Shown here: piece by piece, positions 1-54,916 of the stretch
How positions within the stretch are numbered: position 1 is the first letter of the stretch
Layout of the letters: the number at the start of each line of letters is the position of its first letter
NCBI RefSeq assembly: GCF_012843435.1
Contig: NZ_JABAFC010000025.1
Coordinates: forward strand, 1-54,916
DNA from: Psychrobacillus sp. BL-248-WT-3
Lineage (GTDB): Bacteria; Bacillota; Bacilli; Bacillales_A; Planococcaceae
Length of the DNA stretch: 54,916 nt
Direction: 5' to 3'
Notes under the pieces: model-generated
Database searches by the model: none
What the model saw: the letters and a program-made list of their open reading frames with translations, nothing else
What the model was told of the DNA's origin: nothing
Made by a program: the position numbers and the translations under genes

Positions 1-375
1 GTCTAGCTACTGCGCCTTGCCCCTCGGGGTCAAATGGATAAAAGCTCCGGTGGCTGTGGAGCTGCCTCCTCGCTTTTTTCCATTTGCCTGTCGAGGCAGG
101 GATAGGCGCTTTCGCTTTTCTTGTTGTCTAGCTACTGCGCCTTGCCCCTCGGGGTCAAATGGATAAAAGCTCCGGTGGCTGTGGAGCTGCCTCCTCGCTT
201 TTCCCCATTTGCCTGTCGGGGCAGAAACAGGTGCTTACGCTTTTCTTCTATGTCTAGCTTCAGCACCTTGTCCCTCGGGTCAAATGGATAAAAGCTCCGG
301 TGGCTGAGGAACTGCCTCCTCGCTTTTTCCCATTTGCCTGTCGGGGCAGACATAGGTGCTTGCGCTTTTCTTGTT
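1..375. repeat. three tandem copies of a ~125-bp palindromic repeat (MITE/REP-like)
   Basis: Copies start at 1, 126 and 252 with GTCTAGCT and end with GCTTTTCTT. Each unit is an imperfect palindrome over its whole length: GCGCC near the left end pairs with AGGCGC near the right end, CAAATGG with CCATTTG, AAAAGC with GCTTTT, and AGCTCC with GGAGCT around the centre. The third copy has diverged slightly (CAGCACC for ACTGCGCC). An open frame at 132-353 on the minus strand is produced only by the repeat. There is no transposase. The right half of the same element recurs alone at 27501-27546, so this is a dispersed family. The window may begin inside a longer array. Confidence 0.85.
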
Positions 376-910
376 ATCTAATAGTTTTTAATGCTGTTGC
401 CCATGGGATGACCTGGTCTAGCATTTGATTTACTGAGTCTGCTTGAACGGCTGCTGGTTTGAAATCCGTTCCATTTTCAAAGTCCGTAAATAATGAAAGA
501 GCCGGATGTACACGTACATCTGCTACTAATAATTCTCCTAAGATTCCTCTTAAATGTTCCGTTGCACGTGCCCCACCAACTGAACCGTAAGATACAATGC
601 CAGCCGCTTTGTTATTCCACTCCACACGAAGATAGTCGAGCGCATTTTTTAGTGCTCCTGTAATGGAGTGATTATATTCTTGTACGATAAATACAAAGCC
701 GTCACAATCAGCTACTCTCGCTGACCAAGCTGCCGCTCCTGAAGCATCGCCACCAGCTTCCCCTAGTAATGGTAGTTTAAATTCAGCAATATCAATAATT
801 TCATATTGAGCATCTCCACGCTTGTCTGCTATTTCTTTCACCCAGTTACCCACTTGTGGGCTTAATCTACCTTCACGGGTAGACCCTAAAATAATACCTA
901 TTTTCAACAT
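374..910 (-). CDS. NAD(P)H-dependent FMN reductase family protein
   Basis: The 178-residue protein is a flavodoxin-fold NADPH-dependent FMN reductase, the family of YieF-like chromate/quinone reductases and azoreductases. It begins with the phosphate-binding loop GSTREGR (residues 9-15) and has the family motif EYNHSITGALKNALDYL in the middle, where the flavin ring sits, followed by a GSVGGARA segment. Length is normal for the family. The ATG is preceded by AGGAGG at 8-nt spacing, which fixes the start. It probably reduces flavin, quinones or xenobiotics in the cytoplasm; the physiological substrate cannot be read from sequence. It is a single gene, and its stop lies against the palindromic repeat array, so the repeats may lie in its 3' untranslated region. 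Confidence 0.85.
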   Translation of the reverse strand: MLKIGIILGSTREGRLSPQVGNWVKEIADKRGDAQYEIIDIAEFKLPLLGEAGGDASGAAAWSARVADCDGFVFIVQEYNHSITGALKNALDYLRVEWNNKAAGIVSYGSVGGARATEHLRGILGELLVADVRVHPALSLFTDFENGTDFKPAAVQADSVNQMLDQVIPWATALKTIR

Positions 911-1163
911 ATCTTTTCCTCCTACCTTTGCTCTTATTTATTTTGCCCAAACATTTTAAATACAAAACTTGCTCTTTCAGGTAAAGCTATAAACTAACGA
1001 CTTACCTCAGTTCAATATATCTCTAATTCGAGGTAATAATATCATATTAAAACATAGAAAGCTAATAATTAGATTCTAAATTTTCCGATTTTTGTATTTT
1101 GCGTTTGGTTTAGGTGTTAAAATGTATATAACTAAATTTTCTAATCATAAAGGGCTGTTTAAA

Positions 1164-2015
1164 ATGGTTAACTATTCTATTGTAGAAAAAATACTCTTCC
1201 CTTCTATTCATTTGGATGAAAGAAGGCTAGAAGATAAGCTTGATGCTAAAACAGTTCTTATTACTGGAGCTAGCTCTGGAATAGGTAGAGAGCTTGCGTT
1301 TGTTTTAAAGAATATAAACGTACACCTTGTATTGGTAGCAAGACGCGAAAAAGAACTATTGCTAATAAAAGAAGAAATAGAATCCTACAAAGCTAAGGTA
1401 AGCATTATTTCGGCAGATATGAGAGAAGATAAAGATATGGAAAGATTACTACGCTTTTTGCATCAGCTCCCCAATGGACTGGATATTATCGTTAGTAATG
1501 CAGGCCTGTCCATTAATCGTTCGATTGATAAGTCATTAAATCGTTATCATGATTTCACTAGGACGATGGCCATTAATTACTTCGCTCCCGTGCAACTGCT
1601 ATTGTCCACCATACCTTTAATAGAAAAAAATAAAGGGCATATTGTAAATGTGTCGACAGTTAATGCCTTGCTTCTTCCTATACCTTTTTGGGCCGCTTAT
1701 CAGTCATCTAAATCTGCATTTGATACATGGTTCCGCTCCGTGTCTCCCGAAATAAATGGAAAGGGTATTTTAACTACCACGGTTTACCTACCATTAGTTA
1801 GGACTCCAATGATTGAGCCTACCCTTGCCTATCGTAATACACCTGCCATGAGTCCTTTACATGTTGCAAAGATTATAGCAAATTCCCTTTATACAAAAAG
1901 AAAAATTTTTCAACCTTGGTGGCTGATTTTCGGTCAAATAGGTTCATTAGTCGGCCGAAGAGGATGGGATTATGTATTGCCTAAACTCCTTCAGAAAAGA
2001 GGGCTTAACAAATGA
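1164..2015 (+). CDS. short-chain dehydrogenase/reductase (SDR)
   Basis: This is a classical SDR. Near the N-terminus is the dinucleotide-binding motif GASSGIG, then the structural NAG motif, a catalytic Ser in the VNVST strand and the catalytic YxxxK (YQSSK). An Arg pair after the second strand (VARRE) suggests NADP(H) preference. About 30 residues precede the Rossmann fold, and a C-terminal segment rich in W, I and L (QPWWLIFGQIG) could touch the membrane or bind a lipid substrate. I chose the ATG at 1164 because AAAGGG lies at suitable spacing; in-frame ATGs at 1092 and 1122 lack a ribosome binding site. The stop overlaps the start of the AMP-ligase gene by 4 bp, so the two are co-translated and probably act on the same acyl substrate. 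Confidence 0.8.
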   Translation: MVNYSIVEKILFPSIHLDERRLEDKLDAKTVLITGASSGIGRELAFVLKNINVHLVLVARREKELLLIKEEIESYKAKVSIISADMREDKDMERLLRFLHQLPNGLDIIVSNAGLSINRSIDKSLNRYHDFTRTMAINYFAPVQLLLSTIPLIEKNKGHIVNVSTVNALLLPIPFWAAYQSSKSAFDTWFRSVSPEINGKGILTTTVYLPLVRTPMIEPTLAYRNTPAMSPLHVAKIIANSLYTKRKIFQPWWLIFGQIGSLVGRRGWDYVLPKLLQKRGLNK

Positions 2016-3541
2016 TTATTTCCTTATTGCAAGTAATATGGAAGATAGGGCTCCTCTCTCCTTCTGGCTTGTTTCGTTTAATCTTTACGATTTATAAAGA
2101 AGGTATTAACTTAATGGTTTTAGTACGGCTTGCGGAAAAAAGATTTGGCAATCAGATAGCCATAGTAACTGACACTGAAAGTATTACATATAGCCAATTA
2201 GCAAGGAACTGTGAGGTTGCTTCTATTTACTTGAAAGACAACCGGCATTTAAGTTCAGGTAAAAATGTAGCTATTTTAAGCAAAAATCATCATCATTTTG
2301 TTCATTCTATTTTTGCTGCTTCCCGCTTAGGAACTAATGTTTATTTGATGAATCCAACGATGAGTACCATTCAATTTAAGCAATTAGTAGACACCTATCA
2401 TTTCGATTTATACATATATGATGAAGAAGCCAGATCACTATTAAAAGATCTTCAACTACTCCACTTGGCAATTGAAAGTAGTTACATTAACCATTTCATT
2501 CATCAAGATATCAGACTAAAAGCTACATCGATGAAAAGATCGTCAAAAGGTAGGCTCATATTGCTAACAGGTGGGACAACTGGGACACCTAAAAAAGCAG
2601 TCCATAAACCTTCTTTAATCAACTACTTACATCCCTTTTTAACTGTGTTAGAACGATTGAGGCTAATGCAATATCGTACGGCATATATTGCAACGCCTCT
2701 CTATCATGGGTATGGTATCGCAATTTTGCTTACCTTTATCGCTCTAGGGAAAAAAGTAATCATTTCAGAGTACTTTCAAGCAGAAAAGGCTAGTCAAATC
2801 ATTAGAAGACATAAAGTCGAAATAATAACAGTTGTACCTCTTATGATTCATAAATTGGTTAAGCATAAACCTGATTATTTAACCTCTCTACAATGTATTG
2901 CTTCAGGGGGAGCACACCTTAATGCCAAGCTAGTAGAAGAGGTCAACAATAAGCTAGGACCCATTCTCTACAACCTTTATGGCACTTCCGAAGCTGGTCT
3001 AAATACGATTGCTACACCGAAAGACTTGCAATACTCTCCTGACACAATTGGCCGATTAGTTAAAGGGGGGAAACTAGAAGTGATTGGAAATGGGAATCAA
3101 CTAAAAGAAGGACAGATTGGACAGCTATGTACAAAGAACAGATGGTCTATAAAAAACAAAGAAGCTTCCTGGATGGGGACTGGAGATATGGGATATAGGG
3201 ATACAAACGGATATTACTACTTGTGTGGGAGAACAGACGATCTTATAGTTTCTGCAGGGGTCAACATATACCCTAAAGAAGTAGAACAAGTATTAATACA
3301 TCATCCTTTGATAAAAGAAGTGGCCATTTTAGGCATAGCTGACGAACAATATGGTCAAAGACTAATAGCATACGTTGAACTGAACAACGAAGGCGAACAA
3401 TTAACAGAGATAACTTTATTAGAGTGGCTTAGCTTAAGGATTCCACGTATTCATCTTCCAAAGGATATAATCTTTGTTGACCAATTACCTTATACCACTT
3501 TAGGAAAGCTAGATCGAAAACAATTAGCAGCTTACCGTTGA
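2012..3541 (+). CDS. AMP-forming acyl-CoA synthetase / AMP-ligase (ANL superfamily)
   Basis: The 509-residue enzyme has the full ANL motif set: phosphate loop LLTGGTTGTPKK (the usual first Ser is Gly), YGTSEAG for adenine binding, TGDMGY for ribose binding, the hinge GRTDDLIVSAGVNIYP, and a C-terminal catalytic Lys in TTLGKLDRK. It should activate a carboxylic acid as acyl-AMP and pass it to CoA or another acceptor. The first 20 residues are hydrophobic. The ATG overlaps the SDR stop by 4 bp and has AGAGGG 8 nt upstream. A hairpin terminator follows at 3598. An SDR plus an AMP-ligase could make and reduce an acyl thioester, or form an OleC/OleD-like pair, but no thiolase (OleA) or hydrolase (OleB) gene is present, so the pathway is open. 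Confidence 0.82.
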   Translation: MIISLLQVIWKIGLLSPSGLFRLIFTIYKEGINLMVLVRLAEKRFGNQIAIVTDTESITYSQLARNCEVASIYLKDNRHLSSGKNVAILSKNHHHFVHSIFAASRLGTNVYLMNPTMSTIQFKQLVDTYHFDLYIYDEEARSLLKDLQLLHLAIESSYINHFIHQDIRLKATSMKRSSKGRLILLTGGTTGTPKKAVHKPSLINYLHPFLTVLERLRLMQYRTAYIATPLYHGYGIAILLTFIALGKKVIISEYFQAEKASQIIRRHKVEIITVVPLMIHKLVKHKPDYLTSLQCIASGGAHLNAKLVEEVNNKLGPILYNLYGTSEAGLNTIATPKDLQYSPDTIGRLVKGGKLEVIGNGNQLKEGQIGQLCTKNRWSIKNKEASWMGTGDMGYRDTNGYYYLCGRTDDLIVSAGVNIYPKEVEQVLIHHPLIKEVAILGIADEQYGQRLIAYVELNNEGEQLTEITLLEWLSLRIPRIHLPKDIIFVDQLPYTTLGKLDRKQLAAYR

Positions 3542-3597
3542 AATAACTCTTTAGACAACCCGAACACTTCTTCTTGAATAGAATAACAAACCATAAC

Positions 3598-3628
3598 AAA
3601 AACCCCCTTAGAAAAGAGGGTTTTTTTG
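3598..3628. terminator. intrinsic terminator between convergent genes
   Basis: A hairpin AACCCcCTT-agaa-AAGaGGGTT is followed by seven T on the plus strand and has an A-run on its other side. It lies between the AMP-ligase gene and the convergent YndM-like gene and probably serves both. Confidence 0.75.
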
Positions 3629-4045
3629 TTAATCTCCATAATCGGCAGCGACATCTGCTGTTGTACGTTTATTTTTGAAAAATACATTTCCATCCAAATA
3701 TTTGTGGAAGAACCATTCGCCTCCACCAATAACTAATGCAGCAATAAGTGTTCCAAGCGCTAGATTTCCGTCAGCATCTACTAATGCAATTTGCATAAAC
3801 CAAATGGTTAAGAATGCTAAAATAATATCTCCACCTGTGGCAATCATATTTCGAACATTTTGGCTTGAACGATTAGCAGCTAGGCGGAACAATAGGAAGT
3901 CTCCTAAAATGTAAGCTAAAACAGTTAAGACTAAGCTAGTCCATATAGAATCCAGGAATGGGACATCAAAGATTAAAGTCAAAACAACTAAAAGGACTAC
4001 TGCTATCATCAGAAATTTAATAAGAAGTGCTTTTAAATGCTTCAT
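3629..4045 (-). CDS. YndM/DUF2512 family integral membrane protein
   Basis: This 138-residue protein matches the DUF2512 (B. subtilis YndM) family as I remember it: it begins MKHLKALLIKF and has four hydrophobic membrane segments (about 10-28, 32-55, 70-88, 97-112), then a charged tail with KNKRTTADVAADYGD. The GGGEWFFHKY motif after the last helix is typical. No enzymatic motif is visible, and the family has no established function. The ATG follows an AAAGGAGG site at good spacing. It is monocistronic, facing the AMP-ligase gene across a shared terminator. Confidence 0.8.
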   Translation of the reverse strand: MKHLKALLIKFLMIAVVLLVVLTLIFDVPFLDSIWTSLVLTVLAYILGDFLLFRLAANRSSQNVRNMIATGGDIILAFLTIWFMQIALVDADGNLALGTLIAALVIGGGEWFFHKYLDGNVFFKNKRTTADVAADYGD

Positions 4046-4150
4046 TTTTTTGTCCTCCTTTGTAAATTTGTTCTATTTAAAATGTTCCCTTAATCTTTCC
4101 GATTAAACACATTGTTTTTAAAAATAGGTCTGTCGAGCCTCATTAATTAA

Positions 4151-4172
4151 GCCTCAACTTTGAAGCTGAGGC
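4151..4172 (-). terminator. hairpin terminator downstream of the alpha-E/transglutaminase gene
   Basis: GCCTCA at 4151 pairs with TGAGGC at 4167, with further pairing inside. It follows the stop of the minus-strand operon by 6 bp. The downstream T-run is imperfect (TTAATTAAT). Confidence 0.6.
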
Positions 4173-4177
4173 CTTTC

Positions 4178-6085
4178 TTATTGCTCGATTAAACTTACAG
4201 ATACTTTCACATCTAGCGAATGACTTCCACCTCTATATACTCCTTGAACAGGGCTAACATCATTGTAATCCCGTCCAACACCTACACGTATATGGTTTTC
4301 TAACGCTTCCACGTTATTCGTTGGATCAAGTCCTACCCAGCCGATTCCAGGTACCATAACCTCCACCCATGCATGACTAGCAGCATCACCAACTAAAGCA
4401 GAGTTTTCTCCAACATACAAATACCCGCTAACATACCGAGCTGGTATATTCTTTGTCCTTAACACTCCGAGCATCACATGCGATATATCCTGACAAACAC
4501 CTTTTTTAAGGTCGAAGGATTCAATCGCCTTAGTGGTAACTGTAGTAGATGAGCCATCGTATGTGAAATGATTGAACAAATATCCCATTAAATCAATTGA
4601 GTATTTAACCGGATTTACCATTTCTCCTATTTCATTATCCACCTTTTCTATTTGCTCTGGTGTCAAATAAGTGTAAGCAGTGTTACTTAAATAAGCTAAA
4701 TAATGACTTCTAAAAAGATTCGAATGAAAAATTGCGTACATTTCAGGCGAATAATCAATACGATGAACCCACGGACTTCTTTGAATACTTACAATAGAGG
4801 TTGTCTTAACCTCTAAATGTCGATGATGGTCTGCTATAAAAAATGATTCTACTGTGTTTCCCCATATATCCACGTGTTCCTTCGTTAAGGCAACAGGATT
4901 AATTTCTGCGCGGTAGGAAAGCAATCGTTGACATTCGTCTGTTCTCGGCTTTAAACGAATTGAATTCATACTTTGATCGACCATCGTTTCATAATCGAAA
5001 ATATTAGTATGCTCAATTTTGTACTTTAAAGAGGACGCTTTTTCATTATTTGAAACCTGAGATCCACTCATCCAATCATTGTCACTCTGTGTCTGTACTT
5101 GAATATGGAGTGTAGAAGATGTAGAAACTGGTTCAATTAAGTAATAGGTTTCAGAGAAAGTTTGCCCAATTTCATTACATTGGTTTTGAAAACGATTCAG
5201 AAATTCCATCATTTCTTCGGAGTCTAACTCCTGAATAGTCATTTCATCAAAGTCTTGATGAAGCCTTTGTAAAAGATAATGGAGCTTTTCTGAGTGTTTA
5301 GCCTTATGTCCTCCCAAATTATCGATTGCATTTTGCACACTATTCATATTGTAATGAATGGATCTAGGAAAGGTTTCATCTACAATAAGAAAAGCAAGAA
5401 TTGTTCGTGGATCCATTTTTGGTCTATTCACCTTCAAATAGGCCTCATAGCCATTCAGCATTCTAAGTGCTGATAGCCACGCATAATATTCATCTCTTTT
5501 ATAAGAAAGCTCTGCTTCACTTGTATGTTCACACACTACATTTAAAATTCTGGCAGTTTTTTCAGCCCGTTCTAACCAATTTCCTATTTTCATCATATGG
5601 TAAGCTATACCACGAGACATGTTTGACTCAATAATTCCTTGAATAGTGAAAGAAGCCTTTTTAATCTGGCTTAGAAATAACCTCATGTTCTGAAGAGAAT
5701 AAGGGATATTTTGAGCATCTTTTGTATATAGAAAGACGTCATTCCACACTTCAAACAGTTCATTAGGTATGTGATCACGACAAACCCTTGCATTCTCTCT
5801 AGCAATACGTACGCAATTGAAAACCGAATTTGGATTTTCATGACTTAATGCCAAGTAGAATATTAGGTCTTCCTCTTTGCTATTCTTTTTATTTTCCAAT
5901 GCCTCTAATTCATCTAGAGTAGAACACGCTTCATATAATAGCTTCCACTGTGTCTCTTTAAATGATTCATCACTAGAGGTTTCAACCATTTGAGTTAAAT
6001 GAACATCTAAAATTCTTGCATTTTGTTCCGCTCGCTCAAAATTTCGAGACATCCAGTATAAAGAATCTGCTACACGACTTAACAT
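4178..6085 (-). CDS. fused alpha-E (DUF403) and transglutaminase-like protein
   Basis: The 635-residue protein joins two domains usually encoded by neighbouring genes. Residues 1 to about 310 form an alpha-E domain (DUF403), all helical, opening with the diagnostic MLSRVADSLYWMSRNFERAE. Residues about 350-600 are a transglutaminase-like cysteine protease domain with its N-terminal beta subdomain (YKIEHTNIFDYE) and the triad Cys531 (GVCQD), His571 (SHAW) and Asp587 (LDPTNN). The start overlaps the ATP-grasp gene by 7 bp. The trio ATP-grasp + alpha-E + transglutaminase is a known conserved neighbourhood, predicted by comparative genomics to synthesise and cleave peptide or isopeptide-like amides; no substrate is known to me. 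The fusion supports physical association of the two activities. Confidence 0.88.
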   Translation of the reverse strand: MLSRVADSLYWMSRNFERAEQNARILDVHLTQMVETSSDESFKETQWKLLYEACSTLDELEALENKKNSKEEDLIFYLALSHENPNSVFNCVRIARENARVCRDHIPNELFEVWNDVFLYTKDAQNIPYSLQNMRLFLSQIKKASFTIQGIIESNMSRGIAYHMMKIGNWLERAEKTARILNVVCEHTSEAELSYKRDEYYAWLSALRMLNGYEAYLKVNRPKMDPRTILAFLIVDETFPRSIHYNMNSVQNAIDNLGGHKAKHSEKLHYLLQRLHQDFDEMTIQELDSEEMMEFLNRFQNQCNEIGQTFSETYYLIEPVSTSSTLHIQVQTQSDNDWMSGSQVSNNEKASSLKYKIEHTNIFDYETMVDQSMNSIRLKPRTDECQRLLSYRAEINPVALTKEHVDIWGNTVESFFIADHHRHLEVKTTSIVSIQRSPWVHRIDYSPEMYAIFHSNLFRSHYLAYLSNTAYTYLTPEQIEKVDNEIGEMVNPVKYSIDLMGYLFNHFTYDGSSTTVTTKAIESFDLKKGVCQDISHVMLGVLRTKNIPARYVSGYLYVGENSALVGDAASHAWVEVMVPGIGWVGLDPTNNVEALENHIRVGVGRDYNDVSPVQGVYRGGSHSLDVKVSVSLIEQ

Positions 6086-7530
6086 GAACTAAAACCCCCT
6101 GATTTCATGACCCATGTATCTTTACCGCCACCACCTTGTGAGGAGTTTACTACTAGCGAGCCTTTCTTTAATGCTACACGTGAAAGACCACCTGGAAATA
6201 CATGTGTATCCTCTCCTCTAATGACAAACACTCGTAAATCTACATGACATGGATAAAACGCTTCTCCTTGGTACGCAGGTGCTCTTGACAGCTGAATAGT
6301 CGGCTGCGCAATATACTGCTCCGGTGTCTTTAAAATCTTTTCCCTAAATCTCTCTATTTCTTTTTTAGTAGCATGTGGACCTATTAACATATCATAGCCA
6401 CCTGAGGCACCAACATTTTTTACGACCAGTTCTGATAAATGCTGAAGCACCCATTCCCTCTGCTCTATATTATCCAGACGATAGGTTTTCACGTTATCAA
6501 TAATTGGCTCTTCCTCTAAATAATATCTAATCATATCAGGAACATAGGTATACACTGCTTTATCATCAGCAACACCATTTCCTATACCATTTAATATTGC
6601 CACATTGCCTAATTTATATGCATCTATTAAACCAGGAACTCCAAGAGTAGAATCCTCACGAAACTCTAAAGGATCCAAAAAGTCATCATCAATTCTACGA
6701 TAAATAATATCTACTTTTTCAAGTCCACGGATTGTTTTCATATATACAATGTTATCAACTACTGTTAGGTCACGGCCTTCGACCAACTGCAATCCCATTT
6801 GTTGAGCTAAAAATACATGATCGTAATACGCAGAGTTATATATTCCTGGAGTAAGCAGTACTGCCTTAGGGTTAGTTACTCCTTCTGGAGCATGTTCTAC
6901 GATTGCTTCATAGATATAGGTTATTTGCTGTTCCAAAGCATGAATGGAGTGGTTAGCAAAAAATTCGGGATAGACCTGACGCATAACGTATCGATTTTGG
7001 AATACATAAGATAGACCAGATGGGTTTCTTAAATTATCCTCAAGCACCAAATACTTACCCGTTTCATCACGAATTAAATCTATACCAGCTAAAAATATGT
7101 TGTTATTTAATGGTATTTTAATATTTTTAATTTGCTTGTGATAGTAATATTTATTATTTTCTATCAAATCACGAGGGATAATTCCATCTTTTATAATTTT
7201 TTGTTTGTGGTAAATGTCTTGTAAAAAACAGTTTAAAGCCTCTGTGCGTTGTATCATTCCCTTTTGAATTGTCTCCCAATCTTCAGGAGGAATGATAATT
7301 GGAATGAAATCAAAAGGCATAGTACGTTCTGCTCCCGTATTATTGTTATAAACTGTAAAGGTTATGCCTTGTCTTAAAAAGGAAAGTTGGGCTGTTTCAT
7401 GTTTTTCTTTTAGTTCTTCTACAGAAAATCGGTTAAGTATATTATAAAAGTTTTGATAATGTAGTTTTGGTTCTCCACATGATTTTAGCATCTCATCAAA
7501 ATAAGGTTTAACCTCATACGTATTAAACAT
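6079..7530 (-). CDS. circularly permuted ATP-grasp ligase (COG2308, DUF404/DUF407 type)
   Basis: This 483-residue protein belongs to the circularly permuted ATP-grasp family. The N-terminal part contains MPFDFIPIIIPPEDW and ALNCFLQDIY, followed by the LEDNLRNPSGLSY motif that marks the family; GVADDKAVYTYVPDMI and VVKNVGASGGYDM form the ATP site, and DLRVFVIRG plus the glycine stretch SSQGGGGKDTWV close the active site. It should couple an amine and a carboxylate at the cost of ATP. It is the first gene of a two-gene operon with the alpha-E/transglutaminase fusion (7-bp overlap). No strong AGGAGG precedes the ATG; only purine-rich GAGAGTGAGAG is seen, suggesting modest translation. Confidence 0.88.
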   Translation of the reverse strand: MFNTYEVKPYFDEMLKSCGEPKLHYQNFYNILNRFSVEELKEKHETAQLSFLRQGITFTVYNNNTGAERTMPFDFIPIIIPPEDWETIQKGMIQRTEALNCFLQDIYHKQKIIKDGIIPRDLIENNKYYYHKQIKNIKIPLNNNIFLAGIDLIRDETGKYLVLEDNLRNPSGLSYVFQNRYVMRQVYPEFFANHSIHALEQQITYIYEAIVEHAPEGVTNPKAVLLTPGIYNSAYYDHVFLAQQMGLQLVEGRDLTVVDNIVYMKTIRGLEKVDIIYRRIDDDFLDPLEFREDSTLGVPGLIDAYKLGNVAILNGIGNGVADDKAVYTYVPDMIRYYLEEEPIIDNVKTYRLDNIEQREWVLQHLSELVVKNVGASGGYDMLIGPHATKKEIERFREKILKTPEQYIAQPTIQLSRAPAYQGEAFYPCHVDLRVFVIRGEDTHVFPGGLSRVALKKGSLVVNSSQGGGGKDTWVMKSGGFSSC

Positions 7531-7708
7531 TTTCCAACTCTCACTCTCTCTTTAGTAATTTTATGGGAATATGCTATTATTTTTTTCACAACTTCTTTTA
7601 ATCTATTACCCACTTTTATTTTTAATTAGACATTTTATTAAATATTTATTTTTTATTTTTTCAAAACACGCATAAAAGAAAAAATGAAAGATATACTTCC
7701 AAAATAAA

Positions 7709-7744
7709 AAACCCGAAGTTTTACGATGAGTAAAATTCGGGGTT
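7709..7744. terminator. hairpin, putative terminator
   Basis: AAACCCGAAGTTTTAC pairs with GTAAAATTCGGGGTTT, with single-base bulges, around a 4-nt loop. An A-run lies upstream on the plus strand, giving a T-run for minus-strand transcription. Confidence 0.6.
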
Positions 7745-7845
7745 TCTATCTATATTTGATTGGAGTGTTTTCCGTTACAGAGGGTGGGCTTTCGACTCGC
7801 TATTTACCCGGGATTGGTCCTCTCCTCTTCAAACAACTAAAAGTC

Positions 7846-7880
7846 AAAACGTAAAATCGAGTTTCCGATTTTACGTTTTT
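7846..7880. terminator. perfect hairpin terminator of the DHA2 exporter gene
   Basis: AAAACGTAAAATCG and CGATTTTACGTTTT form a perfect 14-bp stem 35 bp past the exporter stop; both sides can give U-runs. Confidence 0.7.
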
Positions 7881-7914
7881 AATGGACATTTGTCTTAGCC
7901 CTTTTTAAATAAAA

Positions 7915-9414
7915 TTAATTAGAAGCTTTTGGTTCTTGGTGTTCTTCTTCTATTTTACGTAATGATTCTGGGCTTACATCTACTCGTTTCAAGAAGAATG
8001 CTAAGACTAACGCGATTATGTTCATAACCAAAGCAACTAGGAAGGAGTATTGAATCCCTGCTAATAGAGCTTGTTGACCTAGTAAGCCCATGGTTTGCTC
8101 TGTCAGTGTAGCAGGGTCAACGTTGGCCATTAGGCTTTCCCCTTCTTTGGTGGTTACATAGTTCATTATAGAAACTAGCACTGCCGTACCAATGGAACCT
8201 GCAACCTGCTGAGCTGTGTTATTAACAGCTGTACCATGCGGGTTTAAACGTGTTGGTAACTGATTTAAACCATTTGTCATGATTGGCATCATAACCATAG
8301 ACATCCCTAGCATCCGTATTGTGTAGATTATAACAATAAATAAATAGGTAGAATCTATTTGTAGTCTAGATAATTCAAAAGTAGAAATTGCTGTAATAAC
8401 CAATCCTATTAATGCTAAAGTACGGGGACCAAACTTATCGAAAAGTTTCCCTGTTATCGGAGACATAATTCCCATAACAATTGCCCCAGGTAGCATTAGT
8501 AGTCCAGAGTCTAAGGGAGATATACCGCGTACACTTTGCACATAGGCTGGTGTTAAAATCATACCCGAGAACATAGCAACTGCATTAACAATTGAAATAA
8601 TGGATGCTAAAGCAAACATCGGATACTTATATACGCGTAAATCTAACAATGGCTGTTCTAACTTTAACTGGCGAATTACAAAAATAACTATTGCTACTAA
8701 TCCCACGATTAGTGTGGTTAATACAATTGGATCATCCCAGCCAGCTGTGCTTGCTGTGCTGACTCCATATAACAGACCACCAAAACCGAATGTTGAAAGG
8801 ATTATTGAGGCAAAGTCAATTGTTGCAGTTTTGTCAGTTGTCATAACATTCCCTAGCTTCCAAACAGCTAGTAACAAGCTAATAACGGCTAACGGTAAAA
8901 TCATGATGAAAAGAACTCGCCAGTCATAGTATTGTACTATGAACCCCGATAATGTCGGCCCAATTGCAGGGGCTGTGATCATAACTAATCCAAAAATCCC
9001 CATAGCCGCTCCTCGTTTTTCACGTGGGAAGGCAACAAGCATTACGTTCATCAGTAAAGGCCCCATTACAGAGGAACCAGCTGCTTGAACCATACGCCCT
9101 GTTAAAAGGAAGCCAAAGTTTGGAGCAACTGCTGCCATAGCAGTACCTAACGTAAATATGGCCATGGAGGTAAGAAATAATGTTCTATTCGAAAACCTTC
9201 TTATTAAAAAGGCTGATGCAGGTATTAGCACTCCGCTCACTAACATATAACCAGTTGCCAACCATTGGACAGTAGAATATTCCACATCTAAGTCCACCAT
9301 AATGGAAGGTAGTGCTACATTTAAAAGGGAGTTATTTAAAAACGATACAAATGCTCCAACAAAGAGTACTGCGAGCATTAAATACGTAGCTTTTTTATTT
9401 TCAGTGCCACTCAT
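7915..9414 (-). CDS. DHA2-family (EmrB/QacA type) MFS multidrug exporter
   Basis: The 499-residue protein has about 14 hydrophobic segments, the DHA2 (14-TM drug:H+ antiporter) layout. It shows the early FLNNSLLNVALPSI segment with VQWLATGYML, the loop motif RRFSNRTLF, an R-G-A-A-M-G stretch and antiporter motif C (APAIGPTLSG) in TM5. It should expel small hydrophobic compounds using the proton gradient; the substrate is unknown. The ATG follows AGGGG about 10 nt upstream. It is divergent from the TetR gene at 9584, and a candidate operator at 9470-9484 sits next to its likely -10 (TATAAT, plus-strand 9463-9468), so repression by that TetR protein is likely. It is about 40% alike by eye to the pump at 17666. 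Confidence 0.88.
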   Translation of the reverse strand: MSGTENKKATYLMLAVLFVGAFVSFLNNSLLNVALPSIMVDLDVEYSTVQWLATGYMLVSGVLIPASAFLIRRFSNRTLFLTSMAIFTLGTAMAAVAPNFGFLLTGRMVQAAGSSVMGPLLMNVMLVAFPREKRGAAMGIFGLVMITAPAIGPTLSGFIVQYYDWRVLFIMILPLAVISLLLAVWKLGNVMTTDKTATIDFASIILSTFGFGGLLYGVSTASTAGWDDPIVLTTLIVGLVAIVIFVIRQLKLEQPLLDLRVYKYPMFALASIISIVNAVAMFSGMILTPAYVQSVRGISPLDSGLLMLPGAIVMGIMSPITGKLFDKFGPRTLALIGLVITAISTFELSRLQIDSTYLFIVIIYTIRMLGMSMVMMPIMTNGLNQLPTRLNPHGTAVNNTAQQVAGSIGTAVLVSIMNYVTTKEGESLMANVDPATLTEQTMGLLGQQALLAGIQYSFLVALVMNIIALVLAFFLKRVDVSPESLRKIEEEHQEPKASN

Positions 9415-9469
9415 CTTTCGTTTTCCCCTATTCTATTTTTCTATATTTACTTCATTACTCGAATTATAT

Positions 9470-9484
9470 TAAACCATTAGTTCA
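9470..9484. promoter_or_regulatory. candidate TetR operator 1 (exporter side)
   Basis: TAAAC-CATTA-GTTCA differs by one base from operator 2 (TGAAC-N5-GTTCA at 9524). It lies directly upstream of the exporter's -10 hexamer on the minus strand. The paired sites with identical spacing in a divergent tetR/pump region are what an autoregulated TetR would need. Confidence 0.5.
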
Positions 9485-9522
9485 TTTTTTTCAATATATT
9501 TGTACACCTAGTTTAAATTTAG

Positions 9523-9551
9523 TTGAACTTTGTGTTCACAATATATATACT
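9523..9551 (+). promoter_or_regulatory. sigma-A promoter of the tetR gene with overlapping operator 2
   Basis: TTGAAC (9523-9528), 17-bp spacer, TATACT (9546-9551). The palindrome TGAAC-TTTGT-GTTCA (9524-9538) overlaps the -35 and the spacer, so a bound repressor would block polymerase. Confidence 0.6.
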
Positions 9552-9583
9552 AAAGCCATCATCAGATTACTATCGGAGGATTT

Positions 9584-10456
9584 ATGAATAAACGTAAAAG
9601 ACATGTTGCAGATGTAGCCTTAAAGCTATTTGTAGAAAAAGGAATACAACAAACCTCTATCCAGGACATCATTGATAGAGCAGCTATTTCAAAAGGAACC
9701 TTTTATAATTATTTTAGTTCAAAAAATGATTGTATCGCAGAAATACTAGAAGGATTACGATATGATGCTAGTCAGCTTCGTATGCAAATCCAAGTTGGGA
9801 AAAACGAAAAGGACCAACAGATTTTAGCTCAACAAATATATAGTATTATTCAGTTAAATGAAGAAAGAAGCCTATATGCTCTCTTTGATGCAATTCTTAG
9901 CTCCAATGAAATAGATCTAAAAAAACTTGTGATGCAGCATCGTATATTCGAGCTAGAGTGGTTAGCGATTCGGTTTATTTCTGTATTTGGAGAGGAAATT
10001 TCTGAAAATGCCTTTGAAAGTGCTATACTATTTCACGGCATGCTCCAGCACTTACTATTTACAAAACGTGTAACAAATGCAACGTTTTCACTTCATCGAA
10101 TTGTAGCAGTCCTACTCCAATATATCGGTCTTATCATTCCCTATATGCTTCAACATAATACTTCTTTAATTGAACCTTCTTCCGTCCATTTAATGAGGAT
10201 GAATATAGATCGAAAGCCAGTAGAGTTAAGCGAGCTCATGAAAATGGCAAAGAACATTGAAGAGGAAGAGAATTTTACGATGGAGCAAGAGGATCTCTAT
10301 GAGGCCATTATTTCGGAGCTCAACAAAGAACGAGTTCGCAAAAGCGTGCTTCAGCCATTGCTCAATCCTTTCTTAACATCCTTTGATGACACCTCTAGTA
10401 AAGGTCAGGTACAAACCTTCATCAATGCCATTTGGTTTTATTTAAAACTGAAGTAA
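9584..10456 (+). CDS. TetR/AcrR-family transcriptional regulator
   Basis: The N-terminus has a TetR helix-turn-helix: VADVALKLFVEKGIQQTSIQ followed by the recognition region AAISKGTFYNYFSSK (residues about 8-55). The remaining 230 residues are helical ligand-binding and dimer domain; 290 residues is long for the family because of an acidic C-terminal segment (IEEEENFTMEQED). The ATG has CGGAGGA at ideal spacing. It is divergent from the DHA2 exporter, and two matching palindromes lie between the two genes, so it most likely represses the exporter and itself and is released by a pump substrate. A strong terminator follows directly. Confidence 0.88.
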   Translation: MNKRKRHVADVALKLFVEKGIQQTSIQDIIDRAAISKGTFYNYFSSKNDCIAEILEGLRYDASQLRMQIQVGKNEKDQQILAQQIYSIIQLNEERSLYALFDAILSSNEIDLKKLVMQHRIFELEWLAIRFISVFGEEISENAFESAILFHGMLQHLLFTKRVTNATFSLHRIVAVLLQYIGLIIPYMLQHNTSLIEPSSVHLMRMNIDRKPVELSELMKMAKNIEEEENFTMEQEDLYEAIISELNKERVRKSVLQPLLNPFLTSFDDTSSKGQVQTFINAIWFYLKLK

Positions 10457-10460
10457 TACA

Positions 10461-10492
10461 AAAACTCACCAAGCTAATATTGGTGAGTTTTT
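10461..10492 (+). terminator. intrinsic terminator of the tetR gene
   Basis: AAAACTCACCAA pairs perfectly with TTGGTGAGTTTT around GCTAATA and is followed by TTC. It has A-rich flank on the other side and may also stop minus-strand transcripts. Confidence 0.85.
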
Positions 10493-10558
10493 CTAATTTA
10501 ATGATTTATTACTAAGCAGGTGCAGATATAAGCGTCTTTGCCTAGTTTTAAGGTTTGC

Positions 10559-10672
10559 GCAAGGTTCGGTCGCGTTTCTGCAAGGTTCTAGCCTTTTTCC
10601 GCAAGGTTCAACCTCGTTTGTGCAAGGTTCTCCTCCGTCTCCGCAAGGTTTCTCTCCCCCTCTGCAAGGTTC
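10559..10672. repeat. 21-bp-period tandem array, core GCAAGGTTC (6 copies)
   Basis: The core GCAAGGTT(C/T) starts at 10559, 10580, 10601, 10622, 10643 and 10664, exactly 21 bp apart each time. The 12-bp spacers between cores differ. The array is richer in G and C than its surroundings and lies between two convergent genes. Because 21 is a multiple of three, an open frame encoding heptads (R/C-K-V) runs through it, but no ribosome binding site supports it as a gene. Confidence 0.9.
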
Positions 10673-10710
10673 AGTATCATTCGCTTGAAATCCATCCTAC
10701 TAACATTAGA

Positions 10711-12927
10711 TTAATAGCCGTATCTATAATCTCTTCCCTTTTTAGACATCTCATGGCCCAAACGAATTGTAGAAACAGCTAGCTCCGCATAGGTCACTTG
10801 CTTGGTAGGGTTAAACTGATTTTTCTCTGCCTTTAATAGTCCTAGAGAATCCGCCAACACAATATAGCCGGTATATTCATCTTTAATTTTCTTGCTATCC
10901 GCGAAATCATTTTTGTATATCTTGGTTTGCTTAGCTGCTTCCTCTAAGCCTAATGCACGAATATACCATATAGATAGCTCCTCTTTAGTAATAGGACTAT
11001 CCACATCAAAGGTTGATTTGTCTGCAGCTATTACACCAAGTTCTACTGCTCTTTCAACAGCCTGATAGGAAGTATGCTTCGAATCGATATTAGTAAAGGT
11101 TTGTTTAGCATTCTCGGAGTCATCCATAGGATAGCCATGGTACATATATGTTAAGGAATTCATCATTATCCTAATAGCTTCCCCTTTAGATACTGCAGCA
11201 TCTCCATTAAAAGACTTTGCATCTTTTACCGTTAACACTTTAGATTGGATTAAGTAATTTAATTCGGCGGCTGCATTTGGATGAGAAACCTCTGGTAGTA
11301 CCTCTCTGTTGTATTGGTTAAACCATTTACCAGTGCTTGCCTCTAAAACCTGAAATTCTTCTTCATTAAACAATGGAGAAGAAATTAAATAGTAGTGATT
11401 ATTTTCTCGCTTCATATATTCTTTCATATAGCTTGTCTTTAGCATCACGGACTTTTTAAAAGTCTCTGTTGCTTCTTTCTCAGAAATAACTTTGTCTTTT
11501 GATGGCCACTCGTCAATCAGAGGTCTATCTATGCTTATGCTACTTAATGAACCGTCCTTGTGAATATTTACATTTATCTGATCACCCACTACCAATACTC
11601 CATCAACAATGCGAGGGAAAATGAAGTAATAACCACTCATTGGATCGGCATAGCTGGTCTCAGAAGGAAGCGCATACTCATGAAGATAAGAAGGCGAATA
11701 CTCTTTTGCATACTCCACAGCCTTAGCTAATGCTTCCTCATATGATAGGGACTTCTGATCTTTATTCTCGTCTAACATTTCCTTAATTTCTTGCTGCATA
11801 CTATGAAAACGAACTAACTCTCCTGTTTTCTTATCGAATTCTATACTAGACCCAGATCCTGAGCCATTAGAAAAATGATACATGTAGTGAACACTGATCA
11901 CTTCTTGTCCATTATAATTTTTCATTTCCTCTACCGATTGAATCGTTAATTTTATCTTACTTGAATCTACCTTCAATAAGTTCTCTGCTGTTTTCTTAGC
12001 CGCTTCTTTTGTAATGCCATTGTGTTTGACAGGCAATGCCTTGTCTACAATCATTTCAGATCCTTTATGAGCAGGATACTCCTTTAAAAACTCATAGGAA
12101 TTAAACCAATCCCCAGTAATAGCATTTACACTTAGTATTTCAGGCTTATAAACTAACTTCACATCAGGCTTATTACCTTCGTTTGGATAGGTAATTTGAT
12201 ATTGCAGCTTAGCCGTCAAATTATCCTTTATCTGATTTAGAATAACTTCAGCATCTTTACCCTTTTTTACATCATCGAAGGTAGAAGACTTGCTTGGAAT
12301 AGCCCGATTAAATCCTACAACCTCTCCATTTCCTAGTACAGTCACATTAACTTGTTGATCCCCAACAGCGACACCATCCTGCATTCGGTTAAAAGAGAAA
12401 GTATAGCGAATTGGTCGAGTTAAAATTTGTGAACTATAATAAAAATCTTCAAGTCCTTCTTCTAATTGGTAGCTACCGTCCTTCATATACTTTTTCATAA
12501 AATCATGGGCAATTTGTTTAGCTCCATCTTTAGATACTTTGCCTGGAAATAAAGAATCTGCAGTGGCAACTGGTTCATATTGAAAAGACTCTATCTCATA
12601 ATTATCCCCATAAAAACCTATGTTGCCCGAGATCTCCTTCCCTTTTTCCTGCTTATGAAAAGACATACTATGCCTAGTTGTATTTTCATATGGATTATCG
12701 TAGGAATGCATGTAGAATTCGCTAGGCTTGATTGAGTCGAAAACACCTGGAAAGCTAGCCTTAAACTTTTTAAGTAATTCCTCTTTAGACACCAAAACGT
12801 CTGTAGCAGCAACTTGCGACACAACATTATAAGGCTGTGTTCCTGTCGTATATGATGCATTTGCAGTAGCTGATAACATTCCCAGTGATAACGCGGAAGC
12901 AGTTAAAATAATTCCCATTTTCTTCAA
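10711..12927 (-). CDS. secreted YcdB/YcdC-like protein with C-terminal S-layer homology domains
   Basis: The 738-residue protein starts with a signal peptide (MKKMGIILTASALSLGM, cleavage near ANA-SYT). Residues about 40-540 resemble the YcdB/YcdC repeat region, with PepSY-like units (KEAAKKTAENLL, SYEEALAKAVEYA, ISEKEATETFKKS). The last 200 residues contain two to three SLH modules, seen in TFTNIDSKHTSYQAVERAVE and FADSKKIKDEYTGYIVLAD, which normally bind pyruvylated wall polymer. It should therefore be a cell-surface protein; function is unknown. The start codon is TTG at 12927, 7 nt after AGGGGG; an ATG three codons later is possible but too far from that site. Its 3' end faces the 21-bp array. 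Confidence 0.82.
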   Translation of the reverse strand: MKKMGIILTASALSLGMLSATANASYTTGTQPYNVVSQVAATDVLVSKEELLKKFKASFPGVFDSIKPSEFYMHSYDNPYENTTRHSMSFHKQEKGKEISGNIGFYGDNYEIESFQYEPVATADSLFPGKVSKDGAKQIAHDFMKKYMKDGSYQLEEGLEDFYYSSQILTRPIRYTFSFNRMQDGVAVGDQQVNVTVLGNGEVVGFNRAIPSKSSTFDDVKKGKDAEVILNQIKDNLTAKLQYQITYPNEGNKPDVKLVYKPEILSVNAITGDWFNSYEFLKEYPAHKGSEMIVDKALPVKHNGITKEAAKKTAENLLKVDSSKIKLTIQSVEEMKNYNGQEVISVHYMYHFSNGSGSGSSIEFDKKTGELVRFHSMQQEIKEMLDENKDQKSLSYEEALAKAVEYAKEYSPSYLHEYALPSETSYADPMSGYYFIFPRIVDGVLVVGDQINVNIHKDGSLSSISIDRPLIDEWPSKDKVISEKEATETFKKSVMLKTSYMKEYMKRENNHYYLISSPLFNEEEFQVLEASTGKWFNQYNREVLPEVSHPNAAAELNYLIQSKVLTVKDAKSFNGDAAVSKGEAIRIMMNSLTYMYHGYPMDDSENAKQTFTNIDSKHTSYQAVERAVELGVIAADKSTFDVDSPITKEELSIWYIRALGLEEAAKQTKIYKNDFADSKKIKDEYTGYIVLADSLGLLKAEKNQFNPTKQVTYAELAVSTIRLGHEMSKKGRDYRYGY

Positions 12928-13042
12928 AAATAGTCCCCCTTTTACGGTAATAATTATATTTTAAACTAATATATGGAAATTAGAAACATATATTTTCCTA
13001 AAATTTTAACTATTCATTTAAATGAATTAGTATAAGTGCCAG

Positions 13043-13098
13043 TACATGAAGTAAATTAACCGCCACTCAAACGAGAGGCGGTTAATTTACTTCATGTA
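13043..13098. repeat. 22-bp perfect inverted repeat overlapping a lipoprotein stop codon
   Basis: TACATGAAGTAAATTAACCG plus CC (13043-13064) is perfectly complementary to 13077-13098, with a 12-nt loop. The right arm covers the last codons and stop of the lipoprotein gene. There is no U-run after it, so it is an unusual terminator or an mRNA 3'-end stabiliser. Confidence 0.8.
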
Positions 13099-13566
13099 TT
13101 TATTTACTAGCTCATAGCTTCTTTCTTTAGTGAGATCGGCTAGAGCACTCGCATACAGGAATGGTTCAAGTGTTCCACCTTCAGCTTCCTGTGATTTTTC
13201 TTCTGCTATTTGATCACGTTGCACAATCCAGTCTTCTTGTTCTTTCTTTAAATCCTCGAAGTCACTTTCAGAAAGCTGGTCTTTAAGTACATCATAAACT
13301 TCATTTAATGCATCGTCCCATCTTTCAAAAGTCTCTGATTTAGCCTCGTTCATATCCGCCTGTGTACCAGATTCATATACCTTATCGAATTCCTTTAGGC
13401 TACTTTCAATCTCGTCTAATTTGTTTAGATAGGCTTCCTTCGTTCCATCATGCTCGCTAGCTTGCTCTTCAGGGACTGGAACATCAACAGCTAAATCCTT
13501 TTCTGTGCTAGAATCGCATCCTGCTAGCCAAATAAACGGGAGCATTAATATGAGAAGTTTCTTCAA
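13087..13566 (-). CDS. small acidic lipoprotein of unknown function
   Basis: The 159-residue protein has a type II signal peptide: MKKLLILMLPFIWLAGC, where LAGC is the lipobox and Cys17 would be lipidated. The mature part is short, very acidic and mostly helical (ESSLKEFDKVYES, LKKEQEDWIVQRDQIAEEK), with heptad character that suggests a coiled coil. I do not recognise a family. An ATG with GAGGGAT nearby sets the start. It should face the outside of the membrane. It stands alone between the S-layer protein gene and a divergent lipoprotein gene; its stop lies in a long inverted repeat. Confidence 0.75.
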   Translation of the reverse strand: MKKLLILMLPFIWLAGCDSSTEKDLAVDVPVPEEQASEHDGTKEAYLNKLDEIESSLKEFDKVYESGTQADMNEAKSETFERWDDALNEVYDVLKDQLSESDFEDLKKEQEDWIVQRDQIAEEKSQEAEGGTLEPFLYASALADLTKERSYELVNKYMK

Positions 13567-13867
13567 TATAATCCCTCCTATAATCTATCAGACAGAAACT
13601 TCACAGAAAAGTTTCACTTTTTCTAACGATTTATATATTTCCCACTAATTATCTCCTATTCCTTATATGTTCTTCCCCAGTATAAAGAGGATAGGCAGAT
13701 CTAACCCTTATTCAACCAAAGTCCTCATTTTTTATGTTATCCATAGACCCTTTCGCTCATTTTCTCAAAATTCAAATAAAATAGGAAGCTATTATTTTCA
13801 TATCTACTAAGGTTTGATTACAATGAATAAAAACCGATAGTTTGAGCATTAAAGCGGGAGGATTAAA
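13567..13867. promoter_or_regulatory. divergent intergenic region between two lipoprotein genes
   Basis: An AT-rich 300-bp region with a small inverted repeat near the 13566 end (GAAACT...AGTTTC at 13607-13627). It must hold promoters for both lipoprotein genes, but I see no convincing -35/-10 pair. GGGAGGA lies before the ATG at 13868. No small ORF stands out. Confidence 0.4.
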
Positions 13868-14794
13868 ATGAAGAATAACAAAATGGCCGTAGCAATTGTT
13901 AGCACAACACTTTTATTAGGAGGCTGCAATATGGAAGTAGAAAGCAAAAAGGAATCCGAAATAATTGGTAAAGGAGATGTGGCTTTAGATTCTTCAAGCT
14001 TTGTTAGTGTTCAAGATTACACTGGGGAGGAATATGCCCTACAGGACGGGGAGGAAACAGATAAAATAGCTGAAGCAAATCGAGAGGAAATTGAACAAGC
14101 GGTAAAGGACTTCTTTTTAAACAACTATAAAACAGAAGTGAAAATCCATAACATTGTGGGAGCTGTGGATGGTGCCTCTGTATTCGTGGAATCTATAAGG
14201 GAACCTCATTTTTATACATTTGCTATTGTACCTATTGATGTTGAGAATGAAAAAGTAGAAGTAGATAAAGTATGGTCTCAAGAGGGACAGATAGAAGATG
14301 CCATTACTACTGGGCTTTATGCGATGATCCATGATCAGGAATTTTCTACACTTGATAACTACTTAGAGAAACTCACTGAAGAAAATCCTTTAGTAGGTAC
14401 CCGTATGGAGGCAGTTGAAAAGGTAGGAGCTAATGGATATGCAACTCCCTATTATTATACAAGCGCTGCTGGTGAATACTTTACCGAGCTTTACAACAAA
14501 TATATAGAAAATCCTACCATTAGCAAAGAAGAGTTAAAGAGCTCAATGAAAAAGTATGATTTAAATTCAAATCTAATGCTTATTACGATTACTTTATATA
14601 TGAAAGAATCAGATACTGACCCAGATGAAGTGCTTTATGACAAAATAGTTTCTGATATCGAGCAAATGGAAGGCCTACCACGAGGCTCTTATTCCGTCAT
14701 TTTACATGATAACTTGATAAACGCAGAATATGCTGACGGCTCCAAAAAAAGCTCATTAAACAAAACTGCCTTGAATGAAATTAGAAAAGAATAG
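13868..14794 (+). CDS. DUF1672-family lipoprotein
   Basis: The 308-residue protein has a lipoprotein signal ending in LLLGGC (Cys20). The mature sequence matches the DUF1672 family known from staphylococci and bacilli as I recall it: SFVSVQDYTGEEY, NREEIEQAVKDFFLNNYKTEV, HNIVGAVDGASVFVES, EPHFYTFAIVPID and the C-terminal RGSYSVILHDNLI. No catalytic motif is seen and the function is unknown. The ATG follows GGGAGGA at good spacing. The next gene begins 14 bp after the stop, so the two form an operon; that partner is lipase-like and cytoplasmic by sequence. Confidence 0.78.
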   Translation: MKNNKMAVAIVSTTLLLGGCNMEVESKKESEIIGKGDVALDSSSFVSVQDYTGEEYALQDGEETDKIAEANREEIEQAVKDFFLNNYKTEVKIHNIVGAVDGASVFVESIREPHFYTFAIVPIDVENEKVEVDKVWSQEGQIEDAITTGLYAMIHDQEFSTLDNYLEKLTEENPLVGTRMEAVEKVGANGYATPYYYTSAAGEYFTELYNKYIENPTISKEELKSSMKKYDLNSNLMLITITLYMKESDTDPDEVLYDKIVSDIEQMEGLPRGSYSVILHDNLINAEYADGSKKSSLNKTALNEIRKE

Positions 14795-14808
14795 GAGTGA
14801 AAATCTAG

Positions 14809-16890
14809 GTGACTACTATTAATCCTGTTTCTAACGTCCAGACAACTGACCAAGATTTAGTAGAATTAGCTGGTTTTCATGCTTACCGACATTATCAAAC
14901 CGGTAAAATTATAACCGTAAACGATAAAATTTTTAAAGTAGTAGATACCCAATATGGGATGTCCTCTGGGCTAGATGCTGTTACTGTACAAAACCATGAA
15001 ACGAAGGAATTGACGGTAGTTTATATTGGGAGCGAGGACAATAAGGATTGGATTGATACGAATGCAAAGCTACTCGCTGACACTCCCCCTGCACAAGTAG
15101 GTGATGCACAAGACTACTTTGACTGGGTAAATACTAACCTTGGTAAAGTAGATTCCGTAACAGGTAACTCCCTAGGTGGAGGATTAACTAATGCTGTCGC
15201 TATTGAAAATCCTCAGGTGAAGGCTGTCACTTTAAATCCAGCCATCCTTCCTGCTGGTTTAGTAGATCCTACAATGATGTACGATAATATAACCAATTAC
15301 TATAGCCGCTTTGACTTTCTTACAAGTACAGAGGAATCGCTAGGATTAGGTAATAGAATACCTGGGAAAAAGTATAGCATCAATAATGGGGTTCCCCTCC
15401 TTTCCATGATTGCCCCGAATCATACGGGCTACGTAGATCCAGATAAAGATGGGAACTTTGTCATTGAAGTTGGCATAAAGGGACAGCCTGGACATGGATT
15501 TATCCATATTGGGGCCGACGATCATATTGTAACGAGTATTTGGACAGGGCAGCCTATTTATGGAGGCTATAGCGAAAAAATTGAGATTAACCAAGAAAAC
15601 ATGATTTTACTCTCCAATGGTATTAGAGACCAAGTAAAGGGTCGAATTACCAATGTTCAAGAGTATATAAGTAACTCAGTCAGTATTGTGGAAGATGAGA
15701 ATGCAAAATTTAGTCAGCGTGTCACCACACTTCAAGAGACATTCCAACAAAAGTTGGAGGAAATAGCTGTAGACCCACTTTTTAAGGGAATAGCGGAGAC
15801 AGGGGCCATTATCAAAGCGGCAATCGATGACTTAATCGACCTTCTGAATAAGGCTGAGGAACGTTGTCTCATCTTAAACAGCATTCTAAACTCAAAGCCT
15901 GCAGAACTTATTGAGTTTATTACCTCCACTAACATAAGTGTAGAAACGCTCTTTGCTCCGGCTAGAGACTATTTAAACCAACTCAAGCAAGATGTAGATT
16001 ACCTAGTCGCTAGTGCCCACAATATCCTTTATAACGAAATCCCTGAACTATTTAGAGGAGGCACAGACAATTTCGTTGATGCTGTTGTAGGGGAGCTTGC
16101 GGCACATTATAACGTCCTAAAGATAAACAAAGAAGAGGTGTACACTCAGTTAACAGAATATGAAGCGCAGGTTAACGACATTGCCAATTCTTTTATTAAT
16201 CGAGATGTGAGCCTAGCTGATGCTATCCACTCGGGAGCCACACCAGGAGAACGTGTAGATGCTGTTCAAAAAACAGAAATTAAAACAATTCAGGAATCTT
16301 CTTATTTAGTAATCGGAATGAAAATGAAGGAAGTCCAAGTAGAATTAGCTCATAATACAATTGTGACTGTAGGAACAACGATATTAAGACCTATCCTTTC
16401 TAGACTGGAACGTATTGTACTTTTAATAGAAGCTGCATTGACTGCCATTATTGTCGCAGTAAAGGCCGCTCAAAATATCGCGATATATGGAAATCCAATC
16501 AGCTTGTTGATGAGTATATTCACAGATTATGAGCAAAGAGTTAAAAGTGCCGTTGCCAGTGCTCTAGAGCCTCTAGTAGAAATGGAGGTCCTAATGGAAA
16601 GTTTGCGTGTTGGATTTAATCGGATGCATACAAACTTACCAGAGATGCTTGATAACTTTAAACCCTACCTGGATACCGCCATCTTTGAACCAGCTAAGTT
16701 TGAAAATGTGCGATTATACAATGTGGCGACCTTAGCCATTTTAGATGAAATGGAGCTACTGTTTAATGAAATCATTTACCAGCTTGCGGACGAAAAAGCT
16801 AATGCCATCGAAGAGACATTAGAGGTTTCCAAAAACGTATTAGGAAACCTACAAATCCTGAAGGAGCAAGTAGACAGAGGTACATTATAA
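14809..16890 (+). CDS. lipase-like (GxSxG) protein with long helical C-terminus, SA1320-like
   Basis: Residues about 15-270 resemble an alpha/beta hydrolase: an early strand TVVYIGSEDNKDW and the nucleophile elbow VTGNSLGGG, with Ser121 in G-N-S-L-G. Candidate acid and His residues follow, including HGFIHIG. The rest (about 280-693) is nearly all helical and amphipathic, like a coiled coil or membrane-interacting stalk. There is no signal peptide. I recall a staphylococcal family (SA1320) with this layout. The start is GTG with AGGAG upstream. It is co-transcribed with the DUF1672 lipoprotein gene. Whether it is an esterase, a phospholipase or an exported effector cannot be decided here. Confidence 0.68.
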   Translation: MTTINPVSNVQTTDQDLVELAGFHAYRHYQTGKIITVNDKIFKVVDTQYGMSSGLDAVTVQNHETKELTVVYIGSEDNKDWIDTNAKLLADTPPAQVGDAQDYFDWVNTNLGKVDSVTGNSLGGGLTNAVAIENPQVKAVTLNPAILPAGLVDPTMMYDNITNYYSRFDFLTSTEESLGLGNRIPGKKYSINNGVPLLSMIAPNHTGYVDPDKDGNFVIEVGIKGQPGHGFIHIGADDHIVTSIWTGQPIYGGYSEKIEINQENMILLSNGIRDQVKGRITNVQEYISNSVSIVEDENAKFSQRVTTLQETFQQKLEEIAVDPLFKGIAETGAIIKAAIDDLIDLLNKAEERCLILNSILNSKPAELIEFITSTNISVETLFAPARDYLNQLKQDVDYLVASAHNILYNEIPELFRGGTDNFVDAVVGELAAHYNVLKINKEEVYTQLTEYEAQVNDIANSFINRDVSLADAIHSGATPGERVDAVQKTEIKTIQESSYLVIGMKMKEVQVELAHNTIVTVGTTILRPILSRLERIVLLIEAALTAIIVAVKAAQNIAIYGNPISLLMSIFTDYEQRVKSAVASALEPLVEMEVLMESLRVGFNRMHTNLPEMLDNFKPYLDTAIFEPAKFENVRLYNVATLAILDEMELLFNEIIYQLADEKANAIEETLEVSKNVLGNLQILKEQVDRGTL

Positions 16891-16902
16891 TATAAAACTT
16901 TG

Positions 16903-16945
16903 GGACTCCGGTGCAGCGATGCTACATTAGAGTTCTTTTATTTTG
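16903..16945 (+). terminator. hairpin terminator
   Basis: GGACTC...GAGTTC outer stem with inner TGCAGC/GCTaCA pairing, followed by TTTTATTTT; it closes the DUF1672/lipase-like operon. Confidence 0.65.
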
Positions 16946-16982
16946 CTTACATATGATATCTAGTTCTTCTGTTCTTTTAATC

Positions 16983-17046
16983 TTGCATTGTCTTTCAATA
17001 GTCTATATACTAGTCTTTGTGCAAAAAACAAACCGACCGTTCTGTT
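16983..17046 (+). promoter_or_regulatory. sigma-A promoter and candidate TetR operator of the second pump operon
   Basis: TTGCAT (16983-16988), 17-bp spacer, TATACT (17006-17011). Just downstream, AACAAACCG-AC-CGTTCTGTT (17027-17046) is an imperfect palindrome (7 of 9 matching pairs) in the early transcribed region, followed by AAAGGAG. It is a likely autoregulatory site for the TetR gene at 17066. Confidence 0.65.
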
Positions 17047-17065
17047 TTAGAAAGGAGTAAATAAG

Positions 17066-17641
17066 ATGCCCCCAGGGATGGAAACTAAACAGCACCTTAT
17101 CAAGACTGCAGGCCACTTATTTAGTTGTTATGGTTTTGAAGCGGTAAAAATCTCCACTATTATCAACGAAAGCAACACAACTAAAGGCGCCCTTTATCAT
17201 CACTTTCCGAACGGTAAGGAAGAGCTACTTCTTGCTGCTATCCAATATACAGGAGATTTGTTACTAAGTGATACAAAAAATCTATTGAACAAATCTGCTG
17301 ATCCTATTGAAATGTTATTAAATCAATTGAATATGATTGCTACGCAAATTGAGCAAAAGCATGAATTATATGGTGTTCCTATTGGTAATATTGCAGGAGA
17401 AATGGCTCTTAAAAACAATGAGATTCGTCTAGCCTGTGACCACGTTTTTAAAAGCTGGCAAAAATTAGTGAAAGAGAAGTTTATCGATTATGGTATGTCG
17501 GAAGAATGTGCAACTAATCTTGCCATAACATTAAACGCATTATTTGAAGGTGGGATATTGTTGAGCGTCACAAGTGCTTCTGGTGATCCATTAAGAGCTA
17601 TCGCCAAACAAATACCCAATTTAGTACCACCAAAACAGTAA
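17066..17641 (+). CDS. TetR-family regulator, LmrA/YxaF type
   Basis: The 191-residue protein has a TetR HTH at the N-terminus (TAGHLFSCYGFEAVKISTII, then ESNTTKGALYHHFPNGKEEL). The C-terminal domain resembles the LmrA/YxaF subgroup (GVPIGNIAGEMA, ALFEGGILLS), whose B. subtilis members control multidrug exporters. The ATG follows AAAGGAG at 8 nt. The exporter gene starts 24 bp downstream on the same strand, so repressor and pump are made from one autoregulated transcript. This differs from the divergent arrangement at 7915-10456. Confidence 0.87.
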   Translation: MPPGMETKQHLIKTAGHLFSCYGFEAVKISTIINESNTTKGALYHHFPNGKEELLLAAIQYTGDLLLSDTKNLLNKSADPIEMLLNQLNMIATQIEQKHELYGVPIGNIAGEMALKNNEIRLACDHVFKSWQKLVKEKFIDYGMSEECATNLAITLNALFEGGILLSVTSASGDPLRAIAKQIPNLVPPKQ

Positions 17642-17665
17642 TTTATAATAGAGAGTAGGATTTAC

Positions 17666-19078
17666 ATGTCACAACCAATTAAAAAATTACCTATACTTTC
17701 TGCATTCTTAATAGCGGGCTTTGTAGGTCTCTTCAGTGAAACAGCACTAAACATGGCATTAGGACAACTAACTGTCGAGCTAGGCGTTGAACATACAACG
17801 ATTCAATGGCTGACAACTGGCTTCCTGCTGACCCTAGGTATACTTGTACCGATTTCTGGATTGCTAATCCAAAAATTTACGACTCGTCAGCTATTCTTAA
17901 CCTCCTTAACATTTTCTATCGTAGGGACAATAATTGCAGGACTTGCGCCAACCTTTGCCTTCTTATTAATGGCACGTATTGTACAAGCAGTTGGTACTGC
18001 TATTCTATTACCTTTGATGTTTAATACGGTTCTATTAATCTTCCCAGTCGAAAAACGTGGATCCGCAATGGGTATCATGGGACTTGTTATTATGTTTGCA
18101 CCAGCAATCTCCCCTACCGTATCTGGAATAATTTTAGAATACTTAACTTGGCACTGGATTTTCTGGACGACACTGCCATTCCTTGTATTTGCTTTAGTTT
18201 TCGGCTATTTCTATATGCAAAATGTGAATGAACTAACTCATCCAAAGATTGATGTACTATCTGTTCTCTTCTCCAGTATTGGATTCGGAGGAATTGTGTA
18301 TGGCTTCAGTGTGGCAGGAGAAAATGGCTGGGGGAGTACTATTGTAATTGTTGCATTAGCTGCAGGTATAATCGGTCTAGCTCTATTCACTTGGCGCCAG
18401 CTGAACATGGAAAAACCAATGATCAATCTAGCAGTACTAAAATATCCTATGTTTGTACTTGGCCTAATCGCGGTATTTATCGCCTTTATGTGTATTCTTT
18501 CTACCATGATCTTGCTTCCACTTTACCTACAAACAGGCTTAGCTTTAGCAACATTCACAGCAGGACTTGTTCTATTGCCTGGTGGTGTTATTAACGGTAT
18601 TTTCTCACCTATTGTCGGAAAGCTATTTGACGACTATGGTGCAAAGGTTCTTGTAATGCCAGGATTTATTTTAATCGGTATTGCGTTCGTATTCTTTATG
18701 CAAATTGACCAACAAACTTCTCAACTTACGATAATCGTGCTTCATAGTGTTATGATGATTGGTGTATCGCTTGTTATGGCTCCGGCTCAAACAAATGGCT
18801 TAAACCAATTACCACGTCATTTATATCCAGATGGCACTGCATTAATGAACACGCTTCAGCAGGTATCTGGTGCAATCGGTACAGCAGTCGCAATTACAAT
18901 CATGTCCACTGCTCAAACTTCATTCATGAAGGAGGAAGGTACTACTATTCCTTCCATCGATTCATTTATCTATGGCGTGCAAACGTCTTTCAAATATGCT
19001 ATTGCATTAGCAGTAGTTGGTTTGATTTTATCGTTCTTTATCAAAGGGAAAAAACAGACGATCAACTCAAAAAATTAA
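17666..19078 (+). CDS. DHA2-family MFS multidrug exporter
   Basis: The 470-residue protein has 13-14 hydrophobic segments and DHA2 signatures: TIQWLTTGFLLTLGI, the loop QKFTTRQLFLTSL, MARIVQAVGTAILLPL, EKRGSAMGIMGL and motif C (APAISPTVSG). A conserved block MAPAQTNGLNQLPRHLYPDGTA occurs in the C-terminal half, nearly the same as in the exporter at 7915 (NGLNQLPTRLNPHGTA), so the two pumps are paralogues. It should act as a drug/H+ antiporter. The gene follows its TetR gene and ends in a perfect terminator. Confidence 0.87.
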   Translation: MSQPIKKLPILSAFLIAGFVGLFSETALNMALGQLTVELGVEHTTIQWLTTGFLLTLGILVPISGLLIQKFTTRQLFLTSLTFSIVGTIIAGLAPTFAFLLMARIVQAVGTAILLPLMFNTVLLIFPVEKRGSAMGIMGLVIMFAPAISPTVSGIILEYLTWHWIFWTTLPFLVFALVFGYFYMQNVNELTHPKIDVLSVLFSSIGFGGIVYGFSVAGENGWGSTIVIVALAAGIIGLALFTWRQLNMEKPMINLAVLKYPMFVLGLIAVFIAFMCILSTMILLPLYLQTGLALATFTAGLVLLPGGVINGIFSPIVGKLFDDYGAKVLVMPGFILIGIAFVFFMQIDQQTSQLTIIVLHSVMMIGVSLVMAPAQTNGLNQLPRHLYPDGTALMNTLQQVSGAIGTAVAITIMSTAQTSFMKEEGTTIPSIDSFIYGVQTSFKYAIALAVVGLILSFFIKGKKQTINSKN

Positions 19079-19088
19079 TCATGTCAAC

Positions 19089-19122
19089 AGCCTTCAAGCT
19101 TTCTTTGCTTGAAGGCTTTTTA
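19089..19122 (+). terminator. intrinsic terminator
   Basis: AGCCTTCAAGC and GCTTGAAGGCT form a perfect 11-bp stem around TTTCTTT, followed by TTTTTAA. Confidence 0.9.
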
Positions 19123-19280
19123 ATTGATTTTGTCTCTATCTCACACTTTTCGTAGGATAAGGATAAGTCATCCCCCCCTCCCAAAAGAGTATTTACTATT
19201 TCTGAAGCGTCTTAGGGATGCTACACTAATGTTAAACAAACAGCTTTATTCAAATGAACTTAAAGGAGAGATATATATAA

Positions 19281-19799
<519 letters not shown>

Positions 19800-19815
19800 A
19801 ATACCGAAGAAAAAA

Positions 19816-19850
19816 ATGAGCTAGGAATTTCACTTCCCAGCTCATCACTT
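19816..19850. terminator. hairpin terminator after paiA
   Basis: ATGAGCTaGGAA pairs with TTCCcAGCTCAT (one mismatch). An A6 run precedes it, so it would be a better terminator for the minus strand; on the plus strand it is followed only by CACTTTATA. Confidence 0.6.
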
Positions 19851-20066
19851 TATACATACTCCTTATTTCCTTCACCTAATAAATATACTTCTCCCAGATG
19901 AAAAATATCCGTGTTGTTTTGTTCCCCTTCCCACGTGCAATTCACTTCGCTAAAATGACTCTCTGATTATTATTTCTTATTTCGGGTAAATACTTTATAG
20001 AGTCTAGTAATCTAGAAAAATTCAAAGACTAGACTATAAGCAGTTGCCAGGAGGAAGAAAGAAATC

Positions 20067-21476
20067 ATGCAAAAACTTTTACTGACCTTAGTCATTTGGG
20101 CACTATGGGTTGTCTTTCCTACAGGTCCTATTGAAGCTAAGGCAGAAACATATACGATTACCCCATCCAGCGATACATACAATCATAAGTTCGAGAGCTA
20201 TTCTACATACAATTCTCATACGAAACATTATTATTTACTACGTTCCTATCTGGAACAGCTTGAAAAAATAAACGGTGGGACACTCATCATAGAAAAGGGC
20301 ACTTACACAGTATCCAATGTACTTTTTGTCCCTTCTAATGTAACGGTTAAATTAGAAGATGGCGCAAAGCTTGTTAATAGTGATAAAACTGGCACCTCTG
20401 AGCTCGATGCCGATAAATCACTTTTCCATCTTATCCGACCTTCATTAGGAAAAGAGGAAGGTGTCTATGGTAAGCACGAAGGTGAAAAAAATATCTCGTT
20501 CATTGGAGCAGGAACAGCGACCATGGATTTAAATTTTGATAAGGATGCAATTGCTATTATTGCAGGACATAATAAAAACATTAAAATTGAGAATATCCAT
20601 TTTACTAACATGTATTCTGGTCATTTCATCGAAATTGATGCCACAAGGAACGCTGTTATATCCAACAACAAGTTTATGAATTCAAAAGCCTCTCCAACTG
20701 AAATAAAAGAAGCCATTAATATCGATACCCCTGACAAGCTGACGAATGGCTGGAGCTCTAAATGGAGTAAATTCGACAAGACACCAAACACCAATATGCT
20801 AATAGAGGACAATGTCTTCTATGACTTAGACCGGGCAATCGGTACTCATAAATATTCGGGTGGTAAATATCACGATAATATTGTTATTAGAAATAATAAA
20901 ATAGAAAAAATGCGTCAGGATGCCATACGCGTCATGAACTGGAGCAACTCAACAATAGAATATAATATCATCAAAAATGTTGACCCAGGTGAATACAACT
21001 CGAATAGAGGAATTATGGCTAGTGGCGCCCTTAACCCTACCTTTCAAAACAATGTATTTATAGACCTACCGCGAGCAGTCCAATTTATCGCGTGGAAAAA
21101 CGATGATTCCGGATCTGAGTACGATATAACATATAATAAATTAATGGAGAATAATAAAGAGGTACTTAAAACAAACATCGTTTTTAACTCGGAGGAGGAC
21201 TTTATACGCATTAACCCTAAATTTAAGAAATATGATGCTGCCCATACGGAATTTATCCCTTTAAAAACAACACTATCTCCTGCATTACCTAAAGTATCTT
21301 CTCTCTCTCCAAAAATATGGGGTCTTATAGAAAAAAACAACGACGATAATGGATCAAATAATCCCTCTACCTTTTATGAAGATCTATTTACGGCAGAGTC
21401 CCTACCTTTATCTTTTCAGAGCTATAGGAGCATATATGAACGAAAAATGACAAATAAGCTAGAAATATTTAAATAG
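20067..21476 (+). CDS. secreted right-handed beta-helix (pectate-lyase-fold) protein
   Basis: The 469-residue protein has a signal peptide (MQKLLLTLVIWALWVVFPTG, cleavage near AKA-ETY). From about residue 80 to 400 it shows repeated beta-helix coils with N-N ladders: GTYTVSNVLFVPSNVTVKLEDG, NKNIKIENIHFTN, NAVISNNKFMNS, NIVIRNNKIEKM and SNSTIEYNIIKN. These are PbH1 repeats of the pectate-lyase/NosD type, usually acting on polysaccharides. No lyase Asp/Lys/Arg triad can be assigned with confidence. The ATG follows CAGGAGGAAG. A further 45 residues after the helix are low complexity, and there is no wall anchor, so the protein is probably released. Confidence 0.75.
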   Translation: MQKLLLTLVIWALWVVFPTGPIEAKAETYTITPSSDTYNHKFESYSTYNSHTKHYYLLRSYLEQLEKINGGTLIIEKGTYTVSNVLFVPSNVTVKLEDGAKLVNSDKTGTSELDADKSLFHLIRPSLGKEEGVYGKHEGEKNISFIGAGTATMDLNFDKDAIAIIAGHNKNIKIENIHFTNMYSGHFIEIDATRNAVISNNKFMNSKASPTEIKEAINIDTPDKLTNGWSSKWSKFDKTPNTNMLIEDNVFYDLDRAIGTHKYSGGKYHDNIVIRNNKIEKMRQDAIRVMNWSNSTIEYNIIKNVDPGEYNSNRGIMASGALNPTFQNNVFIDLPRAVQFIAWKNDDSGSEYDITYNKLMENNKEVLKTNIVFNSEEDFIRINPKFKKYDAAHTEFIPLKTTLSPALPKVSSLSPKIWGLIEKNNDDNGSNNPSTFYEDLFTAESLPLSFQSYRSIYERKMTNKLEIFK

Positions 21477-21614
21477 ACATCCAGATTTGTATCACGTAAT
21501 TTGAGAATTCCTTATATTTCAATACTCATAAAACCTTAAGATTTATCCTAATATCCCCTTAAGATTTATTGGTTACCATAAACTTACCAATTAATTTTAG
21601 GAGGTTACGTTCTC

Positions 21615-23027
21615 ATGGATTTAATAAGTATAGTGTCTGGTCTTTTGCCGTATGTAAAATATTCTATTTTTATTTTCATTGCCTTAATCATTGGGTTTTT
21701 CCTTTTTAAAAAGGTTTATCTGGGGAAAAAACTAATACGTCTGTCCAAATTTATTTTAATCCCTTTACTGATTTGCTGGGGAACCGTCGTATTAGGGATC
21801 ACTACTTTAAGTAGGCCTGCAATGTTTACTGGCCAATTTAATCCTAGTCTGTTCAGTAGCTATGTGAATGCCTGGAACAAATGGTCCATGCCTGAATTAC
21901 AGTTAATCCTCTTTAATATGTTAATGTTTGTTCCATTAGGTGTTTTATTGCCGTTGATCCATCCAAAAATGAAACGGTTCTGGAGAGTATTCATTATTTC
22001 GATTGTATTTACTCTTTGTATAGAAATATTCCAGTACATTTCTGGTAAAGGGATCTTTGAATTTGACGACCTTCTGCATAATACAATCGGAAGTCTAGCA
22101 GGTTACTTTTTAGTAATGGCCATCATGACAAGCATCGAGCAACGAAAGTTAAAACTAGCTCCAATTGTAAAAGCATTTGCTATTCCACTAATTTTTGTTC
22201 TGTTATTCGGTATAGCAAGTGTTGTATATAATGCACAAGAGTTTGGAAACCTGGCATTTAAGCCTGTACAAAAACAAAGTATGGAGCAAATTGATGTGCA
22301 ACTAGAGACACAGCTATCTAACAAATCGACTAATGCTTGTATGTACCACAATTCAGATGTTAGAGATATTAATAATTTTAAAACAGTCTCACAATCCATC
22401 TCCGATCAATTTGCTTTACAACAGCACGGTGGTATACGAATGGAAGGGGAAAATCGCCAGCTACAGCTGATAGATGAGGAAGGTGAATTCTATTACTTAA
22501 CTTATTTCATGTCCAATGGTTCATGGTCCTTTTCATCTGATGCTTATAGCGAAGAGGTTCCAAAAGTAGACATAGAACAGCAAAAACGGTCTATGGAAGA
22601 TTGGTTAGAAAATGAAGGTTTATTCCCTAGTAATGCTACCTATCAGAAGCAAGATGAACGTACCATTCGTTGGGATTTAGAAAAGCGAGAGAATGTACAA
22701 TCTACATGTGAGGATTTTTCTCAAGGATTTATCGTAGTTAACCTTTCTGATAAACAAACTCCTGATAGCATCATTTATGACGTGAGTGATAATAAATTGG
22801 TTAGGGAGAAGGAAGTTATATCCCAACAGGAAGCATATAAGGCATTACTAAATGGGGAGTTTAGCTTATTCAATCCTCTACAAAAAGGAGATAAGTTAAC
22901 GATAACGGATGTTCGCATAGACTATACTTATGATACTAAAGGTTATTATCAGCCTGTATATGTATTCAATGGTAATGTGAATGATCCAGATTCTACTGTT
23001 GAAATTCTGATACCAGCTATTAATTAA
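21615..23027 (+). CDS. VanZ-family membrane protein with extracytoplasmic C-terminal domain
   Basis: The first 200 residues hold about five membrane segments with the VanZ signature: NMLMFVPLGVLLPLIHPK, CIEIFQYISGKGIFEFDDLLHNTIGSLAGY. VanZ homologues are linked with teicoplanin resistance and cell-envelope properties, but most have no proven function. Residues about 205-470, after the last membrane segment, form a soluble domain, probably outside the membrane, with a pair of PepSY-like folds (ISQQEAYKALLNGEFSL, then VRIDYTYDTKGYYQPVYVF) like those in YycH/YycI or GerM-type proteins. That extension makes it longer than a plain VanZ (about 160-200 residues). The ATG follows AGGAGGT. A perfect terminator follows the stop. 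Confidence 0.78.
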   Translation: MDLISIVSGLLPYVKYSIFIFIALIIGFFLFKKVYLGKKLIRLSKFILIPLLICWGTVVLGITTLSRPAMFTGQFNPSLFSSYVNAWNKWSMPELQLILFNMLMFVPLGVLLPLIHPKMKRFWRVFIISIVFTLCIEIFQYISGKGIFEFDDLLHNTIGSLAGYFLVMAIMTSIEQRKLKLAPIVKAFAIPLIFVLLFGIASVVYNAQEFGNLAFKPVQKQSMEQIDVQLETQLSNKSTNACMYHNSDVRDINNFKTVSQSISDQFALQQHGGIRMEGENRQLQLIDEEGEFYYLTYFMSNGSWSFSSDAYSEEVPKVDIEQQKRSMEDWLENEGLFPSNATYQKQDERTIRWDLEKRENVQSTCEDFSQGFIVVNLSDKQTPDSIIYDVSDNKLVREKEVISQQEAYKALLNGEFSLFNPLQKGDKLTITDVRIDYTYDTKGYYQPVYVFNGNVNDPDSTVEILIPAIN

Positions 23028-23028
23028 T

Positions 23029-23074
23029 AAAACAGCACTTACTCTAGCAGAATAAAGTAAGTGCTGTTTTAGTT
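23029..23074. terminator. bidirectional intrinsic terminator
   Basis: AAAACAGCACTTAC and GTAAGTGCTGTTTT form a perfect 14-bp stem between convergent genes, with T- and A-rich flanks. Confidence 0.88.
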
Positions 23075-23080
23075 TAGATA

Positions 23081-23551
23081 TTAAATTTTAGTGTGATTGT
23101 TTCCATTACTGCCATCTACCACTTCTTCTCCCGCTTCTTTCACTTTTCCACTTATTTCTTTTATATCAGACGTGATCTCTTTAGCACTTGAAATAATCCC
23201 ACTTGAATCTTCCTTTACTTGACTAACTGGTGCAAGAATGTTCTCGTTCACTTTTTCATATAGAGATTGTGCGTCGTTTATTGCGTCTTTCAGAACCGTA
23301 GAGGCAGATTTCAGTCGCTCTTGTAGATCGTTTTTCACTTCTCCTGGATTGTTTCTAACTTGGCTATACATATCCAATGTTGAGTCTTTCACGTTTTTAG
23401 TTGTGGATGTTACTTTGTTTCGTGTATTGGAATCAAGCATTGCAATAGCCGCACCGATAACAGCCCCCACTACCAAGCCCTTTAAAAGCTTTCCATTTTT
23501 TTCTTCCTCGGTATTAGTCATTCCGTTGTTATACGTAGCAATTTGTGTCAT
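23081..23551 (-). CDS. YtxH-like membrane-anchored general stress protein
   Basis: The protein has one hydrophobic segment with a glycine zipper (LLKGLVVGAVIGAAIAML, residues about 23-40), then a long charged helical region (RNKVTSTTKNVKDSTLDMYS, LQERLKSASTVLKDAINDA), the layout of YtxH/YhaH proteins that are often general-stress induced. No enzymatic motif is visible. The true start is most likely the ATG at 23551, 8 nt from AGGAGG; a TTG directly before it would be only 5 nt away. It is monocistronic and faces the VanZ gene across a shared terminator. No sigma-B promoter was identified. Confidence 0.78.
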   Translation of the reverse strand: MTQIATYNNGMTNTEEEKNGKLLKGLVVGAVIGAAIAMLDSNTRNKVTSTTKNVKDSTLDMYSQVRNNPGEVKNDLQERLKSASTVLKDAINDAQSLYEKVNENILAPVSQVKEDSSGIISSAKEITSDIKEISGKVKEAGEEVVDGSNGNNHTKI

Positions 23552-23702
23552 CAATTATTCCTCCTGTCTGTTTTTTGAAATTTGTTTCCTTACTACTTTA
23601 AGTGCCCTTTTTTCTTTTGTTTAAACTATTTGATTAAATTTCAATTCCTTTTATCAGCTAATTAACGTACTCTCTACAAATGAAGGAAAAAGTAGCAAGA
23701 AA

Positions 23703-23746
23703 TAAAAAAAGCTTCCCACTAGTTATTACAACTAATGAGAAGCTTC
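23703..23746 (-). terminator. intrinsic terminator of groESL
   Basis: On the minus strand AAGCTTCTCATTAGTT pairs imperfectly with AACTAGTGGGAAGCTT, followed by TTTTTATT. It lies 83 bp past the groEL stop. Confidence 0.75.
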
Positions 23747-23828
23747 TATTTTTAAACGATCCTATATGTTAATCTCTAAACTTCACTTCACATCGTAACC
23801 CTTATGAATCATGGGTTAACAAGGCTTA

Positions 23829-25490
<1,662 letters not shown>

Positions 25491-25503
25491 TTAATTTCTT
25501 TTA

Positions 25504-25788
25504 TTAGCCGATTACAGCAAGAATATCGCTTTCGCGTAAGATTAAATAGTCGTGGCCTTCATATTTTACTTCAGTTCCAGCATATTTAGAGAAGATAATA
25601 CGGTCCCCTTCTGTTACGTCTAATTCAACGCGGTTTCCGTTTTCTAGTACTCGTCCAGTACCTACTGCAACGACTTTACCTTCTTGTGGTTTCTCTTTAG
25701 CAGAGTCTGGAAGTACGATGCCAGATGCTGTTTTTTCCTCAGCTTCGATTAATTCGATTACAATACGATCACCTAATGGTCTTAACAA
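25504..25788 (-). CDS. groES: co-chaperonin GroES
   Basis: The 94-residue protein matches GroES throughout: [14 protein letters not shown], the mobile loop [21 protein letters not shown] and [15 protein letters not shown]...[14 protein letters not shown]. It caps the GroEL ring. Translation starts at TTG (25788), 9 nt after GGGAGG; B. subtilis groES, as I recall, also uses TTG. It is the first gene of the operon and is preceded by a perfect CIRCE element, so HrcA represses it until heat stress. Confidence 0.98.
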
Positions 25789-25828
25789 GTGAAACTACCT
25801 CCCTAAAATAAGTTGAATTTAATATTTA

Positions 25829-25855
25829 TTAGCACTCTCACACTTTGAGTGCTAA
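25829..25855. promoter_or_regulatory. CIRCE operator (HrcA binding site) of groESL
   Basis: TTAGCACTC-N9-GAGTGCTAA, a perfect match to the consensus, 40 bp upstream of groES in the expected transcript leader. Confidence 0.98.
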
Positions 25856-25865
25856 CACACTTATA

Positions 25866-25894
25866 ATAATAATTAAACTATGGAAATTTTGCAA
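25866..25894 (-). promoter_or_regulatory. sigma-A promoter of groESL
   Basis: On the minus strand, TTGCAA (25894-25889), 17-bp spacer, TATTAT (25871-25866), placing transcription start just before CIRCE. The remaining 230 bp up to ydiL hold a weak inverted repeat (CTTGC...GCAAG near 25963-25982) and no gene. Confidence 0.7.
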
Positions 25895-26130
25895 GTCAGA
25901 ACCTAAACTTTTTTTAAAATTTTATTATCTTTTTTCTCCTCTTAGATCATGAGTATTTCACCTTGCCCTTGTGCGAAAGCAAGTCCCTTTTAAATACTAA
26001 AACTATCCAAGAATAAAATAGCTAACAAGCGATTTTATTTTAGTTTTCCATTACAATAAGGCTAGCACATATAATAATTACCAGTATGCTATGCAATAGA
26101 ATCTTTATAGAAGACGGAAAGGATATTTAG

Positions 26131-26850
26131 ATGAAAAAACAACAAACAGCCTTATACATATTAATCACCTACTGTGTCATGCAGCTCTCCGGAATCATCT
26201 TTGCTTCTCTGCTATTTATGGTTTTTAAATACTATAACCTGGAAAATCCTATGTTACTGGCTAACGGCTGGTGGACTTTCATCGGAATGGGGACTGCAAC
26301 AATCATCACTTTACTTATCATCCGAAAAGACAAGAGCTTTATCCGACCTTTAAAGGGACTAGCTTCGAGCACACTCAAATCAGTTGCCTGGGGAGTTTTG
26401 GGATTCATAATGGTTTTGTACGGTCAGGCCCTTGCTGCTAATATTGAGATCAAGTTTTTTGGAATCGAGCCCGGTTCTGAAAATACACAAGATTTCATGG
26501 AACTAGCTAGTTCGGTGCCCTTTGTTTTTTTCTCTATCGTATTCTTTGCCCCAATCTTAGAAGAGCTCATCTTCCGTCGTATCATTTTCGGAACATTATT
26601 ACCTAAAACAAACTTCTTTGTAGCAGCACTTATAAGCTCACTGTCCTTTGCAGTCATCCATTTTGAGTTTACGCACATACTAATATATGCTGTGTCTGGT
26701 TTTATATTCGCATTCATTTATTATAAAACTAAAAGAATCATCACTTCTATTATTGCCCATATGCTTTTAAATGGATTCGTAGTAATTGCACAACTATATA
26801 ATGAAGAAATAATTAACTTCTTTGAAAGATTAGCAGAAATGTTGCAATAA
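26131..26850 (+). CDS. ydiL: CPBP-family intramembrane metalloprotease (CAAX protease), YdiL
   Basis: The 239-residue protein has about seven hydrophobic segments and the CPBP/ABI catalytic motifs: EELIFRR (Glu144, Glu145, Arg149), FAVIHF (His177) and HMLLNG (His210, Asn214). These residues would hold a metal within the membrane. The substrate is unknown. The identity as YdiL rests on length and place: in B. subtilis ydiL lies next to groESL on the opposite strand, as here. It is divergent from groESL, has AAAGGA before the ATG and is followed 12 bp later by a GNAT gene, so the two form an operon. Confidence 0.85.
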   Translation: MKKQQTALYILITYCVMQLSGIIFASLLFMVFKYYNLENPMLLANGWWTFIGMGTATIITLLIIRKDKSFIRPLKGLASSTLKSVAWGVLGFIMVLYGQALAANIEIKFFGIEPGSENTQDFMELASSVPFVFFSIVFFAPILEELIFRRIIFGTLLPKTNFFVAALISSLSFAVIHFEFTHILIYAVSGFIFAFIYYKTKRIITSIIAHMLLNGFVVIAQLYNEEIINFFERLAEMLQ

Positions 26851-26862
26851 GGAGGAATCATT

Positions 26863-27420
26863 ATGACTTTTTCATTTACGAAGTTTCCTATAATAGAAAC
26901 AGAAAGACTTATTCTCCGAAAGGCAACTGAACAAGATTCAGACTACATTTTAAAATTGTATGCCAATGAAAATGTTGTGCAGCATATGCCACTCGATCCG
27001 TTTACTTCTATTGAAGATGCAAAAGGCGAGATTAGTTGGTACGAGAAAATATTTTCGGAGCAAACTGGTTTGCGTTGGGTAATAGAAGAGAAGGTAAACA
27101 AAAAAGTGATTGGTACGTGTGGCTATTTAAACTATGAGGTTGAACACAATCGGATAGAAATAGGCTATGACCTCTCCCCTGAATCATGGGGAAAGGGAAT
27201 TATGACGGAGACACTAAAGGCTGTTATTCACTTTGCCTTTTCAGAGTTAAATGTAAACAAAATTGAAGCTCAAATCACGTCAGAAAACGATGCCTCCCTT
27301 CACCTAGTAAGTAAGCTAGGCTTTCACAGAGATGGTGTTCTAAGGGAACATGAATTTGAAAAGGGACGCTATATCGACCTTGTCATTTATTCCCTCCTGA
27401 AAAGCGAATATACAAAGTAA
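26863..27420 (+). CDS. GNAT acetyltransferase, RimJ/RimL type
   Basis: The 185-residue protein has the RimJ/RimL-type GNAT layout: ETERLILRKATEQDSDYI at the start, RIEIGYDLSPESWGKGIMTET with the acetyl-CoA loop, and the C-terminal ITSENDASLHLVSKLGFHRDG...YIDLVIYSLL. It probably acetylates the N-terminal amine of a protein, or a small molecule. The ATG has AAGGAGG at ideal spacing, 12 bp after the ydiL stop. A perfect 12-bp terminator follows. Confidence 0.85.
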   Translation: MTFSFTKFPIIETERLILRKATEQDSDYILKLYANENVVQHMPLDPFTSIEDAKGEISWYEKIFSEQTGLRWVIEEKVNKKVIGTCGYLNYEVEHNRIEIGYDLSPESWGKGIMTETLKAVIHFAFSELNVNKIEAQITSENDASLHLVSKLGFHRDGVLREHEFEKGRYIDLVIYSLLKSEYTK

Positions 27421-27453
27421 GCCTTCGACTAAATTAGAGTCGAAGGCTTTTTC
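27419..27453 (+). terminator. intrinsic terminator
   Basis: AAGCCTTCGACT and AGTCGAAGGCTT form a perfect 12-bp stem, followed by TTTTC; the stem begins at the stop codon. Confidence 0.88.
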
Positions 27454-27500
27454 AGATGAATGGAGAAGTTTGATATCCTTGCTAGTTTTTATTTGTCGAC

Positions 27501-27546
27501 TCCCCCATTTGCCTGTCGGGGCAGGGATAGGCGCCTACGCTTTTCT
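27501..27546. repeat. solo right half of the palindromic repeat seen at 1-375
   Basis: CCCATTTGCCTGTCGGGGCA and the following GGGATAGGCGC..ACGCTTTTCT match the right half of the units at 1-375. The left half is absent. The fragment abuts the rex stop codon, just as the full array abuts the FMN reductase stop. Confidence 0.8.
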
Positions 27547-28180
27547 AGATATCGTTTCGAATCATATAGATTAGTGTTTGAAGTTCTACGGAAAGGTCAA
27601 TCGTATGTACGCGTATCTCGTCTGGTGTGCTTATAGGAACAGGCGTAAAGTTTAATATTCCTTTTACATCCGAGCCAACTAGGAGGTTTGCCACTTCTTG
27701 AGCAGAACGGCTTGGTAGAGTGAAGATTACTAATTCAATTCCATATTCCTTAAGTTTTTCTAGCATTACACTGGAATGAAAAACTGGAATATCACTGATG
27801 ATCGTTCCTTCGAGTGGTGCCTTCGTATCAAATGCTACTACTATTCTAGTGTTATGGTTTTTTTGAAAGTTATATTTAACAAAAGCTGTACCTAAGCTAC
27901 CAACACCTATCAAGGCAACTTTAGCCGCTTCGTCTTGGTCCAGTGTCTTCCGGAAGAATTCTAGAAGGTGTGGTACATCGTAGCCATAGCCTTTCTTACC
28001 TAATGCACCAAAATGAGAAAAGTCTCTACGGATGGTCGCCGAGTCGATTTTCATCGCTTCACTTAGCTGTTGGGATGAAATACGTTTATGCTCTGCATTG
28101 TGAAAGCTTTGTAAAAATCTATAATATAAAGGAAGTCGTTTCATTGTCGCTTGAGGAATGCGAGGTACATCACGTTTCAT
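27545..28180 (-). CDS. rex: redox-sensing transcriptional repressor Rex
   Basis: The 211-residue protein matches Rex over its length. The N-terminal winged helix has RLPLYYRFLQ and DSATIRRDFSHFGALGKKGYGYDV; the Rossmann domain (from about 85) has the NADH-binding GVGSLGTAF; the C-terminal helix that swaps in the dimer is DLSVELQTLIYMI. Rex senses the NADH/NAD+ ratio and represses fermentation and anaerobic genes. The ATG follows AGGAGG at 7 nt. Position between ydiL and ydiF agrees with B. subtilis, although moaC and the tat genes usually found here are absent. Confidence 0.96.
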   Translation of the reverse strand: MKRDVPRIPQATMKRLPLYYRFLQSFHNAEHKRISSQQLSEAMKIDSATIRRDFSHFGALGKKGYGYDVPHLLEFFRKTLDQDEAAKVALIGVGSLGTAFVKYNFQKNHNTRIVVAFDTKAPLEGTIISDIPVFHSSVMLEKLKEYGIELVIFTLPSRSAQEVANLLVGSDVKGILNFTPVPISTPDEIRVHTIDLSVELQTLIYMIRNDI

Positions 28181-28307
28181 AAGTATCCTCCTAATGTATA
28201 AGGCAAATTCATTTTTTCACGTTACCTTTCTTTCATTGTAAAGGGAGAACGTTGCAACGACAAGTCCTATCTATTACACTTAGGATAGAATTGAGGTGCA
28301 AATAATC

Positions 28308-30239
28308 GTGATCGTTTTACAAGTAAACCAAGTAACTAAATCCTTTAATGGGGAAGATATATTAACAAACGTAAAGCTAGAGGTTCAAGACCGTGACCGA
28401 GTTGCACTAGTCGGTCGTAACGGTGCTGGGAAATCTACCTTACTTAAAATAATTGCCGGAGAAATGTCCTATGATTCCGGTGACATTATCATGCCAAAAA
28501 ATATTAGACTAGGCTACTTAGAGCAGCATGCCGGTTTAGAATCCAAGCTGACCATTTGGGAGGAAATGAAATCTATCTTCAGTCATTTAATAGACTCCGA
28601 AAAAGAATTACGTTCATTAGAAGCCCAAATGGCTGACCCTGCTGTCTATGAGGATCCAGAAGCCTACGCTAAAGTAGCTGCTACATATGACGAGCTTCAG
28701 CTTGCATTTAACGAGGCTGGTGGCTATCGCTTTGAATCTGACATCCGCTCTATCTTACATGGGATGCAGTTTTTCCCGGACGACTATGACAAGCCTGTAC
28801 AAGCATTATCTGGCGGACAAAAAACACGCCTAGCTTTAGCTAAAATGCTATTAAGTAAGCCCGATTTACTTATACTCGATGAGCCTACAAACCATTTGGA
28901 TATCCAAACACTCAGCTTCTTAGAAAACTATTTGAAAAATTATAGTGGAGCCATTTTAATCGTATCCCATGACCGGTACTTCCTAGATCAGGTAGTAAAT
29001 CTAGTGTACGAGGTTTCTCGCCATAATGTTACGAGATACGTTGGTAACTACAGTGCCTATTTAACGCAAAAGGCAAAAAATTATGAGCTGGATAAAAAGA
29101 AGTATGAGAAGCAACAAGAGGAAAAGGCAAAGCTAGAGGATTTTGTTAGCCGTAACCTGGCTCGTGCCTCCACAACCAAGATGGCGCAGTCTAGAAGAAA
29201 GGTAATCGAGAAGACAGACTGGATGGATGCACCTGATGGCGATGAAAAATCCGCTAACTTCGGTTTTACCATCGACCGCCCAAGTGGCAATGATGTTCTG
29301 CGCTTAGAGGATGTTGCTGTTGGCTACTCCAATAAAACCGTCTCCTCTAACATCTCATTTTCTGTGTACAAGCAGGACCGGATTGCATTAGTTGGACCGA
29401 ATGGCGTCGGTAAATCCACCTTGCTGAAAACAATTATGAAGCAGCTTCCATCTGCTGGCGGGCATATTCAATACGGGACGAATGTGCAATTTGGTTACTA
29501 TGACCAGGAACAAGCAGCTCTTTCCGGCAATAAAACCGTTTTGAAAGAGCTATGGGATGAATGGCCTCTCATGAATGAAAAGGATGTTCGCAATGTACTA
29601 GGTCGCTTCCTGTTCTCTGGAGACGATGTCCAAAAAACAGTCTCTACGCTATCCGGTGGAGAAAAGGCTAGACTTGCACTTGCCAAGCTCATGCTATTGA
29701 AATCAAATACGCTAGTTCTTGATGAGCCTACAAACCATTTAGATTTGGATAGCAAAGAGGTTTTAGAGAATGCTTTGCTCGATTTCCCTGGAACAATTAT
29801 CTTCGTGTCACATGACCGTTATTTTATTAACCGAATTGCAACAAAGGTAATTGAACTCTCCTCCAAAGAAGCAACACTGTTTTTAGGTGACTATGACTAT
29901 TATCTAGAGAAAAAGGAAGAGCTCGAGGAGTTAGCAATGGAAAGCTCGATTGCACAAAATACAGTCGTTCAAAAGGTAAATACCTCGACGATTGATAAAG
30001 AAGCGAAGAAAAAGGAAAGACAAATTCGACGTCAAATCGATGAGCTCGAGGAACAAATTCCTGCTATCGATTCAGAAATCGCATTAATCGAGGAAAAGCT
30101 ATGTGATCCAGAAGTCTTCCAGGACCATGAGGCAGTCCAAAAATTACAGAGTGAGCTCGATAACCTTAAGGTAAAGCAAGACACCATCTCCAATGAATGG
30201 CTGGAGCTACAGGAACAATTAGAAGAAATTACAGGGTAA
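28308..30239 (+). CDS. ydiF: ABC-F family ATPase YdiF
   Basis: This is a soluble ABC-F protein with two ATPase domains: first Walker A GRNGAGKST, signature LSGGQKTRLALAK and Walker B LLILDEPTNHLD; second GPNGVGKST, LSGGEKARLALAK and LVLDEPTNHLD. The linker of charged helices (YEKQQEEKAKLEDFVSRNLAR) and a C-terminal coiled coil (KKKERQIRRQIDELEEQ) match YdiF. ABC-F proteins act on the ribosome. I prefer the GTG at 28308 (giving MIVLQVNQ, like YdiF), 9 nt after GAGGTG; a GTG at 28296 lies within that site. It is divergent from rex and faces the tsa operon. Confidence 0.93.
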   Translation: MIVLQVNQVTKSFNGEDILTNVKLEVQDRDRVALVGRNGAGKSTLLKIIAGEMSYDSGDIIMPKNIRLGYLEQHAGLESKLTIWEEMKSIFSHLIDSEKELRSLEAQMADPAVYEDPEAYAKVAATYDELQLAFNEAGGYRFESDIRSILHGMQFFPDDYDKPVQALSGGQKTRLALAKMLLSKPDLLILDEPTNHLDIQTLSFLENYLKNYSGAILIVSHDRYFLDQVVNLVYEVSRHNVTRYVGNYSAYLTQKAKNYELDKKKYEKQQEEKAKLEDFVSRNLARASTTKMAQSRRKVIEKTDWMDAPDGDEKSANFGFTIDRPSGNDVLRLEDVAVGYSNKTVSSNISFSVYKQDRIALVGPNGVGKSTLLKTIMKQLPSAGGHIQYGTNVQFGYYDQEQAALSGNKTVLKELWDEWPLMNEKDVRNVLGRFLFSGDDVQKTVSTLSGGEKARLALAKLMLLKSNTLVLDEPTNHLDLDSKEVLENALLDFPGTIIFVSHDRYFINRIATKVIELSSKEATLFLGDYDYYLEKKEELEELAMESSIAQNTVVQKVNTSTIDKEAKKKERQIRRQIDELEEQIPAIDSEIALIEEKLCDPEVFQDHEAVQKLQSELDNLKVKQDTISNEWLELQEQLEEITG

Positions 30240-30266
30240 GCCGATTGACTCGGTTTACCTTTTTTT
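30236..30266 (+). terminator. intrinsic terminator of ydiF
   Basis: GTAAGCCGA and TCGGTTTAC (one G-U pair) around TTGAC, followed by CTTTTTTTA; the stem starts in the stop codon. Confidence 0.85.
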
Positions 30267-30491
30267 ATATGGGGAAAAATATATAATGTCGAACTATTTA
30301 TTTTTGGGATTAACTATTCAATTTATAAAGAAAACAGTCAGATTAATGGGACAAGCCAACCCATTATTAAATTGATCGAGTCGGTTTATGGTACAAAGTT
30401 GTCTAATCGTTCTAACAGGATATCAGATACCCATGTTGTATTTTGTCGAACGATGGCATATATAGGTCAAGCCCCTTTTTCCTAAAAATCT

Positions 30492-30663
30492 TTTTCCACA
30501 TATTTATTAACATCAAAAGTACTGTCATATCAATCTATCAACAGGTTTATCCACATTGTCCACAGATTAAAAACTTAGTTTTCCACAAGTTGTGAGTATA
30601 AATAACCACAATATATTGAAAACACACAACTTACTAACAAGTTATCAACAAATTGTGCATAAG
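30492..30663. promoter_or_regulatory. cluster of DnaA boxes between ydiF and tsaD
   Basis: One perfect box TTATCCACA (30547-30555) and single-mismatch boxes TTTTCCACA (30492, 30579), TTGTCCACA (30557), TTATCAACA (30642) and, on the other strand, TTATGCACA (30663-30655). The 500-bp gap carries no gene. I recall that the equivalent B. subtilis gcp-ydiF interval is one of the chromosomal DnaA-binding clusters outside oriC. Confidence 0.75.
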
Positions 30664-30702
30664 TACGAATGTTCTCTATTGACAACCGAAATAATACATG
30701 GT

Positions 30703-30739
30703 AAAAAATCCTCTTTTCTTGTCGAAGAAAAGAGGATTT
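30703..30739 (-). terminator. intrinsic terminator of the tsa operon
   Basis: AAATCCTCTTTTCTT and AAGAAAAGAGGATTT form a perfect 15-bp stem with loop GTCG; a T-run follows on the minus strand. Confidence 0.92.
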
Positions 30740-30742
30740 CGT

Positions 30743-31762
30743 TTAGTTCCAGCTATTTAATTCTAACCCAGGACGACCATTCATCGCTAAATCCCCTATT
30801 TGCCCAGCTGAAAATTTAGAGCTACCAGCAGCTGCGATCATGGCTGCATTGTCTGTACACAATTTGATCGGAGGCACATAAAAAGGAATATTCTCTTTTT
30901 GGAATGCTTCTTCCAATGCTTTTCGCAGTCCTTTATTTGCTGCTACACCACCAGCAGCAATTACTTGCTTCACATTAAACTCCCTGGCTGCACGAAGCGT
31001 TTTAGTAGTGAGTACTTCTATTACGCTCTCTTGGAAGCCCGCGGCAAGATGGTTAGGATTGATTGCTTCCCCTCTTTGCTCCGCATTATGCTGATAATTG
31101 ATGACTGCAGATTTTAAGCCACTAAAACTAAAATCATAAGAGCCCTCCTCTAGCCAAGCCCTTGGGAAAGGCACTGCTTGATCGCTCTCATTTGCTAGAC
31201 GATCTATGTGTGGACCACCAGGATAAGGGAGATTCAAGACTCTAGCTACTTTGTCATAAGCCTCTCCAGCTGCATCATCGCGTGTTTCTCCGATTAGCTC
31301 AAATTGACCGTCTTCTTTCATCAACACTAGCTCGGTATGCCCTCCTGATACTACTAGAGCAAGTAACGGAAATTCCATCGGCTGGACCAACGCATTTGCA
31401 TAAATATGCCCCGCAATATGATGAACTCCTACTAAAGGCAGACCGTTTGCAAACGAGAATGCTTTTGCAGCGTTTATTCCTATTAATAGGGCACCTACTA
31501 GCCCAGGGCCTTCGGTTACTGCCACTGCATCTAAATCCTGAGGAGTCATGTCCGCTTGCTTTAAAGCTTCTTCTATAACCAGTGTGATTTGCTCCACATG
31601 ATGACGAGAAGCAACCTCTGGAACCACTCCACCAAAGCGCTTGTGACTTTCTATTTGTGATGCTACGACATTGGATATTATTTCTGTTCCATTTTTGACT
31701 ATGGAAGCCGCTGTTTCATCACAGCTTGTTTCTATTCCTAAAATATATTGATCTTTTGTCAT
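30743..31762 (-). CDS. tsaD: tRNA threonylcarbamoyladenosine transferase subunit TsaD
   Basis: This is the ASKHA-fold catalytic subunit that, with TsaB and TsaE, transfers threonylcarbamoyl to A37 of ANN-decoding tRNAs. Visible motifs are [11 protein letters not shown] at the start, [14 protein letters not shown], and the metal-binding HxxxH (His115 and His119 in HHIAGHIYA), then [11 protein letters not shown] and [13 protein letters not shown] place the start at ATG 31762, which overlaps the rimI stop (ATGA) and has GGTGG at 6-7 nt; a GTG five codons upstream lacks a ribosome binding site. It is the last gene of tsaE-tsaB-rimI-tsaD. Confidence 0.97.
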
Positions 31763-32217
31763 TTGAATTCCACCCACATTACAAGAGCATCCTCTTGTGT
31801 ATCTGTATAATAATTTTTACGAATGCCTCCATCCTGGAAGCCAAGCTTGTAATATAAATTTTTTGCAACCGTATTGGATACGCGTACCTCTAACGTCATA
31901 AGTACTCCTTGTTGTTCCTTTACAATACGGATCGCCTCACGCATTAAGCCTTCCCCAATTCGATGGCCTCGCATACGTTCTGCTACTGCCACATTCGTGA
32001 TATGACTTTCATCCATGACAATCCACATTCCACAATAGCCGACAATATCCTTTTCCTCTATCTCCGCTACTAAATAGTAGGAATATAGATTAGTCGTCAT
32101 TTCATGCTCGAATGCCTCTCTAGTCCATGGATGTGCGAATGCCTCTTCTTCTATTAAAAGCACCTGGTCTATGTCTTCTATAGTCATTTTGCGATAGGTA
32201 ATCGTTTTAGTTTCCAT
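31759..32217 (-). CDS. rimI: ribosomal protein S18 alanine N-acetyltransferase RimI
   Basis: The 152-residue GNAT protein has the RimI features [53 protein letters not shown] (acetyl-CoA loop) and [19 protein letters not shown]. RimI acetylates the N-terminus of ribosomal protein S18 and is usually encoded between tsaB and tsaD, as here. It overlaps tsaB by 11 bp and tsaD by 4 bp, so translation is coupled. No AGGAGG precedes the ATG. Confidence 0.94.
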
Positions 32218-32893
32218 TTTTCTTCTGCTCTTTCATCCAGTTTGCCTCTGCCTCTGTTATTCGCAAATATTCTGGTACCGTAGTATGTACACTTACCGGC
32301 TCCATTCTTTGCGCAATTTCTATTAGGACTGCAGCACTTGGTAATGAAAATGATGCTCCTGCTTGGTGGACTTTATCGCCAAGCACGTCTTTTATTTGTT
32401 CCCAATGAAGAGCTACATCCATTCCGACAAATAAAACCTGGTGCCCCATCTCATCCAAAGTAGATAGCAAATCTGCCATAGACATATGAGATTCCTTCAC
32501 TAATTTACCGTCCGTATAAATTCCCGCAAATACATTTCCACGTCGAGCATCCATAATGGAACACACCGTCCCTTGGAAATATGGTGCGTTCCCTGCAAGC
32601 ACCTGCAAACTTGAAACCGAGTAAATTGGAATATTTAACGTCCAAGCGAGCGTCTTTCCGATTGTCACACCGATTCGCACTCCCGTATAAGAGCCTGGCC
32701 CTTTTGCCACCGCAATCGCATCTAGCTCGTTAGGCTGAATATTAGCTTTTTTCATAAGCTCCTCTATTGCTGGCATCGTTCCAATGGAATGAGTTACCTT
32801 CACTGAGGACTTATATTCTGCAAGCACCTGCCCGTCCTTTACGACTGCTACCGCAAGCGGTGTATGAGATGTATCTATTCCTAACCAAATCAT
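32207..32893 (-). CDS. tsaB: tRNA threonylcarbamoyladenosine biosynthesis protein TsaB
   Basis: The 228-residue paralogue of TsaD has an ASKHA N-terminal lobe (WLGIDTSHTPLAVAVVKDG) and the family motif AVAKGPGSYTGVRIGVTIGKTLAW, but lacks the HxxxH metal site of TsaD, as expected. It is the scaffold of the t6A enzyme and has no activity alone. The ATG overlaps the tsaE stop (GAATGA) and follows GAGGAG at 8 nt. Confidence 0.95.
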   Translation of the reverse strand: MIWLGIDTSHTPLAVAVVKDGQVLAEYKSSVKVTHSIGTMPAIEELMKKANIQPNELDAIAVAKGPGSYTGVRIGVTIGKTLAWTLNIPIYSVSSLQVLAGNAPYFQGTVCSIMDARRGNVFAGIYTDGKLVKESHMSMADLLSTLDEMGHQVLFVGMDVALHWEQIKDVLGDKVHQAGASFSLPSAAVLIEIAQRMEPVSVHTTVPEYLRITEAEANWMKEQKKNGN

Positions 32894-33342
32894 TCAAAAA
32901 GCTCCTCACATAATTGTTCATATCTCTTCCCAAAAGGCTCAAACGTAAATCGACGCTTGTCATTGTCCAGTCGATGAATCTGTATTGCCAATCGTTCAGG
33001 CGGCAAATCCTCTTGTATTAAATGAGCCCACTCAATAATGCTTACTGCATCACCGTAAAAAAGCTCGTCCCAGCCCAGATCCTCATCACTATCCGCTAAA
33101 CGGTAAACATCCAAATGGTTTAAAGGTAGCCTACCCTCATATTGCTTCAATATGGTAAACGTTGGGCTGTTCACGTTTCTTGTGATTCCAAGACCCTTCG
33201 CCACACTTTTCGTAAATATTGTCTTCCCTGCTCCCAAATCTCCCTCTAATGTCAGGACATCTGCAGGCTGTAATAACTCAGCTAGCTGTCGGGCCAAAAC
33301 TTCCGTCTCCAGCTCCGAATCAATCAATCGCTCATACATCAT
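32890..33342 (-). CDS. tsaE: tRNA threonylcarbamoyladenosine biosynthesis ATPase TsaE
   Basis: The small P-loop ATPase has Walker A LEGDLGAGKTIF, NSPTFTILKQYEGRLPLNHLDVYRL and IEWAHLI, all diagnostic of TsaE, which drives turnover of the TsaBD complex by ATP hydrolysis. I place the start at ATG 33342, 9 nt after AAAGGA; the longer frame from TTG 33366 lacks a ribosome binding site. It is the first gene of the operon. Confidence 0.94.
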   Translation of the reverse strand: MMYERLIDSELETEVLARQLAELLQPADVLTLEGDLGAGKTIFTKSVAKGLGITRNVNSPTFTILKQYEGRLPLNHLDVYRLADSDEDLGWDELFYGDAVSIIEWAHLIQEDLPPERLAIQIHRLDNDKRRFTFEPFGKRYEQLCEELFE

Positions 33343-33482
33343 CGATCGCTTTCCTTTCAAGTACAAATCTATTTGACTCTATTATAAAGAATAACCGCTC
33401 ATAATGTAACTCTAGGACATTTATATGTACAGAACTCTTTAAATGAAGAACAGCTCTAAGATATAGCTGAATGCTCCGATTA

Positions 33483-33573
33483 CGACAATCAAAGCCTAGA
33501 TTACTACAATCACCGGTAGTTTGCGACAATCAACCTCTGGATTACTACAATCCTCACATCTTTTACGACAATC
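33483..33573. repeat. ~21-bp-period tandem array, core (C/G)xACAATC (5 copies)
   Basis: The core C(G/T)ACAATC, usually preceded by TTA, begins at 33483, 33504, 33524, 33545 and 33566: spacings of 21, 20, 21 and 21 bp. Cores alternate CGACAATC and CTACAATC; the bases between differ. Unit length matches the arrays at 10559 and 43277, but the core sequence is unrelated. Confidence 0.85.
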
Positions 33574-33639
33574 AATCGCAGACTCTTCCACGTCTCCTTC
33601 CCTATCCCCTACCGGCTTGCGAATCCCTATTCCAATAAA

Positions 33640-33676
33640 CAAAAGGACCGCCTCACCTATGTGAGACAGCCCTTCT
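33640..33676 (-). terminator. hairpin terminator of the YugN-like gene
   Basis: On the minus strand AGGGCTGTCTCAC and GTGAGGCGGTCCTT pair (with G-U and mismatched positions) around ATAG, followed by TTG. Confidence 0.55.
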
Positions 33677-33683
33677 ATTAATG

Positions 33684-34094
33684 TTAATGCAATAATCGAA
33701 GCACTTTTTCTACTTCCTGCTCGCCAGCATGCTCCCAGCGGTTCTTGTCGGTAATGTTACCGTCTTGATCTACGGGTGATTGAAACTGATCAAATCCCGT
33801 AGTAGTTAGCAACGAATTTTCATCTTTATCCAGACCTACATTGACCACATGTTTTATTAAATAAGGAGATTGGAATTTAATGTGTGCCTCGTAATCATCA
33901 AGCTCTCCTTGAGTCACTGTAAATGGGATGCGAAGATAGATGGTTTCTCCCTCCTCGCGGCAAAGGATAGAATCAAAGCTACCTTTATGGTAATCCCAGT
34001 TTCCTCCGATTGTATAACCTAAACTCGAGATACGGTCATGTAAATCTCCAAAAAATGCTGTCTTACCTTCTAATTCTGTGTTTAACTGAAGCAT
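33684..34094 (-). CDS. YugN-like family protein
   Basis: The protein matches the YugN-like family of bacilli: LEGKTAFFGDLHDRISSLGY, GGNWDYHKGSFDSIL, YLRIPFTVTQGELDD, SPYLIKHVVNVGLD and a C-terminal WEHAGEQEVEKVLR. It is a small, soluble, probably cytoplasmic protein with no established function. I place the start at ATG 34094, 8 nt after AAGGAG; a GTG three codons upstream is too close to that site. It stands alone, downstream of the SGNH hydrolase gene. Confidence 0.82.
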   Translation of the reverse strand: MLQLNTELEGKTAFFGDLHDRISSLGYTIGGNWDYHKGSFDSILCREEGETIYLRIPFTVTQGELDDYEAHIKFQSPYLIKHVVNVGLDKDENSLLTTTGFDQFQSPVDQDGNITDKNRWEHAGEQEVEKVLRLLH

Positions 34095-34156
34095 TGCTAT
34101 CACTCCTTCATTGGATACTCATGTATAGAGTTTCCCAATGCCAGTAATAACATACG

Positions 34157-34783
34157 TTATTTTTCTTTTTCAAAAAACAAGCCGATTACCTTTTCCAATA
34201 AACCCTTTTTAGGATGATTCAAGTTTATCTCGATAAGTTTTTGAGCGATTAAATCGGACAGCATGTCATAGCCTGCTTCCCCAAAATGAAGACCATCGTT
34301 CTTTTCGCCAACTAATAGCTCTTTGTAATCTTCTCTTGAATACATAGCAGTAAAAAAATCTATGTAGTGACTACCTGTCTCTTCAGCTACCTCTCTTACA
34401 ACGGTTGTATATTGTAGCAAGGACTCATTAGTGCGATTCTCCTGAAAAGATTCATCTACTGGAGGCGGTGAAATAAGAATCGTCTTACTTGGACCAATGA
34501 CCTTCGCAAAGGTGGTTATATTACGCTTGAATAATTCTAAGTCTACTAAACGATATGTGGCAGAATCATTCGAACCAAAAAGAACTGTGACATAGTCAGG
34601 TTTTTTAGCAATTACATCTGCAGCGAAACGTTCAATCGCCTGTTCAGTAGTATTGCCCGAGACTCCGGCGTTGATAAAATTATAGTTCGGTAATTTCTGA
34701 GCTAGCTTATACGTAAGCGCCGGACTTGGATTACCTTCCTTTCTAGCGGTGATACTATCACCAAAACAAACAACAGTTGTCAT
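34157..34783 (-). CDS. SGNH/GDSL-family hydrolase
   Basis: The protein shows all four SGNH blocks: GDSIT with nucleophile Ser10, NAGVSGNT (Gly), FGSNDS (Asn) and the C-terminal DGLHF with Asp and His. It should hydrolyse an ester, thioester or acetyl group; no signal peptide is present, so it is probably cytoplasmic. The start ATG at 34783 lies 10 nt after GGAGG; a TTG three codons earlier is nearly on top of that site. The neighbour on the other side (divergent) is a membrane acyltransferase, so the two may add and remove acyl groups from related molecules, which is inference. Confidence 0.85.
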   Translation of the reverse strand: MTTVVCFGDSITARKEGNPSPALTYKLAQKLPNYNFINAGVSGNTTEQAIERFAADVIAKKPDYVTVLFGSNDSATYRLVDLELFKRNITTFAKVIGPSKTILISPPPVDESFQENRTNESLLQYTTVVREVAEETGSHYIDFFTAMYSREDYKELLVGEKNDGLHFGEAGYDMLSDLIAQKLIEINLNHPKKGLLEKVIGLFFEKEK

Positions 34784-34882
34784 TTTTATCAAGCCTCCAT
34801 TCTATTATTTTTTTCTCTCCTTAAGTTTATATTCACTAAAAAGTGGCTATACAAACATATGAGACGGCTATGGAGGAACATC

Positions 34883-35935
34883 ATGAACAAGAAACGAGTC
34901 ACATGGGTAGACGTAACAAAGGGTTTTTTAATGATCCTCGTTGTTATAGGACACTACCCTGGAGAACTAGATTTCCCTCTATCAAAGTATATTTACTGGT
35001 TTCATATGCCAGCATTTTTTCTATTGAGTGGAATCTTCTTCAAAGAAATCAAAGAAGATACAACATCTAATAAAACAGTAAAGAAAAGATTTCTACAACT
35101 AATGGTACCTTATCTATTTTTCCTTTTAACGATTACAGGTATTCGATATGGTATGGAAATATACCAAGGAAACCATGATTTTTCTTGGTATTTAAATGAT
35201 TTATGGAAATTATTCATTGCCGGTAGATTCGTACGGGGTGCTTACGGAGTTTTCTGGTTTGTCACCACTCTATTCTTTACTTATCTATTATTTATGTGGA
35301 TGACAAAATATTTAAGCAAAGTACAACAAATAAGTCTCCTTGCGTTTTGCTATATTGCAGCGCATCTTCAAAGTATTTTTGCTAGAGAAGTAATCAGTGA
35401 ATCAGCAGTAGAATCAGCACAATCTATCCCAATGGTATGGAATTTAGATGTCGTATTGATGGCAGTAGTATACTTTTCTTTAGGCTACTACGGTAAATCA
35501 CTGTGGATGAATGTGACTAAGCCTTGGCTATTCAGCGCAGGAGCGTTAGCTTTTGGAATGATTCTACTAGATCAAAATGGATTGATAAATTACAAACTGA
35601 GCATGAAATTTCTTCGTTATGATCATATGCTATTAGATTTAATTATCCCGATTTCCTTTATCATTGTAATCGTAGGCTTTTTCCAAAGAATAACTAAAAT
35701 TCTTTCACTGGAATGGCTTCGAAAAATTGAAAATCATTCCATAGCTATTATGTACTTACATATTTTTACGGACATGATTTTGAACGATTACTTTGAATAT
35801 GGAGTTGTCGGTTACACTATATTATGTACAGTTATTCCAATCATTATTTCTATTATCATTCAAAATGTTATCCCATATGGTAAATTTTTGCTCGGAGATA
35901 TCCGCGCGAAAAGACCAATGCAGATAGAGATTTAA
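34883..35935 (+). CDS. membrane acyltransferase (Acyl_transf_3 family)
   Basis: The protein has about ten membrane segments and the acyltransferase-3 start: VTWVDVTKGFLMILVVIGH, with the conserved His in GHY, and FHMPAFFLLSGIFF. These enzymes O-acetylate surface polysaccharides, exopolymers or antibiotics. I place the start at ATG 34883, 6-7 nt after GGAGG; an ATG eight codons upstream has no such site. It ends in a strong terminator and is divergent from the SGNH hydrolase gene. Confidence 0.82.
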   Translation: MNKKRVTWVDVTKGFLMILVVIGHYPGELDFPLSKYIYWFHMPAFFLLSGIFFKEIKEDTTSNKTVKKRFLQLMVPYLFFLLTITGIRYGMEIYQGNHDFSWYLNDLWKLFIAGRFVRGAYGVFWFVTTLFFTYLLFMWMTKYLSKVQQISLLAFCYIAAHLQSIFAREVISESAVESAQSIPMVWNLDVVLMAVVYFSLGYYGKSLWMNVTKPWLFSAGALAFGMILLDQNGLINYKLSMKFLRYDHMLLDLIIPISFIIVIVGFFQRITKILSLEWLRKIENHSIAIMYLHIFTDMILNDYFEYGVVGYTILCTVIPIIISIIIQNVIPYGKFLLGDIRAKRPMQIEI

Positions 35936-35958
35936 AAACCGCCACATGGCGGTTTTTT
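35934..35958 (+). terminator. intrinsic terminator
   Basis: AAAAACCGCC-ACAT-GGCGGTTTTTT; perfect stem directly after the acyltransferase stop. Confidence 0.92.
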
Positions 35959-36009
35959 AATGTTTAAACAAGTATTACACAAATAAAATAGAACATTAGT
36001 TCGTAAATA

Positions 36010-36018
36010 TGTTATAAT
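36010..36018 (+). promoter_or_regulatory. extended -10 promoter of the small toxin gene
   Basis: TGTTATAAT (TG-n-TATAAT); the -35 region is weak (AGAACA). Transcription would start about 50 bp before the small gene at 36079. Confidence 0.6.
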
Positions 36019-36078
36019 AGAAAGTGCAATTGCATACCAGGTTGGGCGGCGGTCACTTCTTTCAAAGGGGTGATGCCA

Positions 36079-36186
36079 ATGACAATTTACGAATCGATCA
36101 ATTTGTTAATGCAGCTAAGTGCTGTCTTCCTAACAGCTTTTTCTATCGTAGTGACATTGATTATTTTCTTCATAAAAAAGAAATAA
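36079..36186 (+). CDS. putative holin-like small toxin (type I toxin-antitoxin)
   Basis: This 35-codon gene encodes a single-membrane-helix peptide. It begins MTIYESINLLMQLSAVFL, continues with a hydrophobic stretch (LTAFSIVVTLIIFFI) and ends with KKK. This is the pattern of the holin-like toxin family of bacilli and lactobacilli (MT-x-ES/QAL..., one helix, lysine tail). AAAGGGGTG precedes the ATG at a suitable distance, and an extended -10 promoter lies 60 bp upstream. The stop codon lies in a 13-bp inverted repeat (AGAAATAACCGTC), and an antisense promoter-like sequence lies downstream, as expected for a convergent antitoxin RNA. A longer frame (36024-36221) overlaps in another phase and is not supported. 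Confidence 0.7.
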   Translation: MTIYESINLLMQLSAVFLTAFSIVVTLIIFFIKKK

Positions 36187-36290
36187 CCGTCCCCTGGCAA
36201 AGGTTTGACGGTTATTTCTGACCTAGGACCAACCGCTCTTTCTGCGGCTGCATATTGTAGGACTGGATATTGCAGTATCCAGTCCTTTAA
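36174..36290 (-). ncRNA. possible antisense antitoxin RNA region
   Basis: On the minus strand TGGATA (36281-36276), 16-bp spacer, TACAAT (36259-36254) would start a transcript running toward the toxin gene 3' end, where the 13-bp inverted repeat (36178-36219) could end or structure it. The hexamers are weak, and the -35 lies inside the hairpin at 36260-36285. Treat as a hypothesis. Confidence 0.3.
36260..36290 (+). terminator. hairpin terminator of the toxin transcript
   Basis: GGACTGGATA-TTGCAG-TATCCAGTCC, perfect 10-bp stem, followed by TTTAA. From 36290 to the next terminator at 36453 the sequence is AT-rich and no gene is seen. Confidence 0.7.
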
Positions 36291-36452
36291 CTTGCTTATT
36301 TATTGATATTATATACACAAATCAATATACATTCAACTTATTGCTGGTCAAATATGCCTTACTTTTCCACATATGACTCTAGGGTTATTATTACTTATGA
36401 ATTACTTTATGATATGCAATAATTTATTATCGCGTACATAGATTCTTCCAAT

Positions 36453-36487
36453 AAAAAGAGTAGACATGTAAACGTCTACTCTTTTGT
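36453..36487 (-). terminator. intrinsic terminator of the siderophore importer operon
   Basis: AAAAGAGTAGAC and GTCTACTCTTTT form a perfect 12-bp stem around ATGTAAA; T-runs result on both strands. Confidence 0.85.
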
Positions 36488-36513
36488 CCTTTATGCTCTG
36501 CTGTCCAGTCGTC

Positions 36514-37332
36514 CTATAGATCATTGCCGAAATACGTAGGAACTACCGTTTCATAAACTTGTCCGTCCAGTTCGTGTCTCAGACGCTTTACAGCGATTTG
36601 GAAATAATCTAAAATATTTTTCTCCGTCATAATATCAGAAACACTCCCAGTTATTACAGGCATTTCTTTCGCAACCATAAGTACTTTATCTCCTAGATAA
36701 AATGCATGATTTGCATAATGAGTATTTATGACGCAGGCCAAGCCCTTTTCTTTAGCTAGTCTTTTTATTGTTTGTAGGATAACCTTTTGCTTCTGCATAT
36801 CTAAATGGGATTCAGGCTCATCTAGTACTAAAATCTCTGGGTCTGCCACTAGGGTCCGGGCGATTAGCGCTAATTGTAGCTCCCCTCCGCTGACAGATGT
36901 GCAGGATTCTTCTGCTAAATGCTTGATGCCTACTGAGTCTAAGGCTTCTAAAGCCAAAGCATAGTCTTTTTTAGATGGCTGGGCAAAGGAACGAATATAT
37001 ACTGCTCTCCCCATTGTCACTAAATCCAAAATGGAATAGCTGAATGTCATACTGGATGCCTGAGGTACATAACCAATCTTTGTCCAAACTTCCTTGGAAT
37101 TCATCTTAGAAAGTGGTTTACCATCTAGTAAAGTTTCTCCCCTTTTCCATTCCTGTAAGCCCATCATACATTTTAACAGTGTCGTCTTTCCCGCTCCATT
37201 TGGACCAAGAATGGACAGAATTTCTCCAGGACGAAGCTCAAAGTTAATATCATTCATATACAAAAAATTTTGAGAATCAGGAGCCTTCACCTTTTTATAA
37301 AAGTAGTTTCCATCCTTCACCTGTAAAATCAA
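36514..37332 (-). CDS. iron-siderophore ABC transporter ATP-binding protein
   Basis: The 272-residue ATPase has Walker A GPNGAGKTT, Q-loop YVPQAS, the signature VSGGELQL (a variant of LSGGQ, first residue Val) and Walker B LVLDEPESHLD, with the switch His in INTHYA. It resembles FecE/FhuC-type ATPases for siderophore, haem or cobalamin import. It overlaps the permease gene by 4 bp and is the last gene of the Fur-controlled operon. It should power the permease at 37329. Confidence 0.9.
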   Translation of the reverse strand: MILQVKDGNYFYKKVKAPDSQNFLYMNDINFELRPGEILSILGPNGAGKTTLLKCMMGLQEWKRGETLLDGKPLSKMNSKEVWTKIGYVPQASSMTFSYSILDLVTMGRAVYIRSFAQPSKKDYALALEALDSVGIKHLAEESCTSVSGGELQLALIARTLVADPEILVLDEPESHLDMQKQKVILQTIKRLAKEKGLACVINTHYANHAFYLGDKVLMVAKEMPVITGSVSDIMTEKNILDYFQIAVKRLRHELDGQVYETVVPTYFGNDL

Positions 37333-38333
37333 TTCCAGCCACCTCCTGTTTTACGGAGTAAATATGCAAAAAACGGAGCTCCAATAATAGCTGTTAAAAT
37401 AGAAAGTGGAATTTCAGCTGCCGTTAGACTACGAGCAAGATTATCGATGAATAACAAGTACACTGCTCCAATGGAAATAGATGCTGGAAGGACATATTGG
37501 TTGTTACTTCCTACAATCATTCGAGCGATATGCGGAATGATCAGCCCTACCCATCCGATAATACCGGCAATGGACACTGCTGCTGCAGTGATCAACGTTG
37601 CTCCTAAAATAACTAGCCATTTTAGCTTGTTAACAGATACCCCTAATGACAATGCCTCTTCCTCTGAAAGTGACAGGATGTTTAGTCTCCAACGAAGGAC
37701 ATATAATATCAGAATTCCAACCAAAATAATTGGACCACCAATCATTAAATCGCTATAGCTGGCAGTACCAAGACTTCCCATTAGCCAATATGTAATTGCC
37801 GGGAGCTTTTCCTCAGGGTCAGCAAGGAATTTCACAAGCGAAATTAACGCCTGAAACAATGCACTAGTGACAACTCCCGCAAGAACTAGCATAAATATAG
37901 GCATATCTCGCTTTACTCCACCTATTAGAAAGGTGAAGCCAATCGCTAGCATACCCATTACTAATGCCATGATTTGCATCGTGAAGCTATTACCAAACAG
38001 TAAAATTCCAATCGAAGCTCCAAATCCAGCCCCAGCTGACACACCTAGAATATCGGGACTGACTAATGGATTCGCGAACATTCCCTGGAATGCTGCACCA
38101 GCGATGGACAATCCACCACCAATTAGCATAGCCAATAAAATTCTTGGTAGGCGTACATTCATGACCACTGTTTCTTCCATGTTTGTCCATGTTTGCTCCA
38201 TAGGTACTATTTGAGAGAGCAGTATTTGGATTTGAACGATGAAATCAATTTGATACCGACCTACCCCAATCGAAATCAGCCCAACTATAATAGGCAATGT
38301 CCAAAGTAATATCTTGATCAATTTAGACTTCAT
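37329..38333 (-). CDS. iron-siderophore ABC transporter permease (FecCD family)
   Basis: The 334-residue protein has 9-10 membrane segments and FecCD motifs: RLPRILLAMLIGGGLSIAGAAFQG, NPLVSPDILGVSAGAGFGAS and the cytoplasmic coupling segment GIIGWVGLIIPHIARMIVG. A homodimer would form the channel. AAAGGTG precedes the ATG. It lies 19 bp after the substrate-binding protein gene and overlaps the ATPase gene by 4 bp. Only one permease gene is present, so it should work as a homodimer. Confidence 0.93.
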   Translation of the reverse strand: MKSKLIKILLWTLPIIVGLISIGVGRYQIDFIVQIQILLSQIVPMEQTWTNMEETVVMNVRLPRILLAMLIGGGLSIAGAAFQGMFANPLVSPDILGVSAGAGFGASIGILLFGNSFTMQIMALVMGMLAIGFTFLIGGVKRDMPIFMLVLAGVVTSALFQALISLVKFLADPEEKLPAITYWLMGSLGTASYSDLMIGGPIILVGILILYVLRWRLNILSLSEEEALSLGVSVNKLKWLVILGATLITAAAVSIAGIIGWVGLIIPHIARMIVGSNNQYVLPASISIGAVYLLFIDNLARSLTAAEIPLSILTAIIGAPFFAYLLRKTGGGWN

Positions 38334-38352
38334 TTATATAGACACCTTTGTA

Positions 38353-39480
38353 TTAGTATTTTGCTGCTTCCGATGGTGGATATAAGATCTCTTCCACTTG
38401 TGTATCCGTTAAATCATAATCATAGTAGCGTTTGTAATAGTCTTTTATTTCCTCGTTCATGTCATACGTAAATAGCTCAGGATGATTTTTTTGTGCCATC
38501 CATTTTAGCATCAATGGTGCATCTCCACTTGGTGGATACCAGCGATAGATACCGAGCGGCATTTTATAAACCTTTTTATCCTGAACGGCCTTTACTTCAC
38601 TCCAGTCTTGGCTTTCAAAAACGTTGTTATACAAGTCCTCAGGCTGAGTTTCCGTAAAATTAGTAATATAAATGATATCAGGGTTCCATTTATAAATTTG
38701 CTCCATATTTACTGCTTTAATACCATCGACCTCTTCGGCTGCTACATCTATTCCGCCAGTGGAGTTCAGCCAACGATTTCCGTGCATTCCCGTTCCTGCC
38801 ACAGAAATCTCTCCATCATTATGGTATTGCAATACCATCACACGTGGCATGTCCTTCTCTTTGACACCTGCTTCATCGAGCGTGTCGTAAATCATTTTTT
38901 GGTTTTCTTCACCTTCAGCAATAATCTCGTCAGGACGATCTGTTATACCAGTAATTTCTCCTGTTAAAGTTAACCAACGATTTAATGTATCTAACGGATT
39001 AAGTGAATCGGTTGCAGTGTCTAACGCAACAGTTGTTATTCCTGTATCTTCAAGCTTTTTCACTGTTTTTTCTTGGTTAGCAATCTCAAAATAGACATCT
39101 GGATCTAAAGAAAGTAGCTCTTCTACGTTTACTTCCCCATTTTCAATAAAGTTCGTTTTAGCATCTAGTATAGATGGAGAAATTTCCTTTAAAATAGAGT
39201 GAGAAGCTGCATTATAAGAATTTGGATGGATACCTGCAATCTCTTCAGTAGAATTGGTAGCGATAAACCATGTGGAGAAGTACGGTAGTATCCCTCCCAT
39301 TACAATGCTGTCTAGCTTTCCAGGAATCTCTACCTCTCTATTTAATTCGTCTACAATTATCTTTGTTTCTTGACTAGCCTCTAAATCCTTATTTTTTACT
39401 TCATTATCATTACCGCAGCCTGCTAATAATAATGCGATAGAAGCAGAGGCAATTATGTATCTATATGGTCGTTTCATCAT
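38353..39480 (-). CDS. iron-siderophore ABC transporter substrate-binding lipoprotein
   Basis: The protein starts MMKRPYRYIIASASIALLLAGC; LAGC is the lipobox. The body is a class III periplasmic-binding fold (ILDAKTNFIENGEVNVEELLSLDPDVYFEI, WNPDIIYITN), typical of siderophore or haem receptors. The ligand is unknown. I chose ATG 39480 (or 39477), 9 nt after GGAG, because the upstream ATG at 39501 would put the start inside the Fur box. It is the first gene of the importer operon. Confidence 0.88.
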   Translation of the reverse strand: MMKRPYRYIIASASIALLLAGCGNDNEVKNKDLEASQETKIIVDELNREVEIPGKLDSIVMGGILPYFSTWFIATNSTEEIAGIHPNSYNAASHSILKEISPSILDAKTNFIENGEVNVEELLSLDPDVYFEIANQEKTVKKLEDTGITTVALDTATDSLNPLDTLNRWLTLTGEITGITDRPDEIIAEGEENQKMIYDTLDEAGVKEKDMPRVMVLQYHNDGEISVAGTGMHGNRWLNSTGGIDVAAEEVDGIKAVNMEQIYKWNPDIIYITNFTETQPEDLYNNVFESQDWSEVKAVQDKKVYKMPLGIYRWYPPSGDAPLMLKWMAQKNHPELFTYDMNEEIKDYYKRYYDYDLTDTQVEEILYPPSEAAKY

Positions 39481-39493
39481 TATATTTGTCTCC

Positions 39494-39518
39494 ATTCTCA
39501 TTGAGAATCATTTTCAAT
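39494..39518. promoter_or_regulatory. Fur box of the siderophore importer operon
   Basis: ATTCTCA-T-TGAGAAT-C-ATTTTCA gives two overlapping 7-1-7 units; the first is a perfect palindrome and the second has one mismatch. It lies just before the substrate-binding gene, so iron starvation should induce the operon. Confidence 0.85.
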
Positions 39519-39646
39519 ACCTAACTAACTTATAATAAATATCCCGAAAGGTCAAGAATGCTTAATAAAAAAACAATATTCAGAATGTAATATAGTAAAA
39601 TTTTGCCTTTTTATTTTTAAGGTGCATATGTTATGATGCAATTAAA

Positions 39647-39661
39647 TGAGAATAGTTATCA
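39647..39661. promoter_or_regulatory. Fur-like box of the divergent gene pair
   Basis: TGAGAAT-A-GTTATCA is a 7-1-7 site with five of seven pairs matching. It lies 28 bp before the TTG start at 39689. TTGCCT (39603) and TATGTT (39627), 18 bp apart, could be the promoter. Confidence 0.6.
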
Positions 39662-39688
39662 ATTATTTCAAGCGATGGAGGGCTCTTT

Positions 39689-40330
39689 TTGACTAACATA
39701 AATAACATACTCTATTTGGATCCAGGTCATGCGTTTGGATTGTCCAACCGTACCAATTCTTTTATGAACGAACATTTTACGATTATCGATCAATATCAAT
39801 TAACCGAGCATCCGTTAGAGCCGTACTATTGTATAGTCGTGCACGATTTTGCAGATCAAGAGTACTTATATAAACATAAAGCAGTTATAGAAGAATTTTT
39901 AGAAGCAGGGAAAGTTGTCATATTCGGTGGGCACTTATTTAGAGAATGGCTTCCTGGCTGTCCTATCTTTACACCTAGAACGATTGAAAGCCATGAAGAT
40001 TATCATGTTTTCAAGAAAATAGATCATCCTATTTTTAAGGGAGTAGATACCGATGATATGACCTACAACAAAGGAGTGGCCGGCTTCTTCGCAAGAGTGA
40101 CTCACTCCCCTGTTCCAAATGGTGCAGAGGTGCTTCTAACTTTCCGCGATGGAATGCCTATTACATATATTGATCGCCAGTCAACGAAGGGAACAATTTT
40201 AGTTCATTCTGGTCGTGATCTCTTTGCTCATCGCATGCAAAATAAATCAACGGATCGTATCAGCATCCAGCTCTTACAATGGATTCAAGATGAATATAAG
40301 GCACTACAAAAGGAGGTCAGCTCCAAATGA
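39689..40330 (+). CDS. uncharacterised protein A of a Fur-linked pair (amidotransferase-like fold?)
   Basis: The 213-residue protein shows no signal peptide or membrane segment. It begins NILYLDPGHAFGLSNRTN and includes EEFLEAGKVVIFGGHLFREWLPG and GTILVHSGRDLF. Alternating hydrophobic strands and the GG turns suggest a class I glutamine-amidotransferase/ThuA-like sandwich, but no catalytic Cys is at the usual elbow. I do not recognise the family. The start is TTG, 6 nt after GGAGGG. The next gene overlaps by 4 bp, and the two proteins share the motif FG-x(4-5)-W-L-P, so they are probably paralogues forming a complex. The Fur-like box and the divergent siderophore importer suggest a role in iron acquisition. 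Confidence 0.62.
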   Translation: MTNINNILYLDPGHAFGLSNRTNSFMNEHFTIIDQYQLTEHPLEPYYCIVVHDFADQEYLYKHKAVIEEFLEAGKVVIFGGHLFREWLPGCPIFTPRTIESHEDYHVFKKIDHPIFKGVDTDDMTYNKGVAGFFARVTHSPVPNGAEVLLTFRDGMPITYIDRQSTKGTILVHSGRDLFAHRMQNKSTDRISIQLLQWIQDEYKALQKEVSSK

Positions 40331-40932
40331 GAAAAATTGCTGTAATTTATAGTGGACATGCACCTCATCATAGAACATTCAATGAACCAAAATATAAACA
40401 ATATATAGACAGACTAATCTACTTCCCAGATTTCCAAAATGATTCATTGGAAGGGATAGATGTTTTGTTTGTACCTTCACAGCTAAATGAACATTTATTG
40501 ATGGCTTCGAAGGAGAAAATCCATGCTTTTGCAAATGCGGGAGGAATCGTTGTAGCCTTTGGACCGCAGCCTTGGGAATGGCTTCCAAACCAAAAATGGG
40601 AGGAACGAGAAACTAATTTTTGGTGGTGGCTTGAAAAGGATGCAAATAGTGGATTAGTGCTAGCTGACCCGGAGTATGATTTGTTCAACTATATAACTTT
40701 GCGAGATGCTACGTGGCACCAGCACGGTGTATTTTGGCCAGTGGAAGGTTCTCACAAACTTATTACGACCGAGGATGGTGGTGCTGTCCTTTACGTTGAC
40801 AAGGTGAGCACTAATGGAACTTGGATTATTACTACCCTAGATCCTGACTATCATTTTGGCTCCTACTTCATGCCAGCAACCGAACGATTCCTAGATGGAT
40901 TTTTACCATGGCTAGCTAAAGGAAATATATAG
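40327..40932 (+). CDS. uncharacterised protein B of a Fur-linked pair (amidotransferase-like fold?)
   Basis: The 201-residue soluble protein resembles its upstream neighbour in layout: RKIAVIYSGHAPHHRTFNE at the start, then IDVLFVPSQLNEHL, HAFANAGGIVVAFGPQPWEWLP, and late GGAVLYVDKVSTNGTWIITTLDPDYHFG. The middle has a tryptophan-rich stretch (FWWWLEKD, TWHQHGVFWP) that could bind an aromatic ligand such as a siderophore. The C-terminus (FLDGFLPWLAKG) looks like a closing helix. The ATG overlaps the stop of protein A and has AAAGGAGGT upstream. No catalytic site can be named. Iron regulation by the shared Fur-like box is inferred. Confidence 0.62.
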   Translation: MRKIAVIYSGHAPHHRTFNEPKYKQYIDRLIYFPDFQNDSLEGIDVLFVPSQLNEHLLMASKEKIHAFANAGGIVVAFGPQPWEWLPNQKWEERETNFWWWLEKDANSGLVLADPEYDLFNYITLRDATWHQHGVFWPVEGSHKLITTEDGGAVLYVDKVSTNGTWIITTLDPDYHFGSYFMPATERFLDGFLPWLAKGNI

Positions 40933-40995
40933 GCCGAAAAACTTAACTAACTGCTATAAATAAAAAAGTGATTTAATTAATTTCATGTAAAAAAT

Positions 40996-41041
40996 AAGAG
41001 CTTCGGAGTATTGAAATAGTTCAATACCTCGAAGCTTTCTT
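40996..41041. terminator. bidirectional hairpin terminator
   Basis: AAGAGCTTCGGAGTATTGAA and TTCAATACCTCGAAGCTTTCTT pair over nearly their whole length around ATAG. It lies between convergent genes. Confidence 0.82.
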
Positions 41042-41043
41042 TA

Positions 41044-41937
41044 TTAATGAAATACAATGGTTTTATTGCCCTCTACGATTACTCGGTTTTCAAGATGCCA
41101 TTTTACAGCTCTCGCAAGTACACGTCTTTCGATTTTACGTCCAATTTTCTTAAGTTCCGTTACATCATCCCGGTGGTCTACCCGTTCTACGTCCTGTTCG
41201 ATAATTGGGCCCTCATCCAAATTGTTCGTTACATAGTGAGAAGTGGCACCAATCAGCTTTACTCCACGCTCATACGCACGTTCGTAAGGACCTGCTCCTA
41301 TAAAGGCAGGTAGGAAGGAGTGATGAATGTTAATGATGCGACTCTCAAAATGAGAAACAAAATCTGGAGTTAGTATTTGCATATATCGAGCTAAAATAAG
41401 TAAGTCTACATCATACTGCTGCATCAAGCGGATTTGCTCTTCCTCCACCTGCTTACGAATATCCTTATTAGCCGGAATATAATGATAGGGGATTCCTAGT
41501 GCCTCTACCATTGGACGTGCAGTTTCGTGATTACTAATGACTGCCACTATATCTGTGTCGAGGTCCCCATTTTGCCATTCCCATAAAAGCTCTATTAAGC
41601 AATGAGTTTCTCGGGATACAAAAATTGCCGAACGAATGCGTTCTGCAGGATAGGAAAACTTATATTCCATTCCATGCTCAAGTGAAATTTCTTTAAAATC
41701 ACTCTCCATTTTTGCAGCCCTTTCAGCCAGCTGACCACCGTGATATTCAATCCGTATAAAGAATGTTCCGTTTTCTGGGTCACTTGAATACTGACTAGAC
41801 TCAATGATGTTACATTCATACTTGTATAAAAAGGTCGATAATACTGCCACTATTCCAGGTTTGTCTGGACATTTTACTAGCAGTCGGCCTTTATTTTCCT
41901 GTGTTTTTCGATGCTTATTTATTTGTATTTCATCCAT
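41044..41937 (-). CDS. purU: formyltetrahydrofolate deformylase PurU
   Basis: The 297-residue protein has an N-terminal ACT domain (LLVKCPDKPGIVAVLSTFL, residues about 19-95) and a C-terminal formyltransferase-fold hydrolase with the active-site pieces NIHHSFLPAFIG (Asn, His) and GATSHYV...DEGPIIEQD (His, Asp). It releases formate from 10-formyl-THF, feeding one-carbon and purine metabolism. Length is typical (B. subtilis PurU 300 residues). The ATG has GGGTGGC upstream. It is monocistronic between two terminators. Confidence 0.95.
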   Translation of the reverse strand: MDEIQINKHRKTQENKGRLLVKCPDKPGIVAVLSTFLYKYECNIIESSQYSSDPENGTFFIRIEYHGGQLAERAAKMESDFKEISLEHGMEYKFSYPAERIRSAIFVSRETHCLIELLWEWQNGDLDTDIVAVISNHETARPMVEALGIPYHYIPANKDIRKQVEEEQIRLMQQYDVDLLILARYMQILTPDFVSHFESRIINIHHSFLPAFIGAGPYERAYERGVKLIGATSHYVTNNLDEGPIIEQDVERVDHRDDVTELKKIGRKIERRVLARAVKWHLENRVIVEGNKTIVFH

Positions 41938-42027
41938 TTGAATGCCACCCTTTATTAGTCATATTAATTTTTCATTATCCTTTATTCTATTCATCTTCTC
42001 AAGTACTTTTTATATAGTATGTAACTA

Positions 42028-42062
42028 TAAAAACCCATGTAAAATTACATGGGTTTTTTACG
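42028..42062 (-). terminator. intrinsic terminator of the LysM/3D gene
   Basis: AAAAACCCATGTAA pairs with TTACATGGGTTTTTT; T-runs on both strands. Confidence 0.85.
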
Positions 42063-42899
42063 TTAGTTTAATATGATGAGTTTAACTTGTTTTCTACCCC
42101 ACTGTATTGCATTATCATAGGATGGGATAAATACGTCAATTTTATTCCCTTTGATAGCCCCGCCAGTATCTCCAGCGATTGCCTCACCATAGCCCTCTAC
42201 CCATACCCTTGTCCCCAGGGGTATAACACGAGGGTCAACGGCTATTACCTTTTCATTTGGATTGGCCCTTAGATCAATTCCATAGGCAGTCGTTCCTGAG
42301 CATCCTGTACAGTAGGCTGTGTATGCTGTGGCTTCCATCGTCATTTCAACAGAGCCTTCTGTTTTAGGTTCTGCTGTTACAACTGGCGCTGATGTAGCAA
42401 CTTTTGTAGAAGCTGTATTCGGTGTTGAAGCTGCACTTGGAGCTACTGGTTCAATTGGTGGAGCAGTAACTCCCATTACTTGTCTTTTCGGTGTGTCCTC
42501 TAAGTCTCCTGTCCCCTGCTTTACAATGAGTTCGTCTCCCGGAAATATTAAATCTCCTGTTATATTATTCATATCCATAAGTTCATTGAGTGACAAATCA
42601 TTTGCAAGGGCAATTCTATAGAGGTTGTCCCCCTCGGCAACCGTATAAGTTACTGGCTCTGAACGAAGCTTCATAAGCAATTTCATTGCATATAAATCAT
42701 CAAAATGTATATTAAAGTCGTCCATATCGTTCTCTAAGTCAGTTTTTTTGTCTACTAGATTCCTGTGGTCTGAAGTGTCGGTAAGAAAAATCGATTCATC
42801 CTCTTGAGTTATAGGGGAGAATAGACTCTCTGCATGCGCTACTGTGTTTGTGGTCAACATCAATAGCACTACAAATAAAATAGTCCTAACCTTGAACAT
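42063..42899 (-). CDS. secreted LysM and 3D-domain cell-wall protein (YocH-like)
   Basis: From ATG 42899 the protein has a signal peptide (MFKVRTILFVVLLMLTTN, cleavage near AHA-ES). A LysM module follows (YTVAEGDNLYRIALANDLSL...FPGDELIV), then a Pro/Ala/Thr-rich linker, and a C-terminal 3D domain (MEATAYTAYCTGCSGTTAYG...IAVDPRVIPLGTRVWVEGYG, with Asp in AGDTGGAIKG and IDVFIP). 3D domains with these three aspartates are found in lytic transglycosylase-like wall enzymes such as YocH and resuscitation factors. It should bind and cleave peptidoglycan outside the cell. AAAGGAGG at 7 nt fixes the start; the longer frame to 42959 has no such site. Confidence 0.88.
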   Translation of the reverse strand: MFKVRTILFVVLLMLTTNTVAHAESLFSPITQEDESIFLTDTSDHRNLVDKKTDLENDMDDFNIHFDDLYAMKLLMKLRSEPVTYTVAEGDNLYRIALANDLSLNELMDMNNITGDLIFPGDELIVKQGTGDLEDTPKRQVMGVTAPPIEPVAPSAASTPNTASTKVATSAPVVTAEPKTEGSVEMTMEATAYTAYCTGCSGTTAYGIDLRANPNEKVIAVDPRVIPLGTRVWVEGYGEAIAGDTGGAIKGNKIDVFIPSYDNAIQWGRKQVKLIILN

Positions 42900-43098
42900 A
42901 AAGTTCCTCCTTTGTACCTCTTTTCGTAAACTCTTTAGAGTATTGCCCCAAAACTCCAAAAAACAAACCCTCTAAATAAAAAAATAGAAGTTTTCGTTCA
43001 AAACAACTAAAAAATTCAGAGAAAGGAAAGACTTTATATCATACTAGATTGAGAAATAATTCATCAAATGTCTATTAATTCCACAACATAAAAATATC

Positions 43099-43141
43099 AA
43101 AAGACTGGTAGTGTTAATTACAAATACCACCAGTCTTTTTT
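43099..43141. terminator. strong orphan hairpin
   Basis: AAAAGACTGGTAGT and ACCACCAGTCTTTT (one G-U pair) around 13 nt, followed by TTTATT. It lies about 200 bp upstream of the LysM/3D start and just before the 21-bp array; T-runs form on both strands. Confidence 0.75.
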
Positions 43142-43276
43142 ATTAAACCTATGTCTAGCATGGATTTTGGGTTAAGGTTGATTGTTTAGATGATCACCGC
43201 TGTATCAAGGGATATCGCCTCCTTTGATACTGGGTTGGTAATCGATTTTATGGACGTAACGGTATTGCTTTATGGA

Positions 43277-43616
43277 TATGGGACACTTCTTGCCTTTGTA
43301 TGGGCGCTCTGCGCATATTTACGGGCGCTATTTGGATTTATGGGCGATTTTCTCCTTTTTATGGGCGCTTCGACTCGCTTTATGGGACACCTTCTCCCCT
43401 CGTATGGGCTCCCTGCGCATATTTACGGGCGCTATTTGAATTTATGGGCGATTTTCTCCTCTTTATGGGCGCGCTGACTCGCTTTATGGGACACTTTCTC
43501 CCCTCGTATGGGCGCCCTGCGCATATTTACGGGCGCTAGTTGAATTTATGGGCGATTTTCTCCTTTTTACGGGCGCTACGACTCGCTTTATGGGGCACTT
43601 TCTCCCTTCGTATGGG
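43277..43616. repeat. ~21-bp-period array with 104-bp higher-order repeat, core TA(T/C)GGGcgc (17 copies)
   Basis: The core TATGGG or TACGGG starts at 43277, 43299, 43320, 43339, 43360, 43381, 43403, 43424, 43443, 43464, 43485, 43507, 43528, 43547, 43568, 43589 and 43611. The spacing runs 19-21-21-22-21 and then repeats, so three 104-bp super-units start at 43320, 43424 and 43528, nearly identical (ATTTACGGGCGCTA... to ...CTGCGCAT). Mean spacing is 20.9 bp. The array lies in a 775-bp gap between two minus-strand genes. Open frames run through it because the unit is near a multiple of three; none has a ribosome binding site. Confidence 0.92.
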
Positions 43617-43684
43617 CTCTGTGATGATTCATCTAGAATGATTTCGATCGTCCTACGCTACTCTTTCCTCATTATTTGTACAAA

Positions 43685-43728
43685 CAAAAATCCAAAAAGA
43701 ATAACGAAATCTCGTTTCTTTTTGGATT
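43685..43728 (-). terminator. intrinsic terminator of the small unknown gene
   Basis: AATCCAAAAAGA and TCTTTTTGGATT form a perfect 12-bp stem with an inner AACGA/CTCGTT pairing; TTTTTG follows on the minus strand. Confidence 0.85.
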
Positions 43729-43734
43729 AGCTTA

Positions 43735-44055
43735 TTATGTCCATTTTAAATTCTCCAATAGCTGATGAAAGCTTTCTAAAAAATTCTTCTTGCTCTCCTC
43801 GTTGTTTAAAGATTTAACGTCTACTCCGCTCATAAATTGTAAAATCTCCGGGTGATGATCCCAATCCTGTTCAAATTGACTCTTGAAATCTACATACCAA
43901 TCATACTGATACATCCTTTTCATATGCCGGATGGCTCTTCGACTCTCTTCCGTGACTTCTTCCTTTGTCCTCTCTCCTAGAATAAAAATGGATTCTGTAA
44001 ACCTTGAAATTTTATTTTTATATTGGGTAAACGCAGTGGATATCCTTTTAATCAT
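43735..44055 (-). CDS. small protein of unknown function
   Basis: I do not recognise this 106-residue protein. It is basic at the N-terminus (MIKRISTAFTQYKNKISRFT), then helical and charged (KEEVTEESRRAIRHMKRMYQ), with an aromatic and acidic middle (YDWYVDFKSQFEQDWDHHPE) and ends LENLKWT. There is no signal peptide or membrane segment, so it should be cytoplasmic. The ATG follows GGGAGGA at good spacing, and TATAAT lies 30 bp further upstream, so it is a real gene. It ends in a strong terminator and stands next to the large 21-bp array. Confidence 0.7.
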   Translation of the reverse strand: MIKRISTAFTQYKNKISRFTESIFILGERTKEEVTEESRRAIRHMKRMYQYDWYVDFKSQFEQDWDHHPEILQFMSGVDVKSLNNEESKKNFLESFHQLLENLKWT

Positions 44056-44223
44056 ACAATTCCTCCCTGTCCCATTTACTATTATTATACGCGAAATTAT
44101 ATAAAAAAGATTAATTTTTCAGATAATTATTCAAAGAAATCCATTTATTCATGACTGAATATATAACGAAGAAACACTTAGAGCTACCCCTATCTAAAAA
44201 GATGGCACGCTGCTGGGTCTCTT

Positions 44224-44256
44224 CAAAAAAACGTTTGACTAGAGGCAGCCAAACGC
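44224..44256 (-). terminator. intrinsic terminator of the hut operon
   Basis: On the minus strand CGTTTGgCT and AGtCAAACG pair around GCCTCT, followed by TTTTTTT; it lies 55 bp past the hutG stop. Confidence 0.8.
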
Positions 44257-44309
44257 TTTCTTTAAAACAGTTCTCTATCCGACTGTGCTTCATCTAAGCC
44301 TTATAAGGC

Positions 44310-45299
44310 CTAATATCTCTTCACTCGATGCTGATAAAAAGATGCTAAAAATGTTAAAAAGGCATAGGTGGTTGTCTTTACAGTTGCCTCCACCGAATTA
44401 TCCTTCGTTGGATCAATGCATACAAAGTCGATCGCTCCTATTCCATCGCATTTCCCGACCTCATACAAAATTTCGAATAGCTCATCAGATCTCATGCCAC
44501 CTGGAGTAGAGGCTGGGACACCAGGAGCGTATGAAATATCCAGAACGTCCATATCAACCGTTACATAAATAAAGTCTACCTGCTCCATCAAAACGGATAG
44601 TATATCTTGTACCGTTTGCTCGATACCCTTCTGACGCAGTTCCTTTAAACGAATACGATGAACCTCATAATCGTTTGCTGCCTCGATTAGAGAAGGAGCG
44701 TTATAAAATCCATGCAATCCAATATTATAGACATGCTTTCCCTCAATCACTCGACCCTCTATTAATTGACGAATGGGGGTTCCGTTCGTCGGACCGTGAT
44801 CATCTGTCGAACGTAAATCCAAATGAGTATCTAATTGTAAAATACCAATCTTTTTCTCTGGCATTACCTTCTTTAGTCCACGAATAGTTGCTGCCGTTAC
44901 CGAATGGTCTCCACCGATGGTCACCTTCAGTGCATTTGGATAAGTCTCTGCGACACTCTCCATCGCATCCTCGATATGTTGGTGACAGCGTAAAATATCG
45001 GTAACATGCATTTTTACATTTCCGATATCTGCTACGGTTAACTCACGAATATCTATATCTTCATCAATATAGTAGGTTGAGAACTTTTCCCACGATTGGC
45101 GAAAGGCATTTGGAAACTCGGAGGCTCCTGAAACACTAATAGAGGATCTGGAAAGCGGTGCTCCTAGAAGCACTACATTCCAATCTTTTTTCTCACTTTG
45201 CCACTGAGGAACTATCCAATCCTTTACCTTCATATCCTGATGTACTGTCCTTTGCCAATCAAATGGCGAGTGCTCTATCGGAGCTTTATTATAGTCCAT
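44310..45299 (-). CDS. hutG: formimidoylglutamase HutG
   Basis: The 329-residue ureohydrolase-family enzyme has the binuclear manganese motifs IGGDHSVTA, LQLDTHLDLR and VTVDMDVLD, and the later PGGM and EAT positions. Together with hutU and hutI in the same operon it is the last step of histidine degradation, formimidoylglutamate to glutamate plus formamide. It overlaps hutI by 11 bp. Length and motifs agree with B. subtilis HutG. Confidence 0.94.
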   Translation of the reverse strand: MDYNKAPIEHSPFDWQRTVHQDMKVKDWIVPQWQSEKKDWNVVLLGAPLSRSSISVSGASEFPNAFRQSWEKFSTYYIDEDIDIRELTVADIGNVKMHVTDILRCHQHIEDAMESVAETYPNALKVTIGGDHSVTAATIRGLKKVMPEKKIGILQLDTHLDLRSTDDHGPTNGTPIRQLIEGRVIEGKHVYNIGLHGFYNAPSLIEAANDYEVHRIRLKELRQKGIEQTVQDILSVLMEQVDFIYVTVDMDVLDISYAPGVPASTPGGMRSDELFEILYEVGKCDGIGAIDFVCIDPTKDNSVEATVKTTTYAFLTFLASFYQHRVKRY

Positions 45300-46566
45300 C
45301 GGTAATCACTCCGTTGTCCAAAACTACTTTTCCATTTTTGATAACAGTTTTTGTATGATTCATCCCGTAGAAGTATTGCAATTGCTGATAGTTTGCTACA
45401 TTTAGAATAAGTACGTCTGCCTTCTTACCCACCTCTAGAGAACCGATCTCATCTCCACGATTAATCGCATAGGCTGCGTTAATAGTAGTCGCAGTGATTA
45501 CCTCTTCCATTGTCATACCCATATTCATACACGCTAAATTCATGATGAAAGGCAAAGAAATCGTTGGGGAAGATCCTGGATTAAAATCAGTGGAAATGGC
45601 AACGGGTACCCCTTCATCCACCATCAGTCTTCCTCGTGCAGAGGCAGCCTTCAAGAAAAATGCTGTCCCTGGCAATAAAACAGCAACAGTTCCAGCCTTC
45701 GCCATTGCTTGTATTCCTTTATCTGATGCTACCAATAAATGCTCGGCTGAAATAGCTCCAACCTCTGCTGCTAGCTCCGCCCCCTCATATGGTTCAATTT
45801 CATCGGCATGAATTTTAGGAATAAGCCCATGCTCCTTGCCTGCCAATAAAATCCTACGAGACTGCTCTGGAGTAAATACTCCCTTCTCACAGAAAACATC
45901 ATTGAACTCTGCTAACTGTTGCTCCACAACCATTGGAATCATATCATTCACAAGCAGATCCACAAATGCATCAGGATTTGCTTTGTACTCAGCAGGTACC
46001 GCATGGGCTCCCATAAACGTCCGAACAACGTCGACCGGATGATTTTCCTGAAGCTTCTTTGCAACAAGTAGCTGTTTCTTCTCGGTCTCCCAGTCCAACC
46101 CGTAGCCACTTTTCGCTTCTACCGTCGTTACCCCATGGCGAAGAAAATCATATAGATGGTTATATGTTTTCTCGTATAAGTGATCGAACGATGATTCTCT
46201 CGTTTTCTTCGTTGTCGCATGAATTCCACCCCCGGCATTCATGATTTCCATGTAGGTAGCACCGTTTAGACGCATTTGGAATTCATTTTCACGAGTTCCT
46301 CCGAAGACGAGATGAGTATGGGCGTCTACTAGACCCGGCATAACTATATGGCCTGATGCATCTATAACCTGTGCTTGCTCGATGAGCTGAGGATGCTGCT
46401 CCTGAAGCTCTTCTTTTGTTCCGATAGCAATGATTCGGTCTCCTTCTATTAATATACTTCCATTTTCTATGATGCCAAGCTCGCTCATCTCTTTTCCTAT
46501 GCGTGCTTTTTTACTAGCAGATGCTAGAGTAACTAATTGGTTGGCATTTGTGATTAGTAATGTCAT
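45289..46566 (-). CDS. hutI: imidazolonepropionase HutI
   Basis: The 425-residue amidohydrolase-fold enzyme has VMPGLVDAHTHLVFGG (metal-binding HxH), VEAKSGYGL, IHADEI and a late STDFNPGSSP (Asp). It hydrolyses imidazolone-5-propionate to formimidoylglutamate. The start is 6 bp after the hutU stop, with AAAGGATGAGG as the ribosome binding site overlapping that stop. It overlaps hutG by 11 bp at its end, so translation is coupled. Confidence 0.96.
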   Translation of the reverse strand: MTLLITNANQLVTLASASKKARIGKEMSELGIIENGSILIEGDRIIAIGTKEELQEQHPQLIEQAQVIDASGHIVMPGLVDAHTHLVFGGTRENEFQMRLNGATYMEIMNAGGGIHATTKKTRESSFDHLYEKTYNHLYDFLRHGVTTVEAKSGYGLDWETEKKQLLVAKKLQENHPVDVVRTFMGAHAVPAEYKANPDAFVDLLVNDMIPMVVEQQLAEFNDVFCEKGVFTPEQSRRILLAGKEHGLIPKIHADEIEPYEGAELAAEVGAISAEHLLVASDKGIQAMAKAGTVAVLLPGTAFFLKAASARGRLMVDEGVPVAISTDFNPGSSPTISLPFIMNLACMNMGMTMEEVITATTINAAYAINRGDEIGSLEVGKKADVLILNVANYQQLQYFYGMNHTKTVIKNGKVVLDNGVITDGL

Positions 46567-46572
46567 GTATCC

Positions 46573-48243
46573 TCATCCTTTTATGTTTAGCATTGGTATA
46601 TGAACATTCTTCTCCTGGGCAGTTTTAATGGCAATTTCGTACCCAGCATCCGCATGGCGAGCAACTCCTAGCCCAGGGTCCGATATGAGTACTCGGCTAA
46701 TTTTTTCTGCTGCCATCTCCGTGCCGTCTGCCACAAGCACCTGACCAGCATGCTGGGAATATCCCATTCCTACTCCGCCCCCGTGATGTACACTCACCCA
46801 GCTTGCTCCACCAGCCACATTCACTAGTGCATTTAAAATCGGCCAATCTGAAACTGCATCAGAGCCGTCCTTCATTCCTTCTGTTTCTCGATTAGGGGAT
46901 GCAACAGAGCCTGAGTCTAGATGGTCTCGCCCGAACACAATGGGAGCCTTGAGTTCTCCTGAAGCGACCATTTCGTTTACCTTTAAAGCAAAGCGATGGC
47001 GATCACCGTAGCCTAGCCAACAAATTCGAGCCGGGAGACCTTGCCACTTCACCATTTTCTGAGCCATATCAATCCAATTTACAAGCGCCTCGTCTTTTGC
47101 AAACATTTCCTTTGCCAGTGCATCTGTCTTTAAAATATCCTCTGGATCCCCGGACAATGCAGCCCAGCGGAACGGGCCTTTTCCTTCGCAGAACAATGGT
47201 CTAATGTACGCTGGAACAAAACCGGGGAAGTCGAAGGCATTCGCTACACCCATCTCCTGTGCATACTTCCGAATGTTGTTACCATAATCAAATACCTCTG
47301 ATCCAACTTTTTGGAAATCGAGCATCGCTTGAACATGATCAGCCATAGCCTGTTTCGCCTTATGCTCATATGCCTTCGGATCTTCCTTGCGAAGCTTTAG
47401 TGCCTCCTCCAAAGACATATGATTTGGGATATATCCATTTAGCGGATCATGTGCGCTTGTTTGATCTGTCACTAGATCTGGAACGATTCCACGCTCATAT
47501 ATCTCTCTATAAATATCCGCACAGTTTCCAACTAACCCGATGGATGCTGGTTCTTTCTTGTTCTGCAACTGTTTCACCATTTTTAAGGCATCATCTAAAT
47601 CTTCTACTAAGTAATCACAATAGCCTTCTTTTATTTTTCTTTCAATGCGTTTCTTGTCTACCTCTACAACAAGAATGACTGCTCCTGCCATCTTCCCGGC
47701 AAGGGGCTGAGCACCACTCATACCACCCATACCACCTGTTAAAATTAGTTTTCCGCGGAGGTCTGCACTACCAAACACTTTTTTACCTGCCTCTACAAAA
47801 CTCAAATAAGTACCCTGTAAAATTCCTTGAGCACCAATATATATCCAGCTACCTGCAGTCATTTGGCCATACATCATCAAATCCTTGTCCTCTAGCTCAT
47901 AAAAATGCTCCCAGTTAGCCCAAGCTGGAACTAAGTTAGAGTTTGCAATGAGAACACGTGGTGAATGCTCATACGTTCGAAACACAGCTACCGGCTTACC
48001 AGACTGGATCAGTAGCGTTTCATCGTTTTCTAGCTTTTTCAGCGACTCGATTATTTGCGCATAGCTCGCCCAGTTTCGAGCTGCCTTTCCTATTCCCCCG
48101 TACACCACTAGCTCATCCGGATTTTCAGCAACCTCGGGGTCCAAATTATTCATGAGCATACGCATAGCAGCCTCTTGCGTCCATCCTTTACAGGAAAGCT
48201 GATTTCCTGTTGGTGCTTTAATATTTTGCATAACATGTTCCAT
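46573..48243 (-). CDS. hutU: urocanate hydratase HutU
   Basis: The protein of about 556 residues is urocanate hydratase: [34 protein letters not shown], the NAD-binding region with [26 protein letters not shown], and the C-terminal [20 protein letters not shown]. It turns urocanate into imidazolone propionate. The start is ATG 48243 or the adjacent GTG 48246; GGGAG fits either. It is the first gene of hutU-hutI-hutG. The usual hutH (histidase) and hutP genes are absent in this position. Confidence 0.97.
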
Positions 48244-48246
48244 CAC

Positions 48247-48515
48247 ACAACACTCCCTTTAATATGATAAAAATACGCTTAATGAAAGGGGTCTTTTAAA
48301 CACATCCCTCTGTTTTACCAATTATAAAATTTAGAAAAAATAAGATATATATAATCCAGGTTTAAAATAAAGGAATTTTATTAGATAAGGTGGAATTTTA
48401 TAAAGATAAACAGGGAATAATTTATGATTTTATGAATCAATGAATAAAATGATAAGAAAATACCTCAATGTTAATTCAAAGTTAAATAAGTACAACTAGT
48501 AGGGGGTGTAACAGA
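48247..48515. promoter_or_regulatory. divergent intergenic region between hutU and the orphan regulator
   Basis: AT-rich, about 270 bp, must carry promoters for both genes. I found no convincing CcpA or CodY site; AATTTAGAAAAAAT near 48328 resembles a CodY box only weakly. Confidence 0.4.
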
Positions 48516-49970
48516 TTGAAGCTCTTAATTATTGACAGGGATCAAACGGAAAGAAATGGTATCCAGTGGTTTATCAAGCGATATCAGTTGGATGTTATGA
48601 CTGTTTTAGAGGCAGGAAATTTTAACGAGGCAGTGGAGCAAATCGAGGCCGAGAACCCAGAGGTTATTTTACTCGAAATGGAGTTGCTTGCTCAGAGTGA
48701 TTCCAAACGATTAAGAAAAGCATTATCGCTAAATTCCCATCACATCATTGGGATCACTGCAGAGCCACTTTTTAAGCATGCTTTAGAAGCACTTTCCATG
48801 CGAGCGCTCACTCTCCTGGTTAAACCAATAGACTTAAGCTTGCTTAAACAATATTTAACTCATGCAGTTAGAAATGAATTAAGAGTGCAACAAGAGAGTC
48901 TACCTTTAATAGGAGAGCATTCGATTTATCCTTCCTTATTTTTAGATCAATATGAGATAGAGCAAGAGTTTACATTTTGTCTGATGTTGGAGGCTGAGAT
49001 TTTGGAACAGAATGAACAGCTTTTCCATTGGCTAGAATCCCTAAATCATTTGACTCTCTTTCCCCTTTCTAAGCGTATTGTGGCATTCTCAACAGAAGAA
49101 ACACTCGAGGAGCTTCGTAAAAAAACAAAGGCAATTATAAGGGAATGGTCTAACACACAGAATACCAACTTAAATATAGCTATCTATGATCTACCGAGAA
49201 AATCCGTAAAGGACATGTACCAAGCTATAAAGGAAACCCTGAAGCTACGTTTTCAGCATGGCTTTGGGCAGGTTTTTCTTGTGAGCGAACTTCCTACCTT
49301 TCAAAGTTTGGACCCATTTTTAACAATGGAACAGCAACGACTTTGGATATCGAGCCTAGAGCAAAATGACGTACAGACAATCAAGCATTTTTTATATAGC
49401 ATCTCTACCATTAAAACGTATTATCATCCAGACACTATACGCATCCATTTGACTAGCATTCTCGCACAAATACGGAGATTCATGCTTAAATACCAAATGG
49501 AAAAACGAATAGATTTGGAACATCGCTACAACCAACTCTTTGAACTCATTCTAAATCATCCAGTCCTTTACACGATTATCCAGGAAATCGTCCTCCTCTG
49601 TCAGGACATAATGAATCAGGTGGAAAAACAAAAAGAAAAAGGCCAGTTCGACTATGTAAATGCCGCACTGGACTTCATCGACCTCCATTATACAGACGAT
49701 AAGCTTAGCCTTGACCAACTCGCAAATTTTCTAGGAATCAGTCCTAGTTATATAAGTATGCTTTTCTCGAAAACAAACGCTTTGACCTTCAAGCAATACG
49801 TTACTAAGAAGCGACTCAACCATGCCATGCAGCTACTTCAGGAGACCAACCTAACTATCAACGAAATAGCAGCAAAAAGTGGCTTTAATGACGCCAACTA
49901 CTTTTCTAAGCTGTTTAAGGCCAATCATAATATTAGCCCGTCCTATTACAGGCAGCAGGTAATAGGTTAA
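48516..49970 (+). CDS. orphan AraC-type response regulator (YesN-like) with degenerate receiver
   Basis: The 484-residue protein has an N-terminal receiver-like domain (about 1-115), a middle region (about 120-370) and a C-terminal AraC HTH (LSLDQLANFLGISPSYISMLF and LTINEIAAKSGFNDANYFSKLF). In the receiver the acidic pair is IIDRD (Asp7) and the expected phospho-Asp is Glu54 in VILLEMEL; the conserved Lys of LVKPID is kept. Loss of Asp suggests it does not accept phosphate in the normal way. The start is TTG, 7 nt after AGGGGGTG. No histidine kinase gene is adjacent. It is divergent from hutU and could control it, which is inference. Confidence 0.82.
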   Translation: MKLLIIDRDQTERNGIQWFIKRYQLDVMTVLEAGNFNEAVEQIEAENPEVILLEMELLAQSDSKRLRKALSLNSHHIIGITAEPLFKHALEALSMRALTLLVKPIDLSLLKQYLTHAVRNELRVQQESLPLIGEHSIYPSLFLDQYEIEQEFTFCLMLEAEILEQNEQLFHWLESLNHLTLFPLSKRIVAFSTEETLEELRKKTKAIIREWSNTQNTNLNIAIYDLPRKSVKDMYQAIKETLKLRFQHGFGQVFLVSELPTFQSLDPFLTMEQQRLWISSLEQNDVQTIKHFLYSISTIKTYYHPDTIRIHLTSILAQIRRFMLKYQMEKRIDLEHRYNQLFELILNHPVLYTIIQEIVLLCQDIMNQVEKQKEKGQFDYVNAALDFIDLHYTDDKLSLDQLANFLGISPSYISMLFSKTNALTFKQYVTKKRLNHAMQLLQETNLTINEIAAKSGFNDANYFSKLFKANHNISPSYYRQQVIG

Positions 49971-50070
49971 GGAGACCTCTACTATATAATTCATTTGTAA
50001 AGATATAGACGAAAGGTTTAAGATTAATATCAACAGCAGCAAACTAAATCAATAGTAAGGAGGAACAATT

Positions 50071-50397
50071 ATGCCAGTATACAACAAGCTAGTACGTGAC
50101 CTAATCCCTCAGGTAATCGAGAAATCTGGAAGTAAGTTTTCCACGCGCATTTTAGATAAATCCGAGCATTTAACCGAAATAAAAAACAAATTATATGAAG
50201 AAGTGAAGGAATTTGAAGCAACGGATAACCGCAAAGACGCACTTGAAGAGCTTGCAGATATACTAGAATTAATCCATGCAGCTCTTCCTATTCATGAAGC
50301 TACATATGAGGAGCTTGAGCAAATCCGTCTTGCCAAAAAAGAGAAGCGCGGAGGATTTAAAGAAGGAATCTATTTAATAGAGGTTGAGGATGAGTAG
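50071..50397 (+). CDS. MazG-like nucleotide pyrophosphohydrolase
   Basis: The 108-residue protein is a small member of the all-alpha NTP pyrophosphohydrolase group (MazG/HisE-like): YNKLVRDLIPQVIEKSG at the start, then KLYEEVKEFEAT with the Glu pair and DALEELADILELIHAA (E-E-x-x-D) that hold Mg2+. It should hydrolyse a nucleoside triphosphate or a modified nucleotide to the monophosphate. AAGGAGGAAC precedes the ATG. It overlaps the PLD-helicase gene by 8 bp, so the two are translated together; a shared role in nucleic acid quality control or defence is suspected. Confidence 0.85.
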   Translation: MPVYNKLVRDLIPQVIEKSGSKFSTRILDKSEHLTEIKNKLYEEVKEFEATDNRKDALEELADILELIHAALPIHEATYEELEQIRLAKKEKRGGFKEGIYLIEVEDE

Positions 50398-52792
50398 GCT
50401 AAGGCTGATCACATCTAATCTTATTGAGGACTTGAAGAGTCTTACTCTCGATGCGACTAGTATTTACTGGATTACTGCATTTGCTATGAAATCAGGCGTT
50501 AGGCATGTACTCCCTTCTTTAAAGGAGGCAGGTTTACGTGGAGCAGAGCTTAAGCTACTAGTTGGTGACTATTTATACATTACTCAGCCCGAAGCACTGA
50601 AGCTCTTACTAGAGGAACTTCATCATGCAGAGATTAGAATCTATAGAAGTAATGGAATTTCCTTTCATCCAAAGGCTTATATGTTTCGTTCCAATGAAGA
50701 TAGTCACCTGATTGTTGGCTCCTCTAATTTATCCTCCTCTGCGTTACATAATGGGATAGAATGGAATCTTTACGCCCCTGCCGTAGTAAGTGGAACCGTT
50801 TTTGAGGAAGCAACAAATGAATTTATGAAGCTTTTTTATTCAGCCTCCACTATTCCCTTAAACACAGAAACTTTATCAGGCTACCAAGAGGCCTATAACA
50901 AAGTGAACAAGGATTTAGCGATTAGTAATACCTGGTCAGCAAATGAGGAACAGGAGATCATGTTCGGTACAGTTAATGGAGAGTCGATGGTTATTGATCC
51001 CAAAGAAGAATACACGACTGGGCCAAGTAAGCTTACTCCTCGCCCCGCTCAGGTATTGGCACTGCAAGCGCTAAAGAAAACGATAGAAGATGATTATGAC
51101 AAGGCTCTTGTCGTTCTAGCTACTGGTTTAGGCAAGACCTATTTGGCTGCTTTTTTCGCAGAACAGTTTAAACGGGTACTTTTCATCGCACATCGAGAGG
51201 AAATATTATACCAAGCAAAAAACTCTTTTCTACATGTCCACCCTAACCAGTCAGCCGGCATGTACAACGCAGTTGAAAAGAATGTACATGCAGATTTTAT
51301 TTTTGCTTCTATTCATACGCTTTCCCAGCAGTATCACCTCGATCAATTCAGCTCAAATGACTTTGATTTAATCGTTGTCGATGAATTTCATCATGCTGCT
51401 GCACCAAGCTATGAGCGGGTTATCGAATATTTTAATCCCAAATTTTTATTAGGTATCACAGCTACTCCAGACCGTTTAGATAATAAGGATGTCTACAGTA
51501 TTTGTGATGGAAATGTAGCCATTCGCATTCCATTCATTGATGCGATAGAGCGGGACTGGTTAGCTCCCTTCCGATATTATGGGGTCTATGATGAAACGGA
51601 CTATTCTCAAATTCGTTGGCTAGGAAATAGATACGATGAGGACGAATTAGCTCGCTTTCAATTACGTGAAGAAATGGCTAAGAAAATATTAGAGGCCTGG
51701 AAGCTCCGTAAACAAAGTAAAACGATTGGATTTTGTTCTTCTGTAAGACAAGCTAATTTCTTAAGCAATTATTTTTCTGGAGCAGGATATAATTCAGTTG
51801 CCTTAAGCGGTGCTACTCCTCGAGAGGAACGTATAAATGCGAGGAAAGAACTGGAGAATGGATTATTAGATATCATCTTTACCGTAGACTTATTTAATGA
51901 GGGAGTGGATATTCCCACAGTTGATACTCTTCTTTTTATCCGTCCCACTGAATCTGTTGCAGTATTCACGCAACAGATTGGTCGAGGCTTGCGTCTTGCT
52001 GACGGAAAAACGCATTGTGTCATTATTGATTTAATAGGAAATTATAGGAATGCAGACACGAAGCTGTCTATCTTTTCAGCAGAGCAAATGGATAAACCAA
52101 ACCTGTATACAATACAAGCTGCTATACCTGAATATTGCTCTATCGAATTAGAAACGGAGATCATTGACCTTATTAAAGAAATGGAGAAAAAAGCTGCTAG
52201 CCACAAGCAACGAATGATTTATGAATACTTCCGATTAAAAGAGGAACTAGGAACCCGTCCTTCCTACCTAGAATACCATTTAAAATCAGGAATCATAACA
52301 ACCCAAGTCAAAAGTGAGTTTGGCTCCTATGTAGGTATGTTGAAGGATGCTGAGGAGTTAACCGAACAAGAACTAAAGGCGTATAACCTTTATCAGGAAT
52401 GGGTTGAAGAAGTAGAAAAAACAGCTATGACTAAAAGCTATAAGATGGTACTCCTGAGCTACATGTTATCGCGTGGGGTAAATCACTGGTTTGAGCCAGT
52501 CACTGCAGAGACTGTTGCTCCCTACTTTATTGATTTTCTAACCACTAAGGAATATAGAAGAAAAATCGATTCCATTGTACCAGATCATAAAAAAACGGCT
52601 TCCTTAATTGGTCGCATGCCTATGACCAAATGGAGTAATTCTTCAAAAGGGAAAATTCGATATGTAGATGGAGAATTTGCTCTAAACTTTGATGTGAGTA
52701 AACATGTGAATGAAATCATCTTTAATTGGACGAGGGAGATTTGTGAATATCGATTACATTGGTATTTCGAAAAGAAGGCTGAAAGAATTTAG
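50390..52792 (+). CDS. PLD-type nuclease fused to DEAD/DEAH superfamily 2 helicase
   Basis: The 800-residue protein has an N-terminal phospholipase-D-like nuclease domain (His93 and Lys95 in FHPKAY, then IVGSSNLS at about 108-115; one HxK unit, so a dimer is needed). Residues about 215-540 form an SF2 helicase: GLGKT 246-250, DEFH 331-334, TATP 357-360 and QQIGRGLR 528-535. The last 250 residues are helical with a second region (VGMLKDAEELTEQELKAYNLYQEW) that I cannot name. This is the HKD-nuclease/SSL2-like architecture often found in restriction- or repair-like proteins. I chose ATG 50390; a TTG two codons upstream is possible. It overlaps the MazG-like gene. Confidence 0.85.
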   Translation: MSRLRLITSNLIEDLKSLTLDATSIYWITAFAMKSGVRHVLPSLKEAGLRGAELKLLVGDYLYITQPEALKLLLEELHHAEIRIYRSNGISFHPKAYMFRSNEDSHLIVGSSNLSSSALHNGIEWNLYAPAVVSGTVFEEATNEFMKLFYSASTIPLNTETLSGYQEAYNKVNKDLAISNTWSANEEQEIMFGTVNGESMVIDPKEEYTTGPSKLTPRPAQVLALQALKKTIEDDYDKALVVLATGLGKTYLAAFFAEQFKRVLFIAHREEILYQAKNSFLHVHPNQSAGMYNAVEKNVHADFIFASIHTLSQQYHLDQFSSNDFDLIVVDEFHHAAAPSYERVIEYFNPKFLLGITATPDRLDNKDVYSICDGNVAIRIPFIDAIERDWLAPFRYYGVYDETDYSQIRWLGNRYDEDELARFQLREEMAKKILEAWKLRKQSKTIGFCSSVRQANFLSNYFSGAGYNSVALSGATPREERINARKELENGLLDIIFTVDLFNEGVDIPTVDTLLFIRPTESVAVFTQQIGRGLRLADGKTHCVIIDLIGNYRNADTKLSIFSAEQMDKPNLYTIQAAIPEYCSIELETEIIDLIKEMEKKAASHKQRMIYEYFRLKEELGTRPSYLEYHLKSGIITTQVKSEFGSYVGMLKDAEELTEQELKAYNLYQEWVEEVEKTAMTKSYKMVLLSYMLSRGVNHWFEPVTAETVAPYFIDFLTTKEYRRKIDSIVPDHKKTASLIGRMPMTKWSNSSKGKIRYVDGEFALNFDVSKHVNEIIFNWTREICEYRLHWYFEKKAERI

Positions 52793-52847
52793 GGTAAGTA
52801 GCAGTCCAATTAACTTTGCAAATAGAAAGGCATAAATAGAAGGAAGA

Positions 52848-52884
52848 AACCTTGAAAAGCTTTGGCTGATCAAGGTTTTATTTT
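52848..52884. terminator. intrinsic terminator of the PLD-helicase gene
   Basis: AAACCTTGA and TCAAGGTTT form a perfect 9-bp stem, followed by TATTTTA. Beyond it, 52885-53058 has no gene. Confidence 0.7.
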
Positions 52885-53058
52885 ATGATCTTTAAACTTT
52901 ATAATTCCTTATCTTTCTAAATCCATGGAAGAAAAAGAAAAAAAAGCAGATTGATAATGATGGTATTTGACCATAATCACCCTGCTATTTGTTTCTTTGT
53001 ATAATCTCATTTATTAACTATTTTTCAACTTGACCCAATAAACTCTTATAGCATGCAA

Positions 53059-53274
53059 TTATTTTAGCTCATTAATAATTCCATTTACCCCGTGTACAAC
53101 TATACTACTAAGTACGTCAGTATAATTATTGTAGTCATCTGATTTATCGATGATAGTATCAAAGACTTCTTTCAGCTTACCATCAATTATAAGTGTAAGC
53201 CCTTCTACTTGCTCCTCACTTCCCTCTTTCCCAAACATTTCTTTCATTATAGTAAAGGTTTCTGTTTTATTCAT
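53059..53274 (-). CDS. small protein next to a toxin locus, possible immunity or accessory gene
   Basis: From ATG 53274 the protein is 71 residues: MNKTETFTIMKEMFGKEGSE, then GLTLIIDGKLKEVFDTIIDKSDDYNNYTDVLSSIVVHG. It is acidic and helical with no signal peptide or transmembrane segment. No family is recognised. AAAGGAGA precedes the ATG at 7 nt; an ATG two codons upstream is too close. It overlaps the preceding gene by 8 bp and lies downstream of a toxin-like gene, so a second immunity protein or accessory is possible. Confidence 0.6.
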   Translation of the reverse strand: MNKTETFTIMKEMFGKEGSEEQVEGLTLIIDGKLKEVFDTIIDKSDDYNNYTDVLSSIVVHGVNGIINELK

Positions 53275-53764
53275 CGTCATTCTCCTTTTGAAATAAATTT
53301 TCGCCAGTGATTATCCAATATTGATAGTCTACCGGAATGTTTTCCATGAATTGTTCATACTTCCCTAGCCACCCATTCGGTACATATAATTCATAGGATG
53401 CCGGTTCTGGATAAAAAGAAGTAAGCTTCTTATCATCAAAATCAACATATAAAGAAGGTATCATATCTGAAATATGACTATATTCTCTATGCACTAAACT
53501 TTTTCTTAACTCTTCATTACTTACTTCTAATTCTCTGATTTCATGTAGAAAATCTTCCACATTATCTTCATTTACTACTGCCATATCAAACCTGTCAGAA
53601 AAGTCATCAGGATTAGGAATTTCAAATCCTTTCTCCAGATAAGAAGATATTAATTTATTTAAATCTAGAAACCATATTTCCTTATCTGTAACAAACCATC
53701 TATATGATGTGTTGTATTTAACTAAAACTATTATGTTTTCAGCATATTTGGGTTTGTTAAACAA
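53267..53764 (-). CDS. probable immunity protein of a polymorphic toxin
   Basis: The 165-residue protein is acidic, with segments such as YAENIIVLVKYNTSYRWF and YELYVPNGWLGKYEQFMENIPVDYQYWI. It has no signal peptide or membrane segment and is probably cytoplasmic. I do not recognise a named immunity family. The role is inferred from its place directly after the toxin gene, 36 bp downstream, and from its small size and acidity. The start is TTG with GGGAG 8 nt upstream. The next gene overlaps by 8 bp. Confidence 0.6.
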   Translation of the reverse strand: MFNKPKYAENIIVLVKYNTSYRWFVTDKEIWFLDLNKLISSYLEKGFEIPNPDDFSDRFDMAVVNEDNVEDFLHEIRELEVSNEELRKSLVHREYSHISDMIPSLYVDFDDKKLTSFYPEPASYELYVPNGWLGKYEQFMENIPVDYQYWIITGENLFQKENDDE

Positions 53765-53800
53765 TGTATCATCTCCCAGTTGTATTAAGTGTTTCGTATT

Positions 53801-54814
53801 TTATTTCTTTATCTTACCATATTCCTCAAGCCACTCAATCCATGGTGAGGGAAATTCAAATGATGTTCCCGGTGTACTAGGGTCAACCACTTTTGATGCT
53901 GTCCCTCCCTGATTAAGTGGATTGTTTTTATATCTAAACTGTGGTATTGCGCTTTCTTGCACAAAATCGTCAAACCATCTTGGCACTTCAATCTCTACAA
54001 TTTCAGCACCAGCGCCTCTTTTCTCCAAGAAATATTCGGCATGTTCCCTAGTCCCTGCGCTAACGTTTAAGTTTGCATCCTTGTTAGGAATGATCATTCT
54101 TCCATTATTGTCGACTTGAATCCTTACTTGGCTTGCATTTGGCATTTCTCCACCTTGAACCCTAAAGTATGATGTAGTGTCATCCATCCCCTGAGATCCC
54201 GGTTTAACATTTTCCGTAACTCGATTGACGTCTCGAGCATCTTCTATTGCTCGGCCTCCTTTTATTGCAAATCTAGCTCCAGTAGTGCCCCAACCCACGA
54301 ATGGAATCATCGATCCAAAGGAAAGTCCTGCATTTAGCATATCTCCTCTAGCGGTATAGATTATCCCGTTTACACCATCCGCTACTTCTCCCACAACTGG
54401 TATCAGTCCTAATATATCTAATCCCAACTGAATACCATCGAGGACTTTATTTTCCTGCGGTTCATCGGCTTGATCGTTTTCTTTATATATTACTTCGGAG
54501 ACAACTTCATAGCTAGATTTTCCACCATCCATTGTTTCTTTAATGATTAAACCATTTGCGTACGCATGGTACTTTATATTTTCTCCCACGTTTTCTTCAA
54601 TTAGCGAGACTTTCATCCCTTCAAGGGTCTCAAAAGTATCCGAATTGATTGTTGTTCCAATTAACTCTTCATATTCTTCTACCCATAGATTGTTAGGGTC
54701 TAAGTATACTTTAGGAAAGAGTTCTGTTCTAATCCCACTACCGAAAGTTATGGCTTTCCATTGACTGGACTGGAAAGAAGTGACCTTTACCCCTGCCCCA
54801 AACATTCCTTCCAT
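53801..54814 (-). CDS. polymorphic toxin C-terminal protein (pretoxin plus toxin domain), possibly 5'-truncated
   Basis: The 337-residue frame has an N-terminal part of about 120 residues, then a hydrophobic glycine-rich pretoxin linker (GLIPVVGEVADGVNGIIYTARG, GSMIPFVGWGTTGARFAIKGGRAIED), typical before the toxin of Rhs, WapA and LXG proteins. The last 130 residues, from about SYFRVQGGEMPNASQ, should be the toxin: conserved-looking R, N and H residues (REHAEYFLEKRG) and acidic VEIEVPRWFDDFV. Activity is unknown. The ATG at 54814 has no ribosome binding site and an in-frame stop lies 30 bp upstream, and no LXG or other export domain is present. It may be a broken gene or a loose toxin cassette. 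Confidence 0.62.
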   Translation of the reverse strand: MEGMFGAGVKVTSFQSSQWKAITFGSGIRTELFPKVYLDPNNLWVEEYEELIGTTINSDTFETLEGMKVSLIEENVGENIKYHAYANGLIIKETMDGGKSSYEVVSEVIYKENDQADEPQENKVLDGIQLGLDILGLIPVVGEVADGVNGIIYTARGDMLNAGLSFGSMIPFVGWGTTGARFAIKGGRAIEDARDVNRVTENVKPGSQGMDDTTSYFRVQGGEMPNASQVRIQVDNNGRMIIPNKDANLNVSAGTREHAEYFLEKRGAGAEIVEIEVPRWFDDFVQESAIPQFRYKNNPLNQGGTASKVVDPSTPGTSFEFPSPWIEWLEEYGKIKK

Positions 54815-54857
54815 AAGTACTATCCATAAGCCTAACTCTTGATGCTAGTATGGATGT

Positions 54858-54909
54858 ATGGACACAAGTTAGTTAAGTCTCTATCCTATAAATAGAGAGG
54901 ACGTGTCCG
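54858..54909. repeat. nested inverted repeat near the end of the window
   Basis: GGACAC (about 54859) pairs with GTGTCC (about 54903); inside, CTCTAT pairs with ATAGAG (about 54881 and 54892). It could be a terminator, an attachment or mobile-element end, or a remnant; the sequence stops at 54916, so I cannot judge. Confidence 0.4.
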
Positions 54910-54916
54910 GAATGAA

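What the first reader, a model, noticed from the sequence alone, without database searches (positions are those of the whole stretch)
10559..33573. Two further arrays with unrelated cores but the same 21-bp period
GCAAGGTTC at 10559 has six copies exactly 21 bp apart; C(G/T)ACAATC at 33483 has five copies at 21, 20, 21, 21. Neither core resembles the 43277 core, yet period, short core plus variable spacer, and intergenic position are the same. Independent sequences converging on one period suggest selection on spacing. A family of phased intergenic arrays may be spread through this genome.
Basis: partly seen in the sequence, partly recalled or inferred. Interest (0 to 1): 0.75.

Follow-up and report, generated by a model that had tools for sequence, protein, structure and literature searches.

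The report
Evenly spaced bacterial satellite DNA arrays
Short DNA motifs repeated about every 21 letters lie between genes in this bacterium; such arrays are a known kind, but one type of jumping gene was found here almost only inside them whatever their sequence, which suggests that the cell treats them as one kind of site.

Summary
Array 1 (10559-10672) has six 21-bp units; array 2 (33480-33573) has five (21, 20, 21, 21). Both belong to families spread through a Psychrobacillus-type genome. Intergenic DNA shows autocorrelation peaks at 21, 42 and 63 bp. In a 336-kb region only periods 19-23 give intergenic arrays.

The central idea, constant size with unrelated sequences, is already published for Bacillus (20-21 and 52 nt; PMC8161180). 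These arrays are new members of that known kind.

New here, as far as I could search: (1) long arrays of several families are often built from five-unit blocks of about 102-106 bp with one 18-20-bp unit; (2) cores stay while spacers turn over, and one orthologous gap carries different families in two strains; (3) arrays are enriched between convergent genes; (4) an IS256/Mutator-type insertion sequence lies in arrays at 16 of 18 left ends in two strains, in at least five families. Its 90%-identical relative in another genus lies in arrays at 6 of 6 sites in one genome (21- and 52-nt classes) and 0 of 1 in a second.

Best reading: the arrays share a feature, probably a bound protein, that the transposase reads. 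No such protein was identified.

The parts
9584..10456 (+). TetR-family regulator gene whose 3' end faces array 1
   Evidence: ORF, Pfam TetR_N 1.2e-14
10464..10493 (+). inverted repeat followed by a T-run after the TetR gene (terminator-like), between gene and array
   Evidence: read by eye
10559..10672 (+). Array 1, family A: six units, core (Y)GCAAGGTTC, exact 21-bp period, in a convergent gap
10711..12927 (-). YcdB/YcdC-repeat protein with SLH domain, convergent neighbour of array 1
   Evidence: ORF, Pfam DUF4901 and SLH
32890..33366 (-). tsaE, gene downstream of array 2
   Evidence: ORF, Pfam TsaE 2.5e-37
33480..33573 (+). Array 2, family E: five cores TTRCKACAATC, spacings 21, 20, 21, 21
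33684..34103 (-). yugN-like gene upstream of array 2
   Evidence: ORF, Pfam YugN 6.4e-40
43277..43617 (+).

Best explanation
The arrays are satellite-like DNA platforms. Shown: a unit is a conserved core of about 8-13 bp plus a free spacer, held at about two helical turns (21 bp); in several families five units often form a block of about 102-106 bp, near ten turns; cores and spacing persist while spacers and copy number turn over; arrays are enriched between convergent genes; and one transposon lineage is found in them, in two genera, largely regardless of core sequence and of size class (21 or 52 nt). Inferred: the spacing puts the cores on one face of the helix so that copies of a DNA-binding protein, or paralogues with drifting specificity, sit side by side and touch; this assembly, rather than any one sequence, is what the transposase reads; it probably organises the chromosome or handles supercoiling at gene ends. 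The protein has not been identified.
For: Period. Core against spacer information: (units were picked by seven core positions; the adjoining ACCG, not used for picking, still carries 1.6-2.0 bits). Strain comparison (G000 against same-species G011, about 96% identical over matches), 16 family-B array comparisons: core differences 89/1160, spacer 151/622, flank 379/3376 (misaligned copies included); in the seven with no indel column, core 11/494 and spacer 33/248. Whole-unit changes. Sister species G002 keeps the array-2 core at the same yugN-tsaE site with different spacers and more units. Blocks: for family F the next unit of 19 bp or less comes exactly five units on in 20 of 20 cases and in at most 1 case at each of lags 1-4 and 6-8; family E in G002 peaks at lag 103; a 103-bp block of ~21-bp units, divided by eye, occurs in another genus (L304). 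Location: 21 of 39 array-bearing gaps are convergent, 55 of 342 array-free gaps, p=6e-7; without gaps that border the insertion sequence, 20 of 36, p=5e-7. Insertion sequence: 16 of 18 left ends in or at the edge of arrays of families B, C, D (next to an A array), E and F, read by eye; by an automatic rule on the left flank alone 13 of 18, against 131 of 3000 random intergenic points, P=1.5e-14. In another genus, 6 of 6 copies in G255, one in a 21-bp-class and five in 52-nt arrays, while detected arrays are 4.9% of intergenic DNA there. Target duplications are mostly 8 bp, with no consensus seen. No RNA fold beyond shuffles in 10 strands of five arrays, z -1.2 to +1.8.
Against: No binding protein was found and none was searched for. 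Seven cores in one genome are hard for one sequence-specific protein. The transposase could read DNA shape or supercoiling. The five-unit rule has clear exceptions: one F locus uses eight units (169 bp), two of three D loci with short units use four or six, and A varies from four to seven; block lengths do not fit one helical repeat exactly. In the seven indel-free strain pairs, 32 of 33 spacer differences come from two pairs. The single copy in G244 is not in an array, and two Psychrobacillus insertions lie about 150 bp apart in one ORF. Orientation follows the replichore for A 8/8, D 4/4, F 6/7 but not for B 10/17, C 2/3, E 1/5 or G 0/1. In 80 loci of other Bacillales the detector gave 9 arrays at period 21 but also up to 8 at periods such as 27 and 31.
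Confidence: 0.5

Rival explanations
1. Selfish or neutral minisatellites: arrays grow by slippage and unequal exchange with a mechanistic preference for about 21 bp, spread by copying, and collect in convergent gaps because nothing is broken there.
For: Blocks at one locus are near copies of each other; unit number changes between strains; eight pairs among 90 array flanks show homology, two of them due to the insertion sequence, so some composite pieces were copied between loci; convergent gaps are tolerant places.
Against: Pure duplication would homogenise spacers as much as cores, but cores are more conserved between loci, between strains and at one site between species; family B intervals stay at 21 in 70 of 71. 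It does not explain why a transposon is found in arrays rather than in other intergenic DNA.
Confidence: 0.22
2. The shared feature is in the DNA alone: helically phased motifs give bent or easily strained DNA, or positive supercoiling collects at convergent gene ends, and the transposase prefers that.
For: No consensus seen in the target duplications; families with unrelated cores are hit; convergent location. Tobes & Pareja 2006 (PMC1525189, passages) raise supercoiling for REP elements.
Against: None of the 18 Psychrobacillus left ends lies in an array-free intergenic gap: 16 in or at the edge of arrays, two in an ORF, although array-free gaps are far more common. Bending alone would not need conserved cores.
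Confidence: 0.25
3. BIME-like supercoiling or insulation sites: arrays between convergent genes recruit gyrase or block read-through. This overlaps with the best explanation.
For: Convergent enrichment; a terminator-like hairpin lies between facing gene end and array in 33 of 54 cases against 159 of 319 in array-free gaps.
Against: The terminator difference is small; 18 of 39 array gaps are not convergent; units are direct repeats, not palindromes.
Confidence: 0.15
4. Transcribed non-coding RNA, as Subirana & Messeguer propose for 52-nt repeats.
For: They report RNA-seq reads over 52-nt repeats of B. coagulans (PMC8161180; PMC8625621, passages).
Against: No fold above shuffles in 10 strands; no Rfam match in the window at gathering score; 33 of 54 facing gene ends have a terminator-like site before the array; orientation of B and E is mixed. 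No expression data were at hand.
Confidence: 0.06

Closest known systems
Constant-size, variable-sequence tandem repeats of Bacillus, 20-21 nt and 52 nt classes (Subirana & Messeguer 2020, 2021)
   Same: About 21-bp size, several families per genome, short conserved motif, non-coding, only partly conserved between strains.
   Different: Another genus; five-unit blocks, convergent enrichment, family swap at one site and targeting by an insertion sequence are not in the parts read (1-4 of 5 of PMC8161180). The 2020 paper could not be read.
REP/BIME elements
   Same: Intergenic, clustered, often between convergent genes, targets of insertion sequences including an IS256-family one (PMC1525189, passages).
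   Different: REPs are palindromic; these are direct repeats of several families.
[quoted passage not shown]
   Same: The array-hitting element encodes Transposase_mut, E 1.2e-109, and makes 8-bp duplications.
   Different: Guerillot et al. 2014 (PMC3942029, passages) call IS256-family insertions apparently random. Relatives at 46-69% identity (20 genomes) show no such array beside the element in 28 scored of 30 loci; the score would have missed one degenerate 52-nt array (L302).
Plasmid iterons and ParR/TubR centromere repeats (recalled, no call)
   Same: Direct repeats about two turns apart bound side by side.
   Different: Many chromosomal loci and several cores; no rep or par gene among the neighbours of the window arrays that Pfam named.

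Membership tests
20-21 nt constant-size tandem repeats (Subirana & Messeguer) | repeat size 20-21 with variable sequence | tested here: met
20-21 nt constant-size tandem repeats (Subirana & Messeguer) | at least four repeats, 60% or more of equal length within 1 nt | tested here: met
   array 1 six units at 21; array 2 five units at 20-21
20-21 nt constant-size tandem repeats (Subirana & Messeguer) | several families of equal size in one genome, each with a short conserved motif | tested here: met
   families A-G
20-21 nt constant-size tandem repeats (Subirana & Messeguer) | species-specific sequences | tested here: inconclusive
   family A pair in 3 of 19 genus genomes, both strains included; but A, E and G occur in sister species G002 and B and F pairs in some congeners
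20-21 nt constant-size tandem repeats (Subirana & Messeguer) | non-coding | tested here: met
   no ORF of 80 aa over arrays 1 and 2; 18-20-bp units break frame. A 95-aa ORF crosses part of array 3
CRISPR array | identical repeats with strain-specific spacers | tested here: not met
   short degenerate cores; many orthologous B arrays share spacers between strains
CRISPR array | cas genes | not tested
   no search made
REP/BIME | palindromic units forming hairpins | tested here: not met
   no fold above shuffles in 10 strands
DnaA-box cluster | TTATCCACA-like core (recalled) | tested here: not met
   cores differ; DnaA-box-like clusters were seen in relatives and masked
iterons or plasmid centromeres | linked rep or par gene | tested here: inconclusive
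   neighbours of the window arrays are TetR, YcdB/SLH, TsaE, YugN, 3D/LysM and one unnamed; neighbours of other arrays were not annotated

The most novel reading that the evidence does not exclude
The two published constant-size repeat classes (20-21 and 52 nt) are one functional kind of chromosomal platform. Its larger unit is a module of about ten helical turns (five 21-bp units or two 52-nt units, about 104 bp); it is occupied by a common conserved factor whatever the core sequence; and one IS256/Mutator-type lineage has evolved to land on that factor, which makes its transposase a ready-made probe.
Probability: 0.3. Interest if true: 0.88.

Novelty: new member of a known kind. Interest (0 to 1): 0.7.

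Why it matters
Constant-size repeats with changing sequence are an unexplained feature of Bacillus-type genomes, with no handle on function in what I could read. A transposon lineage that is found in them across families, both size classes and two genera suggests that cells present them as one class, and offers a concrete tool (the transposase as bait) to find what binds them. If a common protein exists, it would be a new chromosome-organising system with fast-changing DNA specificity, comparable in behaviour to satellite DNA of eukaryotes.

Tried and rejected
Rejected: coding heptads (18-20-bp units break the frame); structured RNA (no Rfam match at gathering score); CRISPR; phage origin (family B pair 0 hits in viral contigs; triple of family A 3 hits, of which L275 looks like coding DNA and L274 has irregular spacing; L276 was not read); DnaA boxes (they gave a false 31-bp peak in relatives that vanished on masking). 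The idea that 52 nt is 21+31 was dropped for that reason. A guess that sister species G002 has an ACAACGTT family at the array-1 site failed: 0 of 3 genomes; that site has no clear array there. One fixed helical repeat does not fit all families. Plasmids hold no close relative of the insertion sequence (782 records at E up to 1e-100, all under 60%). In the 80 tsaE loci only a few convincing 21-bp arrays were read (Neobacillus, Bacillus, Sporosarcina, Bhargavaea, P. soli), and the detector there gave similar numbers at some other periods (9 at 21; 8 at 27 and 31); with DnaA boxes masked the autocorrelation does peak at 21, 42, 52, 63 and 104 (56, 55, 80, 48, 62).

Caveats on counts: array loci in G011 were partly fetched by A, B and F pattern hits, so family shares are not unbiased; anchors on cores intact in G000, which can lower the core rate by up to a factor of two; gene calls are simple ORF calls; the terminus was taken as the chromosome midpoint, and two of the five E arrays there are halves of one array split by the insertion sequence; four array gaps border the insertion sequence and were merged or dropped in the recount. 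Array coverage comes from Tandem Repeats Finder and misses degenerate arrays. The first rule for insertion flanks flagged only 7 of 13 loci of the two close sets because its control lags hit multiples of the F period; one search replaced it. Three junctions read as arrays by eye do not pass the rule: L277 (array on the other side), L280 and L291 (degenerate; in L291 the last clear core lies about 45 bp from the element). Near distant relatives of the element, L322 has a two-copy 23-bp repeat and L330 a repeat with a 50-bp row, both 600 bp or more from the frame.
Full report
OBSERVATION. Array 1 has six GCAAGGTT cores exactly 21 bp apart from 10559 (five are GCAAGGTTC, one GCAAGGTTT), in the gap between a TetR-family gene and a convergent YcdB/SLH gene. 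Array 2 has five TTRCKACAATC cores at 21, 20, 21, 21 between yugN and tsaE, both on the minus strand. The 20 is a 1-bp deletion relative to G011, which has six units, all at 21. The nearest named genomes are Psychrobacillus (83-87% identity in TsaE).

GENOME-WIDE TEST. In a 336-kb stretch compared with its 364-kb counterpart in G011, a chain detector found intergenic arrays at periods 19-23 only (three at 21 in each), none at 13-18 or 24-35. Sister species G002 gave three at 21 and, outside 19-23, one at 30 and two at 31, in 400 kb. In 80 loci of other Bacillales the detector was not specific: 9 at 21 but 8 at 27 and at 31.

FAMILIES. Seven cores were found: A YGCAAGGTTC, B RACCGACCGATTWT, C TTTAGGTG, D GCAACACTT, E TTRCKACAATC, F TTTAYGGG followed by CGC or ACAC, G TTTATSACCG. 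Pair counts in the two strains: A 27 and 17, B 58 and 48, F 103 and 102; the reversed pattern gave 0 each time. Among 17 other genus genomes the A pair occurs in one; B pairs occur in 3 and F pairs in 2 of the 4 others looked at. Families share part-motifs (A-D GCAA; C-D-F CACTT; C-E-F-G TTTA; B-G ACCG); this was seen by eye and not tested.

UNIT ANATOMY. In 104 family-B units of 17 arrays, twelve core positions carry 1.4-2.0 bits, two edge positions about 0.9 and seven spacer positions 0-0.3 (units were picked by seven of the core positions). Yet 70 of 71 intervals measured in G011 are exactly 21. In long arrays one unit in about five is 18-20 bp. For F the next unit of 19 bp or less comes five units later in 20 of 20 cases and in at most one case at each other distance up to eight. 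Block lengths: F 104-106, C 104-105, E 103 (one of 105), D 102 at one locus (held from both strains). Exceptions: one F locus (both strains) has an eight-unit, 169-bp block; two other D loci have four- and six-unit blocks; A runs from four to seven units, 103 bp being the commonest. Family E in G002 shows the 103-bp block (lag 103 count 190), and a 103-bp repeat in another genus divides by eye into 21, 20, 21, 21, 20 with an unrelated core (L304).

TURNOVER. The strains are about 96% identical over 161 kb of matches, some of them paralogous. Over 16 comparisons of B arrays, cores differ at 89/1160, spacers at 151/622 and flanks at 379/3376 positions; in the seven without indel columns 11/494 and 33/248, 32 of those 33 in two pairs. 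Units are gained or lost whole, e.g. six against four at L168/L160. At one gap before the same terminator, G000 carries family A and G011 family D in the same orientation, with the end of the neighbouring gene also diverged, so an allele was probably exchanged. At another, both carry family G but in opposite orientation. Array 2 is kept in G002 with the same core and different spacers.

PLACE. Of 39 array-bearing gaps in G011, 21 are convergent, against 55 of 342 array-free gaps of 100 bp or more (odds ratio 6.1, p=6e-7). Without gaps that border the insertion sequence it is 20 of 36 (odds ratio 6.5, p=5e-7). A terminator-like site lies between facing gene end and array in 33 of 54 cases, 159 of 319 in controls. 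Orientation relative to the replichore is uniform for A (8/8), D (4/4) and nearly so for F (6/7), but not for B (10/17), C (2/3), E (1/5) or G (0/1).

THE INSERTION SEQUENCE. Two pairs of array flanks shared 376 and 394 identical bases. They proved to be a 1.5-kb element with a Mutator-type transposase. A search with its left end found 6 copies in G011 and 12 left ends in G000, all 12 at contig ends. Read against the flanks, 5 of 6 and 11 of 12 lie in or at the edge of arrays: F seven, C three, E three, B two, and one in a D unit beside an A array. In the five G011 cases array units stand on both sides. The two exceptions, one per strain, lie about 150 bp apart in one ORF. With an automatic rule on the left flank alone, 13 of 18 pass, against 131 of 3000 random intergenic points (P=1.5e-14). 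Eight-bp duplications fall in core or spacer, with no consensus seen. A search of 261 genomes of the order found 90%-identical relatives in two genomes of another genus. All six copies in G255 (one broken by a stop) lie in arrays: one in a 21-bp-class array and five in 52-nt arrays, one of these degenerate with palindromic cores spaced 52, 61, 52. The single copy in G244 does not. Detected arrays are 0.9% of the G255 sample and 4.9% of its intergenic DNA (P=1.5e-8 within intergenic DNA; G011 8e-8, G000 2e-16). Relatives at 46-69% identity (20 of 398 genomes; 30 loci, 28 long enough to score) show no such arrays beside the element; whether their hosts own arrays was not tested. That intergenic sites are harmless cannot explain the preference, because array-free intergenic DNA is far larger.

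MECHANISM. Shown: common spacing, conserved cores, free spacers, a frequent five-unit block in several families, convergent enrichment, and one transposon lineage found in unrelated arrays of both size classes. Inferred: something common marks them in the cell, most likely protein assembled along one face of the helix at two-turn steps, and the transposase uses it to land in harmless DNA. DNA shape or supercoiling alone remains a serious rival.

WHAT IS KNOWN. Subirana & Messeguer (PMC8161180, parts 1-4 of 5 read) report in 176 Bacillus genomes that most tandem repeats are 20-21 or 52 nt with variable sequence, in several families per genome, note that 20-21 nt is two turns, and propose a polymerising protein or small RNAs. 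Their 2020 paper is not held. I did not find the block structure, convergent enrichment or transposon targeting in what I read, nor in the listings of searches, which cover an open-access library only. Guerillot et al. 2014 (PMC3942029, passages) call IS256-family insertions apparently random; Tobes & Pareja 2006 (PMC1525189, passages) show REPs as IS targets, the nearest precedent.

VERDICT. Observation confirmed, interpretation supported, kind already known; the transposon link and the five-unit block are the parts worth following.

Noticed in passing
window 1-380: GC-rich 125-bp tandem repeat (3 copies) at the contig edge, a different kind of repeat.
   Followed up: no
L147:11954-13450 (G011:C1:749953-751449): IS256/Mutator-type element of about 1.5 kb: 6 copies in G011, 12 left ends in G000 (all at contig ends), 16 of the 18 in or at the edge of arrays.
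   Followed up: yes
G011:C1:250507-250662 and G000:C10:67961-68037: The two insertions outside arrays lie about 150 bp apart in the same ORF, one in each strain; a second, non-array hot spot is possible.
   Followed up: partly
L077:12698-12828, L095:3232-3362, L108:2908-2994, L080:5040-5087, L081:12771-12843: DnaA-box-like clusters (TGTGGATAA) in the tsaE region of several Bacillales, partly at about 20-bp steps; not these families.
   Followed up: partly
L088:7499-8431, L080:632-1029, L098:10166-10367, L105:857-990, L079:363-478: 52-53 nt arrays in other Bacillales; by eye the units hold a motif and its reverse complement.
   Followed up: partly
G011:C1 about 1063657-1064066 and 1523696-1524106: A D array next to an A array at two loci, with homologous DNA around them: a copied composite.
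   Followed up: partly
G011:C1 about 574316-575010 and 1737454-1737640: B array, GC-rich hairpin and C-type units side by side at two loci, with homologous flanks.
   Followed up: partly
L272:8944-9408 (G002): In the family E block of G002 the place of the missing unit holds an inverted repeat (TGCTC...GAGCA), seen by eye.
   Followed up: no
G000 sample, coding DNA: Strong 9/18/27-bp autocorrelation in coding DNA, as a repetitive protein gene would give; its identity was not checked.
   Followed up: no
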